Assembly (NCBI RefSeq): GCF_017254845.1
Contig: NZ_JAFKCU010000006.1
Location: forward strand, 1 to 64,000
DNA: 64,000 nucleotides
From: Algoriphagus pacificus
Lineage (GTDB): Bacteria; Bacteroidota; Bacteroidia; Cytophagales; Cyclobacteriaceae
Reading direction: 5' to 3'
Shown here one piece after another: positions 1 to 64,000 of the stretch (positions are counted from its first letter, which is position 1; every line of letters starts with the position of its first letter). The notes beneath the pieces were generated by a model that saw only the letters and a program-made list of their open reading frames with translations, searched no databases and was not told the origin of the DNA. Made by a program: the position numbers and the translations under genes.

Positions 1-244
1 TCAGTCGCTTGTCTCCGATCTGGGAGATCACCGGTCTCAAGGCATCTCTCAGCAGTTTGGAGGCATTGGCATTGTCGGTGAATTCTCGGATGTTTTCCCG
101 GGTTCTTGCAAAGCGGGGATCATTCATAATCCTGGATTTCTCCACTCCTCCTTTTTCACGGGCCAAATAACCATCCTTGGTCTTGTAGAAAGACAATCTT
201 CCTACAGGTCCTTTCAGTGTAATAATTCCTGTTTGTTTTGCCAT
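1..244 (-). CDS. Conserved Bacteroidota protein, DUF6266-like N-terminus (3' end outside window)
   Basis: The reading frame starts at the ATG at 244 and stays open to the window edge, giving about 81 residues. The N-terminus begins MAKQTGIITLKG and carries a G-x-L-x-FYKTKDG stretch. The same G-x-L-x-FY-x-x-DG pattern opens the next gene (421-1062), so the two are probably related tandem genes. The remainder is basic and helix-like, with no signal peptide or membrane segment. The function is unknown; proteins of this kind are common, uncharacterised Bacteroidota genes. The 176-bp gap to the upstream gene holds no clear terminator. Confidence 0.7.
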   Translation of the reverse strand, partial: MAKQTGIITLKGPVGRLSFYKTKDGYLAREKGGVEKSRIMNDPRFARTRENIREFTDNANASKLLRDALRPVISQIGDKRL

Positions 245-420
245 ATGTATATGGGTTTTAGGTTAAACATGCAGGAAAATTCAATCTTATTGAACTGGCT
301 ATCAATTGAATGTGCGGATATTGCGGATCTTTTGGATGAAGTGGTGTTGATGTGTGATTTTCGCTTTTACGATGTTTTATGATTGCTCTTCGGATGCTAC
401 GTTTTTATCATTTATTCAAA

Positions 421-1062
421 TTATACCATTCCAAGGCAGCTTGAGTTTGAAAAGCTTAATGCTCCCTTTTTCTCTTGATAAAAGGACAGGTAAATCCATA
501 CTTCCTCACCGGTTTCCATTTGCCAAGGGATTTTAACTACTTCTAAACCTGATTTTCTAAAGGTGCCTTTGCGGAAAGCTGCTACTCGTTGCTGAACTGA
601 ATCATAAATCAGAACATAAGCGATATCACCTTCTCGGGCAGAACCCTCCCATGCATTAGGTTGCCAGCTAATTCTAAACTCATCTTCTGAGAGTCTTGCT
701 GCAAAGGGATTTTCAGGACCGGGAAGAGTGCCCATAGAGACCATCAGTTTTTCTGGGAGCACTTTAGGAAATTCACCATGTACAATCCCATTTCTCAAAA
801 GCCAACTTAAGCCCTGATGGAATCCTTTTTTACCTCCTTTTTCAAAAGCAGACATTGTAAAATTCAACTCTTCTTTGAATGGCTTTAAAAAGGATGTTGC
901 AATTTTGAAAACCTGCTGATGGTACTTTTGTAGGGGGGATAGTTCTCTTTTTTCAGGATCTGGCTTTTTTCTGACAAGAGTTTGACCATCTCTTTCGTAA
1001 AAAATGAGGTTTCCGAGTTTGCCTTTAATTTTCCCTAATACTGATGATTCTAACTTCCCCAT
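421..1062 (-). CDS. DUF6266 family protein
   Basis: This 213-residue protein has the usual DUF6266 layout: an N-terminal GKIKGKLGNLIFYERDG segment, a basic KxPDPEKRELSPLQ stretch, a helical middle, and a C-terminal beta-rich half with W-x-P-N-A-x-E and an EEVWIYLSF strand. The family is widespread in Bacteroidota and has no established function. It has no signal peptide, so it is probably cytoplasmic. The N-terminal motif matches the partial gene downstream (1-244), suggesting a tandem paralogous pair. Family assignment rests on recognising the sequence pattern; the role is unknown. Confidence 0.75.
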   Translation of the reverse strand: MGKLESSVLGKIKGKLGNLIFYERDGQTLVRKKPDPEKRELSPLQKYHQQVFKIATSFLKPFKEELNFTMSAFEKGGKKGFHQGLSWLLRNGIVHGEFPKVLPEKLMVSMGTLPGPENPFAARLSEDEFRISWQPNAWEGSAREGDIAYVLIYDSVQQRVAAFRKGTFRKSGLEVVKIPWQMETGEEVWIYLSFYQEKKGALSFSNSSCLGMV

Positions 1063-1225
1063 GTTTTTGATTATTAGAGTTTTACCAAATTTCTTTTATA
1101 TAAGCAGAGAGCTTATTTTGTTTCTTAACAATGTAATTTTCTCCTTAAACAAAAAGAGGTTAAGAGTATCAAACCCAAGTAGGTTTTTGAAAGATGGCTT
1201 GGAGGTCTTAATTATATATTTCCTA

Positions 1226-1339
1226 CCAACTTTTGATGGCCAAAAGTTGCAAAAGCCTTCGTCGTGGCAAAGCTTCAACCGCACAGACCCAACAGCCTGC
1301 CCCGCGGCCACGACAGCCCAACGCACAGACAAATTGACA
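1226..1339. repeat. Dispersed intergenic repeat R1, copy 1
   Basis: About 114 bp that recur with roughly 85-90% identity at 15376-15490. The unit begins with a hairpin-forming arm (CAACTTTTG, short loop, CAAAAGTTG) and continues through a GC-rich stretch ending near CAAATTGAC. The apparent ORFs across it are repeat translations. Confidence 0.8.
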
Positions 1340-1648
1340 ATTCTTGAATCAGCAGCATTAAAAGGTCATTTCTAATTTGTTTTTCGAAGTGAAGTTTCTG
1401 ACAGATTATTAAGCCAAGTTTCCAAAGCAGGGTAATTCCAAATTTTAAAATTCAATTCTCTTATTCTGTTCTTTCAATTGTTTTTTAACTAATCTATTTA
1501 CCTCGTCATTGACATTGTTCTGATTCGAATCCTCTCCTAGTTTACTTCGAGTTCAACTCGTAGAAAAGTCGTAAGTGAGTCGTAGGAGAGTCGTAGCAAA
1601 GCGGTATAAGAAAAAGAAAAAACGGTCCATTTATTACCTCATTTTTTC
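1340..1648. other. Gene-free AT-rich stretch
   Basis: No convincing gene. A run of GTCGTA-type short repeats lies at about 1555-1600. A minus-strand frame near 1440-1560 reads like the tail of a charged helical protein but has no start codon and may be a decayed fragment. Confidence 0.4.
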
Positions 1649-1843
1649 TTAGTGTATAAAACTTTCTATGGTGTCTTTGGGGATACCTGAGAACTCTGCA
1701 AACTCGTCGACTGTGACAAATTGATGGGGCTTTTTACGAAAGATGATCCTGATCTTGCTGAGGATTACCTGTCCGTATCGCTCACTTCTGCCGGTGATAT
1801 TCTGGATATCCTTGGGATAAATGACACAGCGTTTCTTGATCAT
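1649..1843 (-). CDS. Small Bacteroidota DNA-binding-like protein
   Basis: This 64-residue protein starts MIKKRCVIYPKDIQNITGRS. It combines an N-terminal 'YPKDI..ITGRSERYGQ' helix with a C-terminal 'VTVDEFAEFSGI' helix, like many small Bacteroidota proteins resembling excisionase/helix-turn-helix folds. It lies 17 bp downstream of the terpene synthase on the same strand and may be co-transcribed. Any DNA-binding role is inference from size and helix pattern. Confidence 0.6.
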   Translation of the reverse strand: MIKKRCVIYPKDIQNITGRSERYGQVILSKIRIIFRKKPHQFVTVDEFAEFSGIPKDTIESFIH

Positions 1844-1860
1844 GAAAGCTCCTTTTTCAT

Positions 1861-2787
1861 TCAGTATTTTTCCATCCCGTTTATGATTCCGGAATACCGG
1901 ACCGTGTCTTCCTCAGACCAAAACATGCATCCTCCCAGTAAGAGTAGGAGTTCATCTATCCAGCTTTTCGGTAAGTTTCCTGCTTGTTTTTCACACAGTT
2001 CCATCAACTGGAACAACTGCTCAAAAAGTCCCTGAACCTGCTTCTCTGCATATTCCTTTACAGCAGTTTCGGTACAACCTGTCTGATGTTGAAGCAAAAG
2101 CAATTCATTGTGAAAATCCCCTGCGCTCTTTTCCTTATCTGCAGATTTAATATCATTGGACAAACATATTATTCGGGCTGCTTTTCTTTCCAGCCAATTG
2201 ACTGGGCAGGATTGATCAGGCCAATCCACCTTCAATAAATGAAGGGCCAGAAATACTCCCGAACTGAAAAGTCTCCTTTCTTGGTATTCGGAAAGCATGG
2301 GGAGTTCATTCTTACTTTTATTTTCTATCTCCCAGATCTGTGCGTCCAAGTAATCCTCCCATATCTCTATGAAGTCATTCATCCATACATCATTCCCTAA
2401 ACATGATATCTGCCTAACAAGTAGGTTCAAATGATCAAAAAGGGAATCGATACTTGCTGGAAAATCTGTCACTGATTCTGATGCCTGAACCGGAGTTTCA
2501 AGGGTTTTCAACCTTTCAATTTTAAGGAGATAGTCCATTGCAAATTTGCCATCAAGCAAATCATCTAAGAGAAAAAGACAGTCAAAAAAGCGCATCACTG
2601 TTTCCAATCTTCCTGCTTCCATTTCAGGAAAAAGATAGGCAGCAAACCAACTGAATTTCTGTTGCTCAATCTGAAACAGCAGCCTCTGGTCAATCAGCAG
2701 TTTGCTACTGATCAACCAATCCAGAGTTTTCCTTTCCAAAGGAAATACCTGTAATGAAACTGCTATGGGAATAGGATAGCTTTTCAT
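1861..2787 (-). CDS. Class I terpene synthase (terpene cyclase)
   Basis: This 308-residue protein carries the metal-binding signatures of bacterial class I terpene synthases: an Asp-rich DDLLD at residues 75-79, an NSE triad NDIKSADKE at 211-219 (N, S at +4, E at +8), a pyrophosphate-sensor-like Arg in EYQERRLFSSG near 171, and an RY pair near the C-terminus (TVRYS). Such enzymes ionise a prenyl diphosphate and cyclise it; the length fits a sesquiterpene-type synthase, but the product cannot be read from sequence. It has no signal peptide. Its ATG overlaps the stop of the upstream Crp-like gene by 4 bp, indicating one operon with translational coupling. No prenyltransferase or tailoring P450 lies nearby. 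Confidence 0.85.
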   Translation of the reverse strand: MKSYPIPIAVSLQVFPLERKTLDWLISSKLLIDQRLLFQIEQQKFSWFAAYLFPEMEAGRLETVMRFFDCLFLLDDLLDGKFAMDYLLKIERLKTLETPVQASESVTDFPASIDSLFDHLNLLVRQISCLGNDVWMNDFIEIWEDYLDAQIWEIENKSKNELPMLSEYQERRLFSSGVFLALHLLKVDWPDQSCPVNWLERKAARIICLSNDIKSADKEKSAGDFHNELLLLQHQTGCTETAVKEYAEKQVQGLFEQLFQLMELCEKQAGNLPKSWIDELLLLLGGCMFWSEEDTVRYSGIINGMEKY

Positions 2788-3371
2788 AGCTCGCCTTCTT
2801 TGAATTTCTTCTGAACTGAGCGGACAGTTCGGGCTGTACAGTTAAAATAGGAGGCAATCCTGCTTTGGGACAACAATGCTTCTATACCGGGAAATTCCTG
2901 AAGAAACTTTTTATATCCTTTATGGATACCCATGTTCTTGATGGAAGATCTTTTGACCAACCTATCCTGAAGGCGGTGGTTGATTGCCAGACCCAAGTCG
3001 ACAAACTCAGGAAAGGTTTTGACAAGATCATGTTCTGATTTTTTACTTACTTCAAAATAAGTCACATCACTCAAGCAGCTCAGGTAAGACTTGGTCTTTT
3101 TGTTTCTCCAATAGGATTTGAAATCAAAGGCTACATCCGTTACTTTGAAAATCTCCTTTAGCACCTCTCCTTCCTCTTTCTGGACAAATAGTCCCAGGTA
3201 GCCATCACATACATACCTGCTACAGGTTTCAACAGAGTGGGCTTCCTTGAGAACCATTCCTTTTTTGCCCCTTCGGAGATACATGTAGAGCTTTAGCTTT
3301 TCATAATCAAGGTTGAGTCCGGGGACTAAATTGTCATAGTCCTCCCTCATTTTCATTAAGTTGTTATTCAT
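2784..3371 (-). CDS. Crp/Fnr-like cyclic-nucleotide-binding-fold regulator
   Basis: This 195-residue protein has the layout of Bacteroidota Crp/Fnr-type regulators: an N-terminal beta-roll-like region (residues 30-110), a central helix, and a C-terminal helical segment (LLSQSRIASYFNCTARTVRS) resembling the winged-helix recognition region. The residues that bind cAMP in Crp are not recognisable, so the ligand is unknown. It is the first gene of a two-gene operon with the terpene synthase (4-bp overlap), so it probably senses a signal controlling terpene production. It could also act on the divergent MauE-like gene; the 255-bp upstream gap contains repeated TTTCCTATAA-like sequences. Confidence 0.65.
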   Translation of the reverse strand: MNNNLMKMREDYDNLVPGLNLDYEKLKLYMYLRRGKKGMVLKEAHSVETCSRYVCDGYLGLFVQKEEGEVLKEIFKVTDVAFDFKSYWRNKKTKSYLSCLSDVTYFEVSKKSEHDLVKTFPEFVDLGLAINHRLQDRLVKRSSIKNMGIHKGYKKFLQEFPGIEALLSQSRIASYFNCTARTVRSVQKKFKEGEL

Positions 3372-3434
3372 AATTCACAGCGTTAAAAAATCTATTGAGT
3401 TGAATGGAAAGAGGGCCTTGCTACCCACTTACCC

Positions 3435-3462
3435 TAAAACTATACTGTTAATTTAAAAACAA
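3435..3462 (-). promoter_or_regulatory. Possible Bacteroidota promoter for regulator/terpene synthase operon
   Basis: On the minus strand TTG is followed after 17 bp by TAGTTTTA, close to the Bacteroidota TTG / TAnnTTTG consensus but with short spacing. It lies about 65 bp upstream of the regulator start. Weak evidence. Confidence 0.3.
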
Positions 3463-3504
3463 CTAATTCATAAATACAATAGTTAATTTTTAGTCATATA
3501 TATT

Positions 3505-3580
3505 TTTCCTTATAAAAAGCGGAAATATTTCCTATAAAATCCTATTTATTTTATGATGGAGGAAATTTTACCTATAAGCT
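3505..3580. promoter_or_regulatory. Repeated TTnCCTATAA motifs and a 12-bp palindrome
   Basis: Between the divergent regulator and MauE-like genes three related direct repeats occur (TTTTTCCTTATAAAA, ATTTCCTATAAAA, TTTTACCTATAAG), with the perfect palindrome GGAAATATTTCC at 3521-3532. They could be operator sites. Binding is inference. Confidence 0.35.
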
Positions 3581-3626
3581 TTTGACAATTATCAAATAAG
3601 TTTGATGAGGTTTTCAAATCAAGAAT

Positions 3627-4124
3627 ATGGATAGAATGGCTTCAACGACCTCTCCCCAGCCCTCTCCTGAAAGAGAGGGAGTACAAGGCGTTTTTCAAAA
3701 AATTGGCTTGAAATTCTTTTTAGCGGCAGAAATAGTAAGCCCAATTTTTCTGATTCTCCTCTGGACCTATACAGGATTAGATAAACTGATCCGCTTTGAG
3801 GAAAGCCGAAAGGCTTTTCACAATCAGACTTTTCCTGAGGACTTGGCAGAGGTACTAGCCTATTCAATACCAATGGTGGAGTTGCTACTTGCCCTGCTCC
3901 TGCTTTTTTCTGTTACCCGTTGGTGGGGGTATCTGGGAAGTGTCTTATTGCTTTCGGTCTTTACCGCTTATGTGGGTTTGATTTGGGTGGGAGCTTTTCC
4001 TCGCGTTCCATGTAATTGTGCTGGGATTTTGGAAAGTCTGGGGTGGGCGGAGCACTTTGTTTTGAACCTGGGATTTATTTGGGTGGCAGTTTGGGGACTT
4101 TATAATTTAAAATGTAAGAATTAG
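3627..4124 (+). CDS. MauE/DoxX-like redox-associated membrane protein
   Basis: About 165 residues with four hydrophobic segments, a conserved TGLDKLIRFEESRKAF stretch after the first helix, and a closely spaced Cys pair in RVPCNCAGILESLGW. This pattern is seen in MauE/DoxX-type integral membrane proteins, thought to support thiol or redox chemistry at the membrane. The first 20 codons (TTSPQPSPEREG) translate a repeat also found at 39566 and 44214, so the original start may lie downstream, for example the TTG near 3706, or the repeat has been absorbed into the N-terminus. No partner gene is adjacent except the divergent regulator. Confidence 0.65.
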   Translation: MDRMASTTSPQPSPEREGVQGVFQKIGLKFFLAAEIVSPIFLILLWTYTGLDKLIRFEESRKAFHNQTFPEDLAEVLAYSIPMVELLLALLLLFSVTRWWGYLGSVLLLSVFTAYVGLIWVGAFPRVPCNCAGILESLGWAEHFVLNLGFIWVAVWGLYNLKCKN

Positions 4125-4365
4125 AAATTTAAAATGGATTGGAGAATGATAATGAGAAATGAAGAATTAAAAATGAAGAATGAGGAGTGAAAGTCAGAAG
4201 GATAAAGTGAGAAAGCTGAAAAGACGGAAGACAGTGATCAGTCTCAGTGGGCAGTTAATTCAGAAGGATAAAGCCTGCCTACCGGAGGTAGGTTAGAAAG
4301 CTGAATTAAGAATGAGGAATGCTAAATGAGGAATGTTGAATGGTCCATGTGGCGATTTTTGATCA

Positions 4366-4487
4366 GACCCCGGAGGGGTCTAATATCAATAGCCCAGGGT
4401 TTCAACCCTGGGTAAAAAAGGAATACCTATGTATCAGCGCTGGGCCGGGATCGTCTTTCGGAGAGGATGGCGTGACGCCAGCAAGAG
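4366..4487 (+). repeat. REP-like repeat R2, copy A
   Basis: GACCCC-GGGGTC hairpin, then a second hairpin (AGCCCAGGGT..ACCCTGGGT), then CAGCGCTGG and a GCCAGCAAGA tail. The same modular order recurs at 5317, 15502, 45863 and 46306. Confidence 0.8.
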
Positions 4488-4732
4488 GAACACAAAAACG
4501 GATTGGAAATCCTATGATAAAGGTTCTGGATTACAAATCCAGAACAGCGAGGATATTTGATTTATGATCTTGGATACCAAATAAAGGATTGTAATCATGT
4601 ACGCGAGTGGAGACACTCGCTATGGCTAAATAATCTAAAAAGATCCACCTGCGACACGAATCGCATTGAGAGAATGGTCTGTGAAGACCCGCCTGCGGAC
4701 GGGCAGGCACAGACCAAGGATTGTAATCATTA

Positions 4733-5006
4733 ACGCGAGTGGAGACACTCGCTTGGGCTAAATGTGTGGTTATTGAATCAAAAAACCTTCGGGGTTTTGG
4801 AAACCCCAAAGGTTTTGGTAAGCGGCGTTAAGTAAATCTGGTATTAAGCAACTTTACTATAAGTTAACTAATTAGCTCCAATGATTTACTCTTTTAGGTG
4901 ATTATTATCAAATAAAAAAGGGCGGCCCTGTGAAACCGCCCCACAGCCCAAAAATGCAAGGATTGGACTGCAAAAAATGTAAAGGCAGCCAATGGCTGCG
5001 AGATAT
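4733..5006. repeat. 274-bp direct repeat R4, copy 1
   Basis: Nearly identical to 5494-5767, offset by exactly 761 bp. It contains a GCGAGTG/CACTCGC hairpin, a CCTTCGGGG..CCCCAAAGG hairpin, a GGGCGG..CCGCCC hairpin and an AGCCAATGGCT palindrome. Confidence 0.85.
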
Positions 5007-5316
5007 TCAATCCCCCTAACCCCCTTTATAAAGGGGGAGTTGTTTAGGGTTCAAAATTGAATAATAGAATAAAACCTAATTGGTCTGTGAGACCCGCCTT
5101 CGGACGGGCAGGCACAGACCATGGTTGAAAACAAATAAACGAGATCGCCACGCTTTGCAAAAGCAAGCTCGCGATGACGGTAAAAAGAGGCTCATTCCTC
5201 TCGAAAGCTTGACAGTAGGCAGTCTCAGATAGCAGTAGACAATGATAAAGCCTAAAAGCTTAATTAAGAATACTGAATGAGGAATGTTGAATGGTTCATG
5301 TGGCGAATTTTGATCC

Positions 5317-5438
5317 GACCCCAACGGGGTCAAATATTAATAGCCCAGGGTTTTAGCCCTGGGTATGAAGTAATGGTATTTCACCAGCGCTGGCTCGAGC
5401 ACAGCAATTGGAAACGAAAAGGTTTTGCCAGCAAGATG
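5317..5438 (+). repeat. REP-like repeat R2, copy B
   Basis: Same module order as copy A (4366-4487): GACCCCAACGGGGTC, then AGCCCAGGGT..GCCCTGGGT, CAGCGCTGG and GCCAGCAAGATG. The preceding 30 bp also match copy A. Confidence 0.8.
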
Positions 5439-5493
5439 AAAACAGATCGCATTGAGAGAATGGTCTGTGAAGGCACAGACCATGTTTGGGAAG

Positions 5494-5767
5494 ACGCGAG
5501 TGGAGACACTCGCTTGGGCTAAATGTGTGGTTATTGAATCAAAAAACCTTCGGGGTTTTGGAAACCCCAAAGGTTTTGGCAAGCGGCGTTAAGTAAACCT
5601 GGTATTAAGCAACTTTACTATAAGTTAACTAATTAGCTCCAATGATTTACTCTTTTAGGTGATTATTATCAAATAAAAAAGGGCGGCCCTGTGAAACCGC
5701 CCCACAGCCCAAAATTGCAAGGATCGGACTGCAAAAAATGTCAAGGCAGCCAATGGCTGCGAGATAT
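5494..5767. repeat. 274-bp direct repeat R4, copy 2
   Basis: Second copy of 4733-5006 with only a few substitutions, which implies recent duplication of this non-coding block. Confidence 0.85.
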
Positions 5768-6228
5768 GCCAGCTCTTAGCTGGCGAAATATAGCCTCCTG
5801 CGGAGGCTGAAATATTAATCTTTTAAATGGTCTGTGGGACCCGCATTCTGGCGGGCGGGCACAGACCATGGATTAGGAGGCTTCGACTCCGCTCAGCCTG
5901 ACAGGTTAGCAATTGTAAATGAACTCAAAATGGTCTGTGGAGACATAGACCATGGACGAATGACCCGCCTGCGGACGGGCAGGCACAGACCATGGTTGAA
6001 AACAAATAAACAAGATCGCCACGCTTTGCAAAAGCAAGCTCGCCTTCCTACCGGAAGGCAGGCGATGACAGTAAAAAGAGGCTCATTCCTCTCGAAAGCT
6101 TGAGTTGAGAGGCAAGCTTGCAACTGATGAACCTCCCAAAGGGAGATGCCGAAAACCCTTTTTTAGAGTAGGCAAACAACCTGAAACGGTTTTCCTGTTT
6201 TTGATCGGTTAAAAAACGGGACATAACG

Positions 6229-6513
6229 ATGAATAAATTAATGAAATACCTTCCAGCCTTTGCCTTGGTATTGGCTTCAGGACTGGCTGTGGCAGTGAAT
6301 CTGCCTGAAGGCCCAATTGAAAATCCTCCTTCCAAAATCTGGACACCAGATGTCGATGAGGATTCAGGTTACCGTGAGATCACCTCAGAAGTCCTAGGCA
6401 CCAATTTTCAATGCAACAGCGGTGGTCCGGAATGTCGGGTTCAGTTTCATAATGATGACCCGATGACAGGTACTAAGTCTGTTTTGACGGCAGGGACTTA
6501 TAATGCGCTGTAA
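6229..6513 (+). CDS. DUF6520 family exported peptide
   Basis: This 94-residue protein starts MNKLMKYLPAFALVLASGLA, a clear signal peptide, followed by a short mature part with two Cys (FQCNSGGPEC) and a typical ending TAGTYNAL. This matches DUF6520, a small secreted Bacteroidota family of unknown function. It is isolated, follows the repeat mosaic and faces the SusD gene convergently, with a hairpin terminator between them. The two Cys may form a disulfide (inference). Confidence 0.75.
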   Translation: MNKLMKYLPAFALVLASGLAVAVNLPEGPIENPPSKIWTPDVDEDSGYREITSEVLGTNFQCNSGGPECRVQFHNDDPMTGTKSVLTAGTYNAL

Positions 6514-6534
6514 GTATCCGATAGTCTGAATTTG

Positions 6535-6565
6535 AAATCCCGAGGGTTTTTGGCCTTCGGGATTC
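6535..6565. terminator. Rho-independent terminator between DUF6520 and SusD genes
   Basis: AATCCCGAGGG / CCTTCGGGATT stem with a short T-rich loop, followed by TCTTTCTTT on the plus strand. It sits between two convergent genes and can serve both. Confidence 0.75.
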
Positions 6566-6570
6566 TTTCT

Positions 6571-7923
6571 TTATCGCTCATTCTGACGGATTCCGGTCAA
6601 TTGGATTTCCTCCTGTGGAATCGGGAAAACATACTTTGGAGATTCAGGCTCAAGCTTTACCAAATTTCCATCTATTGTTCTTTCCAAGGTTTTCGAAAAT
6701 CCGGTTTCCTGATTCAATCTCCTCAGATCTGAAAACCGAATTCCACGACCTACCAGCTCTTTCTGCCGCTCCTCCAATATTCTTCGAAGCAGATCATCCC
6801 CTCTCCCTTGAAGCTCTGGACTTTTTCCCTCTTCATACCTTCTGGAGAGGAAAGACCCCATTATTTCCAAGGACTCCTCTTCCCTGCCCGTCCTAATCAA
6901 TCCTTCTGCAGCCATTAATTCGAGTTCGCCTACACTCAAACCTCCAAAGAGTGAGAAATTTCCAGTAAGCCTGCCTCTATATAAATACCTGTTTATCCCC
7001 ACTGAATCAAAATATGCCGGAAACCGAAGGTCCTTTTCTTCATATTTTTCCATCAAAAGGGTGTCTAAAAACACTTCAGGAGAAGAGCTTAGCCTTACCG
7101 AAACCAATTCTGAATAAAAGACAGTCTCATCCCCAAAGATCACAAAGGGACGGCTCTGACTTACATCCAGCTCATTAAAGTCAAATCGGCCTGTATAAAT
7201 CGATAGTGCTTCCATGGCCGATTCGGACACTTTTTCGAACTCAAACATGACTAAATAAACTCTTGCCAAGGCACCCAAAGCAGCAGCTTTTGTTGGACGG
7301 GTTTTGGGAACTTGGTTTTCCGGAAGAAGACTGACAGCCCTATTTAGATCATCCAAAACCTGTTGGTATGAGCTTTCCAAATCACTGCGAACAGCCTTTT
7401 CATTGATATCGGGACTGTTCTTTAATACTATCCCCAACAAAGCATCATTTCCACCTTCTTTTTGGTAGGCCGGTGCAAACTCCTGCAATAACTGAAAATA
7501 TGCATAGCCTCTGTGGAACAAGGCCTCTCCCCTAAGCTGGTCCAACTCGGGTTGATCTGAGGAAGGTAAATTCTCCAGAGATTCCAAGGCAATATTGGCA
7601 TAAAACACCTGCTGGTAAGGCACAAACCAATCGTCGATCCTATCTCCCTGGAAGGGATCATCCAGCCATTTATAAGTCCCAACTTCTGAATTACTCATGC
7701 CTGCCAAGCCTGCCTCTGTAATGAAAAACTCATCACCTGCATGGATATTCAAAACTGGCTGTCGGTTAAATACATTGGTATTATCCAATAAAGCCCTGAC
7801 ATCTGCTATAGAACTGGGAACGACCAGACTGTTGTCTGGCTTGGGATCCAGGAATTCCCCACATCCGCTGAGCATAATCATAAAGACCATGCCCCATGTA
7901 TTTATTAAATTTCCTTTTTTCAT
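6571..7923 (-). CDS. RagB/SusD family outer-membrane lipoprotein
   Basis: The start is placed at the ATG at 7923 because the protein then opens with a lipoprotein signal, MKKGNLINTWGMVFMIMLSGC, with lipobox Cys 21; upstream in-frame codons would spoil it. About 450 residues, with SusD-type TPR-like helices, FHRGYAYFQLL near residue 135, and the conserved C-terminal FPIPQEEIQLT. SusD proteins cap the SusC barrel and bind the substrate outside the cell. It lies 136 bp downstream of the SusC gene. The substrate cannot be predicted, since no glycoside hydrolase or peptidase is adjacent. Confidence 0.88.
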   Translation of the reverse strand: MKKGNLINTWGMVFMIMLSGCGEFLDPKPDNSLVVPSSIADVRALLDNTNVFNRQPVLNIHAGDEFFITEAGLAGMSNSEVGTYKWLDDPFQGDRIDDWFVPYQQVFYANIALESLENLPSSDQPELDQLRGEALFHRGYAYFQLLQEFAPAYQKEGGNDALLGIVLKNSPDINEKAVRSDLESSYQQVLDDLNRAVSLLPENQVPKTRPTKAAALGALARVYLVMFEFEKVSESAMEALSIYTGRFDFNELDVSQSRPFVIFGDETVFYSELVSVRLSSSPEVFLDTLLMEKYEEKDLRFPAYFDSVGINRYLYRGRLTGNFSLFGGLSVGELELMAAEGLIRTGREEESLEIMGSFLSRRYEEGKSPELQGRGDDLLRRILEERQKELVGRGIRFSDLRRLNQETGFSKTLERTIDGNLVKLEPESPKYVFPIPQEEIQLTGIRQNER

Positions 7924-8059
7924 AGAATGAATAATTGATAAAGGGGCTGTGGAATCCGAAAATCCCACAGCAGAGGAGAGATTTGGCAGGGAGGTAATAT
8001 GCTCCCGATAGAAACCAGTATGAAGAAAGCTTCCTCTTTTCCCTTTGGTAAAACATTGG

Positions 8060-11000
8060 TTAAAAATCCAGGCTCAGGCCTACAGCCACACTTTTCCTGG
8101 GTCGGTTCCATCCATAGTCGGGATCCCAAGTGGAATCCGTCTTTTTCCAGAGTATTCCCAGATTATTGGCATAGAGGAAGAACTCTGCCTTTCGGAAGCT
8201 TTTCAAAAAGCCTTCCCCAGCAAGTTTTGGGCTGTATCCCAAGCGGATATCCTGCAATCGGATATGATCACCTTTTTCCACCAGCACTTCTGCCATAGAA
8301 TAGAATCGGTCTCGAAAGGTATTTCTGGAAGCAGGCATAGAAGGGATTTGAGTTATCAATTCATCTCCTGGCTCCTGCCAACGATCTGCAAAATCGGAAT
8401 GTCCCCCTCGAGCCATGAAAATGGTATTGTACTGGATAGATGATCTTTTGAAATAATAGCCGAACCTGTAGGATATATTTGCTGATATACTGAAAGGCCC
8501 ATAGGAGAAGGTATTCCTGATTGAACCAAAAGTGGTGGGTCTGGCAGGACCATTGTAAAGAATATTTTCCATGGTTGCCCCATTGACGATAGTCCTGTAA
8601 TCCTCAGAAAGCTCTCCATCCACATATCCTATCGGAGCTCCTGTTTCCGGATTCAGCCCAGCCCAAGGTAAACTGTATACCCCAAACAAAGGCCTCCCCT
8701 TCACTGGGAAATAAGTTCCTCCCAATCCTGCATCAGCATAATTCAATAGATTACTGACCACAGGTTCTATTTCATAAGAAGTCACTTCTTCCTTCAGCCC
8801 TGAAAGCAGCAGCACCGTGTTCCATTGGAAGGCTCCCCTCAGGTTCTTGCTTTCCAACATCAGATCATATCCTTTGGTACGCGTACTGGCATTGTTGCCA
8901 GTGAAAAACTGGATCCCAGCACTGGGAGCATAGGGAGACTGGCCGATCAGGTCCAGACCTTCCTTCCAATAGAATTCCAAAGTACCAGAGATCCTGTCTT
9001 CCTTGGTAGAAAAATCAAGTCCCAGATTCGTGATTTTGATCCGCTCCCATCTCAGGTTCCTGTTTGGGGAATTTACCACCTGCGCATATGGCAGTTGGGT
9101 CAGGTAATTGTTGGAAATAATCTGGGCCGTAGTAAATGCCGAAAGACTTCTGTCCACATTTCCATTGTATCCATAGGATCCCCGCAACTTCCAATAAGGA
9201 ATAGCTTTCCATTTATAGAACCCCTCTTCACTACCTGTCCAACCCAGCCCTGCTGACCAAAGAGGAACCGCTTTTTGGTTTGTGGCAACCCCAAATAAAT
9301 TGGAAGCATCCTTTCTCACACTTGCATTCAGCAAGTAGCGTTTTTTATAGATCAAAGCTGCATTAGCAAAAAGGGAATAAAAGCGGTCTTTTCCACCGGA
9401 AAGCCCATCCTGATAGGGAATCCTGGAAGTCAACCAGGAATCATTGAACTGGGGAAACAAAGTGGTATAATCTACCGGAAGCGTAGTGGACCGGTCCTTA
9501 TCAAAGCCATAGTATCTAACCGAGGAACTCTCCCGATCCAAGGCTTTCAGCTCCGCTCCTGTCAATGCATCCAATCTCCAGTCTTCCTTCCAAGAATGGC
9601 TGTATTCCAAAAAGCCTCTCAGGGAATGGCTGTTGGATCTTACAAAAGACTGATCCCAGATTCCTCCCAGCGGGATGTTTCTTTGCAAATTCCCGCTTTC
9701 ATCTATTTCGGTAAACAGGTTGATCAGTTCCCTTGCATAATAGCTATCCTGATGATACAGTGTTTCATTGGAGCTTGATTGCTGCCAATATTGGTAGAGT
9801 AATTTGGCATTCAGGCCTTTCAATAGCTGATAATCCAGCCCCAGATTAATCCGCCAATCATCCGAACGCATATGGCTAGGACTTTTGCCGATTTCATCCA
9901 ATGGTATGTAATTCCAGTCCAAAAGGCCCTGCTGTCTTGCCTCCTCTTTGAAGGCATTGCTGAATTGGCGGTTCAGTATGGCAGGTCTTCCCGACTCATC
10001 TTTCAAGCTGGCATAAGGATACATGTCCTGAAGAGAAGTGAAATAAAGATCCTCCGGACCTGCATTTTGGTCGATGGAAAGAGTCTTGGTTCCATAAAAA
10101 CCCAGTTGAATCCCCAAACGGTCTTTTAGTGCCTTGTATCCGTTTTTGATATTAAGCGTCAATCGATCAGAGGAATTGCCTACTACCGGCAACTGCTGAT
10201 GATCATAACCCAGGGCCACCCGGTAATCGATCTGGTCACTTCCCCCAGAAAGCGCGAGGCTGTATTGTTGGTTGACTTGGGTACGGTAAAGGTAGCGGTT
10301 CAGGTCATTTCGGAGATCCTGTCTTTCCAAGGAAGCCAGTTGTGAATTCACTTCCTGATCTGAAAGTAATCCCTGCTTTTGTTTATTAAGGATTTCCACC
10401 ACAGGAGTCACTGCAGGGCGGGATGAACTGTTCAAAGTAGAATTATAATAGCCGGTAGCAAAGAGCTGCTTTTCCACAGCTATGTAATCGGAAACGGATA
10501 GGTTTGGAGCAAGAAAAGGATCAGGATGTTGGATCCAATTGGTATTGGCCATCAGGCTGACCTGCATTTTTTCAGAAGCTTTTCCGGATTTGGTGGTGAT
10601 GACGATCACCCCGTTACCTGCTCTCGCCCCCCAGATGGAAGCCGCAGCAGCATCTCTTAATACCGTGATAGATTCCACATCGTTGGGATTGATATCCTCC
10701 AGATTGCCGTCAAAGGGAAAATTATCTATGACGATCAAAGGCTGTGAAAAGCGGCCCAAAGTACTTCTACCACGGATAGAAATAGGATCCCTCCCCGTAT
10801 CACCAGTCCGGTTGAAAATCAGACCGGAAGTCACGTCTTCCAATCTGTCAATCAGGTTGGTGCTGACCCTTCGATCTACCAGTTCTTCGTCAAGAGAAAC
10901 AAAGGAACCCGAGGCCCTGCTGCGTGGGATTTCCTGATAACCTGTGGAAACCACTTCCACTGCATCCAGATCCAAATTGATGGAGTTCATCTCTAGGATC

Positions 11001-11287
11001 AGTTCTTGGGATAGAGGTAATTCCAGTTTTGTACTTAAGGTCTGGTAACCCAGAAACTGGACAATCAGCTCGTAATCACCCGGTTCAGCATTCAGGATAA
11101 ATCTCCCTTCCTGATCGCTGATTACCGTCTGTCGCTTTGGGATCAGGGTGATCATTGCACCTGGGAGGGGTAAACTTGATTCACTATCCACAACCTTACC
11201 TTTAAGCGGTACTTGCTGGGCCATCACAGGAATACTTCCCAATAGAGACAAGAGGAATAAAATAATGAAATATGATGTATTTTTCAT
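8060..11287 (-). CDS. SusC/RagA family TonB-linked outer-membrane receptor
   Basis: A 1075-residue protein. Signal peptide (residues 1-23, ending VMAQ), carboxypeptidase-regulatory-like domain (25-105), TonB-box region VEVVSTGYQEIPRSRASGS (about 111-130), plug domain with SIRGRSTLG and the family-typical VLRDAAAASIWGARAGNGVI, then a long beta-barrel ending in the aromatic-terminated VAVGLSLDF. It imports a ligand across the outer membrane, powered by TonB, together with the SusD partner downstream. Its start overlaps the stop of the TlpA-like gene by 4 bp, so the three genes form one operon. Confidence 0.92.
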   Translation of the reverse strand: MKNTSYFIILFLLSLLGSIPVMAQQVPLKGKVVDSESSLPLPGAMITLIPKRQTVISDQEGRFILNAEPGDYELIVQFLGYQTLSTKLELPLSQELILEMNSINLDLDAVEVVSTGYQEIPRSRASGSFVSLDEELVDRRVSTNLIDRLEDVTSGLIFNRTGDTGRDPISIRGRSTLGRFSQPLIVIDNFPFDGNLEDINPNDVESITVLRDAAAASIWGARAGNGVIVITTKSGKASEKMQVSLMANTNWIQHPDPFLAPNLSVSDYIAVEKQLFATGYYNSTLNSSSRPAVTPVVEILNKQKQGLLSDQEVNSQLASLERQDLRNDLNRYLYRTQVNQQYSLALSGGSDQIDYRVALGYDHQQLPVVGNSSDRLTLNIKNGYKALKDRLGIQLGFYGTKTLSIDQNAGPEDLYFTSLQDMYPYASLKDESGRPAILNRQFSNAFKEEARQQGLLDWNYIPLDEIGKSPSHMRSDDWRINLGLDYQLLKGLNAKLLYQYWQQSSSNETLYHQDSYYARELINLFTEIDESGNLQRNIPLGGIWDQSFVRSNSHSLRGFLEYSHSWKEDWRLDALTGAELKALDRESSSVRYYGFDKDRSTTLPVDYTTLFPQFNDSWLTSRIPYQDGLSGGKDRFYSLFANAALIYKKRYLLNASVRKDASNLFGVATNQKAVPLWSAGLGWTGSEEGFYKWKAIPYWKLRGSYGYNGNVDRSLSAFTTAQIISNNYLTQLPYAQVVNSPNRNLRWERIKITNLGLDFSTKEDRISGTLEFYWKEGLDLIGQSPYAPSAGIQFFTGNNASTRTKGYDLMLESKNLRGAFQWNTVLLLSGLKEEVTSYEIEPVVSNLLNYADAGLGGTYFPVKGRPLFGVYSLPWAGLNPETGAPIGYVDGELSEDYRTIVNGATMENILYNGPARPTTFGSIRNTFSYGPFSISANISYRFGYYFKRSSIQYNTIFMARGGHSDFADRWQEPGDELITQIPSMPASRNTFRDRFYSMAEVLVEKGDHIRLQDIRLGYSPKLAGEGFLKSFRKAEFFLYANNLGILWKKTDSTWDPDYGWNRPRKSVAVGLSLDF

Positions 11288-12948
11288 GGGGCAAGGAATT
11301 TAGGTTCAGAGATCTTTTTGAGTACGAGTACAGGTATTTGCTCCTCTCGGAGGATCAGGTCAAAGCCCTGTTTCTGAAGCGCATTTTTGAGGCTTTCGGG
11401 ATCAGAAAGCCTTACTCTTAATTCCAGATCGATTGGATAATCAATCCCTGTTAGGTTGATGACAGGATAAGGGCTTTGGCTCAAAAAATAGGCGTTGAGA
11501 TGGTACACAAATCCCTGAAGAGGATAGTTTGTCATTTTCAATCCCTGAGAAGTGGAATAGGATTTTTTAGAACCTGATGATTCGGGGTAATTCCTCCCTT
11601 CCTGCTGTAGCAGGGCATACACTTTTCGGGTTCGCCGCTCTACCTTGGCTTCAATATGCGGGAAGTAACGCTTCAGGTCCTCCCGCATCAATTGGTAGAT
11701 GTCCAGGTTCTTGGGCGTAATGATTTCATACCCGAAGACATGGGTTCCCTCTGCCATCCAGTCATTATAATCCATCCCTGATTTATCAGACCAGAGTTCC
11801 TCAGGTTCGAAACCTTCTTGGATAATCCTGTTCCATCCGAAATAGTCTACCAGATCCTTTCCTGAAAAGGCAGTTTGGTAGTGGTAAAGCAGACTCATGT
11901 TTATGATCCGAATCTGGTTCATATCCTCAAATCTTTGGATCAGGGAGCCGGAAACCTCGGGGATATAGCCAGTCAGAGCTGATTCAAACCAGAGATTTTT
12001 ATTTTTGAGCTCTGGAGTCTCTGTCAATAGTCTGGCTTCTATGGGTATTTCTATCTGCCTGTCTTCTTTGGCCCGGAAGAGATTCTCTCCCGAATCCAGA
12101 AGTTTGTCCAGCTTTTCCTGACTCAGGTCCTCAATTCCCGTAATCGCCAACACCTTACCTTCCCGATCCAGAATCACCACATGCGGGATAATAAAATGTG
12201 GGAAATATGCCGCAAGTTTTTGGGCATTGACCACGAGAGGCAATTCCATTTTTTCAATCTCAGGATAAGCTTGAAGCAGTGCCTGGATTTGTTTTTCCTG
12301 AAATACCGTGACAGGAATAATTTCAATATCCTGCTTATAGGAATCTTTTAGCATATCCAAATGGGGAAGCGAAGCAATACTTGCCGTGCAGGTAGGAGCC
12401 CAAAATTCCAGGATCACATACTTGCCCAGATAATCATCCAATCGGAGCTTATCATCATCAAAATTCAGCACTTCGGAGAACTCTATTCCAGATGGGATCT
12501 GATCACCGATAGTGAGAGTATCGGAACTGGCCTCCCCATCGGCAGGAGAGCCTAAACTCCCCTGCCCTGCGGGAATAGCGGTATCAACTAAACTAAATCC
12601 CTTTTTATTATAGTCATCAGTCTTCGGTCGACAGTCGACAGCCGATTCGTTTACGTCACTGCGAGGAGCCCCTAAGGGTGACGCGGCAGTCTGATTTAAA
12701 ATTTCATTTCCAACAAGTTGGCTTTCTACTCTGACTTCAAACCCCGGACCGCCATCTATATCCAGTGCGGTAACAGAGTAGAAAGTATCGGAGCGGGTTA
12801 CCCCACTCCGATGGGATCCTGCCAAAGCAGGCAATCCGGGGCAATCAACCAACTCAAACCCCGGTGGTGAACAAGCAACTTGTGCTTTTAAAGTGCTTCC
12901 GTAAAGACATAGCAATACCAGGAAGCATGAGAATAGAATTTTTTTCAT
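11284..12948 (-). CDS. TlpA-like thioredoxin-fold protein of a SusCD operon, CxxS active site
   Basis: A 554-residue protein with a signal peptide (1-22). A thioredoxin-like domain (about 145-275) shows YVILEFWAPTCTASIASLP: the usual WCxxC is replaced by TCTAS, with Cys near residue 186 and Ser instead of the resolving Cys. The C-terminal 280 residues are unassigned. It is first in the TlpA-SusC-SusD operon, a common Bacteroidota arrangement. Residues about 80-125 look foreign: they contain QTAASPLGAPRSDV, the translation of the dispersed 'ATTGCGAGG..GGCAATCT' repeat, and a VDCRP segment from a GTCGACAGTCGAC string, all in frame. The CxxS suggests a disulfide-binding or isomerase-like role rather than a reductase (inference). 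Confidence 0.75.
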   Translation of the reverse strand: MKKILFSCFLVLLCLYGSTLKAQVACSPPGFELVDCPGLPALAGSHRSGVTRSDTFYSVTALDIDGGPGFEVRVESQLVGNEILNQTAASPLGAPRSDVNESAVDCRPKTDDYNKKGFSLVDTAIPAGQGSLGSPADGEASSDTLTIGDQIPSGIEFSEVLNFDDDKLRLDDYLGKYVILEFWAPTCTASIASLPHLDMLKDSYKQDIEIIPVTVFQEKQIQALLQAYPEIEKMELPLVVNAQKLAAYFPHFIIPHVVILDREGKVLAITGIEDLSQEKLDKLLDSGENLFRAKEDRQIEIPIEARLLTETPELKNKNLWFESALTGYIPEVSGSLIQRFEDMNQIRIINMSLLYHYQTAFSGKDLVDYFGWNRIIQEGFEPEELWSDKSGMDYNDWMAEGTHVFGYEIITPKNLDIYQLMREDLKRYFPHIEAKVERRTRKVYALLQQEGRNYPESSGSKKSYSTSQGLKMTNYPLQGFVYHLNAYFLSQSPYPVINLTGIDYPIDLELRVRLSDPESLKNALQKQGFDLILREEQIPVLVLKKISEPKFLAP

Positions 12949-13207
12949 GCTTTTGATTTTTTGATGCTGGAGCCGCCTAGGTCAGACAGGTGTTGGATGT
13001 CCGGTGTCCGAAGAATGGATCGTCATTGCGAGGCTAGGTACGAGCCGTGGCAATCTCGAAATAGGAAGTCTGAAAGCTTAAGTCAGAAATCTGAAAGCCT
13101 CAAATCCTCATATGACTTTTCCGAAAAGGACATTCATACGCCACGGCGCACAAGTCTCTCACCTTGCCCCAATCGAGCAACCAGCATTAATGAATAAATA
13201 AGATGTA
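12949..13207. repeat. Repeat-rich gap upstream of the TlpA-SusCD operon
   Basis: Contains a GTTGGATGTCCGGTGTCCG string (as inside the 21.5-kb glycosyltransferase), an ATTGCGAGG..GGCAATCTCG repeat at 13024-13058, and AAGTCTGAAAGC strings. The operon promoter must lie here but is not recognisable. Confidence 0.6.
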
Positions 13208-13335
13208 AGTGTCAGCGCTACCAGCTATATCAGCTTGCTGACTTGAGAATTAGTAACCATACTTCTGGGAGCTGCGCAGGTCTCCTGGGGCATGTCCCAC
13301 CCTCTTGCGCGAAGAATGGGAGCAAGTATGGTCTA
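13208..13335. other. Pair of nested hairpins (possible structured RNA or repeat)
   Basis: The first hairpin is GTCAGC...GCTGAC with an inner AGCT/AGCT pairing (13210-13243). The second is bounded by CCATACTT...AAGTATGG over about 76 bp (13257-13332) and has internal GGGAG/CTCCC, TGCGCA/TGCGCG and GGGGCATGTCCC pairings. It lies just downstream of the 53-residue ORF. It could be a 3' structured element, a transcription terminator, or a non-autonomous repeat. Confidence 0.4.
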
Positions 13336-13350
13336 AAAATACGGTAAGCC

Positions 13351-13512
13351 TCAAACAGGCTTTTTAGGCTTTAAAGGATACAGGCGGTCAACCGCGGTAA
13401 TGCCGAATGCTCCTCTTTGAATTTCTTGTAACCTGATGAACTGAGCAAAAATCTTCCTCTCTCCTATTTGTAGGATATTTTTAGCTACTGAAGAAAATTG
13501 GATGCTGTTCAT
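13351..13512 (-). CDS. Small hypothetical protein (53 residues)
   Basis: ATG at 13512, TGA at 13351; it starts 3 bp after the stop of the 74-residue ORF upstream, suggesting a two-gene transcript. The protein (MNSIQFSSVAKNILQIGERK...KPKKPV) is basic with no signal peptide or known motif. Support is limited to position, coupling and a clean frame. Confidence 0.4.
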   Translation of the reverse strand: MNSIQFSSVAKNILQIGERKIFAQFIRLQEIQRGAFGITAVDRLYPLKPKKPV

Positions 13513-13515
13513 GAC

Positions 13516-13740
13516 TTATTCTTTATCTGAAAAATACTCTAACAGCTGATAGATATGCTTAATATCTGCTTGCTGTACCTTCCGTTCAACATGACTTATT
13601 TGTTTATCGGATTTGCAATCTTCTAGCTTTACCAAGGCCAAGATCCTTAAAATGGATTCTCTAAACTGGCTTGCTTCATTTCTTGGAATCAGGACTGATT
13701 TTTCTAAATCCTGAGTATCTCCTTTGTTTCTATGAATCAT
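13516..13740 (-). CDS. Small hypothetical protein (74 residues)
   Basis: A charged, helical protein with a predicted coiled-coil-like C-terminal half (HVERKVQQADIKHIYQLLEYF). It is transcribed divergently from the XRE regulator across a 113-bp gap holding three TATCATG-type sites, and is followed 3 bp later by the 53-residue ORF. Divergence from a small XRE repressor is typical of regulated two-gene modules such as toxin-antitoxin or phage-derived switches, but no toxin fold is recognisable. Confidence 0.5.
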   Translation of the reverse strand: MIHRNKGDTQDLEKSVLIPRNEASQFRESILRILALVKLEDCKSDKQISHVERKVQQADIKHIYQLLEYFSDKE

Positions 13741-13741
13741 T

Positions 13742-13813
13742 AATCATGTATTTCTGTAAATATATCATGTTTTTCTTGTTTTTACAAAACTAGTTATCAT
13801 GTTTTTCATGATA
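13742..13813. promoter_or_regulatory. Operator-like dyads between divergent small ORF and XRE gene
   Basis: A perfect dyad TATCATG-TTTTT-CATGATA at 13795-13813, an imperfect one at 13763-13781 (TATCATG-TTTTT-CTTGTTT) and a half site AATCATG at 13743. The perfect site lies just upstream of a possible -7 element TACATTTA (13829-13836) of the XRE gene, consistent with autorepression. Confidence 0.55.
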
Positions 13814-13853
13814 TTTTTAAAGAATTATTACATTTAAGTAAAGAAAAAAAGGA

Positions 13854-14060
13854 ATGACACGACTTGGAGAAATTTTTAGCAGAAAATCGATTAACAAATC
13901 TGATGTTGCTAGAAAAACTGGATTAACACCACAGAGAATAGGTGTTCTTACTCTTGACGAGAAAGCTAAACTCACTGCAGCTGAATTATATTTAATTGCA
14001 AAAGCAATTGATGAGGATCCTTGCAAGCTATTGGATTATGTCTGTCAGGATTTAAAATAA
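13854..14060 (+). CDS. XRE-type helix-turn-helix regulator
   Basis: A 68-residue single-domain protein: NKSDVARKTGLTPQRIGVL forms the helix-turn-helix (about 18-36), followed by the LTAAELYLIAKAIDEDPCKLL helices typical of XRE/Cro folds. It starts after an A-rich AAAGAAAAAAAGG leader usual for Bacteroidota. The upstream TATCATG dyads are probably its operators; a hairpin terminator follows the stop codon directly. It likely represses itself and the divergent small ORFs (inference). Confidence 0.8.
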   Translation: MTRLGEIFSRKSINKSDVARKTGLTPQRIGVLTLDEKAKLTAAELYLIAKAIDEDPCKLLDYVCQDLK

Positions 14061-14061
14061 A

Positions 14062-14083
14062 AAAGGAACCCGAGGGTTCCTTT
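14062..14083 (+). terminator. Rho-independent terminator of XRE gene
   Basis: Perfect stem AAAGGAACC-CGAG-GGTTCCTTT, directly after the XRE stop codon. Confidence 0.8.
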
Positions 14084-14112
14084 ATGATCATTAGATTAAA
14101 AGTAAGATTCTA

Positions 14113-15099
14113 TTACATCTCTATAAGCTTTCTCTTTTCTACCAGCTCCCCTATTCCTTTCATATGTAAGGACTGCATGCCGTAGGTTTCATTTAATTTT
14201 TTGTACAAACCTAAAATCTGATCCAGTTCTTTCAGAGAGGCAATGGGATCCTTGCCGAAGTTATGAGGATGCCACCAGAGATGGTATACTTCTCCATGTT
14301 TAGCTGCAAATTCCATTTCATGGAGAATCCTACCTAGTCTCCTAGAATTCATTAAAACATTCCCTTTAATGACTGGTCTTAGAATCCTGGATGCTGGTAT
14401 GATTATAGGTTCGTTTTCAAAGATCTTCACTTCTTCCAAATCGTAGCTTGTCCTTGTTCCCACTTGGAAAAAGCAATCCGCAGAACGGAAGAATTTCTTG
14501 CTTAGGTTTTCATGTTGGGTTTCCTGCCAGAACCAATTTTTTGGATTACCTCTAACATATTGATATCCTTCCTCCACACAAATTCCTAAATACAATTCAT
14601 TGATGTGGTTTCTTGGAAATACCAAAGATTCTAGTTTTACCCCAAACTTATCTTTGGCGATTTTTTGGGTGGCTTGAAGATCTTGGCGGAACTGCTCGGG
14701 GCTTTGGCCACGCATCAAAGTATAATAATGTGCATAGGAATGGGAACCCAGCTCCTGTCCCGGTGTCTCCAAAATCTGTTGGATCAGTTCTGGTGCAAAA
14801 TGTACTTCCGGACGGATGCCATGCTTCTTGATCCATTCATAAGCGGAGTATTTTCTATCTCTATAAGATGGTAAAAAGCTTGGAGAAAAAGCTCTCCACT
14901 CTTCTTCATTTTCGGCAAATAGCATCCCCACTGTAGCCCAGGTTACTTGGACTCCAGCCTTTGCAAATTTTTGCAGCATATCTGGAACGATATCTCGGGT
15001 ATTCCGAAAGTAAGAGGGTTCGTAGCTTGTTCCTACCTTATCAAAGATTCCCCAGAGGAGTTCGAAGTCGAGGCTTATGGTTAAGGTTCCTAAGGGCAT
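14113..15099 (-). CDS. Polysaccharide deacetylase family protein
   Basis: A 328-residue protein with NodB-fold markers: SLDFE near residue 9-13 (catalytic and metal Asp), a metal-binding HSYAHY near 119, LVFPRNHIN near 160 and a C-terminal VYHLWWHPHNF. It has no signal peptide, so it probably acts in the cytoplasm on an oligosaccharide or nucleotide- or lipid-linked precursor. Family members remove N- or O-acetyl groups. It is last in the minus-strand polysaccharide locus, separated from the membrane protein gene by about 660 bp of repeats. Confidence 0.8.
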   Translation of the reverse strand: MPLGTLTISLDFELLWGIFDKVGTSYEPSYFRNTRDIVPDMLQKFAKAGVQVTWATVGMLFAENEEEWRAFSPSFLPSYRDRKYSAYEWIKKHGIRPEVHFAPELIQQILETPGQELGSHSYAHYYTLMRGQSPEQFRQDLQATQKIAKDKFGVKLESLVFPRNHINELYLGICVEEGYQYVRGNPKNWFWQETQHENLSKKFFRSADCFFQVGTRTSYDLEEVKIFENEPIIIPASRILRPVIKGNVLMNSRRLGRILHEMEFAAKHGEVYHLWWHPHNFGKDPIASLKELDQILGLYKKLNETYGMQSLHMKGIGELVEKRKLIEM

Positions 15100-15375
15100 T
15101 TTGTTTTTTTTACTAAACTAAATTTAATCAATTGAAGTGAAGGTCTATTTAATTGTTGGATTGAAGTTTTGGGTTTTTAGAGAAAAAGGATTTTTATCAA
15201 GACGTTTTAAAGCGTTAGTGAAAACAAGGCTAAATCATGGATTCTTTTTCTGATACTTTTGAAACTATCTCTTACAAGTAATTGGAAGTTCTAAACAACT
15301 CCCCCTTGAATACCCAATTGTGATTGGATTTCAAATATTATTAAAGGGGGGTAAGGGGGTCTTAATCTAATTTAT

Positions 15376-15490
15376 CCAACTTTTGAAGGCCAAAAGTTGG
15401 CAAAAGCCTTCGTCGCAGCAAAGCTTCATCCGCACAGATCCAACAGCCAGCCCCGCTGCTGCGACAACCCACCGCACAGTCCAATTGACG
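15376..15490. repeat. Dispersed intergenic repeat R1, copy 2
   Basis: Matches 1226-1339. It opens with the hairpin CCAACTTTTG-AAGGC-CAAAAGTTGG and continues with the GC-rich CCGCACAGATCCAACAGCC region. Confidence 0.8.
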
Positions 15491-15501
15491 TCTTTTGGAC
15501 T

Positions 15502-15634
15502 GACCCCGGCGGGGTCAAATGTCATAGCCCCGGGTATGGAGGTACGACGCAACCCGGGGATTGAATGATTTTTATTTGAACCAGCGCTAGCTCAAGAATG
15601 TATTTAGGAGACGTAAAAGTTTTGCCAGCAAGAT
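15502..15634 (+). repeat. REP-like repeat R2, copy C
   Basis: GACCCCGGCGGGGTC, then AGCCCCGGGT..ACCCGGGG around GGTACGACG, CAGCGCTAG and GCCAGCAAGATG. The centre with GTACGACG is shared with the copies at 45863 and 46306. Confidence 0.8.
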
Positions 15635-15757
15635 GACCGTAAAACTAGATTACAAATCCTTCTAACGGTCTGTGGGACATAGTGCATGGTAAGAGGGATA
15701 TATTATTTTTATTTAAAAATCTGAAAGGATAAATGAGGGCAAACAGCCCTTAAAACA

Positions 15758-16978
15758 TCACTTCTCCACCAACTCAGCTTCGGCAAGGCGTCTTCTTTCT
15801 TCCTCCACAATTCTATTAAAAATCTCTCCTCGTTTTTTGATGCGATTGGTTTTTTGCCAATCCATAAAGGCGACCACCACAAAGAGCATAAAATACATAA
15901 TCTGGGATTTTTGGCGGATGATGATCCCTAGATTAGACATTACAAAGGTCATAGAAATGGAAATGGAGATAAAAACCACTGCCGACATCTTCACCATTGC
16001 AGGAGCAATCTTGATATAAGTAATAAAATCCTTGCGAACGATTTTACTAAACATATAAATATACAATGCATTTTCAAAGGAAACTGCGATACCAAGTATA
16101 TTTGGAGAATCTACAAAAAGTGGTCTAAACCAAAAAGTAAAAAGCTTCATTGGAAGACTATATGACCCCATATCTACTGCTGAACCTGCCGCCTGCAATC
16201 TTTGCATATTCAAAGCAGATTCTTCTTCAAAACTTCCAGCCAAGTTATTAGGATCATAGCCTAGATAAACTATTAAATCTTCATAGACATAAATACTCAT
16301 ACCAATTGCAAATACAACAACCATATACTTTTGATATAGTGGCACTTTTTCCCTTCCTAATACAAAGCCTACTCCCATCCCAATAAGAATAGCAAAAAGA
16401 ATATGAGGTCTCACCATATAGCATAAAAAACTACCAAATGCGATGTGAGGAATTCGTTTTTGAGGCCAAGAAAGGCCATAAACTAAAAACCCAATCCCCG
16501 CAAATATCACAGCCCCTTTTCCTAATGAGGCAGTCCAAAAGTGCATATTGGGCAAAAACATAAAAATGGTAATGGCATCCCAACCCTCAAATTTGGGATT
16601 AAAGCGTAAATTCTCTTTAAAGAATAAATAAAAATAAACAAAGCCCCAAAACCCCAACCAAGTTGTCAGGAACATCATCATATCGTAATTAAAACCAAAC
16701 CAACGCACAAAAGGAAAGGCCATCCATTCTATAAAATCCGTCCCAGCTGCAAATGAATCGAACCAATTTCTCCAAGCAAAGGTATGGTTATAATAATTTA
16801 CAGAATCTGATCTATTCAACTGGGCATAGGTCCAATAAACTAATCCAAAGAACATATGGTACCAGTACATCTGATTCAGCAAACCCGCCTTGACCCATTT
16901 ATGCTCTTTCTGGAGATTTCCCAGAATGGGTTGGCTTATGCCAAAGAGGAGGAGTATGAGGATGACGGCGCCTAACAC
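15758..16978 (-). CDS. Polytopic membrane protein, possible polysaccharide polymerase
   Basis: A 406-residue protein with about ten hydrophobic segments and short charged loops; a periplasmic-type loop holds YYNHTFAWRNWFDSF (residues about 62-76), and MVRPHILFAILIGMG lies in the middle. Position beside GT4 genes and overall topology resemble Wzy/EpsG-like polymerases of surface polysaccharide loci, but no diagnostic motif is visible. The C-terminus is a charged cytoplasmic tail. It starts about 220 bp after the GT4 gene upstream in transcription; the gap contains a TTCGACTTCGCTCAACCTGACA repeat fragment. Confidence 0.55.
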   Translation of the reverse strand: MLGAVILILLLFGISQPILGNLQKEHKWVKAGLLNQMYWYHMFFGLVYWTYAQLNRSDSVNYYNHTFAWRNWFDSFAAGTDFIEWMAFPFVRWFGFNYDMMMFLTTWLGFWGFVYFYLFFKENLRFNPKFEGWDAITIFMFLPNMHFWTASLGKGAVIFAGIGFLVYGLSWPQKRIPHIAFGSFLCYMVRPHILFAILIGMGVGFVLGREKVPLYQKYMVVVFAIGMSIYVYEDLIVYLGYDPNNLAGSFEEESALNMQRLQAAGSAVDMGSYSLPMKLFTFWFRPLFVDSPNILGIAVSFENALYIYMFSKIVRKDFITYIKIAPAMVKMSAVVFISISISMTFVMSNLGIIIRQKSQIMYFMLFVVVAFMDWQKTNRIKKRGEIFNRIVEEERRRLAEAELVEK

Positions 16979-17201
16979 TTCGTGAATTTAAAATTATTGG
17001 ATGAGTAATTTAAAATTAAAGTAAGGAATTCAAATAGGAATTGGTGGACATTACATGTTTTGACAGAGCGTGCAGGAGAAACGGGATTATAGAAGGACTA
17101 GAACAAGAGATTGAAAGGAGTATGGGTTTCGACTTCGCTCAACCTGACATGGACTTAGCTCAACCTTAGATAGATTTATTTATGCTGCTTTTTTAAACTA
17201 G

Positions 17202-18416
17202 TTATTTGGCAATCACAGATTCATAAACCCCCTCCAATTCCTCTACCATTCTTTTCATACTGAATTGCTGAACCACACGTTCGCGGGCAGCGAGGGACAT
17301 CTGGGAATGGAGCTCTGGATTTTGGATTAGTTGGATGCAGTAGTCTACCAAATCTTCGTATTCTTCTATTTCGGATAAGAAACCCTGAACTCCATGTTGA
17401 ACCACTTCCCCTATCCCTCCTGCTCTGGTGGCAACAACAGGGACTTCACAAGACATGGCTTCCAGCATAGCAATGGGTAATCCCTCAAACTCGGAAGTAC
17501 TGAGGTAAATATCCATAATTGAGAGATAAGGAATTACTTGTTTTTGAACTCCAACCCAATGGAATTTTTTGGACCTACCAGATAGAGCGATTTGCTCTAA
17601 AATTCGCTCTCTCCAATCTCCATCTCCAACAAGTAAAAAATGAGTGTCAGGACAAGTATCTAAAATCTTTAAGGCTAGCTCCACCCAAATCCATAAGCGC
17701 TTTTGAGAACGGAAAACGGCCACTTTACCGATTACTTTGGAATCAGTTGGAATGCCTAAGAATGATTTCAATTCGTCATTTTGAAGTGTGGAAAGATTAG
17801 AAGTATCCTTGTGATAGTCATTGGAAGAAGAGTCAAAATCTGACATCTGACATCTGACATCTGATATCCTTTTAAACACTTCGGTATTCACTCCATTCTG
17901 GATCATTTTGACTTTGAGGCGGGCTCCGCGCTGGTAAGGGTCGATCATGGAGTTGAGCTGCATGGACAGGGCTACTTCATTGGAAACTGCAATGGCAATA
18001 TCCTGCTGCTTAAAGGTCATGCGATTACCCCAATACGAAAGCTTATTATATCGCTCCCAGGTATTATGCTCTGTGTAGACAATTGGAATATTAAGCTTAT
18101 TTCCTACAAAGCGAGCTAAAATCCCAGCCCAAGGTAAGTGGGCATGGATGATATCAATTCCCAAATCTTTGGCAAATTTCCGTACTTTATTTACTTGAAA
18201 AAATAAACCCAAATTGCCCGAAGGAATCAAGTGAACTTTGATTCCTGCCGCCTCTAATTCATCCACAATATTCTTCTCCTGCTGATAGAAATACAGGCAA
18301 TGAAACTCAAATCTATCTTGATGATGTACCAGAGCAGTTTCAGGAATCAACTTTTCCGCACCACCTCTGCCGAGGGATTTGATGAGGTGGAGTATTTTTA
18401 TTTTTGTTTTTGACAA
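17202..18416 (-). CDS. GT4 family glycosyltransferase with in-frame repeat insertion
   Basis: A 404-residue GT-B enzyme: N-terminal ILHLIKSLGRGGAEKL (glycine loop), C-terminal donor site EFEGLPIAMLEAM (E-x7-E) followed by SCEVPVVATRAGG. It transfers a nucleotide-activated sugar to a growing glycan in the cytoplasm. Residues about 182-197 (ISDVRCQMSDFDSSS) translate tandem CTGACATCTGACATCTGA, a repeat type otherwise intergenic, placed between the two Rossmann domains where an insertion is tolerable. Probably functional. Confidence 0.88.
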   Translation of the reverse strand: MSKTKIKILHLIKSLGRGGAEKLIPETALVHHQDRFEFHCLYFYQQEKNIVDELEAAGIKVHLIPSGNLGLFFQVNKVRKFAKDLGIDIIHAHLPWAGILARFVGNKLNIPIVYTEHNTWERYNKLSYWGNRMTFKQQDIAIAVSNEVALSMQLNSMIDPYQRGARLKVKMIQNGVNTEVFKRISDVRCQMSDFDSSSNDYHKDTSNLSTLQNDELKSFLGIPTDSKVIGKVAVFRSQKRLWIWVELALKILDTCPDTHFLLVGDGDWRERILEQIALSGRSKKFHWVGVQKQVIPYLSIMDIYLSTSEFEGLPIAMLEAMSCEVPVVATRAGGIGEVVQHGVQGFLSEIEEYEDLVDYCIQLIQNPELHSQMSLAARERVVQQFSMKRMVEELEGVYESVIAK

Positions 18417-18453
18417 AGTGGGTAATTAGTAAATCAGTTTATTAGGAAATTAG

Positions 18454-19530
18454 TTACTTAATTATTTGAAAATAGAAGGATTCGAACTTTTTGGCAATTT
18501 GATGCAATTGGTAGTTTTTTAAAACAAATTCTTTTGCAGAAGTAGTGATTTTATCAATTGCTTTTGGGGATAAATTTATGACCTCTATGATAGCTTCTTC
18601 AAATTTCTTAGAATTTCCAGGATCAATTAGCCAACCTGTTTCACCATCTATTACTACTTCTGAAATCCCTCCAACAGCATAAGCAATTACTAGAATTTTA
18701 TGGGCAAAGGCCTCCAGAATTACAGAAGGCAAACCCTCTATTATACTAGGCAAAACGAGAATTGCATTCTGTGGAATTTGTTCGAATGGATTTTCTACAA
18801 CTCCTTTAAATAGAACTGTATTATTTAAACCTAAATCCATTATTGATTTTTGAATCTCTTGTTTTAAAGGTCCATCTCCAAACAACCATAGGTTGAGATC
18901 TGGAAATTTCGATTTCAGATTAGAAAAAATAGAAATCAGTTCTTGATGATTTTTCTCAAAGGTAAATCCACCAATATGCACTAACAAGGGAGTTTCTGAA
19001 GTCTTTTTCTCAAATTGCTTATTAGGAATTTCTATTCCAATTGGAATTACTTCATGAGCTTTATTAAAATGAAAAATTGAATTGAAATCTGATTTGGAAC
19101 TTTGGCTTACAGACAAAATACCATCAACTTGTTTATACAGGTATTTATTAAAATTCTTAATTAATGCACTTTGGATGTACTGACTTATTTGAGAAGCATT
19201 TCTAAAAATTATTGGTGTTTTCCATCCAAATACTTTCTTGGAAAAAACGGTGAATTTTAAAGTATCAGCTGCATTTGCTTGAATAAGATCTGGCTTTTCA
19301 GTTTTAATTAATTCCGCAAATTCTCTCCAAGCTTTAAGATCCCAAAGTCTGTTTTTAATAGATCTTTTTAATTGAATTTGTTCTCCTGAAAAAGGTAATT
19401 CAAAATTTCCCTCAAAAAGAGAAATTAGAATAACCTCATGCCCTATTTCTTTTAGTTTTTCAGAAAGAAGGCAAGTAAAAAGTTCAACTCCTCTTGCTTG
19501 TGGCTTTTGAATAACCTGAAAAATTTTCAT
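18454..19530 (-). CDS. GT4 family glycosyltransferase
   Basis: A 358-residue GT-B protein with an N-terminal KIFQVIQKPQARGVELFTC, mid-protein HIGGFTFEKNHQELI, and donor-site IIEGLPSVILEAFAHKI followed by VGGISEVV. The length is standard and it shows no insertion, in contrast to its neighbours. Its start overlaps the stop of the formyltransferase fusion gene by 4 bp, so the two are translationally coupled. The acceptor and donor sugars are not predictable. Confidence 0.88.
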   Translation of the reverse strand: MKIFQVIQKPQARGVELFTCLLSEKLKEIGHEVILISLFEGNFELPFSGEQIQLKRSIKNRLWDLKAWREFAELIKTEKPDLIQANAADTLKFTVFSKKVFGWKTPIIFRNASQISQYIQSALIKNFNKYLYKQVDGILSVSQSSKSDFNSIFHFNKAHEVIPIGIEIPNKQFEKKTSETPLLVHIGGFTFEKNHQELISIFSNLKSKFPDLNLWLFGDGPLKQEIQKSIMDLGLNNTVLFKGVVENPFEQIPQNAILVLPSIIEGLPSVILEAFAHKILVIAYAVGGISEVVIDGETGWLIDPGNSKKFEEAIIEVINLSPKAIDKITTSAKEFVLKNYQLHQIAKKFESFYFQIIK

Positions 19531-21161
19531 TTTCTATAGTAAGCGTCTGAAAAAACCCATTCATCCGTAAAATTAAATGTATGGGTACCCAGTTGATTTT
19601 TTGAATTATCTGGCTCTAGGACTGCCACCGTTGCTTCTTTATATTCTTCAGGGGTAAGATTTAAAATCTCCTGAATTTTCACTTTATGACCGTACCTCAA
19701 ACCTGAATCCTGAGCTGGTCTAAATAATTTTCCTCCCTTTTGAAAAATCCTTCCAGCAGGCCTGGATGAATTAACATCAGACACTATTGGATTTAATGAA
19801 TGGGCTATCCATTTTGGTTCTAATAAACTTGCTGAATAATAGGCATATAATTCTACAAAGGCTGAAGTACCTTTATGAGGCCTTTGATTCACAAACAACC
19901 AATACCTGTCTTCAACTTTTATTAGTGTGGGATCATAAGCTTCTCCTTCAAAAAACACTTCTACTTTTGTCCATTTAAAAGGGAATTCTAAAGCTTTGTA
20001 AATAAATAGCTTTCCTATTTCTCCCGATTCTGGGATCAAATAAAACTCATTATTTTCTACCCAAATAAAAGGGTAGGAAAGATGCCATTCTTCCTCCAAT
20101 ACATCTTTTGGGTCTATCATTTTCTTTCCATCCCATTCTGCGACAGAAATTTTTCCTTTATTGGAATGGTATTTAAAATCTTCAAAAAATACCCAGGTCT
20201 TTTTGTCTTTTTCTATAGGAAAAGGATCTGCCCAGAAAGATCCTTTTGAATGTAAACCTTTTGGAGGTTTAATGGAATGGAAATTAAAGACACTTAAATT
20301 TGATAAAATATTTCTCTCATTTCTAGCTACTACTATTTCCCAGTAAGGTTTTTTAAATCTCTCATTTATTTTCCTGAATATATTTCTGAAAGTAAGTTCA
20401 GAAGCCAAAATCGCCATCTTCACTAAGGCTGGAGGTGTTAAAAGTGGGACCTCTGACTTTATTGGGAATAGATTATTATGTAATTCTTTTTCCCATTTAT
20501 CAATTCCACTTGTCTTTATTTGACGGATAACACGAGGGATTATAAAGCTTGAGAGCCAGAAAATTTTATTAGCATTTCTCTGTACGGAAAGTGGATCTGT
20601 TTGTGAAAAGGATTTATACAAAACTTGTCCATCATCAAGTCTTTCAGATAATCTTTGAAGAACCACTCCAGTAGTTTCCTTTTTCAACATTACTTCCCAA
20701 AACCCTGGAGGTCCTCCTTTATAAAATTGATTATCCCCATGATGGAAAGACCAGACGCCTAGTTTGGGGATCTCGAGAATTTTACCCCTGAGAATTCTAA
20801 AGCCAAAACGAAGAATAATATCAGGATTTATTGTACTGATTTTATCCAGATCCTCTTTTTGAAAATAATCTGAGTACTTCTTTTGAATTGGGGTAATTGG
20901 TATAGAAGGTATATCCCATCCTTTTATATTCCTGATATCTTTTTGTGCAAAAGCATCAGGAGTTATTAAAAAAAGTTTCCGGTCTATTGCTCTATACAAG
21001 CGGTACAGGAATGGGGATTTTTTACCGCTGGATTTAGGCTTTTGATTAATAGCAGCTAAAACTATTTCCGCATTTTTTTCTTTGAGGACTTGTTCAACAG
21101 CTTCAAGCACCCATGCAGAAACAATGAAGGAATCCAACAAAAGAATTACCCTAAGCTTCAC
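19527..21161 (-). CDS. Formyltransferase-like / GINT1-type glycosyltransferase-associated fusion protein
   Basis: A 544-residue two-domain protein. Residues 1-210 resemble the formyl-transferase fold (Met-tRNA formyltransferase/ArnA type): ILRFGFRILRGKILEIPKLG, then WSFHHGDNQFYKGGPPGFW, GVVLQRL and DDGQVLYKS. Residues about 270-540 resemble the beta-propeller-like domain annotated in glucosamine inositolphosphorylceramide transferase 1 (GINT1) homologues: SFWADPFP, WVFFEDFKY, GKISVAEW, HLSYPFIWV, FYLIPESGE. It probably modifies an amino sugar (N-formylation) within the glycan pathway. It sits between two GT4 genes, overlapping both (11 bp and 4 bp). The canonical catalytic Asn-His-Asp set should be checked: HHGD is present, the Asn less clear. 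Confidence 0.7.
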   Translation of the reverse strand: MKLRVILLLDSFIVSAWVLEAVEQVLKEKNAEIVLAAINQKPKSSGKKSPFLYRLYRAIDRKLFLITPDAFAQKDIRNIKGWDIPSIPITPIQKKYSDYFQKEDLDKISTINPDIILRFGFRILRGKILEIPKLGVWSFHHGDNQFYKGGPPGFWEVMLKKETTGVVLQRLSERLDDGQVLYKSFSQTDPLSVQRNANKIFWLSSFIIPRVIRQIKTSGIDKWEKELHNNLFPIKSEVPLLTPPALVKMAILASELTFRNIFRKINERFKKPYWEIVVARNERNILSNLSVFNFHSIKPPKGLHSKGSFWADPFPIEKDKKTWVFFEDFKYHSNKGKISVAEWDGKKMIDPKDVLEEEWHLSYPFIWVENNEFYLIPESGEIGKLFIYKALEFPFKWTKVEVFFEGEAYDPTLIKVEDRYWLFVNQRPHKGTSAFVELYAYYSASLLEPKWIAHSLNPIVSDVNSSRPAGRIFQKGGKLFRPAQDSGLRYGHKVKIQEILNLTPEEYKEATVAVLEPDNSKNQLGTHTFNFTDEWVFSDAYYRK

Positions 21162-22380
21162 TTCTTAAGTTTTGATAGATTTTATGCAATGTTTGTTCGT
21201 ATTGGACAGCAATTTTCTCAATATCAAACCTGGTAATTGCTTCCTCCTTAGCCTTTTTTCCTAATTCCGCCATATGTACTGGATTTTCTATGGCAAAAAC
21301 CATCTGATTGGCCAAATGTTCTGAATTTTGAACTTCAAAAATCAAAGCATTCTTAGTACTCACAGCCTCTAAATTCATAGAAATATTTGAGGCAATAATT
21401 GGAATTCCCGCCATCATGGCTTCTACTAGAGCACCCGAAAAACCTTCATACCAACTAGGGAACAGAAAACAGTTGAATGACGTCGGATGTCCGATGTCCG
21501 ATGTCGGATGTTCTTGAAAGTTTTGATCAATCACTGATGAATTTCCACCTGAGGACAATAAGTCAATAGGATTGGGGATTTTTCCCGGAAGAAAGATCGA
21601 GTCTTTGAGGTTTAAATCCTGGATTAGCTTTTCAAACTCTGATCTAAAAGGCCCTTCCCCAAAAATAGTCAAGGAACAATTTGGGTACTTTTCGACAACT
21701 ATCGAAAAAGCATTGATTGCATTTTGAAAGCCTTTGCGTTCCAGCAGTCTACCATAAGAGATAAAGTTAAACTGGCCGTCATTGCGAGGAGGAACGACCA
21801 AGCAATCTTGTTTATCATCACTACAATCAAGACTTTTAGGAAATATTAGAGGCACCTCCCTCCCCCTATATACAACTGAAATCTTTTTTGGGTCTAATCC
21901 AAGTGCCTTTACATGCGAGTCTGCCAAAGCATTAGCATTTGATATCCAGTGCTTAGGAATCCCAGCTGTCAATCGATCTAGCCAATAAACAAGTTTGTAC
22001 TTTAATCCCTTTTTGTCCTTCCATGCAAATGTACCATAGCTATCATTTACTAAGGTTCCAACCAAGGGTACCCCGCTGATCTTTGAGGCAATTCTAGAGA
22101 CAATATCCGCTCGCCAAAGGCTGGAAATCAGTAGATCTGGTTTTTCTCTTTGAATCAGTTTTAACAATCGGGAAACTGCCAATGGAAAATGATAGGACTC
22201 AGGAATATCTAAAAAAATAAGCCGGATTCCGGCTCTTTCATATTTTTCTCTTAATTCATGCCTAGGATAGAAGTACACAAAAAGGATTTCTACATCTTTC
22301 GAAAACCTAGAAAGAATTTCTAGATGACTTTTTTCTGCACCAGCATTTATTAAGGCATCTTGAGTAAAGATGATTTTCAA
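21151..22380 (-). CDS. GT4 family glycosyltransferase with two repeat-derived insertions
   Basis: A 409-residue GT-B enzyme: N-terminal DALINAGAEKSHLEIL, C-terminal YEGFSGALVEAMMAGIPIIA (E-x7-E). Two segments are repeat translations: residues about 190-203 (DCLVVPPRNDG) match the ATTGCGAGG..AAGCAATCT family, and residues about 286-300 (HPTSDIGHPTS) come from GTCGGATGTCCGATGTC strings. Both preserve the frame and lie outside the catalytic motifs. It is first of the GT4 group, with 160 bp to the divergent methyltransferase. Confidence 0.85.
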   Translation of the reverse strand: MKIIFTQDALINAGAEKSHLEILSRFSKDVEILFVYFYPRHELREKYERAGIRLIFLDIPESYHFPLAVSRLLKLIQREKPDLLISSLWRADIVSRIASKISGVPLVGTLVNDSYGTFAWKDKKGLKYKLVYWLDRLTAGIPKHWISNANALADSHVKALGLDPKKISVVYRGREVPLIFPKSLDCSDDKQDCLVVPPRNDGQFNFISYGRLLERKGFQNAINAFSIVVEKYPNCSLTIFGEGPFRSEFEKLIQDLNLKDSIFLPGKIPNPIDLLSSGGNSSVIDQNFQEHPTSDIGHPTSFNCFLFPSWYEGFSGALVEAMMAGIPIIASNISMNLEAVSTKNALIFEVQNSEHLANQMVFAIENPVHMAELGKKAKEEAITRFDIEKIAVQYEQTLHKIYQNLRSEA

Positions 22381-22540
22381 AAGAGAAAGTTTAAACTATT
22401 AAATGACATTTATCTTTTTGATTTTATTGCTTTATAATCAATACCCGCTGTATAGCCATAGATTTTATAGGTGTTACTTATGAAAAATTATTAAATAAGC
22501 TATTCGGGTAAAACAGAGTTTATATTTCTAAATTCAAAAG

Positions 22541-23311
22541 ATGAAATCGAATAAATACTACAAAGACAATTTCTATAAATCCAGAGACTCAAACACTAAA
22601 GAATCGGCATCTCAAATACTCCAATTATTATTTAACTACTTTAAGCCAAAATCAATGGTTGACTTTGGCTGCGGCGTAGGCACTTGGGTTAAAATAGGAC
22701 AAGAACTTGGGGTTCAAGAAATCCTTGGTCTTGAAGGAAATTGGCTTGACAAAAGTCATTTGGTAATTCCTGAAAGTAGTTTTCAGCATAAAGATTTAAC
22801 TACGAGTTTTATCCTCAACAAAGAATACGATTTAGCAATTTCCTTAGAAGTCGCTGAGCATATCAATGAAAAGTATTCAACTAATTTCATAAACAATTTA
22901 ACTTCAGCCTCTAAAATCATACTTTTTTCAGCAGCAATTCCTGGTCAAAGGGGTGCTGGACATGTTAATGAACAATGGCCAGAGTATTGGATAGAAAAAT
23001 TTAAGTCAAAAGGATATGTAGCTCTTGATCTGATTCGGCCTTATATCTGGGACAACAATGATATCAAGAGTTGGTACAAACAAAATACCCTAGTGTTTAT
23101 AGATAAAAACAAACTTGAGGAATTACCTGTACTGCTTAAATTTATTGATGAGAAGAAAAAAATGTGGGCTATTGTTCATCCGGATACTTTTAAAAGGCAG
23201 ATCGATATATCTCACCCAAGATTTTCTACACTCCCCAAAGTTTTAGGAAGTATCCCAAGGTTAAGTTTTAATGCCATTAAAAATTTGGCAAAAAAAGCTC
23301 TCAATAGGTAA
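22541..23311 (+). CDS. SAM-dependent methyltransferase
   Basis: A 256-residue class I methyltransferase with motif I VDFGCGVGTWVKIG (about 41-54), an acidic LEGNW after strand 2, and a post-motif LAISLEVAEHI. The FSAAIPGQRGAGHVNEQWP segment is shared almost exactly with the methyltransferase at 31389-32108, so the two are paralogs and probably methylate sugars (inference). It is the only plus-strand gene in about 30 kb of minus-strand glycan genes, suggesting separate insertion or inversion. The leader is A/T-rich. Confidence 0.85.
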   Translation: MKSNKYYKDNFYKSRDSNTKESASQILQLLFNYFKPKSMVDFGCGVGTWVKIGQELGVQEILGLEGNWLDKSHLVIPESSFQHKDLTTSFILNKEYDLAISLEVAEHINEKYSTNFINNLTSASKIILFSAAIPGQRGAGHVNEQWPEYWIEKFKSKGYVALDLIRPYIWDNNDIKSWYKQNTLVFIDKNKLEELPVLLKFIDEKKKMWAIVHPDTFKRQIDISHPRFSTLPKVLGSIPRLSFNAIKNLAKKALNR

Positions 23312-23372
23312 ATAAAAATACTTTTTAGTTTTTAAAGTCAACTGAGTCATGAAAAGGTCAATAAAATGGATA

Positions 23373-23906
23373 TTAATTATAAAAATTTATATAATCTTCA
23401 GAAGATTTACCTTCAATTATTTTCGCTGGGTTTCCAATTACCATGCAATTGTCAGGAACATCTATATTAACAAAAGTTAGTGGCGCGATAAGGACATTAT
23501 CTCCTATGATGATATTTCCAGCAAGCACTGCATTGGGCCCAATCCATACTCTATTACCGACTAAAGGAGCACCTTTTCGTGGGCCTTTGTTAATTCGACC
23601 AATTGTAACCCCTTGAGCAATGTTACAATTTTCTCCGATTACCGCTTCATTGGAAATCACTATTCCACCGAAATGCCCCATGAATAAGCCTCCTGAGATT
23701 TTAGTGATGTGAGGAATTTGAAATCCATATTTGACCTGCATCCATTTAAAAAATAATCTCGATAAAAGGCCAATTGGATGCAACTTTGAATAATGAGAAG
23801 AAATCCTCATCAAAACCAGGAATCGAAATGCGGGATTTGAAACTCCATTTATAAATGTTGAACCATACCTCTTTCTATCCTGATTGATAAGTTCTTTTAA
23901 GCCCAT
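23373..23906 (-). CDS. Left-handed beta-helix acetyltransferase (CysE/WcaF-like)
   Basis: A 177-residue protein with hexapeptide repeats (IGENCNIAQGVTIG, VGNRVWIGPNAVLAGNIIIGDNV) and the family-typical ending VPDNCMVIGNPAK. The helical N-terminus resembles serine O-acetyltransferase-like sugar acetyltransferases of polysaccharide loci. It uses acetyl-CoA to O-acetylate a sugar. It starts 10 bp after the GT2 gene, in operon. Confidence 0.85.
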   Translation of the reverse strand: MGLKELINQDRKRYGSTFINGVSNPAFRFLVLMRISSHYSKLHPIGLLSRLFFKWMQVKYGFQIPHITKISGGLFMGHFGGIVISNEAVIGENCNIAQGVTIGRINKGPRKGAPLVGNRVWIGPNAVLAGNIIIGDNVLIAPLTFVNIDVPDNCMVIGNPAKIIEGKSSEDYINFYN

Positions 23907-23916
23907 ATTTTTTTCT

Positions 23917-24786
23917 TCAAGAAATAAAACGAATTGTAATCGGGTCTAGGGTCATTCCTTTTTTGTTTAAAAGGCCATGCCATAAACCCATAAACTTTAA
24001 TCCAATCCGCAGGGAGCGATCGGGAGCTGGTATGCAAGCTAAAACTCGCTTTGTGAAAAAAAATATAAAATCAGCAAAGGTGATTAAGGTAAAATGTTTT
24101 TTCACAAATAACACATAGTTTCTCTCTGTGTAATAACCTCTCCAAAGCGACGATTTAGTAAAACCAGAGCCATCTCCTAAGTGAAGCACCTCATGGAAAT
24201 CATTTTCAACAACACCAATCCTAAAGCCTGCTTTTTTAATTCTGAAACAATATTCATAATCATCTACCATCATAAACCAATCCTCTTCAGGTATCCCAAT
24301 ATTCTTTACAACCTTAAAACTTAGTATTGCTCCATCAAATACAACAAAATCTACTTCTTGGATAGATTTATCTAATGGTTTTACAACATGGCGCTTTCCT
24401 ACTTTATTTATACTTCCCAAAGGAGCTAACAAATCGTAAGGAGATTGATCAATTTGTCTAACTAAAATTTCTACAAGAGATTTAGAAGGGATACTATCAT
24501 CTTCCAAAAAGACAACATATTCAGGATGAATAGGATTAGTAAGTAATAATTCTAGTGCCAGAGCTAATCCTGCACCATGTCCAATATTTGAATTTGCCCT
24601 TAATATATCTAATTGTAAAATGCCTGAAAACTGCCTTAATAATTCAGGAGTATGATCCGTACTACAATTATCTACTATGACAAAATTCAAATAATTCCAA
24701 TTGTAGACTTTTATCTTTTTCAATAAAACTTCTAATTCATTAGCTCGATTATAAGTAACTAGAATTATCGAGACATTATTTTCCAT
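23917..24786 (-). CDS. GT2 glycosyltransferase, galactofuranosyl/rhamnosyl-transferase-like
   Basis: A 289-residue GT-A enzyme: VSIILVTYNRANELEVLL at the N-terminus, donor/metal site VVFLEDDSIPS, later WFMMVDDYEYCFRIKKAG and RGYYTERNYVLF. The DDxEYCxR and YYxxRN pattern fits the rhamnosyl/galactofuranosyltransferase-like subgroup. Five bp separate it from the preceding GT2 gene. Confidence 0.87.
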   Translation of the reverse strand: MENNVSIILVTYNRANELEVLLKKIKVYNWNYLNFVIVDNCSTDHTPELLRQFSGILQLDILRANSNIGHGAGLALALELLLTNPIHPEYVVFLEDDSIPSKSLVEILVRQIDQSPYDLLAPLGSINKVGKRHVVKPLDKSIQEVDFVVFDGAILSFKVVKNIGIPEEDWFMMVDDYEYCFRIKKAGFRIGVVENDFHEVLHLGDGSGFTKSSLWRGYYTERNYVLFVKKHFTLITFADFIFFFTKRVLACIPAPDRSLRIGLKFMGLWHGLLNKKGMTLDPITIRFIS

Positions 24787-24791
24787 TAAGA

Positions 24792-25712
24792 TTACCGTCC
24801 AGAAATAGTAAATTTATTATTAGAAAGCTTTCCTGAGATCCCATGTACCACTCCTTTCACAATATTTTGAAAATTCTCTTTACCATAATTAAAGCCATAC
24901 TTAAAACCAATTAAAGATTTTAAACAATTTTTAAATATTTGGTAAAGAAGTGCAAATATGAACCTATTCGACTTAAGAATGTAAATTAGGTTCCTTGTGC
25001 TATAATATTGTCTTTTAAGGCCAGCCGAAGACTTTTTTAAATAGATAGGCCTATTAAAATCAATTCTATTATACCTTTTTCTTAAAGACAAGAAAAAACC
25101 ACTTTCAACAATTGATTTAAACCCTTTTTTCTTAAGTTTCAAATCAAAATCAAGTTCCTCAAATCCATAAAAAAGATTATGATTAGGAAGAACACCTGCT
25201 TCTATTACTGTCCTGTTTACAATTTTACATTGCCCACCAGATATTGTATCAACTTGTAGCAAATCTGAGTTTTGAAGTTCATAATCAGTGATCCTTATAA
25301 TTTTTCCTAAATGACAATTAAATCTCTGACCAACTATTCCAAGTTGACCGATATTATGGATTTTAGAATCTTTTATTGCCAAAAACTGCTTTTCAAAAGT
25401 CTCAGGAACCGGTGGAGGGTCATCATCATCACCCCAAAGAATCCAGTCATAACCCGCATTAGAGACTAACTCCAAGCCAATTCTAGCAGCTCCTGCTGGT
25501 CCTGAATTGAATCCAACTCTATGGTATATCAATCGCTCATCTTCAAGATTCTTAATTAGATTTTGGGTGAACATATCTTCAGAATTATCGATAATCCACA
25601 ATTTTTCAGGAGGACAGGATTGTGAAAATAATTTTTGAATAGTCTCGTGTAAGATATTTGGTCTTTGATAAGTGATAACAAATCCAGCAAACTTCAGCAT
25701 GTTTGGTATCAA
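24792..25712 (-). CDS. GT2 glycosyltransferase, galactofuranosyl/rhamnosyl-transferase-like
   Basis: A 306-residue GT-A enzyme with FVITYQRPNILHETI, donor site WILWGDDDDPPP, GFEELDFDLKLKKKGF and YYSTRNLIYIL. Same subgroup as the flanking GT2 genes, but the acceptor half has diverged. It overlaps the upstream GT2 gene by 4 bp. Confidence 0.87.
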   Translation of the reverse strand: MIPNMLKFAGFVITYQRPNILHETIQKLFSQSCPPEKLWIIDNSEDMFTQNLIKNLEDERLIYHRVGFNSGPAGAARIGLELVSNAGYDWILWGDDDDPPPVPETFEKQFLAIKDSKIHNIGQLGIVGQRFNCHLGKIIRITDYELQNSDLLQVDTISGGQCKIVNRTVIEAGVLPNHNLFYGFEELDFDLKLKKKGFKSIVESGFFLSLRKRYNRIDFNRPIYLKKSSAGLKRQYYSTRNLIYILKSNRFIFALLYQIFKNCLKSLIGFKYGFNYGKENFQNIVKGVVHGISGKLSNNKFTISGR

Positions 25713-26596
25713 TATTTAGAAGGATCATATGTTCTCCCTCTTCTATTTAAAAGGGCATCTCTTACGGCTCTAAACTTAAAGTGAAGCCTTTCTAGTTTCC
25801 TATCACCAAAAAAAATGATTGCGTAGGTATATTTTAATTCCCGTATTAACCATCCTTTAATTATCATAAAAGACTTTCGGTTAATACCAAGCCAAAGAAG
25901 ATTTCTTGTATTATAATATTGTCTCCAAGGAGGGGTTCCCGATATGGATCCTAGTTTACCATCTTCTAAAAGTCCATTTGGTAAAACATAACAGGAATAC
26001 CCTGCATCTTTAGCTCTTAAACAATAATCGTATTCATATACTCCCATGAAAAATTCAGGATCGCAATATCCAATTTTTGTTATTAATTCAGATGAAATCA
26101 TACATCCATCAAATGTGATCAAATCGGTTTTGATCAATTTATCACTAATTGGAATTGAATACTGAACCCCAATTCCTTTCCATTTAAGTAATAAAGCTTC
26201 ACCATTTGGATTTAAATTAGCCACTTTAAGAAAAGCCAACTTATGATCAGAGCATGAATTCAATGCTGAAATCATTGATTCTAAGCAACCTTTTTTTGGT
26301 CGTGAATCATCATTACATAAAAAACACCAATCATACCCTTTTTTAAAAGAAATCTCCAGTCCTTTTGCAAAACCTCCTGCAGATGCAATATTTTCTGGAA
26401 GGTTAATTAAACTCAAGTTTGGAAAAATTGATTCAATTAATTCTTGAGTCCCATCATTGCTATTGTTATTTATAACAAAAATATCACACTCTTGAAATCC
26501 ATTAAATCTTAGAGACTTTATTGTTTTAATCAATTCATCTTTTCTATTGAATGTAACAACTAGTGCGGAAATTTTTAATTTTAAGTTAAATACCAA
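25709..26596 (-). CDS. GT2 glycosyltransferase, galactofuranosyl/rhamnosyl-transferase-like
   Basis: A 295-residue GT-A enzyme: SALVVTFNRKDELIKTI, NNNSNDGTQELI, donor site CFLCNDDSRPK, GVYEYDYCLRAKDAGY and RQYYNTRNLLWL. Third of a tandem trio of related GT2 genes (23.9-26.6 kb), which suggests local duplication with divergence. Confidence 0.87.
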   Translation of the reverse strand: MVFNLKLKISALVVTFNRKDELIKTIKSLRFNGFQECDIFVINNNSNDGTQELIESIFPNLSLINLPENIASAGGFAKGLEISFKKGYDWCFLCNDDSRPKKGCLESMISALNSCSDHKLAFLKVANLNPNGEALLLKWKGIGVQYSIPISDKLIKTDLITFDGCMISSELITKIGYCDPEFFMGVYEYDYCLRAKDAGYSCYVLPNGLLEDGKLGSISGTPPWRQYYNTRNLLWLGINRKSFMIIKGWLIRELKYTYAIIFFGDRKLERLHFKFRAVRDALLNRRGRTYDPSKY

Positions 26597-26607
26597 AATA
26601 ATTTAAT

Positions 26608-27456
26608 TTAACAATCCACCTCAGAAGAATAGAATAAAGTAGTTAAAAATGGAAATAGAGAAATAAAGAACCTAAATAAAGTAGAAACTTTATATGGTTT
26701 TAATAAAAAGGCTTGCCATAAATTAGCTCGAGCTTCTTTATAATTCCGAAATCTCATTTGATTGACTCCAATAATCTGATGATAAACATGCTTCATATTA
26801 TTTGAAAGGGTATTCCTATGTTTTTCAAGAATCCTAATATTTGAATTTGTCATGTTTTTCAAATTCCTACTCCCCCCTAATTCATGTTTATGGTAATTAA
26901 CCGTTACTATTTCTAAAGGGAACTCTTCACTATTTATCAATCTCATTCTGTGAAATAATTCCGTATTTTCACCAAAACTTAAATCCTCATCATATCCATT
27001 TAAAATATTAAAGGAGGTTTTCTTCAAACAAAATGCACCAGGTATTTTAGCTAAGTTTTTAACCTTACCAGGAAGACGTTCCATGCTACCAGAATTCGAA
27101 ATAACATTTATCCCACCAACAATTAAATGAATATCATGAATTGTAGCCTCGGCAAATGCTGTTAGGGAATTTAATGTTAAAGTATCGTCAGAATCTAAAA
27201 AAATAAGCCATTCACCAATTGCCATTTTCACTCCAAAATTTCTTGCAGCTGAAACTCCACTATTCTCTTGAAAAAAATATGAAATTCTGCTATCAGTCAA
27301 ATACTGACTTACTACTTCAGCCGTAAAATCCACACTCCCATCATCCACAATTATTAGTTCCCAATCTTCAAACGTCTGTTTCAATACACTTTGAATTGCA
27401 GAAGATAGCGATTGGACTCGGTTATATGTAGGAATAATAACACTAATCAAAGGCAT
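26608..27456 (-). CDS. GT2 glycosyltransferase
   Basis: A 282-residue GT-A enzyme opening PLISVIIPTYNRVQSLSSAI, with IVDDGSVDFT, the DXD-type FLDSDDTLT and a GENTELFHRM acceptor-side motif. Family assignment is secure, sugar specificity unknown. Its start overlaps the preceding GT2 gene by 14 bp. Confidence 0.87.
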   Translation of the reverse strand: MPLISVIIPTYNRVQSLSSAIQSVLKQTFEDWELIIVDDGSVDFTAEVVSQYLTDSRISYFFQENSGVSAARNFGVKMAIGEWLIFLDSDDTLTLNSLTAFAEATIHDIHLIVGGINVISNSGSMERLPGKVKNLAKIPGAFCLKKTSFNILNGYDEDLSFGENTELFHRMRLINSEEFPLEIVTVNYHKHELGGSRNLKNMTNSNIRILEKHRNTLSNNMKHVYHQIIGVNQMRFRNYKEARANLWQAFLLKPYKVSTLFRFFISLFPFLTTLFYSSEVDC

Positions 27457-28363
27457 ACCTATCTCTGAGTTTCTTTAAAAATTCCTTTTTTTGAAATCTT
27501 TTCAAGGCAAAAGAACTAAAATAATTAATTCTTCTGATCCAATGATTTTTAAATATTCTGCTCTTTTCTCTAAGGCTTCTTTTATAGAAAATATTGACTT
27601 CAAAATCATAAAGATTATCCAAACCAATGTTATCAATTTGGATTGCCATCATTTTTAAGTGAGTTTCAATATTTCTTGAAGTGATATTATTCTTTCCATG
27701 CCTCCTGATTACTGACACAGGGTCTTCCCATTCAGAAGCTATAAAAACACCCCTTCTAATCAATCTATTCCACAATTCTGTATCTTCATGCAATCGGAGC
27801 CTCTCATCAAAGGTTTTATCTTTTATTAAAAATTCGCGCTTTAGGGTTACGGTATTAGTATGAAAAAGTACTCTATTTAATGTTATTTTCTTTTTGTAAA
27901 AGTCATAGGGCAAATCCCCTTCCTTAAAAGTAAAGCCTGGGTCATTCCGTATTCCGTATCTTTTTTCATTATTACCCAAATGCTCTTCTAGTATTGCACA
28001 AGAATATGCAGCATCAGCATAATTATTCTTCTCAAAAATAACTTTATCCTTATTAAACCGATGAGGCAAATACCAATCATCTGCATCCAAAAATGCAATA
28101 TATGGATAAACGGCTTTCTCTATCCCAAAATTTCTGCTTGCGCTAATTCCCCTATTTATTCCGCTAGGATGTTGAAAACATCGTACTTTTTCAAATTGCT
28201 TTTCTAAATCTTTGCAAACTGACAAAGAATCATCAGGTGAACCATCCTCCACTAAGATTATTTCGGCAACTTCAGGCAAATTTACAGCAGATATTACAGC
28301 TTGGTTTATATATTCTGCAACATTATAGACTGGTATAATAACTGAAACTTTAAAATCAATCAT
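27443..28363 (-). CDS. GT2 glycosyltransferase
   Basis: A 306-residue GT-A enzyme with FKVSVIIPVYNVAEYINQAV, LVEDGSPDDS, FLDADDWYLPHRF and LHEDTELWNRL. The C-terminus is basic. It starts 37 bp after the upstream GT2 gene and overlaps the next by 14 bp, so it is part of the glycan operon. Confidence 0.87.
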   Translation of the reverse strand: MIDFKVSVIIPVYNVAEYINQAVISAVNLPEVAEIILVEDGSPDDSLSVCKDLEKQFEKVRCFQHPSGINRGISASRNFGIEKAVYPYIAFLDADDWYLPHRFNKDKVIFEKNNYADAAYSCAILEEHLGNNEKRYGIRNDPGFTFKEGDLPYDFYKKKITLNRVLFHTNTVTLKREFLIKDKTFDERLRLHEDTELWNRLIRRGVFIASEWEDPVSVIRRHGKNNITSRNIETHLKMMAIQIDNIGLDNLYDFEVNIFYKRSLREKSRIFKNHWIRRINYFSSFALKRFQKKEFLKKLRDRYAFD

Positions 28364-28400
28364 TTAACGAAAACGATACCAATGTTAAAATCTAACAAGG

Positions 28401-29519
28401 TTAAGTGGAAAATGTCAATCGATTAACCAAAGCTCCTAGAAGTCTTCCGTATCGAAAATGATTCCATTTTTTCAATTGAGGAGAAAGTATAAGATTAGAA
28501 ATTCGAACAGAATCTATATTTGAATAACCAAGTCTATTAAAAAATTCAAAAAGTTTAGGTTGTATCTTATCCAAAATAGTTTGGCAATCCTTTTTACTGA
28601 GGAAATATTTCCAATTCAGGTAGGAACTCATACGAGTCCATTCTTCTTCTTTTATATCCCATTTCCAAATTGACTTTTCCTCCAAATACCAAGAAATTGC
28701 CTCGGGGAGTTTATCCTGTTGAATAAGCAACCCTAGAAATGGAAGAAGATGCTTCTTTTGGATACTTGAATAATTAAGATTAAAAGGTTCCTTGAAAGGA
28801 GCAGATTCAGGAAGCCTATCATCTGATTGACCTACCCTTCTGGTAACTTCACTTAAAGACTCGTACATTAGTCTGGGATTTCTGCTCATGCTATAAGAGA
28901 CATATCGATAGGCAACCAAAACTTCATTAATTGAAAAAATTTTAGCTCCAGCCCTTCCGGCACGTATCCAAAAATCCCAATCCTCACAACTTTTCAACTT
29001 AACATCAAATCCTCCGAGCTTTTGCGCAAATTCCCTCTGGATCAAAATCGAATGGCAAGGGCCAATATTTTGAGTCAAAACTTCTGGAAATATTTTGCCT
29101 TTACCTACTGGATTATGTCTATGGAAACAATATCCATCTGGATGATCCCAATAAGCATATCCACATCGAAATAATTGAAAGTCAGGATTTAATGAAATCA
29201 ATTCGATGTATTTTTTCAATAAATCAGACTCCAACCAATCATCTGCATCCAGAAAAATAAGAAATTTCCCTTGAGCTTGATTCATTCCGGCGTTTCGCGC
29301 AGCTGAAAGGCCTTGGTTGGTTTGGTATAGGTAATGAATTTTAGTGTTACCTTCTAAAAATTGATGAGCCACTTGAGCTGTATTATCCTCGCTCCCATCA
29401 TTTACAACCCAGACTTCCCAATCTTCAATTTTCTGATCCAGAATTGAATTTAGACAGTCCTTCAAAAAATGACCTTGATTGAAGCATGGAATAATAATTG
29501 AAAAGATTGGGAGGTTCAT
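28401..29519 (-). CDS. GT2 glycosyltransferase
   Basis: A 372-residue GT-A enzyme: FSIIIPCFNQGHFLKDCL, VVNDGSEDNTAQV, FLDADDWLESDLL and SCEDWDFWIRAGRAGA. The roughly 110-residue C-terminal extension beyond the catalytic core is helical and unassigned. It overlaps the GT10 gene by 4 bp. Confidence 0.87.
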   Translation of the reverse strand: MNLPIFSIIIPCFNQGHFLKDCLNSILDQKIEDWEVWVVNDGSEDNTAQVAHQFLEGNTKIHYLYQTNQGLSAARNAGMNQAQGKFLIFLDADDWLESDLLKKYIELISLNPDFQLFRCGYAYWDHPDGYCFHRHNPVGKGKIFPEVLTQNIGPCHSILIQREFAQKLGGFDVKLKSCEDWDFWIRAGRAGAKIFSINEVLVAYRYVSYSMSRNPRLMYESLSEVTRRVGQSDDRLPESAPFKEPFNLNYSSIQKKHLLPFLGLLIQQDKLPEAISWYLEEKSIWKWDIKEEEWTRMSSYLNWKYFLSKKDCQTILDKIQPKLFEFFNRLGYSNIDSVRISNLILSPQLKKWNHFRYGRLLGALVNRLTFST

Positions 29520-30442
29520 CTAAATGATTTTCTAAAATTTTTTGAATAAAAATTTCTAATCATTCTTAGAGCAATACCTATATTCTTTTTGGTACCAATA
29601 GATTTTGTCTTTTTATCTCCAGTAAAAATTTTATTGAAAAATATCTGAATATTTTCTTCTCTTAAATACGAATTAGGCTCATTTTTGTGAAAAACTGGTT
29701 GGGAAATGAACTCCAAATATGCTTCATTATTTTCATTCAAATATTTTATTCTTTCAATAAGCTCATCATCAGAATTAAAATCGAATCTATTAAGAATCCT
29801 CTTAGTGTTAAAATCTTTTTGGATTAACTGGCTTCCCCAATAAATCGGAATTGTGTTTGTAAAAAAGCATTCATAAATCTTTTCAGTGACATATCCAGGG
29901 TAGCTACTATTTTCAAAGGCAATCATGAATTTATAGGGACTCATAAATGCTAATTTATCGGAAACCAAGTACCCCATATTATTTTTAACCTTGCCTCCTG
30001 AATCCACAGTTTGATATTGACTCAATTTTTTGAAAAAATCTATTCGTCTAACAGATTTAGGATTAGAAACAACAAAACAACAAAATTTAGATTTTGGATG
30101 GTCATCTATTATATTTTTGAAATCTGGAAAAATTAATCTCTTATAGTCTAAGCTTTTCCAATAAACATAAAGAGGCAATCTTAGGTAGTTTTCCTTTTCA
30201 AGGAAATCAAAACCTAGAGCATAATCGCAAAGAAAAAAATTGGGGCGCACATTTTCTCCTGTAATGAAAATCTTTGTGCAGGAATATTCTAAATGACTAT
30301 TTCCCCAAACAGAAAAAAAAATAAAATCAGGATCTTCAGATATCTCTAAATTAAAAAACCTAGAAAGCAAAATGTAAATACCATTATAGGTTTGATCAAA
30401 ACCTGAAAAAAAGTCAACGAATTTAATCTTAATACTTTTCAA
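29516..30442 (-). CDS. GT10 family (alpha-1,3-fucosyltransferase-like) glycosyltransferase
   Basis: A 308-residue protein with the GT10 signature region YKFMIAFENSSYPGYVTEK followed by IYECFFTNTIPIYWGS, plus ITGENVRPNF and RIDFFKKLSQY upstream. GT10 enzymes transfer L-fucose, or in some bacteria related 6-deoxy sugars, from GDP-sugars. A paralog lies at 32724-33641. Bacterial GT10 enzymes often have C-terminal basic repeats; here the tail is a short basic stretch (KNIGIALRMIRNFYSK). Confidence 0.88.
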   Translation of the reverse strand: MKSIKIKFVDFFSGFDQTYNGIYILLSRFFNLEISEDPDFIFFSVWGNSHLEYSCTKIFITGENVRPNFFLCDYALGFDFLEKENYLRLPLYVYWKSLDYKRLIFPDFKNIIDDHPKSKFCCFVVSNPKSVRRIDFFKKLSQYQTVDSGGKVKNNMGYLVSDKLAFMSPYKFMIAFENSSYPGYVTEKIYECFFTNTIPIYWGSQLIQKDFNTKRILNRFDFNSDDELIERIKYLNENNEAYLEFISQPVFHKNEPNSYLREENIQIFFNKIFTGDKKTKSIGTKKNIGIALRMIRNFYSKNFRKSFR

Positions 30443-30495
30443 GATAACAGCTAATTATTTTGAATACTTTGATTGAGATTACCCAGAAGTAGTAA

Positions 30496-31386
30496 TTACT
30501 TACCAAATTTCCCCCCTAATACCTCTTTATAATTTTCGATAGTTTCAAAACCAAATTCTTTCAGTGCTAATTCTTGATATTCATTCCCTCTATTTCTTAA
30601 ACTCATATATTCCTCGGAATTAGGTGTCCATTGGTCATGAATGACTCCACAATGCCTAGTAGTTCCAACTTTTAATCCCGCTATTTTTGCACGAATGAAA
30701 AAATTCTGATGCTCTCCACCTTTAAGAATTGGGTTCCATCCACCAAACGATTTAACTTTTTCAGTATTTGCTAAAAAAAAATTATGAGTTAAATCACAAG
30801 GAGTCATAGGGTCTACATACTTAATTTTACTTAAATAGAGTTTTTCATCTTTAAATTCAATTCCAGATTGATATTCAAAAATTTGTGAAGAAGGTAAGAC
30901 CCATCCAATTTTATTAAATGCCCTATTCAACATTAATAAATATTTTCCTTTTCTTGTTTTTCTGTTATGTTGGCGAAAAACTCCACCCAGAATATCTAAA
31001 TTGTGTTGCTCTAATAATTTTAGCATTTTGGGAATTCTTGTCCTTCTATCAAAAACAAAATCATCATCGCACAACAAAAAATATTTCGTATTAGTAACCT
31101 CCAGCATCTTATTTCTTCCTTCTGCAGTTCCTGTATCATATGGTAAAGGCAAATAAGAAATTTTTAAATATGGAAACCGATATAGAATTTCATCTCCGTA
31201 AGGTATTTTACTATCATCACCAATAATTATAGGGCCTCTAAATCCATAGTGAGATATTGAATCCAATAAATTAATTAGGTGCTCTTTCCTTTCTAGCGTC
31301 TTAATCAGAATACTAACCTGATTTAATCTTTTAAGATCGTAATTTACTTTTGGTTCAAAAGGGGCAAGATTTATATACCTTGGCAT
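30496..31386 (-). CDS. GT12-like (beta-1,4-N-acetylgalactosaminyltransferase/GM2-synthase-like) glycosyltransferase
   Basis: A 296-residue GT-A protein. The core SILIKTLERKEHLINLLDSI, IIIGDDSK, GTAEGRNKMLEVTNTKY, LLCDDDFVFDRRTRIPKML and LDILGGVFRQ follows the order and spacing I recall for animal GM2/GD2 synthase (GT12), including the DDDFVF metal site. This resemblance is from memory and should be tested. It would add a GalNAc-like sugar. It ends 53 bp before the GT10 gene and starts 2 bp after the methyltransferase stop. Confidence 0.7.
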   Translation of the reverse strand: MPRYINLAPFEPKVNYDLKRLNQVSILIKTLERKEHLINLLDSISHYGFRGPIIIGDDSKIPYGDEILYRFPYLKISYLPLPYDTGTAEGRNKMLEVTNTKYFLLCDDDFVFDRRTRIPKMLKLLEQHNLDILGGVFRQHNRKTRKGKYLLMLNRAFNKIGWVLPSSQIFEYQSGIEFKDEKLYLSKIKYVDPMTPCDLTHNFFLANTEKVKSFGGWNPILKGGEHQNFFIRAKIAGLKVGTTRHCGVIHDQWTPNSEEYMSLRNRGNEYQELALKEFGFETIENYKEVLGGKFGK

Positions 31387-31388
31387 AA

Positions 31389-32108
31389 TTATTTAACTAA
31401 GGATTTGATCCATTTCTTTAGAGGGTGTATAGATAAATTACTTTCAAGATTCTTAATTCGTTTCTCATATCCCATAGTTAATCTCTCCAACAATTCAGGA
31501 TGCACAAGTGGCAAATAAGAATCTGGAAATTTAGAAGCAAGCGGATGAGATTCTTTTACCACTAAGAAGATATTCTGTTTATACCAATAATCCACATTGG
31601 GATTATTCCAAATTACCGGTCTAATAATATCTAAAAAAACAAAGCCCCTATCAGAAAAGAGCCTATGCCAATATTTAGGCCATTGTTCGTTTAAATGATT
31701 CTGCCCCCCTTGCCCTGGGATAGCTGCAGAAAATAAAATTACGTCTGAATGCCTTATTAAAGAATCTATTAAATTCTCAGCGGAGCTTTCTGGTAAATGT
31801 TCAGCTACTTCAAGGCATATTACAAGATCGAATGATCGATCTAGGTCCAAATCTTTTCTAAGATCAACAGATTTAAAGAAGGATAAATCTAAATATCTAC
31901 CTAAAAGCTTTTTATCTACATATTCTCCATCAACTCCAAAAATATCTTTCACCCCAAGATCTCTAGCTACAGATAACCACGTCCCCAATCCACAACCAAC
32001 ATCTAAGACCGAGTTCAATTTTAATAAATCAAATAATATTGGAAAGACTACTTTTGAGCTTTCCGTATTATGAATTTTTTCACTATGAACATAAGTGATA
32101 TCACCCAT
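31389..32108 (-). CDS. SAM-dependent methyltransferase (paralog of 22541-23311)
   Basis: A 239-residue class I methyltransferase: VLDVGCGLGTWLSVARDLGV, FGVDGEYV, LVICLEVAEHLP and the shared FSAAIPGQGGQNHLNEQWP. Clear paralog of the plus-strand methyltransferase at 22.5 kb. The start overlaps the upstream methyltransferase stop by 8 bp. Confidence 0.86.
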   Translation of the reverse strand: MGDITYVHSEKIHNTESSKVVFPILFDLLKLNSVLDVGCGLGTWLSVARDLGVKDIFGVDGEYVDKKLLGRYLDLSFFKSVDLRKDLDLDRSFDLVICLEVAEHLPESSAENLIDSLIRHSDVILFSAAIPGQGGQNHLNEQWPKYWHRLFSDRGFVFLDIIRPVIWNNPNVDYWYKQNIFLVVKESHPLASKFPDSYLPLVHPELLERLTMGYEKRIKNLESNLSIHPLKKWIKSLVK

Positions 32109-32727
32109 TCCCTTTTTTTGCTAAAGACCAGACTACCAAGGGATATTTTGTTTCATTAATTAATGACATCCCTTTTTTATAATGTTTCCAATAATCAAGA
32201 TTAGAGATCAAGCATTTTTTATTTCCCCAACCATCAACGAGGATTTGATTTAAAGGAAACCCTACTTCATTTAAAAAATATTTAAGTCCTGTAGGAGACC
32301 ATCTGGTGCAATCATAAGGCACTTCATGTATTGGAATTAAGAAAGGAGTTGTGATTAAAAAATACCCTCCTGGATTTAACATTTTATAAATATTTGATAA
32401 AGCTTTGTAAGGATAAAGCAAATGTTCAAAAACTTGTTCTGCAATAATCAAATCAAACTTTTCATCTTTTACATCATTACAAATATCAAACTCAGGATAG
32501 TCAACATTTAAATAGGATTTAAATGGATGATCTTTCCATTTTGATCCAGAAATCTCTAGAACATTATATTGTTCAATTGTAAGTGATCTTATCAATTTTT
32601 CTGTTTCCTGATCCATGACTACTCTAAGCCATTGATCAGACGCGAAAGCACCTTTAGGTGGCAAAAAATACTTTTGATAAAATCTTACTAATGGACGGAA
32701 TTTCTTTAACTCCTTTCTAATATTCAT
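32101..32727 (-). CDS. SAM-dependent methyltransferase, Methyltransf_11-like
   Basis: A 208-residue protein. The motif I region is atypical (NVLEISGSKWKDHPF instead of a GxGxG loop), but LIIAEQVFEHLLYPYKALSN, MLNPGGYFLITTPFLIP and DCTRWSPTGLKYFL fit the ubiquinone/menaquinone-methyltransferase-like subgroup. The degenerate SAM loop leaves activity uncertain. It overlaps GT10 by 4 bp and the next methyltransferase by 8 bp. Confidence 0.78.
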   Translation of the reverse strand: MNIRKELKKFRPLVRFYQKYFLPPKGAFASDQWLRVVMDQETEKLIRSLTIEQYNVLEISGSKWKDHPFKSYLNVDYPEFDICNDVKDEKFDLIIAEQVFEHLLYPYKALSNIYKMLNPGGYFLITTPFLIPIHEVPYDCTRWSPTGLKYFLNEVGFPLNQILVDGWGNKKCLISNLDYWKHYKKGMSLINETKYPLVVWSLAKKGNG

Positions 32728-33641
32728 TTATAATTATTTTGAAGCTTAAAACTAATCCAAGAATTAATATCCTTAATTAAGTGGTAAATTCTACTTTTAA
32801 ACTGATTAGATATCGGAGTATAATTTCCTATCAAGGAAAAAATATAACTAAAGTGCGAATATAAATTTTCAGATTTAAGATTATCAGGAATTTCATTTTC
32901 ATGAAAAAAAGGTTTTCTCAACATATTGAAATATAAATCATCATTTAAATCTAATTCGATAATTTTTTCAACCACTGCGTCGAATGAATCATAATCATGA
33001 ACATTTATAAAACTTTCGGGATTAAATTCTTGATGAATTAATGGGTTACCCCAATAAATTGGTATAGAGTTCGCCAGCATGGCATCATATATTTTTTCAG
33101 AGGTATAGCCTGGAGAGCTTTCATTTTCAAAACAAATAGTAAACTTATAATTAGAAATAAATTCACTTTTATTTTGAACTTGATATCCAAGGTTATTTAA
33201 AAATCTTCCGCCCGAATCTACCTTCTTATATTTAGAAAGTTTATTAAAAAAGTCTATTCTTTCTAACGCTTTATCATTAGAGTAAACAAAATTACAAAAC
33301 TTCTTATTTCTTATATCGAATCCTTCAACTCTATTATTCAATAGTTTTTCATGCTCATTATACCACGCATATAAAGGAAAACGATAATTCTTTGGGCCTT
33401 TCATAAAATCAAACGAAAAAGCAAAATCACATTCAAGAAAATTTGGCTTGATATTCTCACCTGTATGAAAAATCTTAATACAATTGTATTTCCTATGTTC
33501 TCGTCCAAAAGGACCAAAAAAAAGTATTTCAGGTTTATCGGATATTTCTAACTCATACTTTTCAGAAAGAAACTTCCAAAAGAAACTTTCACGATATTCG
33601 AAATTTTGCCAGAAATCTGTAAAATTTATTTTAACCTTCAC
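32724..33641 (-). CDS. GT10 family (alpha-1,3-fucosyltransferase-like) glycosyltransferase
   Basis: A 305-residue protein with FHTGENIKPNF, ALERIDFFNKLSKYKKVDSG, and signature YKFTICFENESSPGYTSEK followed by IYDAMLANSIPIYWGNPL. Paralog of 29516-30442. The pair implies two fucose-like additions or recent duplication. It lies just downstream of Wzt (30 bp). Confidence 0.88.
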   Translation of the reverse strand: MKVKINFTDFWQNFEYRESFFWKFLSEKYELEISDKPEILFFGPFGREHRKYNCIKIFHTGENIKPNFLECDFAFSFDFMKGPKNYRFPLYAWYNEHEKLLNNRVEGFDIRNKKFCNFVYSNDKALERIDFFNKLSKYKKVDSGGRFLNNLGYQVQNKSEFISNYKFTICFENESSPGYTSEKIYDAMLANSIPIYWGNPLIHQEFNPESFINVHDYDSFDAVVEKIIELDLNDDLYFNMLRKPFFHENEIPDNLKSENLYSHFSYIFSLIGNYTPISNQFKSRIYHLIKDINSWISFKLQNNYK

Positions 33642-33671
33642 TTCAAATAAGTTTCCTATAATTACTTATAC

Positions 33672-34916
33672 TTAACTAGTAAGTATTATTGAACTTGGAT
33701 ATATATATCCATGATTTTTAGAAAAGGGATATACCCTATTTAGAACAGGAGACTCAATAACTTCAAAAGTTATTATATCAATATAATGTCTATATGTTTC
33801 AGAGAAATGGGATCCTGCCCACACTGATATAGAGTAAGTACCCGGCATTATTGGAGGCAAATCACAGGAGATTTTAAAATCTTGAATTCCCAATTGTGGT
33901 TTAATGAACCCATTATAAGAAGGAATAAATTGTAGTACCGGATTACCATCATAGGATTTAATATCAATCGCAATGAATGCTGGATCATACTTATCTGAAG
34001 AGCTGAAACTTAAGGAAAGAACTAATTCAAGGTTTGGCTGAGTTCCTCTTAACTGAATACTTGAACTATTTAAATAAAATTCACCCTGTTTTGGGTTAGA
34101 TTTATTTTCCCAAGAATTTGATTTTAAATTGTTTGTCTGGTTTCCTAAATACCTACTAATGCCCTCCTCAGTACTTCCTTCAAACATTTTATTTCCATTT
34201 GCTAATACCAAAACTCTATTGCAGAGGCTATTTACAGCTGATAGATTATGGCTCACAAAAAGTACTGTTCTTCCTTGTCCTGCTACATCTTCCATTTTAC
34301 CTAGGCACTTCTTTTGAAATTCGTGATCTCCAACTGCCAATACTTCATCAATTATCAATATTTCGGGTTCTAAATGAGCCGCAACTGAAAATCCAAGACG
34401 AACCTTCATCCCAGAGGAATAAAACTTAACTGGGGTATCAACAAATTTTTCAACACCGGAAAAGTCTATAATCTCATCCAATTTGGAATCAATTTCTCCT
34501 CTAGTCATTCCCAAAATTGTTCCATTCATATAGATATTATCCCTACCCGAAAGTTCAGGATGGAATCCTGTACCTACTTCAAGAAGAGAAGCAACCCTCC
34601 CTCGAATTTCAATTTTCCCTGAGGTGGGCTCGGTGATTTGGGAAAGAATTTTAAGTAAGGTAGATTTCCCTGCTCCATTTTTACCAATAATACCAAGTAC
34701 CTCTCCTTCTTTCACTTCAAAGTCAATGTCCTTTAAAGCCCAAAAATTAGATTCATCTTCCTGTTCAAACCTATTCAAATCACGAAGGGCCTGAAGATTT
34801 TTCCAAGGAGCTTTAATAATATTAACTATTTGACCTGATAAGGTTTTAGCTTGATCTTCTTTCAAGCCAAGTCTATACCGCTTGGAAAGGTCTTTAACTT
34901 GAATACAAGTTTTCAA
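33672..34916 (-). CDS. wzt: ABC exporter ATPase Wzt with carbohydrate-binding tail
   Basis: A 414-residue protein: Walker A GIIGKNGAGKSTLLKIL (about 72-88), ABC signature YSSGMKVRLGF, Walker B EILIIDEVLAVGDHE, H-loop FVSHNLSAV. Residues about 245-414 form a beta-rich domain like the Wzt C-terminal module that recognises the capped O-antigen chain. It energises export of the lipid-linked polysaccharide with Wzm, whose gene lies 10 kb away (44959-45786) instead of adjacent. It overlaps the pyruvyltransferase by 4 bp. Confidence 0.9.
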   Translation of the reverse strand: MKTCIQVKDLSKRYRLGLKEDQAKTLSGQIVNIIKAPWKNLQALRDLNRFEQEDESNFWALKDIDFEVKEGEVLGIIGKNGAGKSTLLKILSQITEPTSGKIEIRGRVASLLEVGTGFHPELSGRDNIYMNGTILGMTRGEIDSKLDEIIDFSGVEKFVDTPVKFYSSGMKVRLGFSVAAHLEPEILIIDEVLAVGDHEFQKKCLGKMEDVAGQGRTVLFVSHNLSAVNSLCNRVLVLANGNKMFEGSTEEGISRYLGNQTNNLKSNSWENKSNPKQGEFYLNSSSIQLRGTQPNLELVLSLSFSSSDKYDPAFIAIDIKSYDGNPVLQFIPSYNGFIKPQLGIQDFKISCDLPPIMPGTYSISVWAGSHFSETYRHYIDIITFEVIESPVLNRVYPFSKNHGYIYPSSIILTS

Positions 34917-35779
34917 ATTATATTAGTTTTAGACTTCAAAGAATTGATTAATCCTTTACTATCATATTTGAGATCTTTAATCGTACAAGGAATTGAAAAA
35001 ATAGTGTTTCGATCAAAATGCTCTAATAAATTAAATGGTCTTACAGCATTTAAAGGAATATTAACCCCGGAATAGTAATCTTCAAACTTAAAATCTCCAC
35101 CTATAAGTTTATTTGAAATAGAAATACGAGCGGTTGGAATACCATAAGATTCCGCTAGGACTAAGCCATGTAAGGAGCTGCTTAGGATACTTTCACATTT
35201 GCTCACTTCATCAGCAAATTTAAAGATATCAATCGTGGGATTAATTATATTAATCTCAAAACCGTATTTGCTTTTAATATCCTGAATAACCTTTTCATCT
35301 AATTCCTTAAAATGGGGGATAATTCCAAGTTTATACTCTTTAGGAAAAGTAGGATGATAAAACTCTTTGAATAACAATCCAGGATCTCCAAATTGATCAG
35401 AAGATTTCCTAAACAAGCCATTAATTTTCTTTTCAGTAAGCTTTCCTCTAACAGCCAAAACTTCATTTGGTGAATGTATCAAGGTGTGTTTTTCAGAAAG
35501 AAATCCAGAACCCCAAATTGAATAGTTAGTTAATTTACTATTCAAAACGCTTCCTATTCCTGTAATAATTTCTTGGTTTTTAATATTAAATATTTTGTTA
35601 GAACTGTAAACATTTTTTTTTAAAATAGAATTAAAAATAAACTCATTGATTGAATCACCCCAATTCTTTTCATAATCCCAATAAAAAATTAGTGGATAAT
35701 TTCTTGTTAAAAAATTAATAGAATCTATAATGTTTTTTGGATATACTTTAATTTTAATTTTGGAAAATATTCTCTTCAT
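34913..35779 (-). CDS. Polysaccharide pyruvyl transferase family protein
   Basis: A 288-residue protein with FYWDYEKNWGDSINEFIF (GD-N motif at the N-terminus), IWGSGFLSEKH, and the family hallmark SILSSSLHGLVLAESYGIP. Such enzymes add pyruvate ketals from phosphoenolpyruvate, giving acidic residues on the glycan. It starts 2 bp after the SGNH gene stop. Confidence 0.85.
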   Translation of the reverse strand: MKRIFSKIKIKVYPKNIIDSINFLTRNYPLIFYWDYEKNWGDSINEFIFNSILKKNVYSSNKIFNIKNQEIITGIGSVLNSKLTNYSIWGSGFLSEKHTLIHSPNEVLAVRGKLTEKKINGLFRKSSDQFGDPGLLFKEFYHPTFPKEYKLGIIPHFKELDEKVIQDIKSKYGFEINIINPTIDIFKFADEVSKCESILSSSLHGLVLAESYGIPTARISISNKLIGGDFKFEDYYSGVNIPLNAVRPFNLLEHFDRNTIFSIPCTIKDLKYDSKGLINSLKSKTNII

Positions 35780-35781
35780 TC

Positions 35782-36744
35782 TTAATAAGAAAAAGTCTCT
35801 ATAAAATCATCAATCAAAAATTTAGTATATTTTTTTGCTCCAATTCTATTAAGATGCATTTTATCCGTGAAATAACTAGTGTCTTTTCCAAAATTTGGAA
35901 TTATTTCATTGTAATTTCTATAATCAACAATTAATTCATTTTCTTCAAATGATTCAAAGTATGAATTAATATAATTCCAATTAGTTATACATTTGTTATA
36001 CTCATATGTGGTCGGAGATTGAACCAATAGAATCTTAACATTAGATTGGTTTAATAAATTTAGATTCTTTTCAAAAGCCAATTTCTGATATTCTAAAAAA
36101 TCTATAGAATATAAATCTAATTTATCCCTATCATCAAAATCAAGATTATTTGATTCTACAAATCCTCCTTGAACATACTTTGTAGACCCTTTTATTTCCC
36201 TTTCATTATAATTATCAAATTCATCAAAAATTTGTCTCTTTAATGAGATAATTAATGTATTCCAAGCGATAATATCTGAAATAAAAACGCTTTGTTTCAA
36301 TGCACCTTTATCAATATTTGAATTTGAAAAAATATCAATAAACGACTCTAATCCTCTATTTTGAAACGTAATTGGAGTAACCTCCCAAATTACATATTTA
36401 GGTGAAAACTGATTCAAATATTTATTTAGTAAATATTCTGTTTGTAATGGTGTTTGATAATTTGATCCAAGATTAAATGCTTTTAATCCGTACTCTTTGA
36501 AAATTCTAGTATCAATACCCCTTAAGGCGATTGAAGAACCTAAGATTAAAACATCTATATCTTTCGTAGTGTCCGCTTCATGCAGTTTACTCCACATAAA
36601 ACTGTTTCCTCCTTGGTTAAAAATCAAGTTTTTAGTCAATCTTCTTTGAGTTAACCAATAAGATCCAAGGGAACCTATAAAAATTGGATAAACGATAACA
36701 GAAATTAAACAAAAAAAGAATATCTTAACTAAGAATTTTTTCAT
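35782..36744 (-). CDS. Membrane-anchored SGNH/AlgJ-like O-acetylation partner
   Basis: The start is taken at 36744, where the ATG shares its A with the TGA of the MBOAT gene (TGATG); a longer frame to 36840 lies inside MBOAT. About 320 residues: an N-terminal membrane anchor (FLVKIFFFCLISVIVYPIFI), a GDS-like VLILGSSIALRGIDT, and a C-terminal DKMHLNRIGAKKY with the catalytic DxxH pattern. This fits the periplasmic acyl-transfer partners of AlgI-type MBOAT proteins. Confidence 0.82.
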   Translation of the reverse strand: MKKFLVKIFFFCLISVIVYPIFIGSLGSYWLTQRRLTKNLIFNQGGNSFMWSKLHEADTTKDIDVLILGSSIALRGIDTRIFKEYGLKAFNLGSNYQTPLQTEYLLNKYLNQFSPKYVIWEVTPITFQNRGLESFIDIFSNSNIDKGALKQSVFISDIIAWNTLIISLKRQIFDEFDNYNEREIKGSTKYVQGGFVESNNLDFDDRDKLDLYSIDFLEYQKLAFEKNLNLLNQSNVKILLVQSPTTYEYNKCITNWNYINSYFESFEENELIVDYRNYNEIIPNFGKDTSYFTDKMHLNRIGAKKYTKFLIDDFIETFSY

Positions 36745-38282
36745 CAAAATTGAAAATAAATGAAATCCATTTTTTGAGTAAAAACTCCCCAATACATAAT
36801 AGAAAAAGCTACAAGGAAATATACTGGATATCGATACCATTTAAGGGGTATTATTTCAATCCAATTAGATCGTTTTCTTCCTATCCATTCCAGTACAAGA
36901 AAAATCACCAATGCTACCCTTAAATGGTAACCAAACCAATTAAAGCTATTGGGAAATAAGGGGTTGGAAAATGTTCGTATTAAATACCCCAATGCATCTC
37001 CTATGCTATTAGCTCTGAAAAAAACCCAAGCTACACTAACCAAAGTAAATGTTGATATCATTTGAATTAGCTCTTTAAATGAGGGAATCATATGGTCCCC
37101 TTCATTTAAATGAACTCTATTCTTCCCAATCAAAAAGATCGGAATAAATAAAGCTGCATGGATCCCTCCCCAAGCGATAAAAGTCCAGTTGGCTCCATGC
37201 CAGAAACCTGAGACCAGGAATACGATAAAGATATTGCGGATGGCTTTAACTTTAGTAACTCTACTCCCACCTAAAGGGATGTAAACATAATCCCTAAACC
37301 ATGTAGATAATGAAATATGCCATCTACGCCAGAACTCAGCTATATCTCTACTGAAATAGGGAGTTCGGAAATTTGTCATCAGATCGAAGCCAAAAAGCTT
37401 GGCTACTCCTATGGCTATATCCGAATAGCCTGAGAAGTCTCCATAGATCTGAAAGGCAAAGAGAATAGCTCCCATGATAAGCTCTAATCCTGAAGCAGTT
37501 TGATAATTCTCGAATATGGGATTGACTACCAAAGCACAGTTGTCAGCGATCACCATTTTCTTAAAGAGACCCCAAAGAATGAGTTTCATTCCATCAGATC
37601 CTTGTTGGTATTCGAATTCCCTCTTCTTAAAGAACTGAGGCAATAAGTTGGAAGCCCTTTCAATAGGACCTGCTACCAGTTGAGGGAAGAAAGCAACGAA
37701 AGTAAAGAAGGCGATTGGATCTTTGGTTGGCTTTAGCTTCCCTTTATAGACGTCTATGGAATAGCTTAAAGTCTGAAAGGTATAGAAAGAAATCCCAACA
37801 GGAAGTATCAAGTTAAGCGTGCTGATATGAGGTTGGAAACCTAATAAGGAGATAAAGTCAGCTGCAGAGTCTATGAAGAAATTGAAGTATTTGAAGAAGG
37901 CTAGTAGGCCGAGGTTGAAGGTGAGGGAGATGGTGAGGTAGAGTCTCTTTCCTGTCCACAGACCACTGACCATGGACCACGGCTGTTTTTTGGTTAAGTT
38001 TTTATTTCCCGTCTCCTTTCCAGGACCTTCAATAGTTGAATTTGCAGAGTTTTCTGTGGACTGCTGACTGTCGACTGTCGACATCTTTAATCCACACCAG
38101 TAATCCACTGCCGAACTCGCAATAATCAACCCCAGAAACCTCCAATCCCACCAACCATAAAACACATAGCTAGCTAGTAATAGAAAGGCATTCTGCAGCT
38201 TTAGGTTCTTCTGAAATACAAACCAGTAAAGTCCGAAAACTATGGGTAGGAAGATCAGGAAAGAAATAGAATTAAAAAGCAT
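36744..38282 (-). CDS. MBOAT family O-acyltransferase (AlgI-like) with repeat-derived insertion
   Basis: A 512-residue polytopic protein with AlgI-family hallmarks: LPVGISFYTFQTLSYSIDVY, FPQLVAGPIERA, YGDFSGYSDIAIG, EFWRRWHISLSTWFRDYVY and the active-site-type FWHGANWTFIAWGG. It transfers acetyl groups across the membrane for O-acetylation by the coupled SGNH protein. Residues about 66-112 (STVDSQQSTENSAN... KQPWSMVSGLWTG) are unlike the family: they translate GTCGACTGTCGAC and GTCCACAGACCACTGACC repeats inserted between two membrane helices. A partial copy of its 5' end lies at 39170-39286. Confidence 0.88.
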   Translation of the reverse strand: MLFNSISFLIFLPIVFGLYWFVFQKNLKLQNAFLLLASYVFYGWWDWRFLGLIIASSAVDYWCGLKMSTVDSQQSTENSANSTIEGPGKETGNKNLTKKQPWSMVSGLWTGKRLYLTISLTFNLGLLAFFKYFNFFIDSAADFISLLGFQPHISTLNLILPVGISFYTFQTLSYSIDVYKGKLKPTKDPIAFFTFVAFFPQLVAGPIERASNLLPQFFKKREFEYQQGSDGMKLILWGLFKKMVIADNCALVVNPIFENYQTASGLELIMGAILFAFQIYGDFSGYSDIAIGVAKLFGFDLMTNFRTPYFSRDIAEFWRRWHISLSTWFRDYVYIPLGGSRVTKVKAIRNIFIVFLVSGFWHGANWTFIAWGGIHAALFIPIFLIGKNRVHLNEGDHMIPSFKELIQMISTFTLVSVAWVFFRANSIGDALGYLIRTFSNPLFPNSFNWFGYHLRVALVIFLVLEWIGRKRSNWIEIIPLKWYRYPVYFLVAFSIMYWGVFTQKMDFIYFQF

Positions 38283-38285
38283 TAA

Positions 38286-39110
38286 TTACTTTACTCTAAA
38301 CCAAAATTTAGGTAGCACAACATCATCTTTGTCCACGTTGGGTTTGTCTAAAGGATGTGGAAATTTCGAAAAATAATCTGATGATGAAAATCTATCATTT
38401 CTTAATAATGTAATTTCCATCAGAGGAGGGATTTCAATACCATTTATGAATATTGGCCTCCCGTTATTATTTGGATGTAGATGCACTATCGAATGATTTG
38501 AAAGTAATTTTTCAAAAAAACGATTGAGTTGATTGAAAAAATAACGGTCAGCTATCCTATCAAGATGATGTAATTCAATCACAATTATCCTAAATCTGTC
38601 AAGCAAAGGCCTAGAAAGAGCAAGAATAACATCATACTCATAACCTTCAATATCCATTTGAAGTAATAATTCAGAATTTTTATTATCTGACAAGTTTTGG
38701 TTTACCCATGTGTCCATTGTCATATAATTACCCATATCATCAGCTCCAATGAACTTTTTACTAAATTCAAATTTTGGATGATCAATAGTAGGATTTTCAA
38801 TTGAATAATCAGCCATAAAAACTTCAATTCCCATCTCTGCTAATTCAAATTCAAATCTTGATTCAATGTCAACCCCAGGAGAAAAACATGTTTCAATATC
38901 TTTTAAATCATTTGGCAAAAGATATCCCCCATCACCATTTGGTCCAATTCTTATAAGTTCAATTTTTGGGTCAATTGGGTGGAGTTTTTTTAAAAGCGAT
39001 TTAATTTCATCATTTGAAACTGCACCTGTAAGATTCAACTCTAATCTTCTTGAAATTGGCTTTGCTATCCTATAAAATAGGTTTCTTATTTTTTTCTTTA
39101 AAAAGTTCAT
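38286..39110 (-). CDS. FkbM-like methyltransferase
   Basis: A 274-residue protein with IGPNGDGGYLLPNDL near 55-70, FSPGVDIESRFEFELAEMG and a central LLQMDIEGYEYDVIL, the DIEG-Y-E motif of FkbM-type enzymes; HPNNNGRPI follows. It probably O-methylates a sugar. It is inserted between an MBOAT 5' remnant and the intact MBOAT gene, so it may have arrived by recombination. Its ATG overlaps the TGA of the remnant frame (ATGA). Confidence 0.75.
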   Translation of the reverse strand: MNFLKKKIRNLFYRIAKPISRRLELNLTGAVSNDEIKSLLKKLHPIDPKIELIRIGPNGDGGYLLPNDLKDIETCFSPGVDIESRFEFELAEMGIEVFMADYSIENPTIDHPKFEFSKKFIGADDMGNYMTMDTWVNQNLSDNKNSELLLQMDIEGYEYDVILALSRPLLDRFRIIVIELHHLDRIADRYFFNQLNRFFEKLLSNHSIVHLHPNNNGRPIFINGIEIPPLMEITLLRNDRFSSSDYFSKFPHPLDKPNVDKDDVVLPKFWFRVK

Positions 39111-39286
39111 TTTTTGGTGGTCACGGGACTTATCTGAGTTATTAAAAGAAATCCATTGAGGGGTAAAATATAGCTAGCTAGTAATAGAAAAGCATTCTGA
39201 AGCTTCAAGTTCTTCTGAAATACAAACCAGTATAGTAAGAATACTATTGGAAGGAAGATCAAGAAGGTGAAGGAATTGAAAAGCAC
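39107..39286 (-). pseudogene. 5' remnant of an MBOAT gene
   Basis: The minus-strand frame from GTG at 39286 reads LFNSFTFLIFLPIVF and then WFVFQKNLKLQNAFLLLASY, matching the first about 38 residues of the MBOAT at 38282. After LLASY the match stops, the frame runs on for about 20 codons and ends at TGA 39107-39109, overlapping the FkbM start. It is best read as a truncated MBOAT gene left by insertion or recombination of the FkbM gene. Confidence 0.75.
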
Positions 39287-39714
39287 TTATGAATTAGAAA
39301 TTGAGAATGAGGAATTGGTTGTTCGTTGTTCGTTGTTAGGTCTCTAACAGTGGGCAAGTGTTGGTTCGTATTTGGGATACTATCGGACTGATTACTGTAA
39401 ACTGAGACTGTTAACTATCTAATAACAGCTTCGCCCTTTCACTCACGATATTGAGTTTGCGTGATTCTACTTGAATTGACTGAGTAATAAATTTACTCGG
39501 TTGATTTGGATAAGCAAATTTTAGGATGTTAGATTTTGGATTTATGCCTTATGAATACGTGACGCTCCCCTCTCGCTTTAGGAGAGGGGCTGGGGGTGAG
39601 GTAGTTTTTCGCCGAAGGCTTATTTCAGCGAAGCGTATTTCAAGCGACGAAGGAGCCAATATTTCAAGTAAGGTACGAGCTTCTATCTCGTCTTTGGTGT
39701 ATTTCAGTTCCTGC
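39287..39714. repeat. Repeat spacer downstream of the WecE-like gene
   Basis: Contains GTTCGTTGTTCGTTGT, AGCTTCGCCCTTTCACTC (also at 47591), an ACTGAGTAA..TTTACTCGGTT hairpin (also at 47789), a CCTCTC..GGAGAGGGGCTGGGGGTGAGG unit, and an R6 block of ATTTCAGCGAAGCG / CGACGAAGGAGC strings reaching the stop codon of the aminotransferase. Confidence 0.75.
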
Positions 39715-40884
39715 CTACCTTTGACTTATTGCAGGCAATTCATAGAATAATGGCAACCTCAGCAAGCAATTTGAAAAGCGATCAGAATTGGGCAGACTGC
39801 GCTTATATTGATTCGGGAAATGCATTTTGGAGAATTCTGACTTGTGAAGACTTTGGTAATGGAAAACAGCTAAGATGCCTTGCTCTTTTAGCGCCTCCGA
39901 ATAAGCCGTTCGAGTAGCTTGTGATGGGAAGAGGAGGTAGAAGAGATGGGCATTGGCCATAAATGAAGAATGAGAAATGTGGAATGAGGAATTAGGGGGA
40001 TATTCATTCATCATTCTTAATTCATCATTGCTAATTGCCTTTAGAAATTGTAGGGATAGGGATTTTAAATTACTGGAATCTCCCTTGAAAAAACGAAAAT
40101 AGTCCTCCCAAATGGCTTTTCTTCTTTCCTGGATCTTGTCTAGGTTTTCTAATTGTGCCCAGAGGTACGCTGCATTGAGTTCGGATGGTAAGAAAGAGCT
40201 TCCTATATCCACCCATCCATATTTATTTACTTCCCCACGGAAAAAGGCAGCCCTGTCTGTTCCTTTTTCCCAAAGGATTTCGGCTCTTTTAATGAATTGA
40301 GGATCATTGATCATCAGCATCCCTCCTTCTCCACATTGGATGTTTTTGGTTTCATGAAAACTCATGCATCCCAAGTGTCCAATACTTCCTAAGGCCTTCC
40401 CCTTATAAAAGCTATTTATTGCCTGAGCCGCATCTTCAATCACAAATAGATTATGCCTATTTGCTATCTCCATGATTGTATCCATCTCGCAAGCTTCTCC
40501 CCCATAATGAACCACTACAATTGCCTTGGTTTTAGGAGTGATAAGCTCTTCGATCAGCCTTTCATCCATATTGGGGTGATCTGAATGGCTATCCACAAAG
40601 ACAACTTTTGCCCCCCTTAGCACAAAAGCATTGGCAGAGGAAACAAAAGTGAAACTGGGAATGATAACCTCATCTCCAGCTTGGATATCACAAAGAATCG
40701 CTGCCATTTCCAGAGCATCTGTGCAAGAGTTGGTCAACAGGCATTTTTGAATTCCATAGCGCTGCTCAAAGAACTCCTGGCAAAGATGGGTATAGTGGCC
40801 ATTCCCGGAGATTTTACCGCGGTTGATCGCATCTTGGATGTATTCCAGTTCCTTCCCGGTTTGAAAGGGTTTGTTGAAAGGAAT
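39715..40884 (-). CDS. wecE: DegT/DnrJ/EryC1/StrS aminotransferase (WecE/RffA-like), damaged or non-canonical start
   Basis: PLP-dependent sugar aminotransferase: TNSCTDALEMAA, GDEVIIPSFTFVSSANAF, VIEDAAQA, the RffA-type SFHETKNIQCGEGG with the PLP Lys, and KYGWVDIGSSFLPSELNAAY. Conserved N-terminal sequence IPFNKPFQTGKE is encoded up to the ATT at 40884, yet no ATG, GTG or TTG precedes it before the in-frame TAG at 40941; the DNA there is repeat sequence. An insertion near residue 285 (NDELRMMNEYPPNSSFHISH) translates AATGAGGAATTAG-type repeats. The C-terminus ends early (LPLFYELPAISQR) where an R6 repeat begins. It would make a 4-amino-4,6-dideoxy sugar nucleotide, acylated by the GNAT at 42930. 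It may be decaying or use a rare start. Confidence 0.72.
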   Translation of the reverse strand: MPFNKPFQTGKELEYIQDAINRGKISGNGHYTHLCQEFFEQRYGIQKCLLTNSCTDALEMAAILCDIQAGDEVIIPSFTFVSSANAFVLRGAKVVFVDSHSDHPNMDERLIEELITPKTKAIVVVHYGGEACEMDTIMEIANRHNLFVIEDAAQAINSFYKGKALGSIGHLGCMSFHETKNIQCGEGGMLMINDPQFIKRAEILWEKGTDRAAFFRGEVNKYGWVDIGSSFLPSELNAAYLWAQLENLDKIQERRKAIWEDYFRFFKGDSSNLKSLSLQFLKAISNDELRMMNEYPPNSSFHISHSSFMANAHLFYLLFPSQATRTAYSEALKEQGILAVFHYQSLHKSEFSKMHFPNQYKRSLPNSDRFSNCLLRLPLFYELPAISQR

Positions 40885-41483
40885 ATTCGATTTTAGATTT
40901 ATGATTTTAGATTTTTTGAAATACTGTTGAAATAGGCCCTAAGGGAGAAATATTACCGTCATTGCGCCTGCCCGCGGTGGCGGGAGCGAAGCGTGGCAAT
41001 CTCGTGGAAGGGAATATTAGATATATGATATTAGAAATACTTTGAAATACTGTTGAAATAGGCCCTTCGGGCGAAATACTTTGAAATAGATATAAGATAG
41101 CCCTAAGGGCAGATATGGAGAGATATAAGATGTAAGATATATGATTTATGATTTTTAGAAATACAGTTGAAATACTTTGAAATTGATATAAGATAGCCCT
41201 GCGGGCAGATAGGGAGATATGCTCCTTGCGGGAGCGAGATATTTAAAGTTTTGAATGAAATACAATTGAGATACTTTTGAAATACTCCCTTCGGGAGAAA
41301 TATTGATTGAAGAACAAATTATACTGGGACAGATTATTTCGCGAAGCGTATTTCAAGCGACGAAGGAGCTTCTATTTCGCCGCCTGCCTGCCGAAGGTAG
41401 GAAGCGTATATCAAGCAACGAAGGAGCTTCTATTTCGCCGAAGGCGTATTTCAGTGAAACTGTATTTCTTGCGACGAAGGAGC
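40885..41483. repeat. Composite repeat spacer (R8-R5-R6 array)
   Basis: GATTTTAGATTT strings, several GATACTGTTGAAATAGGCCCTTCGGG units, an ATTGCG..AGCGAAGCGTGGCAATCTCG unit with an 18-bp insertion (about 40964-41002), GCCCTGCGGGC hairpins, then an AACAAATTATACTGGGACAG block and R6 strings up to the GT2 stop. No gene. Confidence 0.8.
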
Positions 41484-42389
41484 CTATATCTCTTTTTCTA
41501 CAATATAAATCGGCCTATTTTTCACCCCTTCAAAGGTTTTTCCAATGTATAGCCCTACCATCCCCAGAGTAATCAAAAGAAAGCCAGTTAGAAGCCAGAT
41601 GGAGATAATCAAGGAGGCATAACCAGCTACAATAATTTCTCCTATCCAATATCTATAAAGGGTATAGATTGCAAAAAGGAATCCCGTTAATGCTATCAAA
41701 AAGCCTAGTTTGACAGTTAAGCGGATTGGCTTGTCGCTATAGGCCAGCATGATATCCAAGGCCAGGTTGAAGAGTTTTTTGAAGTTATAATTGCTGCTAC
41801 CCTCCTCTCTTTCCGCGTGGGTTACAGGAATGCTGCATTGCCTGAATCCCACCCATTTTACCATGGTGGGGAAATAACGGATGCTTTCCCGCATGCCGAT
41901 GATTTGATTTATGACTTTGCGATGGTAAATACCAAAGTTGGCAATACTTTCATCCTGCTGGGATCCTGTCAGCCAAGCTAGGGTTCGATAGAAAATCTTA
42001 GAAGAAAGTCTTTTGAAAAAGTTGTCCTGTCTGTTTACCCTTCTTGCCAAAACCACATCAAATCCCTTTTGAGCTTCCTTATGGAGATTTGGAATTTCTT
42101 CAGGTCTATCCTGCAGATCGCAGTCCATCACTACTACCCATTCTCCCTTTGCTGCATCTAGGCCTGCTGTAATGGCATAGTGTTGCCCGAAATTCCTAGA
42201 AAGCTTAATCCCTCTTATTTCGGGATGGATTTCTGCCAGTCTTTCGATCTCATGCCAGGAATTATCCGGACTGGCATCGTCTACTAAGATGATTTCATAC
42301 TCTTGATCCGGAATGCATGCTTTAATCCTGGAGACGAGTTCGCCGAGGGTATTTTCTGCGCGGTATAATGGAGAGATGATGGAGAGCAC
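41484..42389 (-). CDS. GT2 polyprenyl-phosphate glycosyltransferase (ArnC/GtrB-like)
   Basis: A 301-residue protein: SIISPLYRAENTLGELV, ILVDDASPDNSW, LSRNFGQHYAITAGLDAAKG, donor site VVMDCDLQDRPEEIP, then two C-terminal membrane helices (about 225-290). This layout is that of DPM1/ArnC/GtrB enzymes, which load a sugar onto undecaprenyl phosphate for use in the periplasm. It is flanked on both sides by repeat spacers; the R6 repeat abuts its stop codon. Confidence 0.88.
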   Translation of the reverse strand: MLSIISPLYRAENTLGELVSRIKACIPDQEYEIILVDDASPDNSWHEIERLAEIHPEIRGIKLSRNFGQHYAITAGLDAAKGEWVVVMDCDLQDRPEEIPNLHKEAQKGFDVVLARRVNRQDNFFKRLSSKIFYRTLAWLTGSQQDESIANFGIYHRKVINQIIGMRESIRYFPTMVKWVGFRQCSIPVTHAEREEGSSNYNFKKLFNLALDIMLAYSDKPIRLTVKLGFLIALTGFLFAIYTLYRYWIGEIIVAGYASLIISIWLLTGFLLITLGMVGLYIGKTFEGVKNRPIYIVEKEI

Positions 42390-42929
42390 TTTTGGAATTA
42401 AGAATTAGGAGTTAGAAATGAGGAATTATGAATTATGAATTTAAAATGATGAATTAAAAATGATTGCGGGTAGGTGGTTGATATTAGAAATACTTTGAAA
42501 TACTGTTGAAATAGGCCCTTCGGGAGAAATATTACCGTCATTGCGAGCACAGCGTGGCAATCTCGTGGATAGGAATTTAAGATTTCTGATTTTAGATTTT
42601 AGATTTTAGATTTTAGATTTTTTGAAATACTGTTGAAATACTCCCTTCGGGAGAAATACTACCGTCATTGCGAGCGAAGCGTGGCAATCTCGTGGAAGGG
42701 AATATTAGATATATGATATTAGAAATAGTTTGAAATACTGTTGAAATAGTCCCTTCGGGAGAAATATTGATTGAAGAACAAATTATACTTTGACAGATTA
42801 TTTCGCCGAAGGCTTATTTCAGCCGAGGTACGAGGGTCTATTTCGCGAAGCATATTTCGGGAGCGAAGCGATCCTATCTCGCCGAAGGCGTATTTCAGGC
42901 GACGAAGGAGCATGTATTTCTATTTAAGA
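42390..42929. repeat. Composite repeat spacer (R7-R8-R5-R6 array)
   Basis: Same module order and orientation as 40885-41483: GAATTAGGAATTATGAATT strings, GATTTTAGATTTTAG tandem, GAAATACTGTTGAAATA..CCCTTCGGG units, ATTGCGAGCGAAGCG..GGCAATCTCG (uninterrupted here), the AACAAATTATACTTTGACAG block, then R6 to the stop of the GNAT gene. No gene. Confidence 0.8.
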
Positions 42930-43586
42930 TTATCTTTTCCACCAATGATAAACATATACTTTTTCGATTAGGCTGTAACCAAGGGAAGTGTATAAGTTGC
43001 AAGCAGGGATATTTTGTTCTTGGGTGGGGATTTGTATGAATTGGGCTCCTTGACTTAAAGCCTTGGATTCTGCTGCTTTAACTAGTTTTTTACCCCAGCC
43101 TTTTCCTTGTTGTTTTTCAGAGACTGCGATTAGGCCTATTTTACCCATTTCTTTTTCTGTGTCGACTGTTACCATCCCTGCCAAATCTGGAGCGCTCAGA
43201 ATCTGCTTTCCTTCCCAAGCATTTTCTATCCAAATATTATAGAGATTTTCAAATTCTTTGTTCTTGAGTCTCCTGTCTAGCTTAAATCGGGAAAATGAAC
43301 CGCTTAGAAAAGCCAAGTCTATCAATTCAGGTACCAGCTCTCCCTCCCATTTTTGAACTTCTGTTTCTTCATGTATTTGCTTCAGTTCCTTTTGGAAAGT
43401 GAGTTTTGTGTCTACATGGACAATGTCCTGACTCTCAAATTGAACTGGGTTTTGGGAGAAAATATAGATGAGTTGGTAGTCCTTTGCTTCTTCCAAAAAC
43501 TCTTTTTCATTCCAATCTGATCCTTGGTTTGTTTTGCCTACGGGGTAATTGAAAAGGGAGGAGTCGAAGGGGAGTGGGGAGATCAA
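42930..43586 (-). CDS. GNAT acetyltransferase, WecD/RffC-like
   Basis: A 218-residue protein with an N-terminal domain (LPFDSSLFNYPVGK) and a C-terminal GNAT core: GKIGLIAVSEKQQGKGWGKKL (acetyl-CoA loop Q/R-x-x-G-x-G/A) and ACNLYTSLGY. The two-part layout and the opening 'pFDs.lF.yPvg' resemble WecD, which N-acetylates dTDP-4-amino-4,6-dideoxygalactose; the aminotransferase at 39715 would supply the substrate. Repeat spacers flank it on both sides. Confidence 0.78.
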   Translation of the reverse strand: MISPLPFDSSLFNYPVGKTNQGSDWNEKEFLEEAKDYQLIYIFSQNPVQFESQDIVHVDTKLTFQKELKQIHEETEVQKWEGELVPELIDLAFLSGSFSRFKLDRRLKNKEFENLYNIWIENAWEGKQILSAPDLAGMVTVDTEKEMGKIGLIAVSEKQQGKGWGKKLVKAAESKALSQGAQFIQIPTQEQNIPACNLYTSLGYSLIEKVYVYHWWKR

Positions 43587-44407
43587 TGGGGAATGAGGAA
43601 TTTAGAATGAAGAATGAAGAATTAGAAATGAGGAATTTAAAATGAGGAATTAGAAATGAAGAATGAAGAATGAAGAATTGGGGTAGAATAAGATTTTAGA
43701 TTTCTGATTTCTGATTTCTGATTTTTAGAGATACTGTTGAAATAGTCCCTTCGGGCGAAATATTACCGTCATTGCGCCTGCCCGCGGTGGCGGGAGCGAA
43801 GCGTGGCAATCTCGTGGAGAGGAATTTAAGATCTCTGATTTTAGATTTTAAATTTTTTGAAATACGGTTGAAATAGGCCCTGCGGGTGAAATATTACCGT
43901 CATTGCGAGCGAAGCGTGGCAATCTCGTTGATGAGAGTATTGGATTTTAGATTTCTGATTTTTGGAGATACGGTTGAAATAGGCCCTGCGGGTGAAATAT
44001 TACCGTCATTGCGAGCGAAGCGTGGCAATCTCGTTGATGAGAGTATTGGATTTTAGATTTCTGATTTTTGGAGATACTATTGAGATACTGTTGAAATACT
44101 CCCTTCGGGAGAAATATCTAAAGGAAATTGAAGATAGCCCTCCGGGCAGATAAGAAGAGATATTATAGGTAAGATTCTAATTTCACGAATTACGACATTT
44201 GAAAACGCCACGCTCTCCCTCTCTCTTTAGGAGAGGCCTGTCCCGATAGCAAAGCGTATCGGGAGGCTGGGGTGAGGTTTAGCTACATCAGCAAGGACCC
44301 GTTCTACCCCCGACCCCTAAAGGGGAGAAATTCGGGTCTACTTCTAACCTGCGATTCTGAAAGTTTTTAAATGAAATTGATGGCCTTATTAAATTTCACA
44401 AAAGCCT
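43587..44407. repeat. Composite repeat spacer, 0.8 kb
   Basis: AATGAAGAATTAG strings, GATTTCTGATTT tandems, three ATTGCG..GGCAATCTCG units (43769-43815 with the 18-bp insertion; 43894-43927 and about 44003-44035 without), several GATACGGTTGAAATAGGCCCTGCGGG units, a CTCTTTAGGAGAGG..GGCTGGGGTGAGG unit with a 28-bp insertion (about 44214-44279) and a CCCCGACCCCTAAAGGGGAG unit. No gene. Confidence 0.8.
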
Positions 44408-44785
44408 CTATTTTGAAATTGATTTCTTAATTTTTTCGATTTCTAATAAAATCAACCTTAGAACCTCTTCTGTTTCTTGAATTACGAATTGATTTTTAAA
44501 TCTTAAGACAAGAATTCCTAGAGCATTTAAATCTTCTTGTCTTGCTTTATCTCTTTCTTTTTGATCGAAATTATCATGAACCTCTCCATCAAGTTCAATT
44601 CCTAATTGATATTGATGACAATAGAAATCTAAAATATATTTTGAAATAGGGTGCTGACTTCTAAAATGAAGATTATTAAGTCTTTTTGCCCTTAACCTTT
44701 CCCATAAGATACTTTCTGAAGGAGTTAATTTTGTTCTTAATTCTTTTGCCCTTTTAAATATTTCCGGAGATGCCTTATGATGCAT
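44408..44785 (-). CDS. DUF559 family (Vsr-like fold) protein
   Basis: A 125-residue protein: AKELRTKLTPSESILWERLR, FRSQHPISKYILDFYCHQYQ, the ELDGEVH core and LGILVLRFKN. DUF559 proteins have a PD-(D/E)xK/Vsr-like endonuclease fold; the IxxxxLDFYC...IELDG residues that would bind metal are present. The role in cells is unknown, and the gene is common near Bacteroidota repeats. It sits between repeat spacers in the glycan locus, with no evident functional tie. Confidence 0.8.
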   Translation of the reverse strand: MHHKASPEIFKRAKELRTKLTPSESILWERLRAKRLNNLHFRSQHPISKYILDFYCHQYQLGIELDGEVHDNFDQKERDKARQEDLNALGILVLRFKNQFVIQETEEVLRLILLEIEKIKKSISK

Positions 44786-44958
44786 TTTTTTGAAAATTCT
44801 TTCGTCTTCGTTTTACCCCCGACCCCTAAAGGGGAGAATTAGCCTAGTCTTTATCTGATTGCTGTAAAGAAAGAGAAAATTTTAATAGCGAATAAAACAC
44901 TTCAATTATCTAACATCTTATTCGTGACTTGCTCCCCCTTCAGGGGGCTGGGGGGCAG

Positions 44959-45786
44959 TTAAGCTACATCAGAGAATATCCTCTCCATTCGGCGAAAATA
45001 CATCATGCCGAAGACGAATAAGACTAGGGCTATGATGGAGCCAGGCCAGATCCATTCCCAAGGCATGGGGCGGTTAAGAAATGCGGCTCTAAAGCCTTCT
45101 ATCACTCCTACCATTGGGTTGAGAATGTAGAATTTCTGGTACTGCTCGGGAACTGCTGTTGTGCTGTAAACTACTGGAGCGGCGTAAAGTAAGAGTTGCA
45201 CGACGAAAGTCAGGGCATGTTTAACATCCCTGTATTTAACAGCCATAGCGGAAAGCATCATTCCCATTCCTAGGCTACACATCAAAAGTTGGATAATAAG
45301 TAGTGGTAAGACCAATAATCCCCAACCTGGAGTGACTTGATAATAAATCATCATACCGATCACCACAACAAAGGCAATAATAAAATCCAGGAGTTTGGAA
45401 AGAATGGATGAAAGTGGCAGGACCATTCTAGGGAAGTAGACCTTGGTGATCATATTGGCATTTTGGATCAGGGAATTGGCGGATTCGGTGAGGGTGCCGG
45501 AAAAGTAGTTCCAAGGCCAAAGGGCCAAGTAGGAAAACAAGGTATAAGGGATTCCATCCGAATCCACCTTTGCCAAACCTCCGAAAACGATGGTAAAGAC
45601 GACAGTTGTAAAAAGAGGTTGGATGATAGCCCATGCGACTCCTAGTACAGATTGGGCATATCGGGCTTTGATACCCCGTAGAGTCAAGAAATATAAAAGG
45701 TCCTTGTATCGCCAGAGTTCCTTGAAATCTATGAGTTGCCAGCCGGATGTGGGTTGGATGACCTTATAGTGTTGTTTTTGTTCCAA
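44959..45786 (-). CDS. wzm: ABC exporter permease Wzm
   Basis: A 275-residue ABC-2 type permease with six predicted helices: LWRYKDLLYFLTLRGIKARY at the N-terminus, SVLGVAWAIIQPLFTTVVF, YFSGTLTESANSLIQNANMI and LNPMVGVIEGFRAAFLNR. This is the polysaccharide-export subfamily (Wzm/TagG/KpsM). With Wzt (33672-34916) it exports the lipid-linked chain. It is first in transcription order of the glycan locus, separated from Wzt by the repeat-flanked sugar genes. Confidence 0.9.
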   Translation of the reverse strand: MEQKQHYKVIQPTSGWQLIDFKELWRYKDLLYFLTLRGIKARYAQSVLGVAWAIIQPLFTTVVFTIVFGGLAKVDSDGIPYTLFSYLALWPWNYFSGTLTESANSLIQNANMITKVYFPRMVLPLSSILSKLLDFIIAFVVVIGMMIYYQVTPGWGLLVLPLLIIQLLMCSLGMGMMLSAMAVKYRDVKHALTFVVQLLLYAAPVVYSTTAVPEQYQKFYILNPMVGVIEGFRAAFLNRPMPWEWIWPGSIIALVLFVFGMMYFRRMERIFSDVA

Positions 45787-45862
45787 GATGGGGTATTAAG
45801 CTTGAGCGAGTGTCTCCACTCGCGATTTAGAAAGAATCAATTTCAATTTTCGGTTCTGGCTT

Positions 45863-45997
45863 CGTCTTGCTGGCAATAAGTTTAGTCTTTGAATTAATAT
45901 TAGAGGGCCAGCGCTAATCAACCAATAAACATTCAAAACCCGGGTTACGTCGTACCTCCTTACCCGGGGCTATGACATTTGACCCCTTCAGGGTCTG
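45863..45997 (-). repeat. REP-like repeat R2, copy D
   Basis: Reverse orientation: CAGACCCTGAAGGGGTC, AGCCCCGGGT..ACCCGGGT around GGTACGACG, AGCGCTGG and GCCAGCAAGACG read on the minus strand. Confidence 0.8.
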
Positions 45998-46305
45998 TTT
46001 CCAAACTATAATTGGACAAATTGCCCTTGGAAGCAGCTGTTTTATTGGTGAGAAAGGGAGGCGTTAACAAAACAAACTAGCTCTGAGCTTGTCTCAGAGG
46101 TCCGTTTGTTTTTAGCCGGACTTTGAGCCAATAAATGAATTGTCCGCAGGCAATTCAAAGCTGATTTCGGGTGGGGCAGGCCGTTAGGAAATCTTTCAGT
46201 GAAAGATTTTAGGGCTGAGCCGGGAAGAGGGTAAGCTTTTGCCTGCCTGCCGGTAGGCAGGGGTACTTTTGCCTTTCAAAAGTACCATAAGAATATTCTC
46301 GGTTT

Positions 46306-46440
46306 CATCTTGCTGGCATTAAGTTTAGTCTTCGAATTACTATTTGAGGGCCAGCGCTGATCAACTAATAAACATTCAAATACCGTGTTACGTCGTACCT
46401 ACTTACCCGGGGCTATGTCATTTGACCCCTTCAGGGTCTG
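46306..46440 (-). repeat. REP-like repeat R2, copy E
   Basis: Same as copy D, about 90% identical and offset by 443 bp; read on the minus strand. Confidence 0.8.
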
Positions 46441-46543
46441 TCTTCCAAGTTTTGTTTGGGTAATAGTCCATTGTTATGAAGCAGTTAACTCGATTTCAAC
46501 TTTCATTCTTCAGAATTTTAAATTTATAATTCTTAATTCTTAA

Positions 46544-47050
46544 TCATTTCCCATAAACCAAGATCCCTTGAATATCTCCTGGGTCCGTTTCTAAGATCTC
46601 CACTTCTACTTTCCGTTTGATTTTTTCATAGGTCTTATCAATGATAAATGCCAGGTACTCTTCATCCAGATCTTTACCGATCAATACCAAGTGCACTGTA
46701 CCTGAATCAATACCCATTGCATAATCTCCTGTTATGATAGCCTTATCAACTTCACCCATTCGAAGGACTATCTTTTCCATGAGTTCGTCGAGGCCTAGAA
46801 ACTTGCTGACCATCCCCTTGATTTCATCAAAAAATGGATGGGAGTTGTTTGCTCTATAGACTTTGGTCTTGCCTTCATCCTCAGAGACCAGTAATCCAGC
46901 ATCTGTCAATCTATTCAATTCAACTCTTACGGAATTGGTGGATTCATCAAATTCCTTGGCCAATGAACGCAGGTATCCTGAATTGGCATGGGAAAAGAAC
47001 TTCAGAAGAAGTTTAATTCTGGTTTTGGAAGTGACTAGGGATTCGAGCAA
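46544..47050 (-). CDS. Winged-helix transcriptional regulator of the polysaccharide locus
   Basis: A 168-residue protein. The N-terminal winged helix (TSKTRIKLLLKFFSHANSG, LAKEFDESTNSVRVELNRL) resembles ArsR/MarR-type regulators; the C-terminal half (about 90-168) looks like a degenerate nucleotidyltransferase-like domain (AIITGDYAMGIDSG, VHLVLIGKDLD). Such proteins are common at the head of Bacteroidota polysaccharide loci. It precedes Wzm on the same strand and probably controls the locus (inference). Confidence 0.75.
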   Translation of the reverse strand: MLESLVTSKTRIKLLLKFFSHANSGYLRSLAKEFDESTNSVRVELNRLTDAGLLVSEDEGKTKVYRANNSHPFFDEIKGMVSKFLGLDELMEKIVLRMGEVDKAIITGDYAMGIDSGTVHLVLIGKDLDEEYLAFIIDKTYEKIKRKVEVEILETDPGDIQGILVYGK

Positions 47051-47136
47051 TAGGAATTTAAAATGAAGAATTATGAATTATGAATGAGGAATTGGGAATG
47101 AGGAATTGGGAATTGGGAGTGGGAGATAATCGTGGT

Positions 47137-47493
47137 TTATTTTTTTAGATTTTTTCTGCTGCTAATCACAATTGAATTTAATATTTTGATTAGTTCCTCA
47201 ATTTCATTTTTCAGGAAGGTAAACTCTTCCTCGTTTTCAATAAATTCTTTTCTATCTAGAAGTTTTAGCCAATATTTTGTCTCTCTAGCTTCTTTTGCTG
47301 CAATAATAATTTTAGCTATAAAATCTGCTTTTGAATGGGCGGCTTGTGCTTCTTCAACATTAGCTCCAATGGAAGTTGATGCCCCAACAAACTGGTCTGC
47401 CAGTCTAAAGTGCCCTTTTGATTTGAGATGTAAATAAAAGTCTAAAGATCTCTGGGCAAAGAAAAAGCTCTTGTCTACTATTTGATTTGGCAT
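47137..47493 (-). CDS. Four-helix-bundle protein (23S rRNA IVS-like)
   Basis: A 118-residue all-helical protein with FAQRSLDFYLHLK, LADQFVGASTSIGANVEEA and AKEARETKYWLKLL, the standard pattern of the four-helix-bundle family also encoded in 23S rRNA intervening sequences. The function is unknown; free-standing copies are very common in Bacteroidota polysaccharide loci. No rRNA sequence surrounds it. Confidence 0.85.
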   Translation of the reverse strand: MPNQIVDKSFFFAQRSLDFYLHLKSKGHFRLADQFVGASTSIGANVEEAQAAHSKADFIAKIIIAAKEARETKYWLKLLDRKEFIENEEEFTFLKNEIEELIKILNSIVISSRKNLKK

Positions 47494-47935
47494 AATCCAA
47501 ACAACTTAATTTCATAGTATTCAATTTCTAACTTTACATTTCCAATTCCTAATTTTTTAATTTTAAATTCCGCCTACGGCGGATGGCGGAAAGCTTCGCC
47601 CTTTCACTCCCAAATTGGAGTTAGAAATTATAAATGAGGAATTAAAGTCCTGATTATTGATCTGGGGATAAACTAATAAATACCCCACATTACTAGGATT
47701 CGCTCATAATAATTGTTCTAAAACTAGATTGGGAATAGCTATAAATTTTATAGCATGTTCCATTTCCGGAGATAGGAACAATTAGGTCAATAACTGAGTA
47801 AGAATTTTACTCGGTTAGACAAATTTAGAAGGGGAAATGGGAAATGCAAATGATAAAGCTTGGGACAAATCAAAGGTGACCTTGGGAAATGCGTAATTTC
47901 TACACATTTTTGGTTGACATTAAATCTCAAGGGCA
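47494..47935. other. Gene-free gap with scattered repeat fragments
   Basis: CCGCCTACGGCGGATGGCGG palindrome (47571-47590), AGCTTCGCCCTTTCACTC (as at 39426), GAGTTAGAAATTATAAATGAGG, and an ACTGAGTAA..TTTACTCGGTT hairpin (about 47788-47815, as at 39478). The promoter of the plus-strand membrane protein should be here; no clear consensus. Confidence 0.55.
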
Positions 47936-49330
47936 TTGCTAAAAAAATTAAATTCTAGTGATTGGGGAGGAAAGCAGGGTATTTACTTCTTGCTTTTTCT
48001 ACTAATTGCCATTCTTGGGGTTTATGGATATTTTTTCTATTTCATAGATGGAAGCTATCTCCCTTATTATGGGGATGAGTATTTTTATTTTAAGAATTCA
48101 GAGAATTTCTATCTCAACAATAGCTTAAGAGCAGCTTTTACCTATAGCGGTCAGGGCTCAAAATACCTTGGAGTAGATGCCCATGGGGTAGCCTATCCTT
48201 TAATCTATGGATTGATTTCAAAGTTATTGGGCTGGAGTAACCAAAGCATCCTTTGGATAAATCTAGGCTTGTTGATTTGCTCTCTTATGATTTTGTGGTT
48301 CTGCCAGGAACTCACCAAAAAGAGAAAATTGCTTCAAATGCTATTGGTTTTGGGGAGTCCATTCGTGTTTTTTTATTCCATTACCTTTCTACCTGAACTC
48401 ATGCATATTGCTGGGGGGATTTTATTATATGTGCTAATCTCCAATCAGCAAAAAGCGATGAAAAACTCAGGACTAGTCTATGTGGCTCTTCTCATTTTGG
48501 GTTTGGGGCTAATTCGAAGCACCTGGTTCTTTGCTTTTTTTGGTTTTCAATTTCTCAAGCAAAAACCCAGAAAAGTGGATTTTTTGTTTTTCGGCATATT
48601 GGGCCTTTTGTTAGCCTATGTTTTGCAGCAGTATTTTCATGAAAAGGTGCCCAATGTTTTTTCTGACCTGGGCGAGTCCTTGGCTGCTCAAAAATACAGT
48701 ACTATAATATCCGACATCCTTTTTAACATCAAACGCAATATCTATTTCGCATTTACATATACCGAGGGGTATTTCTATACGGTATTAAAACTATGGATTC
48801 TGTGTACTATTTTATTTTCTTGGATATACTATAGACAATATAGAATCGTGAAATTTGGGCTAATGACTTTGGCCTGTGTCATGCTATTTAATCTTATTCT
48901 TTACAAAAATTACAGTTGGGTGGAGCTGCGGATGTATACAGTTTTCGCCATATTTTTGAATTTATCAATGGTTTGTTTTGCGAAGAAAATATGGAGTAAC
49001 ACTCTTTTACTTTCAATGAGCCTGTGCTCTTTTGTGCTCATTCTTCCATTTCAATTCAAAATAATACATCATAGAATTGATCCAGAAGTAAGAACAATAC
49101 CTCCACTAATTATTGAGCAAATAAGGTTCGAAAAAGAGGCCCTAATTCTTTTGGATACTTTAGTAATTAAAGAATATGCGCTAGATCAACTTCCTTTACA
49201 GGGAAATTCTGGCCAGCCTATTCGATATATTCTTCCTTATTATTCACAGAAAATGGAAGAACCTCTACAAATTTTAGTAGAGGAAAATAATCAACTTAAG
49301 GTTCGCTCAACAAAAATCCTTAACCAATAA
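47936..49330 (+). CDS. GT-C-like polytopic membrane protein
   Basis: A 464-residue protein with about eleven hydrophobic segments. The first periplasmic loop holds YYGDEYFYFKNSENFY, with the acidic DE pair typical of GT-C enzymes (GT39/ArnT fold) that use polyprenyl-phosphate sugars. The start is a TTG (no upstream ATG in frame) after CTCAAGGGCA. It is transcribed towards three similar minus-strand genes, overlapping the first by 40 bp at the 3' ends. The family assignment is fold-level only. Confidence 0.6.
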   Translation: MLKKLNSSDWGGKQGIYFLLFLLIAILGVYGYFFYFIDGSYLPYYGDEYFYFKNSENFYLNNSLRAAFTYSGQGSKYLGVDAHGVAYPLIYGLISKLLGWSNQSILWINLGLLICSLMILWFCQELTKKRKLLQMLLVLGSPFVFFYSITFLPELMHIAGGILLYVLISNQQKAMKNSGLVYVALLILGLGLIRSTWFFAFFGFQFLKQKPRKVDFLFFGILGLLLAYVLQQYFHEKVPNVFSDLGESLAAQKYSTIISDILFNIKRNIYFAFTYTEGYFYTVLKLWILCTILFSWIYYRQYRIVKFGLMTLACVMLFNLILYKNYSWVELRMYTVFAIFLNLSMVCFAKKIWSNTLLLSMSLCSFVLILPFQFKIIHHRIDPEVRTIPPLIIEQIRFEKEALILLDTLVIKEYALDQLPLQGNSGQPIRYILPYYSQKMEEPLQILVEENNQLKVRSTKILNQ

Positions 49331-50457
49331 CCCAGCCCCAGGCATACCTGCAAAACATAGACTAAAAAGAAAATGTAATGTTTTAGTTTAGTTTTCCCAT
49401 TTTTTGAGAGATCAGCCAAGACTATAATCAAAATGCTTAGTGAGTTTAGAAAGAGAGCTATTGGAATCTGCCAATAAAAATTGCCATGAAGTTCACGAAA
49501 TCCAGTTTCAGCAAATACCAGGTAAACCATAATCGCAAAAAACAGCAATAAACAGGTAAACTTAAAAAAGGTTGAATTGAGTCCTTCTTGACACCAATAC
49601 AAAAAGAAAACTATAACTAGAGGAAAACTACCCACAAAATCAAAGATCGGCTCTTTGGAATAATACAGCCAGACTCTAAAAGGGTTGAATACCACCTTAG
49701 ATTTCTCTGCATCTGTATAAAGCTCATCCTGCATAGGATCCCATGAGAAAATCAATTCTTTTTCTACTAGAAGTAATATGAAGAGTAAAACTGAAAAACC
49801 TGTAGCCCAGAGGAGTTGGGACGAGAGGCGCCTATCTCTCCATAAAATCAAAATCGGTAAGGTTGGTATGTAACAAAACAGAAAGCTAGGTTTGATCAAA
49901 ATGATGGCTAAAGCCCAGAAAAACATCATCAGAAGTTTTGAAAAGTCTCCATTTTCAAGCCATTTAAGGGTTTCTTTAGTCAAAAGGATGCAAAATGGGA
50001 AGACACAGATCAGCGTAGAGTTATGCCAAATGGTTTGGGTAAACTTCCCTAAGTACCAAAAATCACCGTCAATGGCTGGTATGTAAATAGGTGAGAGAAA
50101 CAAAAATCCGAGGGCTATAAAGGAGAGATAAGCTTCCTTTATTTTAATTGAACTGAGCAGCCAGGAATATAGAAGTTTGAATTTCCACCAAAGAAATAAA
50201 GTTAGTACCAATATAGAACTGGCAACAAATGGGTATTTGATTCTGATAATCAGGTCTACCAAATATATCATCAGGTAGTATCCAGGAGGAAGCGGAAAAT
50301 ATCCTGCATCCAGGTAATCTATCAATAGAAAATTATGGTCTTTTACATCGATAAAGCCCAATCCTCTGAATAAAAACGCTATAGTCCCAAGATATAAAAG
50401 CACTACAGCTATATGAAGAAGGATCCTTCCAAACGATGGAAAATTGAGAGTTTTCAT
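49291..50457 (-). CDS. Polytopic membrane protein, GT-C-like
   Basis: A 388-residue protein with about ten hydrophobic segments; the loop AIDGDFWYLGKFTQTIWHNS (about 128-147) resembles periplasmic loops of polysaccharide polymerases or GT-C enzymes. The start shares one base with the stop of the preceding gene. Its 3' end overlaps the convergent plus-strand gene by 40 bp. Specific function unknown. Confidence 0.6.
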   Translation of the reverse strand: MKTLNFPSFGRILLHIAVVLLYLGTIAFLFRGLGFIDVKDHNFLLIDYLDAGYFPLPPGYYLMIYLVDLIIRIKYPFVASSILVLTLFLWWKFKLLYSWLLSSIKIKEAYLSFIALGFLFLSPIYIPAIDGDFWYLGKFTQTIWHNSTLICVFPFCILLTKETLKWLENGDFSKLLMMFFWALAIILIKPSFLFCYIPTLPILILWRDRRLSSQLLWATGFSVLLFILLLVEKELIFSWDPMQDELYTDAEKSKVVFNPFRVWLYYSKEPIFDFVGSFPLVIVFFLYWCQEGLNSTFFKFTCLLLFFAIMVYLVFAETGFRELHGNFYWQIPIALFLNSLSILIIVLADLSKNGKTKLKHYIFFLVYVLQVCLGLGYWLRIFVERTLS

Positions 50458-51920
50458 CAGTCAAAAATCAGGATTTGAGGATCAATTTTTTGATTGGCTT
50501 TTAGAGATTCAAAATAACCTTTATTCATTTCAAACACCTGTTTTTCTACCCAATAGACTCTATTTTCTTTAATTGGGATAGATTGATATTTTGCCCAAAG
50601 AGTTGGCCATCCTAGCAATTTAAATTTAGGTCCCAATTGGGTAAGTGAGCTTTTATAGTGATGGTTTTGTGTAATGATAAATACCTCATCCACTTTGGTT
50701 TCCAGTAATGTATCAGGAAGCTTTACAGTCTCTTGCTTAGAATTCAAAAATGTAAAGGAATGGTAGGCCAAAACTATTAGCAAGAGAGGAAGGAATACTT
50801 GGGCATAAAACTTTGATTGTTTAGACTCTTTGAGACTAAGTGTCATCCATAACATGAATACCAAGCCCAAAATGGAATAAACCTGAACTTTCAACAAGAA
50901 AAAAGGAAGCATTCCAATAAGTAATACAACAAAAATCAAAAGTGTTTTTATGGTAGACTTCCAGTCATTAAGGGCAGCAAAGAAAAGAAAGAGGAAGGTG
51001 ATAACTAAAAGAAAACGCTCATTGAGGATAAAGTAAGTTAGTGCCTTCCAAAAGGAGCTAAAGGAAAGCATTAGGTTTTGGTTTTCATCAAGATAATTTT
51101 TCCATTGCTCTAATTTTTCATTAGAAAGTTGATCAACTTGAAAATCCATCAAGCCATTGGAAAAATGAACCAAATCTGGATTTATATCACTCAATTCCTC
51201 TTGATGAAGTTGTAATACTGGGTGATCAAATACTGAGGATCTCAAGCGATTAGTTTCAGTAAAATCTTGAAGGCCTTGAATATAGATCCAGAAGAACTGC
51301 AAAAGATAGCCTGCAAATAGAATAGCTGAAGGGATAATAATTGCTTGAAAGTTGAGTTTTTTTTGAAAGTTGACAAAACCTAAGAAACAAAAGACGAGAA
51401 GCATGAATAACATTACCTCGATTCGAACAAGCATACCAGCAGAAATAAGGATATAACTTAAGATGGAACTTCTTTTATCTTGGCTATTACATCTAAGTGC
51501 TAAGCCTGCTGAAATTGTAAATCCTGCAACAATGGAAAATTGGAGGAAGAATAGAAAGTGTACCAACAAGGCTAATAATATACCAGCCCAGAGCATGGAA
51601 GTCCAAAGACTATTAAATCGCTTAAATACTACATTTAGCCAGACTAAGTAGCTGATCAACATAAGTCCAAACCATGTCAATCCATACAAATTTAAATTGG
51701 GATGAATGCTGTAAAGCTTTGAAAAAAGCCAACTTAGAATTGGATGAATAAACACTGCGTAGGATTCAGGAGTACCGGTATAAGCACCTGAAACAAGCCA
51801 CATCATGATTTGATCATCATTGACTTGAAATCGCCAAGGTAGAAACCAAATGCATATTCCAGCTGCGATGCCAATACAGGTCCAAATAAGAAAGAAGTTT
51901 TTGTTCAGTTTTTCTATCAC
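50457..51920 (-). CDS. Polytopic membrane protein, GT-C-like
   Basis: A 487-residue protein with about ten hydrophobic segments. The first loop reads RFQVNDDQIMMWLVSGAYTG then PESYAVFIHPILSWLFSKLY, with an acidic NDD near residue 34 as in GT-C-type glycosyltransferases. Middle gene of a tightly packed three-gene operon (1-bp and 4-bp overlaps). Confidence 0.6.
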   Translation of the reverse strand: MIEKLNKNFFLIWTCIGIAAGICIWFLPWRFQVNDDQIMMWLVSGAYTGTPESYAVFIHPILSWLFSKLYSIHPNLNLYGLTWFGLMLISYLVWLNVVFKRFNSLWTSMLWAGILLALLVHFLFFLQFSIVAGFTISAGLALRCNSQDKRSSILSYILISAGMLVRIEVMLFMLLVFCFLGFVNFQKKLNFQAIIIPSAILFAGYLLQFFWIYIQGLQDFTETNRLRSSVFDHPVLQLHQEELSDINPDLVHFSNGLMDFQVDQLSNEKLEQWKNYLDENQNLMLSFSSFWKALTYFILNERFLLVITFLFLFFAALNDWKSTIKTLLIFVVLLIGMLPFFLLKVQVYSILGLVFMLWMTLSLKESKQSKFYAQVFLPLLLIVLAYHSFTFLNSKQETVKLPDTLLETKVDEVFIITQNHHYKSSLTQLGPKFKLLGWPTLWAKYQSIPIKENRVYWVEKQVFEMNKGYFESLKANQKIDPQILIFD

Positions 51921-53470
51921 TGCGGGTTTTTCCTTAATTCAAGAATAAGATTCCCCTGCGCCATTTTGTATTCTTTGGATTCAAAGCTGGATGGAAGAGG
52001 ATTTGGTAATTCCTGATAGGGAAAATACAGAATTGCTTTGAATCCAGCTGGAAAATCCGGATAAATGGATTGCAGCTGCTCCTTATCCCAGAATCCGGGA
52101 CTGTGTGGGGATGTTCGATCTAATAAAACCAACCAACCAGGATTCCTGTAAACAGCAATGAATTCTTCGTCTTTGAGGTCAATTGTTTGTGCTTTGATAT
52201 TCTCTAAAACTTCAACCATTTCCGAAGTCAAGTAAATATGTTTGCCAGGAGCATATTCCCAAGGAGTGTTAGAATTCCATAATGGGATTTCGCTAAATGG
52301 CATGATCCATATCCCAGATAAAAGCAAAACTGGGCTTAGGAAGGAGATACTCACTCCTACTCTTTTGATTAATTTTTCTTCTTTAGAAGTTAAGAGCATG
52401 GCTCCTATAAGCCAAAAAATCCAATAGTGTATAGAGAGTCGCATCCAATACACATTGGAACCAAAATGAAGTGCAAAAGGCAATAGTATCAGTACCAGCA
52501 ATTGCTGCTTTTCCTGCAAAGGAACTTGCCTCCAGTCAGTTTTCCCAATGCGCCAAGCCAAGAACGCAGCGGTTCCTATCATGATAGCATGAGACCATTC
52601 CTGAGTAACCATGGTAACATAAGAGATAATCAAAGCTAAACAGACTATCAGGGCTAAATTCCAGGATTTGTTCGCGTATCTCATTATTGCCAAAAGGAAA
52701 GTAGGCAAAGCAATCAATGCTATCCAAAAGACACCTACTAAGTTATTTTTGATCAAAAGCAGCCATTGGTAATCCGGCCTGGCTCCTATTATATCAAAGC
52801 TGTTTTTGATTCTGTTGATTGCCGATTGATTTAGAGAAGTATAAAACAAAAGCTCCAAAATAAGAAAAGGCAGGATCAGACATATTGACGATTTCCAGTT
52901 GAACTCCTTCCTCCAGAACCAAAGTCCCATTGTGATTACTCCCAGTGTAAAAGCAGCCGTGATCTTAACATAAACCAAAAGGGCTAAGAGAAATCCGATC
53001 AATAGATGCGTTAGTAGTTTGCCTGATTCTTTACTAATTAAAGTTAGCCAAGCGCAAGCAATGACAACTGACAGGGAATTGTAAGATAGGCTTGGAGGCA
53101 AAAAGGCATAACCTGAAAAAAGAGCCAATAGGAATACCACTGCATAATTCCATGAATAAGTGGATTTTTGTTTTAAGTTTTTCCAGAATTCAGAGCAAAA
53201 GATGGCTGCCAGGAAGTAGAAGAGTAATCTCAAAACTCTGGAGTCGATGATTCCCAATTTAGTCCCGAAACCTTGAAATGCTAGCTTGAAAAAAAGGTCA
53301 TAGAAATAAACCCCGGCAAAATTCTCCTGATCTGGATCCAGTAGTAAAAGGTATAGGCCCTCATCAGACCAATCAAATCCTTTGTTGATCCCAAAAAGAA
53401 TCAAGGCAAGCGAAAACAGGCAGGAAAAAGTAAGAAGAATGTTAAATCGCTTATTTTTTTCCAAAACCAT
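51917..53470 (-). CDS. Polytopic membrane protein, GT-C/GT39-like
   Basis: A 517-residue protein with about eleven hydrophobic segments, GFDWSDEGLYLLLLDP in the first periplasmic loop (DE motif) and a soluble C-terminal part (IYLTSEMVEVLENIKAQ..). This layout is that of dolichyl/polyprenyl-phosphate mannosyltransferase-like GT-C proteins. It leads an operon with the next two membrane proteins; a 16-bp dyad lies about 105 bp upstream. Confidence 0.6.
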   Translation of the reverse strand: MVLEKNKRFNILLTFSCLFSLALILFGINKGFDWSDEGLYLLLLDPDQENFAGVYFYDLFFKLAFQGFGTKLGIIDSRVLRLLFYFLAAIFCSEFWKNLKQKSTYSWNYAVVFLLALFSGYAFLPPSLSYNSLSVVIACAWLTLISKESGKLLTHLLIGFLLALLVYVKITAAFTLGVITMGLWFWRKEFNWKSSICLILPFLILELLFYTSLNQSAINRIKNSFDIIGARPDYQWLLLIKNNLVGVFWIALIALPTFLLAIMRYANKSWNLALIVCLALIISYVTMVTQEWSHAIMIGTAAFLAWRIGKTDWRQVPLQEKQQLLVLILLPFALHFGSNVYWMRLSIHYWIFWLIGAMLLTSKEEKLIKRVGVSISFLSPVLLLSGIWIMPFSEIPLWNSNTPWEYAPGKHIYLTSEMVEVLENIKAQTIDLKDEEFIAVYRNPGWLVLLDRTSPHSPGFWDKEQLQSIYPDFPAGFKAILYFPYQELPNPLPSSFESKEYKMAQGNLILELRKNPQ

Positions 53471-53567
53471 TTAATTTTTCACTCTTAAACAATTAATAAC
53501 AATCTTCCTAAAAGACAAAATTTTCTTTCAAATAGCTAAAATTGTGGATAACTACCATGCCCATAAA

Positions 53568-53597
53568 CAAAAAAATACCCAGTACTGGGTATTTTTT
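53568..53597. terminator. Hairpin with A/T flanks; terminator of LRR operon and/or operator
   Basis: Near-perfect palindrome AAATACCCAGTACTGGGTATTT followed by T7 on the plus strand and preceded by A7. It lies 110 bp after the LRR gene stop on the minus strand, as a terminator would, and about 105 bp upstream of the 53470 gene start. Its core TACCCAGTACTGGGTA (53576-53591) recurs imperfectly at 58409. Confidence 0.65.
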
Positions 53598-53708
53598 TCT
53601 CCAAGCTACTATATACCTTTATGTCAGGGTGATTAAGCAACTTTTCTCAACATTTTTCCTAGAAAATCATTAAGGGATTTTTTTCCATATTTTTTCTACC
53701 CTTATATT

Positions 53709-56159
53709 TTAATAATATCTGACCTCACAACCTGGAACAGCCGACTTGAAATTATCAACTGAGCGGCTGTTTAGCCGGGTATTGAAACAGGATAGTTTTT
53801 TCAATCCAGTTAGGCCTTCGATAGGTCTCAAAGATCTCAAATTGGTACTGGCCACATCAAGTTCCTCTAGATTTATCAATCCTTCCAAACCTCGAAGTAC
53901 TTTCAAGTTGGTACCGGAAATATTCAGTTTCTTTAGGTTGATCAGATTTGCCAATGGCTCCAAATCCTCAATACCTGTATTGGAAATATCAAGTTCCTCG
54001 AGTTTAACCAAACCACTGATAGGTGAAAAATCGACAACTGGAACCTGTGAAACTTTCAAGGTTTGAAGCAATTTCATTTCTGCCAAAGGAGCGATATTCG
54101 TCAGAGGAGCATCAAAAATGGTCAGACTCCGAAGATTGCTAAACATGGTCAAGGCTTCGATATTCCCTAGGGAAACCCTTTCGAAGGTCAAGGAAGATTT
54201 ACCAGTCATCGCATGCAATTGATCTGCATCAGGATTCTCAGGTGTTCCGTTTTGTTTTCGAAGTAGGTTTTTCCAAGTATCATCTAATCCCTCCCACCAA
54301 GTAAGTAAGGCATCAGTTCTGTAAATGATATTTAAGCCTGGTTTCTGAATCAAAATCTCCGGAACTTCCTCAGGGAAAATCGCAGAATTATTCACGTTGA
54401 GGTAGTTGAGTTCGGGTAGTGCCAAAACATCCATGATGCTTTCTACTGGCGAACCCTCCAAGTCTAGGCTTTCCAGCAACTCATTGTTTTTCAATGGAGA
54501 GATATCCTTGATTCCTGTGTTTTTTCCAGTGATTACCACCAATGTCTTTACTTCAGAGAGTGGAAGAAGATCTGTGACTTCATTTTCTGAGAAATCCACC
54601 TTCACTAGTTTGGCAAATCTGGTAACTGGGTTGAGCGTGACAATTCCTTTACCTGAAAGATCCAAGCTCTCCATTCCTATGGTTTCACTCAGGATTTCCA
54701 CATTAGGATTGTCTGTGCGGATTTTTGGATTAGCCTCTTTCAAAGTGTTTTTCCATGCCTCAGAAAGACCAGCCCACCAGGATTCAAGATCTTTGACGTG
54801 GTGGATCAAAAGTACTTTTGGATTATTTCTGATGAAATTATCTGCAGCAATATTGGTCAGTTTGGATTGATCAGCTAGTACTTTGATCAATTTAGGTTTG
54901 GCGTTCAGCACAGAAATATCTGAAATCTGAGTAGAAGTAAGATCTACTACTTCAAGGCTATCCAATGAATTCAGAGGAGTCAGATCTTGAATATTTGTTT
55001 CTGATAAGTTGAGATAGGTCAGATTTTCAAGTTGCTGTAAGGATGTAAAATTGATCAAGTAATTTCTACTCAAGTCTAATTCTACCAAACGCTTCAAATC
55101 TTTTATGTTTTCGGTATTGTTGAAACCACTTTCTACCAAACTCAACTTTTTCAGGCTATCAAATTCATTCAAGACAGCAAAACTCATAATAGGAGTTTTA
55201 TTGGCCTTGAGGCTAGTCAGGGATTTTAAATTAGCGAGCTCATCGATGTTCTGAATATTGGTATTGGAGATATCCAGATGCTTTAGGCGATCAGAGTATT
55301 TGATAAACTGAATATCTGATGCAGGAGTATTTGAAACATCCAGGTATTCCAAGAATGTCACATTCGAGATCGGACCAAGCGCAGTGATTTTGGTATTGCT
55401 TAGATTCACATATCTGAGTTCGCGCATGGCTTCCATTGGCTTCAGATCCAATAGGGAATCTGTTCCGGAGATATCCAAGGAATCCAATCCTACGAATTTG
55501 TAAAGCATGTCAACGTCTACGGAATCGTAAGGAGACAATTGGAATTTATCCTGGAAGAATGCCTTCCAATTAGGATCCAGAATCTCCCACCATTCTTTAA
55601 GCTCCTCATCTCTACTGAGCTTGGTGGTGTACATGCTGGCAATTTTAAGTTCCTGGGATTTATCATCCAGGTTGACCTCAACGAAGCGAGGTTTGGTATT
55701 GCTGATTTTTTCACCGGATTTGCCGGTTGCTGTGATGGTTCTATCTAGGGACACCAGGAAGAACACATCTCCATTATCTTTTTGGGAAGGTTTAACTTCC
55801 CTGATTTTGAATTTGAAATTGACATTATTGAAAAAGAATTCAATGTCTTTGAGGTAAGCAGTAACGTCCTTATTGGTCACCACTTTTCTATCCATGAGCA
55901 AATCATCTTCCACTTGGACTTGGGCATCTCTGAATATTTTGAGGTAGGACTCGCGGATTACCACATCTTTATCTCGGGCAGGGGTTTCCTGATTCCCTAC
56001 GGTATTGAGCAGGTATTCCAAAAAACGCACCTGATCTTCCACCTTTCCGGAGAAGTCTTTGATTTCTTCCTGAGTATAGCCTTTGATACTTTGGGCTTTC
56101 GCAGCAAATGTGAGGCTAAAGAGGAATAAAAGGAATATGGATGCTTTACTCTTGATCAT
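53709..56159 (-). CDS. Exported leucine-rich-repeat protein with WW-headed modules
   Basis: An 816-residue protein with a signal peptide (1-22, ending AKAQ). Residues 40-180 form an unassigned domain (LNTVGNQETPARDKDVVIRE). From about 215 on there are internalin-type leucine-rich repeats of about 22 residues (LxxLxYLNLSETNIQDLTPL). Three blocks are each headed by a related motif: EWWEILDPNWK (190), SWWAGLSEAWK (460) and TWWEGLDDTWK (620). It has no T9SS tail or anchor, so it is periplasmic or secreted by another route. Last gene of a four-gene operon, overlapping the upstream gene by 14 bp. The binding partner is unknown. Confidence 0.82.
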   Translation of the reverse strand: MIKSKASIFLLFLFSLTFAAKAQSIKGYTQEEIKDFSGKVEDQVRFLEYLLNTVGNQETPARDKDVVIRESYLKIFRDAQVQVEDDLLMDRKVVTNKDVTAYLKDIEFFFNNVNFKFKIREVKPSQKDNGDVFFLVSLDRTITATGKSGEKISNTKPRFVEVNLDDKSQELKIASMYTTKLSRDEELKEWWEILDPNWKAFFQDKFQLSPYDSVDVDMLYKFVGLDSLDISGTDSLLDLKPMEAMRELRYVNLSNTKITALGPISNVTFLEYLDVSNTPASDIQFIKYSDRLKHLDISNTNIQNIDELANLKSLTSLKANKTPIMSFAVLNEFDSLKKLSLVESGFNNTENIKDLKRLVELDLSRNYLINFTSLQQLENLTYLNLSETNIQDLTPLNSLDSLEVVDLTSTQISDISVLNAKPKLIKVLADQSKLTNIAADNFIRNNPKVLLIHHVKDLESWWAGLSEAWKNTLKEANPKIRTDNPNVEILSETIGMESLDLSGKGIVTLNPVTRFAKLVKVDFSENEVTDLLPLSEVKTLVVITGKNTGIKDISPLKNNELLESLDLEGSPVESIMDVLALPELNYLNVNNSAIFPEEVPEILIQKPGLNIIYRTDALLTWWEGLDDTWKNLLRKQNGTPENPDADQLHAMTGKSSLTFERVSLGNIEALTMFSNLRSLTIFDAPLTNIAPLAEMKLLQTLKVSQVPVVDFSPISGLVKLEELDISNTGIEDLEPLANLINLKKLNISGTNLKVLRGLEGLINLEELDVASTNLRSLRPIEGLTGLKKLSCFNTRLNSRSVDNFKSAVPGCEVRYY

Positions 56160-56988
56160 AAATGTATTTCAGGATTGTTTCCTTGTCCCCTGGATTTAAT
56201 CTTACCAGGTTTGAAATCAGCCAGCCTGTATTAAAGCCAGGACGGTTGAATTGGTTGACTTCAAAATACCATCCTTCGATTTGGAAGAAATGGAATTTGA
56301 CATCTTTGACAGTTTCGAATTTGATGTTGTTCTGTTTCATCTCATACAAAAACAGTGTCAAATAATCCGGTTCGAAACTGGATTTGGTAAAAGCCTCAGG
56401 CAAATTTGAGTCCTGAAAGGCTCTACGGAGGTTCATAAAGCCCAGTTCATGGCTTAAAGGGTGTAGGAAATCCTTTTCATTTCCTACCGGCTTGTTGAAT
56501 AGATTCTTAAAAGGGGGAAAACTTACCCTATCTATGACCCATTCATACCCCAAGCCTTCTGGTTGGAGTTTTAGGAATAAGGTAGCCGTCTCCCGCTTTC
56601 CTTTGAAGAAGAAATCAGCCTGCACTTCTGCGAGCCAGCCTTCCCTGTGAAAGTTCAGATATTGCGGATAATCAGCAGAAAGTACATTCTTGATGAAGCT
56701 TTCTTTTAAATCGGATGAAATAGAAGAGGTCTGGTTATCAAACAATACTTTGATAAAACCTTCTCGTAATGCTCTATTGTGGTAAAGAGAATCACCGGGA
56801 TAATACCTGACGTTTCCGTCGGTAGGTGATTCTTCGGCATTGAATCTTCTAAAAAATTGATTGACTTGTTTTGTTGATGCGGCGAATCTGCCATCATCTT
56901 TAATTGTCCCGGGGCTGCCTATGCCCTGCCCCGAGACAAAAAAGATGTTTGCGATAAATAGCGCAAAAATCAGGGAAATTAATCTCAT
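56146..56988 (-). CDS. Exported protein of unknown function (LRR operon)
   Basis: A 280-residue protein with a signal peptide (ending FVSGQG). The mature part has an N-terminal helical region (KQVNQFFRRFNAEESPTDG), a mixed segment (LREGFIKVLFDNQ) and WLAEVQADFFFKGKRETATLFLKL, which recall the domain in the neighbouring genes, then a second half with WYFEVNQFNRPGFNTGWLIS. It overlaps its neighbours by 4 bp and 14 bp, so it is an integral operon member. No known family recognised. Confidence 0.72.
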   Translation of the reverse strand: MRLISLIFALFIANIFFVSGQGIGSPGTIKDDGRFAASTKQVNQFFRRFNAEESPTDGNVRYYPGDSLYHNRALREGFIKVLFDNQTSSISSDLKESFIKNVLSADYPQYLNFHREGWLAEVQADFFFKGKRETATLFLKLQPEGLGYEWVIDRVSFPPFKNLFNKPVGNEKDFLHPLSHELGFMNLRRAFQDSNLPEAFTKSSFEPDYLTLFLYEMKQNNIKFETVKDVKFHFFQIEGWYFEVNQFNRPGFNTGWLISNLVRLNPGDKETILKYIYDQE

Positions 56989-57563
56989 GCGGAGGTTTCA
57001 GTAACTCTTACATCACCTAGCATAACGTCCCAGAATTCAATGGTACGGCCGGCAATTTGAGTCTGCTTTTTCTCAACGTAAATAGTAATATCTTTCTTAG
57101 TGGTATCCTTATAGTTCATCCCAGTTTCAATGGAAGTTCCTTCGAATCTCTGGAAAACTGTAATCACACCTACATATCTGCCGTCAGGCTGTCTTTCAAG
57201 ATCAGAGATGTATTGAATGTCATACCAGGTGATATTTACCCTGTCGTAATTCAATGCCATCAATCTTTCGAAATAACGTCTTACTTTATAGTAAGCGATT
57301 TCGCTTGAGTTGATGCTTGATACACCCATTTCAGCACCTGGAGCGAAAAGCTCTTCAGCTCTGTCCATTACACGGTTTGCTTCAGAAAACTGAGTTTCCT
57401 TGCTTCCGATAATGGAAATATATTTACTTAAATCTTTTACTTTTTCTAGTGCCAGGGAATCGATAGCCTGCTTTCTAGCCGGGCTGATATCGTCTGCCTG
57501 AGCGAATACACTTACTGCTGTGGCTAAAAATAAGCCCAACATCAGGATCATTTTATTTTTCAT
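56985..57563 (-). CDS. Exported protein of unknown function, shared-domain member (LRR operon)
   Basis: A 192-residue protein with a signal peptide (1-22, VSVFAQ). The mature protein is a single domain: YISIIGSKETQFSEANRVM, AEELFAPGAEMGVSS, YYKVRRYFERLMALNYDRVN, DGRYVGVITVFQRFEG. It aligns by eye with residues 40-180 of the LRR protein and with the lipoprotein upstream. Overall size and helix-plus-sheet pattern resemble NTF2-like domains, but that is uncertain. Confidence 0.72.
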   Translation of the reverse strand: MKNKMILMLGLFLATAVSVFAQADDISPARKQAIDSLALEKVKDLSKYISIIGSKETQFSEANRVMDRAEELFAPGAEMGVSSINSSEIAYYKVRRYFERLMALNYDRVNITWYDIQYISDLERQPDGRYVGVITVFQRFEGTSIETGMNYKDTTKKDITIYVEKKQTQIAGRTIEFWDVMLGDVRVTETSA

Positions 57564-57590
57564 AACAAATCAATATTTTCAGATGGGAAT

Positions 57591-58061
57591 TTATTTTCTT
57601 CTAAGTTCCAATTCAGAAACTTTTCCATTTGCATCCAGACGAATGTCAGAGATGAAATTCAGGTTTTTCTTGGTGTCTTTTAGATACTCAAGATATTTCT
57701 TGATGGTGGTTGGCTCATCATAATCTTTGATTCCGTTTTCTTCGTGGATCACGATCAAAACAGGAGTTTCTTGATTTGAGAACATGGCCAAGGTTTCCTG
57801 AATGGATTGATTTGCCATGGAAGTATTTCCAGCAGCAGCAACGCTATTGAAATAGTTCTCCAATTTTTCGGCAGCCACTTCTTCAGCAGAAGCAACAGGA
57901 GCAGGTGGTGGTGGAGCTTGTTCTACTGTCTCAACAGGAGCCGGAGCTGGTGCTGGTTGAGCAGCCTTCTTTTTGCTCTTACATGCTCCTAAAGCCATCA
58001 GACTTACTAGGGCAATAATCAGAGAGCGGTTGATCGAAAAAGAGAATAACTTTTCTTTCAT
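57591..58061 (-). CDS. Exported lipoprotein, shared-domain member (LRR operon)
   Basis: The start is set at the ATG at 58061 because the protein then opens with a lipoprotein signal, MKEKLFSFSINRSLIIALVS, and lipobox LMALGACKSKKK. A Pro/Ala-rich linker (AAQPAPAPAPVETVEQ) leads to a domain with LENYFNSVAAAGN, FSNQETPVLIVI and TIKKYLEYLKDTKKNLNFISDI, similar to the 57.0-kb protein. It is first of the operon; KSKKK after the Cys and the linker suggest surface or periplasmic anchoring. Upstream lie a weak promoter and the dyad at 58409. Confidence 0.75.
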   Translation of the reverse strand: MKEKLFSFSINRSLIIALVSLMALGACKSKKKAAQPAPAPAPVETVEQAPPPPAPVASAEEVAAEKLENYFNSVAAAGNTSMANQSIQETLAMFSNQETPVLIVIHEENGIKDYDEPTTIKKYLEYLKDTKKNLNFISDIRLDANGKVSELELRRK

Positions 58062-58137
58062 TTTAGGGGTTTGATTAAAATTTTTAGGTGTTTTTTTTGG
58101 AATTGCAACAGGCAGAAGCCTATCGTCAAATTTGATG

Positions 58138-58170
58138 CAAAGTAAATAAAAACAGATCATTAAAAGACAA
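58138..58170 (-). promoter_or_regulatory. Possible promoter of the four-gene LRR operon
   Basis: On the minus strand TTG, 22 bp, then TTACTTTG, close to the Bacteroidota TTG / TAnnTTTG consensus. About 75 bp upstream of the lipoprotein start. Tentative. Confidence 0.3.
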
Positions 58171-58408
58171 AACTCATACCAAATCCGCAATCCTTTTTGT
58201 TAATAATTAATATCTTCCTATTGGCGGTTTCATCCCTTGGGGAATGGTTGATTCTAAAAGCCAGTGTTTTAAGGAGAAATTAACTTTTTAGACGAAAAAT
58301 ATCCGATTTGAAAAATAAAAATTAGGTAAAACGAGCTTCTTAATTATTAAAATTCTTTATGTTAAAATCTGTTTTCGGGGCGAAAAATGTTTAAAAATGG
58401 GTAAAAAA

Positions 58409-58424
58409 TACCCAATATTAGGTA
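58409..58424. promoter_or_regulatory. 16-bp dyad TACCCAATATTAGGTA
   Basis: Same form as TACCCAGTACTGGGTA at 53576-53591; both lie upstream of minus-strand operons. No A/T-run terminator context here, which favours a protein-binding site. Candidate operator. Confidence 0.35.
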
Positions 58425-58490
58425 TTTCATATGCCGAATTAAGGTGTTTACTTTGATAAGCGTTAAGTTTAAATCGGGCCATGTGCCAAT

Positions 58491-58525
58491 AAAGAGCCGC
58501 GGGTTTCCTGCGGCTTTTCGTTTTT
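58491..58525. terminator. Terminator hairpin downstream of WbpL-like gene
   Basis: GAGCCGCGGG-TTT-CCTGCGGCTTTT stem-loop, 43 bp beyond the stop codon of the gene at 58568. The T tract is stronger on the plus strand (TTTTCGTTTTTT), although no plus-strand gene precedes it. Confidence 0.65.
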
Positions 58526-58567
58526 TAAATCTTGGAAGGAGAATGCTTGGATGGGAATAGGTCTAAA

Positions 58568-59530
58568 TTAAATCAAATGATATTTCCTTTGAAGAGATAA
58601 TTTGATACTTAAGTAGACCAGGCAAAAGACTGTGATTACCAATACGGCCAAATCCTGCTCTGGAACCATCCTGAATTGGATGAATAAAAAGAAATTGATC
58701 AGAAGCTGGAGTAAGGCATATGTGAGGGAAATCATAACATGATCCTTTTTACCCTCATTGGCGATAATCTGATACAGATGCTTTCGGTGAGGAGTGAGTA
58801 CATTCTCCTTTTTTAGGGCTCTTTGGCCCATAGTTAGGATTGTTTCGATTCCATAAATCAAGAGAACCAGGATAACAGTCCAACTTTCGGTGTAGAGGTA
58901 CCATTTAGTCAAAAAATAAATCATCAGGTAAGCAATGGAAATACTTCCTATATCACCGGCAAACATCAAGGCTTGCTTTCTGAAATTAAAGATTAGAAAA
59001 ACACAGATTGCCAGGATTTCATATTGCACCAATTCCCTGTCGAAAATCGGGGTGTACACATTGATGGCTAGAAGACTTCCAAAAAACACTAGGGAATACA
59101 AACCTGTGATGCCATTGATTCCATCCATGAAATTAACTGCATTGATACAACCTATGGCTAGGAAATAAAACAGAGGGATGTAATACCAAGGAATTATCTG
59201 GAAGAGTTCCAAGTCATAAAAAGCCATGCTGACGGCAAGAAACTGAATTCCGAATCTAATTTTTCTGGAAAGGGAATAAAGATCATCCATCATAGAAATG
59301 GCAGCGATCCAGATTATTCCAATGACCATCCAGGTATTTTGAAAGTCAAAAGCCATCCACCATAGAATTACAGCTGCCGGAAAAAGAATCCCCCCTCCTC
59401 TCACAGTTGCAATGACATGGGAGCTTCGTTTATTGGGGACATCTATGATTTTAAATCTTAGAGCTAATCTTTGATAGATTAGAGCTAAAAGCAATAACAA
59501 TAAAAAAACTATAGAATGGTTTAAAAACAT
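58568..59530 (-). CDS. WecA/WbpL-like UDP-sugar:undecaprenyl-phosphate sugar-1-phosphate transferase
   Basis: A 320-residue integral membrane enzyme of the MraY/WecA family: VPNKRSSHVIATVRGGGILF, SMMDDLYSLSRKIRF (DD motif), NAVNFMDGINGITG, FAGDIGSISIAYL and TPHRKHLYQ. These enzymes start O-antigen-type glycans on undecaprenyl phosphate at the inner membrane. The RSSHxxxTxRGGG motif is typical of the WbpL/WbcO type. It is only 30 bp downstream of the giant adhesin gene on the same strand. Confidence 0.88.
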   Translation of the reverse strand: MFLNHSIVFLLLLLLALIYQRLALRFKIIDVPNKRSSHVIATVRGGGILFPAAVILWWMAFDFQNTWMVIGIIWIAAISMMDDLYSLSRKIRFGIQFLAVSMAFYDLELFQIIPWYYIPLFYFLAIGCINAVNFMDGINGITGLYSLVFFGSLLAINVYTPIFDRELVQYEILAICVFLIFNFRKQALMFAGDIGSISIAYLMIYFLTKWYLYTESWTVILVLLIYGIETILTMGQRALKKENVLTPHRKHLYQIIANEGKKDHVMISLTYALLQLLINFFLFIQFRMVPEQDLAVLVITVFCLVYLSIKLSLQRKYHLI

Positions 59531-59560
59531 GTTTTTTGACGGGGTGTACTAATGTCAAAT

Positions 59561-62500
59561 TTATCGAATGAGCACAAAAGTACCAGCTTTTTGAATTTCT
59601 TCTCCAGACTTAGACCTAAATGTTCCTCTATAGACATAATTCCCAGGTGTGGCAGGTTTAGAATTCAAAGTACCATCCCATCCTAAATCATCCAGTGACT
59701 CGGTATGATAAATCAGCTCTCCCCACAAATTGAAGATGTAAAAATCTATTTCTACGATACCCCTGTGGTAAGGCTTAAAGTATTGATTTTTGAGTCCTGT
59801 TGGGGTGAAGGCATTTGGTATCATGACCAGATAATCGTCAAAAGCTTCGATCGTTTTTTGAACTTCAGCCATACAGCCGAATTCATCGATAGTGGTAAGT
59901 GTGACTGTGTATACTCCCTTTTTCTGATATTGATGCGTTGGATTCTGTGCTGAACTTGAAGAGCCATCTCCAAAATCCCAATTCCATATAATCGCTTTTC
60001 CAGTGGTTAAATCTTGGAACATTACATCCTCGAGTATTTGGACTTCCGCGTTTGGAAGTATTATACCTCCTCCTAAGTCAGCTTGGTATTCAAAATCAGG
60101 CACTAGAAGTTCATCAGAGATGATTACTTTAATTCTTTGTTTTGGTGACCAACAGCTGGTTCCCTTGAAACTTGTCTGAACTACATAATCCCCTGTTTGA
60201 TTTACTGCTGCTATTTGATCCAATCTTAGTACCTGACCAAGCGGACTCTCTACTCGATAGTCATAGACAGCATTGTTGAATCCTTCAATGTAATTTCTTA
60301 GATCAACTGTTTCGTTTGGATCACAAACAATTGAAGGATTTGAAACTCTTAAATTTGGAATACCATTTACCTTAACCTGCACAGGAACAAGGTCTGGAGG
60401 GCATATTCCTGTACCTTCTACTGTTAAATAATAGGTATAAGGGCTGCCATTTGAAAGCAAGCCAGAAACTGTCAATTCTCCTGAGGAATTAATCTCATAA
60501 GAAACATTTCCTGAAGAGCTACCATTAGAAATCGGCTGATTTCCTTCAGAATCAAAATACCATTTGAATTCCGGAGTGCCGGCAACCTGCGTTGTAGACG
60601 GAGTTAAAGTGGCTGATTCCCCTTCACAAATTACTTGATCATCTGCTTCGACCGGGGTGTTTTGAGAGATTAACTCAACTACTTCACTCAGGATGGTACA
60701 TGAGCCATCAGATAGACGCACAGAATAAGTGCCTGCAGAAAGATTATCAAATACTACCGGGGAACCTGCTGTCTGGGTATCTATAACATTGCTGTCCTTC
60801 AATAATTCTATTGTGTAACCGGAGGTAAAGCCACCAGAGAATGTCACGGTTAAGCTTCCTGAATCGGTGTTACATGTTGGATCAACTGCTACCAAATCAT
60901 CAACCTGAAGAGCCGAGTTTGGTCCTAATACTTCCACATTATCCAATTGGGAAATACAACCTGCACTTTCAACATACAGGGTATAAATACCCGGTGAAAC
61001 TTCGAATGTATTGGAAGAAACGAAATTCACACCATCAATACTATAAGTGTAAGTTCCATCCCCGAATTGTGCTGCTATGCTTATTGTCCCATTATCTCCG
61101 AAGCATGCTTCATTTTGAACAGTTGGCGTAATTGAAGGCTTTTGAATGATTTTCACTTCAGGAGAAGCTAGGAAGCCCTCACAAATGCCATTACCTACTA
61201 CTTCAACATAATACACAACAGGTGAATCTGATGGCTCTAAGCCCGCAACTGTGAGTTCACCGCTTGCAGATATTGTATAGACTTTCCCATCAGCAGCAGG
61301 AGTTGCAGAAGAAACTATTTCAGAAGATTTATTGGAATCGAAGTACCATTTGAATTCACCATCCGGATTAAATGGCTCCATAGAAGGCACTAATACAGCC
61401 AAGTCACCTTCACAGATTGTGATATCCTCTACATCAACTCTTGTTGGACCGAAAGTTAAAGCCAGAACAGATGAGCTAATGGTACATCCCCTATCATCTA
61501 TGACTTCAATATCAAAATTTCCTTCTAATAAATTCTCAAATGCAAACAAGCCATCAGTTGAAACCTGAGATCCAATTACATTCGCTCCATCTTTCAAATT
61601 GACAGTATAAGGAAGCCATCCTCCTGCTATCTCACCTGAGATTATACCTGTAGGAGCCCCGCAACTTGGATCTATTTGTTCAATCTCAACGAAGTCTAAG
61701 GCTGCATCTGGACTTAAGATCTCAACAGAATATAGCTCAGAAGGACATCCCACTGACTTTTGCTCAACAGAAATTGTATAAACCCCAGCTGCAAGCTGTA
61801 GTGATTCGAGTGCAGCCTGATCCATGAATGCTCCACCATTGAGTGAGTATACAAAGTTTGGATCAGCACCTGATGCTACAGTGATTCTACCATCTTCGGA
61901 ATCGATGCAACTGATTGATAAAGCTTCAAAAGTCACTTCTGGAATCGGGTACACTGTCACCTCCACAGGAATCTCAGCTCCTGTACAAACCACATAAAAA
62001 TAGTAGGTGTAGGTTCCTGGTTCGAGACCGGAAACAGTTAGTTTAGGATTTAACCAATCAACATCGTCAATCACATAGGAAACATCTGGATTTTGTGGAT
62101 CAACTCCTGTTTGGATCTGATCAACTTGACCTGGGTTTTTATACCATCTTACTTCTGTAGGAGCAGCAGGTGGAAGTCCAGGAGCAACTGCAAGATGAAC
62201 TGGTGCAATTGTAATAGATTCTCCCTCACAAATATTTTGAGGTTGAGTTAATTGATATACTGGATCGGAAGATTCCTCTACTATAAAATTGAATACTTCT
62301 TTACAACCATTTTCATCTGTAACAAGCAGGTAATAAGTATCTGGTAATAAATCTTCAGCGCCATTTACAGTTCCTGATACTATTGTGCCGGTTTCGGAAC
62401 CCTTTCTCCATTCAACTTGGTAATTACCCCATCCACCTGAGATGACAAGGTTCTGGATAATTCCATTTGGCAAATCACAGTTTGCTCTTAAAATATCAGG

Positions 62501-64000
62501 AGTATTGATTGAAATTGGTGCCGTAGGGCCTTCAATTGTAAAATCTTCTGTAATAGAGCAGCCGTTTGAACTTCTAATCTCTACAGAATAAGATCCTGGT
62601 AAGAGGTTATCAAAAACATTTGAAGATCCAAAAGCAGCGCCGTCCAAGCTGTATTCAAAATCTCCATTGGCTCCATTCGCTTGAATAGTCAGCGTACCAT
62701 CTCCAGCTTCAAAACATGTCTCATTGGTGATTATAAGATCTGCTGTAAGCTCAGGATAAACAGTCACTTTTGCATCAAAGATGTAGTCAGGACAGAGATT
62801 AGGTCCCTCAACTCTGTAATAGAAAATAAAGTCTCCTTCGTCCAAACCTTCTACTGTCAAACTATTGTCTGAAGCATTTATCTGGAATATTCTTCCTTCT
62901 GTATCAGGAGTGGATGTGCTGGTAATCGGATTTTCTGCTGCTGAGTCTGTAAACCAAGTAACAGTATAGTTTCCTGGGGTGGTGATTTGAGGAGTGAAAG
63001 TAACTGGGGATCCGAAGCAGATTTCTTCATTTAAGTCTTCTACGCTAATTGGATCCAAATCATCATTTACCAATTCGATGGTTTGAGCGGTTACTTGACA
63101 GCCCAAAGCATCAGTCACTATGATTTCATAAGAGCCTGGCAATAAATCAATAACAGAATAACTGTTTCCATTAACAGTAGCAGAGAAATCACTAAAAGGT
63201 TTTGAATTGATTTCTATTGAATAGTCAGGCGTCCCTCCTATTAGTTCGAATGTAATTGTTCCGTTAGGATAAGAGCAAGTTGAGTTTGTAAAGTCAATAT
63301 TGTCTATTACCAATAATTCAGGCTGGGTAATTTCAACATCATCCTCGATGGTTTCACAAGCAGTAATTTTATTGACAACCTTTATCTGGTAAATACCTGC
63401 TGGTAATCCAGTGAAAACAGGATTATCCTGTGCAGGTCTTACACCTACTATTTCATAAGAAAATGAGGTAGGATCAGCAGAATCTTCAAGAACTACTTCA
63501 AGTTCCCCGGAATTATCTTCAAAGCAATCCAGATTTTTTACTAATACCTCTTTTAAAGGAGGGAATTCAGAAACTGTGACTTTTGCGTTCAAATCCGGAT
63601 AGTTACAGGTATTGTCTCCGGTAATTGAAAGCGTATAATCATATTCCCCATCGGAAAGACCTTCAATAGTCAATTGATCTGGTGTAGCATTATCCCCGTC
63701 ATGGTCGGATAAAGTATATTTTATACCTGCTATGGTGGCATTATTGGTGATTACTACTCCATTTGGAGTTTTCCATGTAAAGACTGGAGAGGCATTGCTG
63801 ATGTCAATGATGGTCGGGATTAAATTGACTGTTTCTCCTTCACATGCCACTGCATCAGAAACTTCAAATTGAGGCCCTGGAATATCGCTTAACTGGATTG
63901 GTTGTGAACTGATTTCACATCCATTTGTATCCTGTATAGTAAGAATGTATTCCCCGACAGTCAAATCGGTAAATGCGAAAACCCCAGCATTTTGATCAAG
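59561..64000 (-). CDS. Giant T9SS-type adhesin with gliding-motility C-terminal domain (5' end outside window)
   Basis: The frame is open from 64000 to the stop at 59561 (about 1480 residues visible). It consists of tandem units of about 260-275 residues. Each opens with a CEGE..L.PS-type Ig-like segment (EFKWYFDS.., GELTVSGL, YYVEVVGNGIC) followed by SprB-type repeats (NGxFxYSLDG, GSYSVEIRSSNGC). Towards the end lies a PKD-like domain (WDFGDGSSSSAQNPTHQY), then a CHU_C/type B sorting domain (MIPNAFTPTGLKNQYFKP ... GWDGTLNSKPATPGNYVYRG). It is thus predicted to be secreted by the type IX system and to act as a surface adhesin. Confidence 0.9.
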   Translation of the reverse strand, partial: LDQNAGVFAFTDLTVGEYILTIQDTNGCEISSQPIQLSDIPGPQFEVSDAVACEGETVNLIPTIIDISNASPVFTWKTPNGVVITNNATIAGIKYTLSDHDGDNATPDQLTIEGLSDGEYDYTLSITGDNTCNYPDLNAKVTVSEFPPLKEVLVKNLDCFEDNSGELEVVLEDSADPTSFSYEIVGVRPAQDNPVFTGLPAGIYQIKVVNKITACETIEDDVEITQPELLVIDNIDFTNSTCSYPNGTITFELIGGTPDYSIEINSKPFSDFSATVNGNSYSVIDLLPGSYEIIVTDALGCQVTAQTIELVNDDLDPISVEDLNEEICFGSPVTFTPQITTPGNYTVTWFTDSAAENPITSTSTPDTEGRIFQINASDNSLTVEGLDEGDFIFYYRVEGPNLCPDYIFDAKVTVYPELTADLIITNETCFEAGDGTLTIQANGANGDFEYSLDGAAFGSSNVFDNLLPGSYSVEIRSSNGCSITEDFTIEGPTAPISINTPDILRANCDLPNGIIQNLVISGGWGNYQVEWRKGSETGTIVSGTVNGAEDLLPDTYYLLVTDENGCKEVFNFIVEESSDPVYQLTQPQNICEGESITIAPVHLAVAPGLPPAAPTEVRWYKNPGQVDQIQTGVDPQNPDVSYVIDDVDWLNPKLTVSGLEPGTYTYYFYVVCTGAEIPVEVTVYPIPEVTFEALSISCIDSEDGRITVASGADPNFVYSLNGGAFMDQAALESLQLAAGVYTISVEQKSVGCPSELYSVEILSPDAALDFVEIEQIDPSCGAPTGIISGEIAGGWLPYTVNLKDGANVIGSQVSTDGLFAFENLLEGNFDIEVIDDRGCTISSSVLALTFGPTRVDVEDITICEGDLAVLVPSMEPFNPDGEFKWYFDSNKSSEIVSSATPAADGKVYTISASGELTVAGLEPSDSPVVYYVEVVGNGICEGFLASPEVKIIQKPSITPTVQNEACFGDNGTISIAAQFGDGTYTYSIDGVNFVSSNTFEVSPGIYTLYVESAGCISQLDNVEVLGPNSALQVDDLVAVDPTCNTDSGSLTVTFSGGFTSGYTIELLKDSNVIDTQTAGSPVVFDNLSAGTYSVRLSDGSCTILSEVVELISQNTPVEADDQVICEGESATLTPSTTQVAGTPEFKWYFDSEGNQPISNGSSSGNVSYEINSSGELTVSGLLSNGSPYTYYLTVEGTGICPPDLVPVQVKVNGIPNLRVSNPSIVCDPNETVDLRNYIEGFNNAVYDYRVESPLGQVLRLDQIAAVNQTGDYVVQTSFKGTSCWSPKQRIKVIISDELLVPDFEYQADLGGGIILPNAEVQILEDVMFQDLTTGKAIIWNWDFGDGSSSSAQNPTHQYQKKGVYTVTLTTIDEFGCMAEVQKTIEAFDDYLVMIPNAFTPTGLKNQYFKPYHRGIVEIDFYIFNLWGELIYHTESLDDLGWDGTLNSKPATPGNYVYRGTFRSKSGEEIQKAGTFVLIR

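Follow-up and report, generated by a model that had tools for sequence, protein, structure and literature searches.

In cyanobacteria, small dispersed repeats (SDR) are sequences of 21-27 nt that occur nested in other repeats; those of Nostoc were reportedly described by Elhai et al. in 2008 as 'very small mobile repeated elements'. In Rickettsia, palindromic elements are found as palindromic inserts in frame in protein genes, and IS200/IS605 elements are not known to produce target duplication. PMC6006769 describes the ends of IS200/IS605 as a hairpin with a 5' tetranucleotide, PMC3733652 mentions the Rickettsia palindromic elements, and some REPs are reported to be inserted in other palindromes and in genes (PMC3733652; PMC6006769).

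The window, which is the whole stretch of 64,000 nt that was analysed, contains paired repeats in which one member carries an additional GC-rich palindrome, 18-28 nt long and starting with CCTG (Table 1). Pairs differing by short palindromes had been claimed in a first-pass annotation and were confirmed, every insert quoted there being found in its place. The pieces GACCCGCC..GACGGGC at 4676 and 5082, which had been regarded as fitting loosely, are really members read on the minus strand, namely CCTGCCCGTCCGCAGGCGGG (4688-4707 and 5964-5983) and CCTGCCCGTCCGAAGGCGGG (5093-5112). The supposed longer relative at 44237 (CCTGTCCCGATA-GCAAAGCG-TATCGGGA) carries the same CCTG tag but has another hairpin; the best empty partner found for it differs at 4 of 24 positions, a level that controls also reached (7/96 and 4/96). 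For the insert at 4274 the empty-partner search detected a further partner elsewhere with 2 mismatches in 24, and a variant of the empty CGTC-type REP GTCATTGCGAGCGAAGCG was present at 42537. The same search, in which the 100 nt flanking a unit on either side are masked, gave no empty partner within 4 mismatches for the insert at 41383; a looser one, ATTTCGCCGAAGGCGTATTTC, is located at 41432-41452. The host at L040:4548, related to the unit at 46242, has its own empty partner at 3 mismatches.

Table 1. Palindromic inserts and empty partner sites in the window (^, insertion point)
Feature	Position	Strand	Remarks
Insert CCTGCCTACCGGAGGTAGG, CCTG + CCTACC/GGTAGG hairpin	4274-4292	+	flanks GATAAAG / TTAGAAAG
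Empty partner of 4274 insert, AAGTCAGAAGGATAAAG^TGAGAAAGC	4191-4216	+	
Insert CCTGCCCGTCCGCAGGCGGG within TGGTCTGTG..CACAGACCA palindrome	4688-4707	-	partner at 1 mismatch
Empty partner of 4688 insert, GGTCTGTGAAG^GCACAGACC	5462-5481	+	
Insert CCTGCCCGTCCGAAGGCGGG in another GGTCTGTG palindrome copy	5093-5112	-	partner at 2 mismatches
Insert CCTGCCCGTCCGCAGGCGGG in further GGTCTGTG-type copy	5964-5983	-	inside 40-nt gap of motif-free scan
Insert CCTGCCTTCCGGTAGGAAGG, hairpin CCTTCC/GGAAGG, in GTCATCG^CGAGC	6043-6062	-	partner at 1 mismatch
Empty partner of 6043 insert, AGCTCGCGATGAC	5166-5178	+	
Insert CCTGCCCGCGGTGGCGGG in CGTC-type REP GTCATTGCG^AGCGAAGCG	40967-40984	+	partner at 0 mismatches
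Second filled copy of CGTC-type REP, insert CCTGCCCGCGGTGGCGGG	43777-43794	+	partner at 0 mismatches
Empty CGTC-type REP copy, GTCATTGCGAGCGAAGCG	42664-42691	+	
Empty CGTC-type REP copy, GTCATTGCGAGCGAAGCG	43899-43926	+	
Empty CGTC-type REP copy, GTCATTGCGAGCGAAGCG	44005-44032	+	
Insert CCTGCCTGCCGAAGGTAGG in TTTCGCCG^AAGCGTATATC	41383-41401	+	
CCTGTCCCGATAGCAAAGCGTATCGGGA, CCTG + TCCCGATA/TATCGGGA hairpin, in TTAGGAGAGG^GGCTGGGGTGAGG	44237-44264	+	
CCTGCCTGCCGGTAGGCAGG, intergenic	46242-46261	.	related host at L040:4548

In the sample of the own genome (G000; 359 kb, mostly stretches picked around hits), 24 of 48 palindromes had an empty partner differing at no more than 2 of 24 positions, compared with 0/96 shifted and 0/96 random controls. 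The corresponding figures for the relative G021 were 31/86 and, for the controls, 0/172 and 0/172. The palindrome pattern was counted 90 times in the own genome and its reversed form 3 times, self-complementary copies being counted more than once. It exceeded the reversed control in 24 of the 24 genus genomes compared; its distribution across the phylum was patchy. A motif-free scan yielded 10 gaps of 18-22 nt with a GC content of at least 0.60, and 8 of these were the palindromes in question. CCTG was the commonest tag among indels consisting of a tag and a hairpin (11/15 in G000 and 12/28 in G021 stretches around hits), and among sites with a tag and a hairpin it was present at 40, compared with 17 for the next tag; the non-blind stretches in these counts were largely selected by CCTGCC hits. 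From G021, 20 stretches totalling 400 kb were also sampled blind, and there the CCTG kind accounted for 0/81 non-tandem pairs with exact 10-nt flanks, and the CCTG tag for 0/6 indels with tag and hairpin. This sample contains 5 CCTGCC places and 4 CCTGTCCCGA hairpins, and when mismatches were allowed partners appeared at 3 mismatches (L108:378 and L114:11820) and at 4 (L111:11598).

The unit was 16-23 nt long where the empty partner was near-exact, and a second type extended to about 30 nt. In both, a GC-rich hairpin follows the CCTG end; it is CCYNCC..GGNRGG in the main type and TCCCGA..TCGGGA in the second. The main type often folds as a full palindrome as well, and in many copies the two folds are indistinguishable; in the CCTGTCCCGA type the hairpin interiors vary. 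A purine preceded CCTG at 45 of 50 sites and G at 32 of 50. Target duplication was absent from the exact junctions, that is, pairs from the motif-free scan and two inserts in a tRNA-Arg copy, both of which are 20-nt near-perfect palindromes. The hosts of the units included other palindromic repeats, further copies of the unit, a tRNA copy and, with the reading frame kept, genes. Insertion at hairpin tips was rejected after folding of the joined hosts, since no loop preference was observed (8/25 versus 0.20 and 6/39 versus 0.23) and the apex appearance of GGTCTGTG^CACAGACC is not general.

The palindromes are probably ultra-short dispersed insertion units with a CCTG end and a GC-rich hairpin. 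A unit stands in the host DNA as a single block preceded by a purine, usually G, and host repeats carrying it multiply in turn. It would be copied in the form of a single-stranded hairpin, which an enzyme acting in trans would join to a nick or gap. The CCTG tag would define one end and the base of the hairpin the other, in the manner of REP and IS200/IS605 ends. The clean inserts in other repeats, in a protein gene family and in dead tRNA copies suggest that these hairpin scraps of about 20 bases in Algoriphagus-type bacteria, most of which start with CCTG, rank among the smallest forms of mobile DNA. The first-pass annotation had proposed an active, very short mobile sequence. One palindrome family, present or absent at otherwise matching sites far beyond the controls and inserted as discrete units, is retained from that proposal; the word active is not, the comparison covering one genome per species and dating no recent event.

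Presence or absence by itself carries no polarity, and palindromes are prone to deletion. An old filled state, from which the empty one arose by precise loss of an unstable GC-rich palindrome through slippage or SbcCD-type cleavage, is nevertheless very unlikely. Three inserts of 20 nt interrupt a tRNA-Arg(CCU) copy, whereas the intact tRNA-Arg gene beside it has none, and the linker of DUF6090-type genes comprises 11 residues in 60 of 72 copies and 18 in the other 12, with the extra 7 residues at several different positions. As far as can be judged from the sequences, these two cases indicate insertion rather than deletion. The DUF6090-type insert measured 21 nt, or 7 residues, in 12/12 filled copies; some of the palindromes have decayed, and an intact CCTG or clear palindrome is missing at L051, L060, L065 and L202, as it is from one tRNA insert. 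The units had been described as without coding capacity, which holds for the unit itself but not for its hosts, as it is carried in frame in genes (PAWPVGR in a DUF6090 gene). Remnants of tRNA-Leu and tRNA-Met also carry inserts, in messier alignments. Nesting was seen as a series from an empty site (L092:2875) through a single insert (L085:2155) to one split again (L085:18132), and with a variant the second split also occurs at L082:7832. Retention of the units for a function, as terminator, RNA stabiliser or protein-binding hairpin, with selection shaping presence and absence, would fit the 25 of 35 places examined that lie outside any open frame of at least 90 aa, and such roles are discussed for REPs in a part of PMC3733652. 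A regulatory site is, however, not expected in frame in DUF6090, in dead tRNA copies or nested, and we give this explanation little credence. Single descent of the DUF6090 insert was rejected in a tree of the protein tails, in which 10 filled rows required 9 changes (mean of 9.6 with shuffled labels), at least 5 of them forced by starred branches. The tree comprised tails of at least 120 aa from 69 of 72 copies, including 10 of the 12 filled ones, and its bootstrap is not settled. Because the tails place L051_1 and L074_4 together as well-supported sisters while their N-termini differ, the filled rows could also have been scattered by tails exchanging their N-termini, and the tree is therefore supporting only.

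That composite host repeats spread solely through gene conversion or amplification, with palindromes that are themselves immobile, is an unlikely explanation, although it accounts for part of the material. Among 20 multi-copy palindromes 12 had one flank kind, so that much of the copying is that of a composite host repeat, and both filled CGTC REP copies of the window share one insert. Judged by these flanks, part of the spread is amplification of host repeats already carrying a palindrome. The other 8 palindromes had two or three flank kinds, however, and in five of them the flanks were clearly unrelated by eye. Moreover, the CGTC REP hosts four different palindromes at the same or neighbouring points, GAGTCATG^CTCGATTT in G021 hosts three, and the DUF6090 and tRNA inserts and the nesting also argue against immobile palindromes. 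An origin in situ, through template switching or the extension of hairpins while DNA is replicated, with a likeness due to favoured CCNGCC-type hairpins, appears less probable still. The low sequence complexity, the variable lengths and loops and the CCTGTCCCGA type with its variable interiors would agree with it. Yet the 5' tetranucleotide is constant where the hairpins differ, and the CCTGCC arm is absent from the intact tRNA-Arg and from the empty DUF6090 linkers.

The own genome has two Y1 proteins, both with the signature of the orphan subclass 1.2, which 57 of the 83 Y1 matches examined also carry. A class-2 (TnpA_REP/RAYT) signature was found in 0/83, of which 26 are unclassified; class-2 RAYTs may occur among these 26 or among further Y1 matches outside this set. 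Mobilisation by a RAYT was left as a weak candidate. Y1_Tnp genes exist, but those examined in their surroundings (L048, L049 and L099) carry the subclass-1.2 signature and have other repeats around them, as judged by eye, while CCTG units are absent from the 1.5 kb displayed. Over 38 genomes the element excess was correlated with the Y1 counts of subclass 1.2 (rho 0.52; 0.43 per Mb); in the genus the coefficient was 0.44, and the value per Mb was 0.26 (p 0.22, no correlation). With all Y1 counts the values were 0.56 (38 genomes) and 0.48 (genus), and an excess occurred without any Y1 match in G037 (45 versus 5) and G001 (23 versus 0). That units among the smallest mobile DNA known are moved by the orphan HUH enzyme Y1 subclass 1.2, with a tRNA-linked GIY-YIG nuclease as second candidate, is a decidedly doubtful proposal; if true, it would provide the orphan Y1 family with a substrate, and both enzyme groups would gain testable ones. 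Reports of Y1 subclass 1.2 come mainly from Bacteroidetes and Cyanobacteria, and these are the two phyla in which such tiny hairpin insertions occur.

A literature search with the exact palindrome strings gave no paper, and among the matches listed no CCTG-tagged family or tRNA/GIY-YIG module was named. Target site duplication, the criterion for a MITE or a derivative of a DDE transposon, was not found at the exact junctions of CCTG units. IS200/IS605 ends are similar in combining a 5' tetranucleotide with a hairpin in the absence of target duplication, whereas here no IS and no second end were seen, and there is no conserved target tetranucleotide, only a preceding purine. REPs likewise have a conserved 5' tetranucleotide, a short hairpin and many copies; many CCTG units are equally full palindromes, mostly of 18-21 nt. 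Their tag differs from the GTAG/GGAG or CGTC of the REP superfamilies described in parts of PMC3733652 and PMC6006769, and no cognate TnpA_REP (RAYT, class 2) flanked by copies was found among the Y1 genes examined. The in-frame DUF6090-type insert of 21 nt in 12/72 copies resembles Rickettsia palindromic elements by analogy, but at 7 residues it is far shorter. In way of working, with nesting and empty/filled pairs, the CCTG units resemble the Nostoc SDR, which are also non-coding hairpins of about 20 nt, nested mutually and in other repeats and precisely inserted. CCTG units are slightly shorter than SDR, belong to another phylum, and differ in sequence, in the CCTG end with its preceding purine and in their in-frame coding and tRNA-remnant inserts. 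Inserts of 18-21 nt with empty sites, nesting, a DUF6090-type hotspot and a thrice-hit tRNA copy constitute a natural assay for the movement of very short DNA. Given precedents of this size in cyanobacterial SDRs, Rickettsia palindromic elements and REPs, the kind is not unprecedented, and CCTG units would extend tiny REP/SDR-like mobility, with a new tag, to the Bacteroidota.

The window forms the first 64 kb of a 238-kb contig (C47) of the 5.28-Mb genome. A SusD-like protein encoded in the window showed 66% identity to its best named relative, from Algoriphagus resistens, in a similarity search that may omit the own genome, and the genome is therefore referred to as Algoriphagus-type. The first-pass annotation had described precise palindromic mini-insertions of 18 to 28 bp in other repeats of this stretch, and all of the inserts that it quoted were found in place. 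Once all were oriented so that CCTG came first, they made up a single series of GC-rich units (CCTGCCTACCGGAGGTAGG, CCTGCCTGCCGAAGGTAGG, CCTGCCTTCCGGTAGGAAGG, CCTGCCCGCGGTGGCGGG, CCTGCCCGTCCGCAGGCGGG, CCTGTCCCGATAGCAAAGCGTATCGGGA).

Entry of the CCTG-ended mini-hairpin into host DNA by discrete insertion is well supported. A gap scan of 308 kb of the own genome, which used no motif and accepted any sequence of 8 to 60 nt between 11-mers contiguous elsewhere, gave 41 groups, and eight of the ten gaps of 18 to 22 nt with a GC content of at least 0.60 were CCTG palindromes. The remaining groups were mostly AT-rich tandem units. Many of the other indels were explained by the AT-rich arrays of the window, which have steps of 7 and 14 nt and alternate with CGTC-type REPs. 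The equivalent scan of the relative G021, using 10-mers, gave 207 groups, with a nested insertion among the matches listed: a site empty in one copy was filled by CCTGCCTACCGGACAGGCAGG in a second, and a filled copy of this type was in turn split by CCTGCCCTCCGGGAGGCGGG at a third place.

Empty partners were also sought by joining the 12 + 12 flanking nucleotides across each unit and matching them elsewhere, with two control sets per genome. At no more than 2 mismatches, partners were found for 24 of 48 units in the own genome (controls, 0/96 and 0/96) and for 31 of 86 in G021 (controls, 0/172 and 0/172). With 3 mismatches the numbers were 28/48 and 46/86, with one random-control match, and with 4 the controls rose to 7/96 and 4/96 in the own genome and to 10/172 and 8/172 in G021. 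Some G021 partners were further copies of the same palindromes at nested units. In a blind G021 sample, none of 81 non-tandem exact-flank pairs was of the CCTG type.

The base 5' of CCTG was scored at 50 oriented sites, which were chosen without demanding an empty partner and cleared of redundancy inside each of three sets: it was G at 32 sites, A at 13, T at 3 and C at 2. The 3' side showed no clear preference. Two folds are open to the first unit type, CCTG plus a 6-bp hairpin and a full palindrome; the tag-plus-hairpin fold suits the CCTGTCCCGA type and CCTGCCTTCCGGTAGGAAGG better. By eye, the host repeat CGTCATTGCGAGCGAAGCG..GGCAATCTC agreed with the CGTC-tagged REPs as described in PMC3733652.

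The pattern CCTGCCN{4,10}GGNRGG matched 90 times in the own genome, compared with 3 matches for the reversed pattern; here and in the following counts, self-complementary copies are scored on both strands. It exceeded this control in all 24 genomes of the genus examined, from a strong excess in G021 (277 versus 9) to a weak one in G014 (47 versus 25), and slightly in some genomes beyond the genus (G024, 10 versus 7; G028, 3 versus 2). Across 148 genomes of the phylum, including the own, the excess was patchy: it was high in G135 (118 versus 4), G093 (129 versus 7) and G164 (91 versus 2), but the counts were 1 versus 0 in G168 and 60 versus 177 in G169. In A. resistens, a stretch syntenic by eye (L120) had a much shorter intergenic region in place of the mixed-repeat block, and a search of this 9.3-kb locus gave no CCTGCC unit; the block therefore looks like lineage-specific growth of repeats.

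Coordinates of features in the window and in fetched stretches (L numbers)
Feature	Location	Remark
Mixed-repeat block	window 4125-6200	~2 kb
AT-rich arrays	window 4100-4340, 40880-44120	e.g. AGAATTAAAAATGA; alternate with CGTC-type REPs
DUF559 (endonuclease-like) gene	window 44408-44785 (-)	125 aa; adjoins repeat block ending with 44237 insert
Empty site AGCTATGCCAGG^TTCAAGG	L092:2875	G021
Site filled by CCTGCCTACCGGACAGGCAGG	L085:2155	G021
Filled copy split by CCTGCCCTCCGGGAGGCGGG	L085:18132	G021; variant at L082:7832
Intact tRNA-Arg(CCU)	L036:11614-11686	reference for alignment of the damaged copy
Damaged tRNA-Arg copy	from L036:11219	~400 nt upstream of intact gene
GIY-YIG/tRNA modules	L036:11219-11686, L041:6141-7100, L213:1206-1900, L214	-Arg, -Met, -Leu
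Subclass-1.2-like Y1 gene with neighbouring repeats	L048:3400-4010	adjoins own repeated blocks CCCGAAGGGATT..GACCCCAACGGGGTC (by eye)
Subclass-1.2-like Y1 gene with neighbouring repeats	L099:14480-14510, 15150-15215	adjoins own repeated blocks GGCTAAAGCC..GGAATGGGCTAAAGCC (by eye)

Units also occurred in coding sequence. One example is a multicopy gene family, one copy of which matched DUF6090 weakly (E 3.9e-7), with a linker ahead of the membrane segment. We compared 72 distinct copies, taken from the own genome and others of the genus: the linker had 11 residues in 60 of them and 18 in the other 12, with no other length although 6 to 40 were permitted; this ratio is not a frequency, because the loci were found with a filled query. 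The extra 21 nt, which sat at several positions, were recognisable in some copies as CCTGCCTGGCCGGTAGGCAGG or a clear relative; in others, such as L202 and L060, their identity was decayed or doubtful. Genes of this type (L034, L051, L074) reached 34 matches per genome and were often clustered, and related tails bore differing N-termini, which suggests an exchange of modules. Other open frames with units, named by eye, were two sensor-like paralogues (L035) and a TlpA-like gene (L046); the alignment of the latter with its near paralogue did not extend through the insert.

Damaged tRNA copies beside intact genes bear on the polarity of the events, and the tRNA-Arg case points to insertion, not deletion. 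The damaged tRNA-Arg copy aligned to the intact gene with three 20-nt gaps; we place the first ahead of the D-stem, the second where the D-loop ends and the third within the T-loop. The inserts were CCTGCCTGCCGGTAGGCAGG, CCTGCCTGCCGGCAGGCAGG and, on the other strand, CCTGTCTACCGACAGGTAGA; besides these, the copy lacked one base and had a decayed 3' end. A small GIY-YIG gene lay between this copy and the intact gene. In G021, a partial copy of an intact tRNA-Leu(CAA) was interrupted at the D-loop by 22 nt, and the inserts of a second copy, beyond a GIY-YIG gene, aligned less cleanly. In L041, which has an intact tRNA-Met with two GIY-YIG genes, CCTGCCTGCCGGCAGGCAGG occurred in three similar segments close to them; the one segment aligned to the tRNA-Met matched parts of it. 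GIY-YIG genes with short frames lay within about 1 kb of units in 3 of 7 cases in the own genome and 2 of 7 in G021, not counting L210 and L212, where the matches were weak; this association was spotted post hoc. The modules of small GIY-YIG genes with intact tRNAs and damaged copies look like tRNA-linked nuclease cassettes; in L214, three GIY-YIG matches alternated with four tRNA-like genes, of which two had an odd anticodon.

As candidate movers, the own genome encodes two Y1_Tnp proteins, and both, like the L099 protein of G021, have the signature Y---Q--HH. In PMC6006769 this marks subclass 1.2, an orphan group mainly of Cyanobacteria and Bacteroidetes that is listed without REPs. Among 83 Y1 matches examined, a part of all those in the surveyed genomes, 57 had this signature, 26 were unclassified and none had the class-2 signature of TnpA_REP (RAYT). 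Element excess correlated modestly with subclass-1.2 counts, fading per Mb in the genus (rho 0.26, p 0.22). Palindromes were present in G037 and G001, in which no Y1 match was found, and no CCTG unit was found in the 1.5 kb examined around each of three Y1 genes read in context. The repeated blocks beside the L048 and L099 genes are possible partners of the orphan subclass.

An enzyme and an intermediate of unit insertion are proposed on the model of REP and IS200/IS605 ends. Among known systems, the closest are the SDRs of Nostoc, REPs and Rickettsia palindromic elements; the CCTG units are set apart by their tag and phylum, by the fixed length of 21 nt of the coding form and by the inserts in the tRNA copy.
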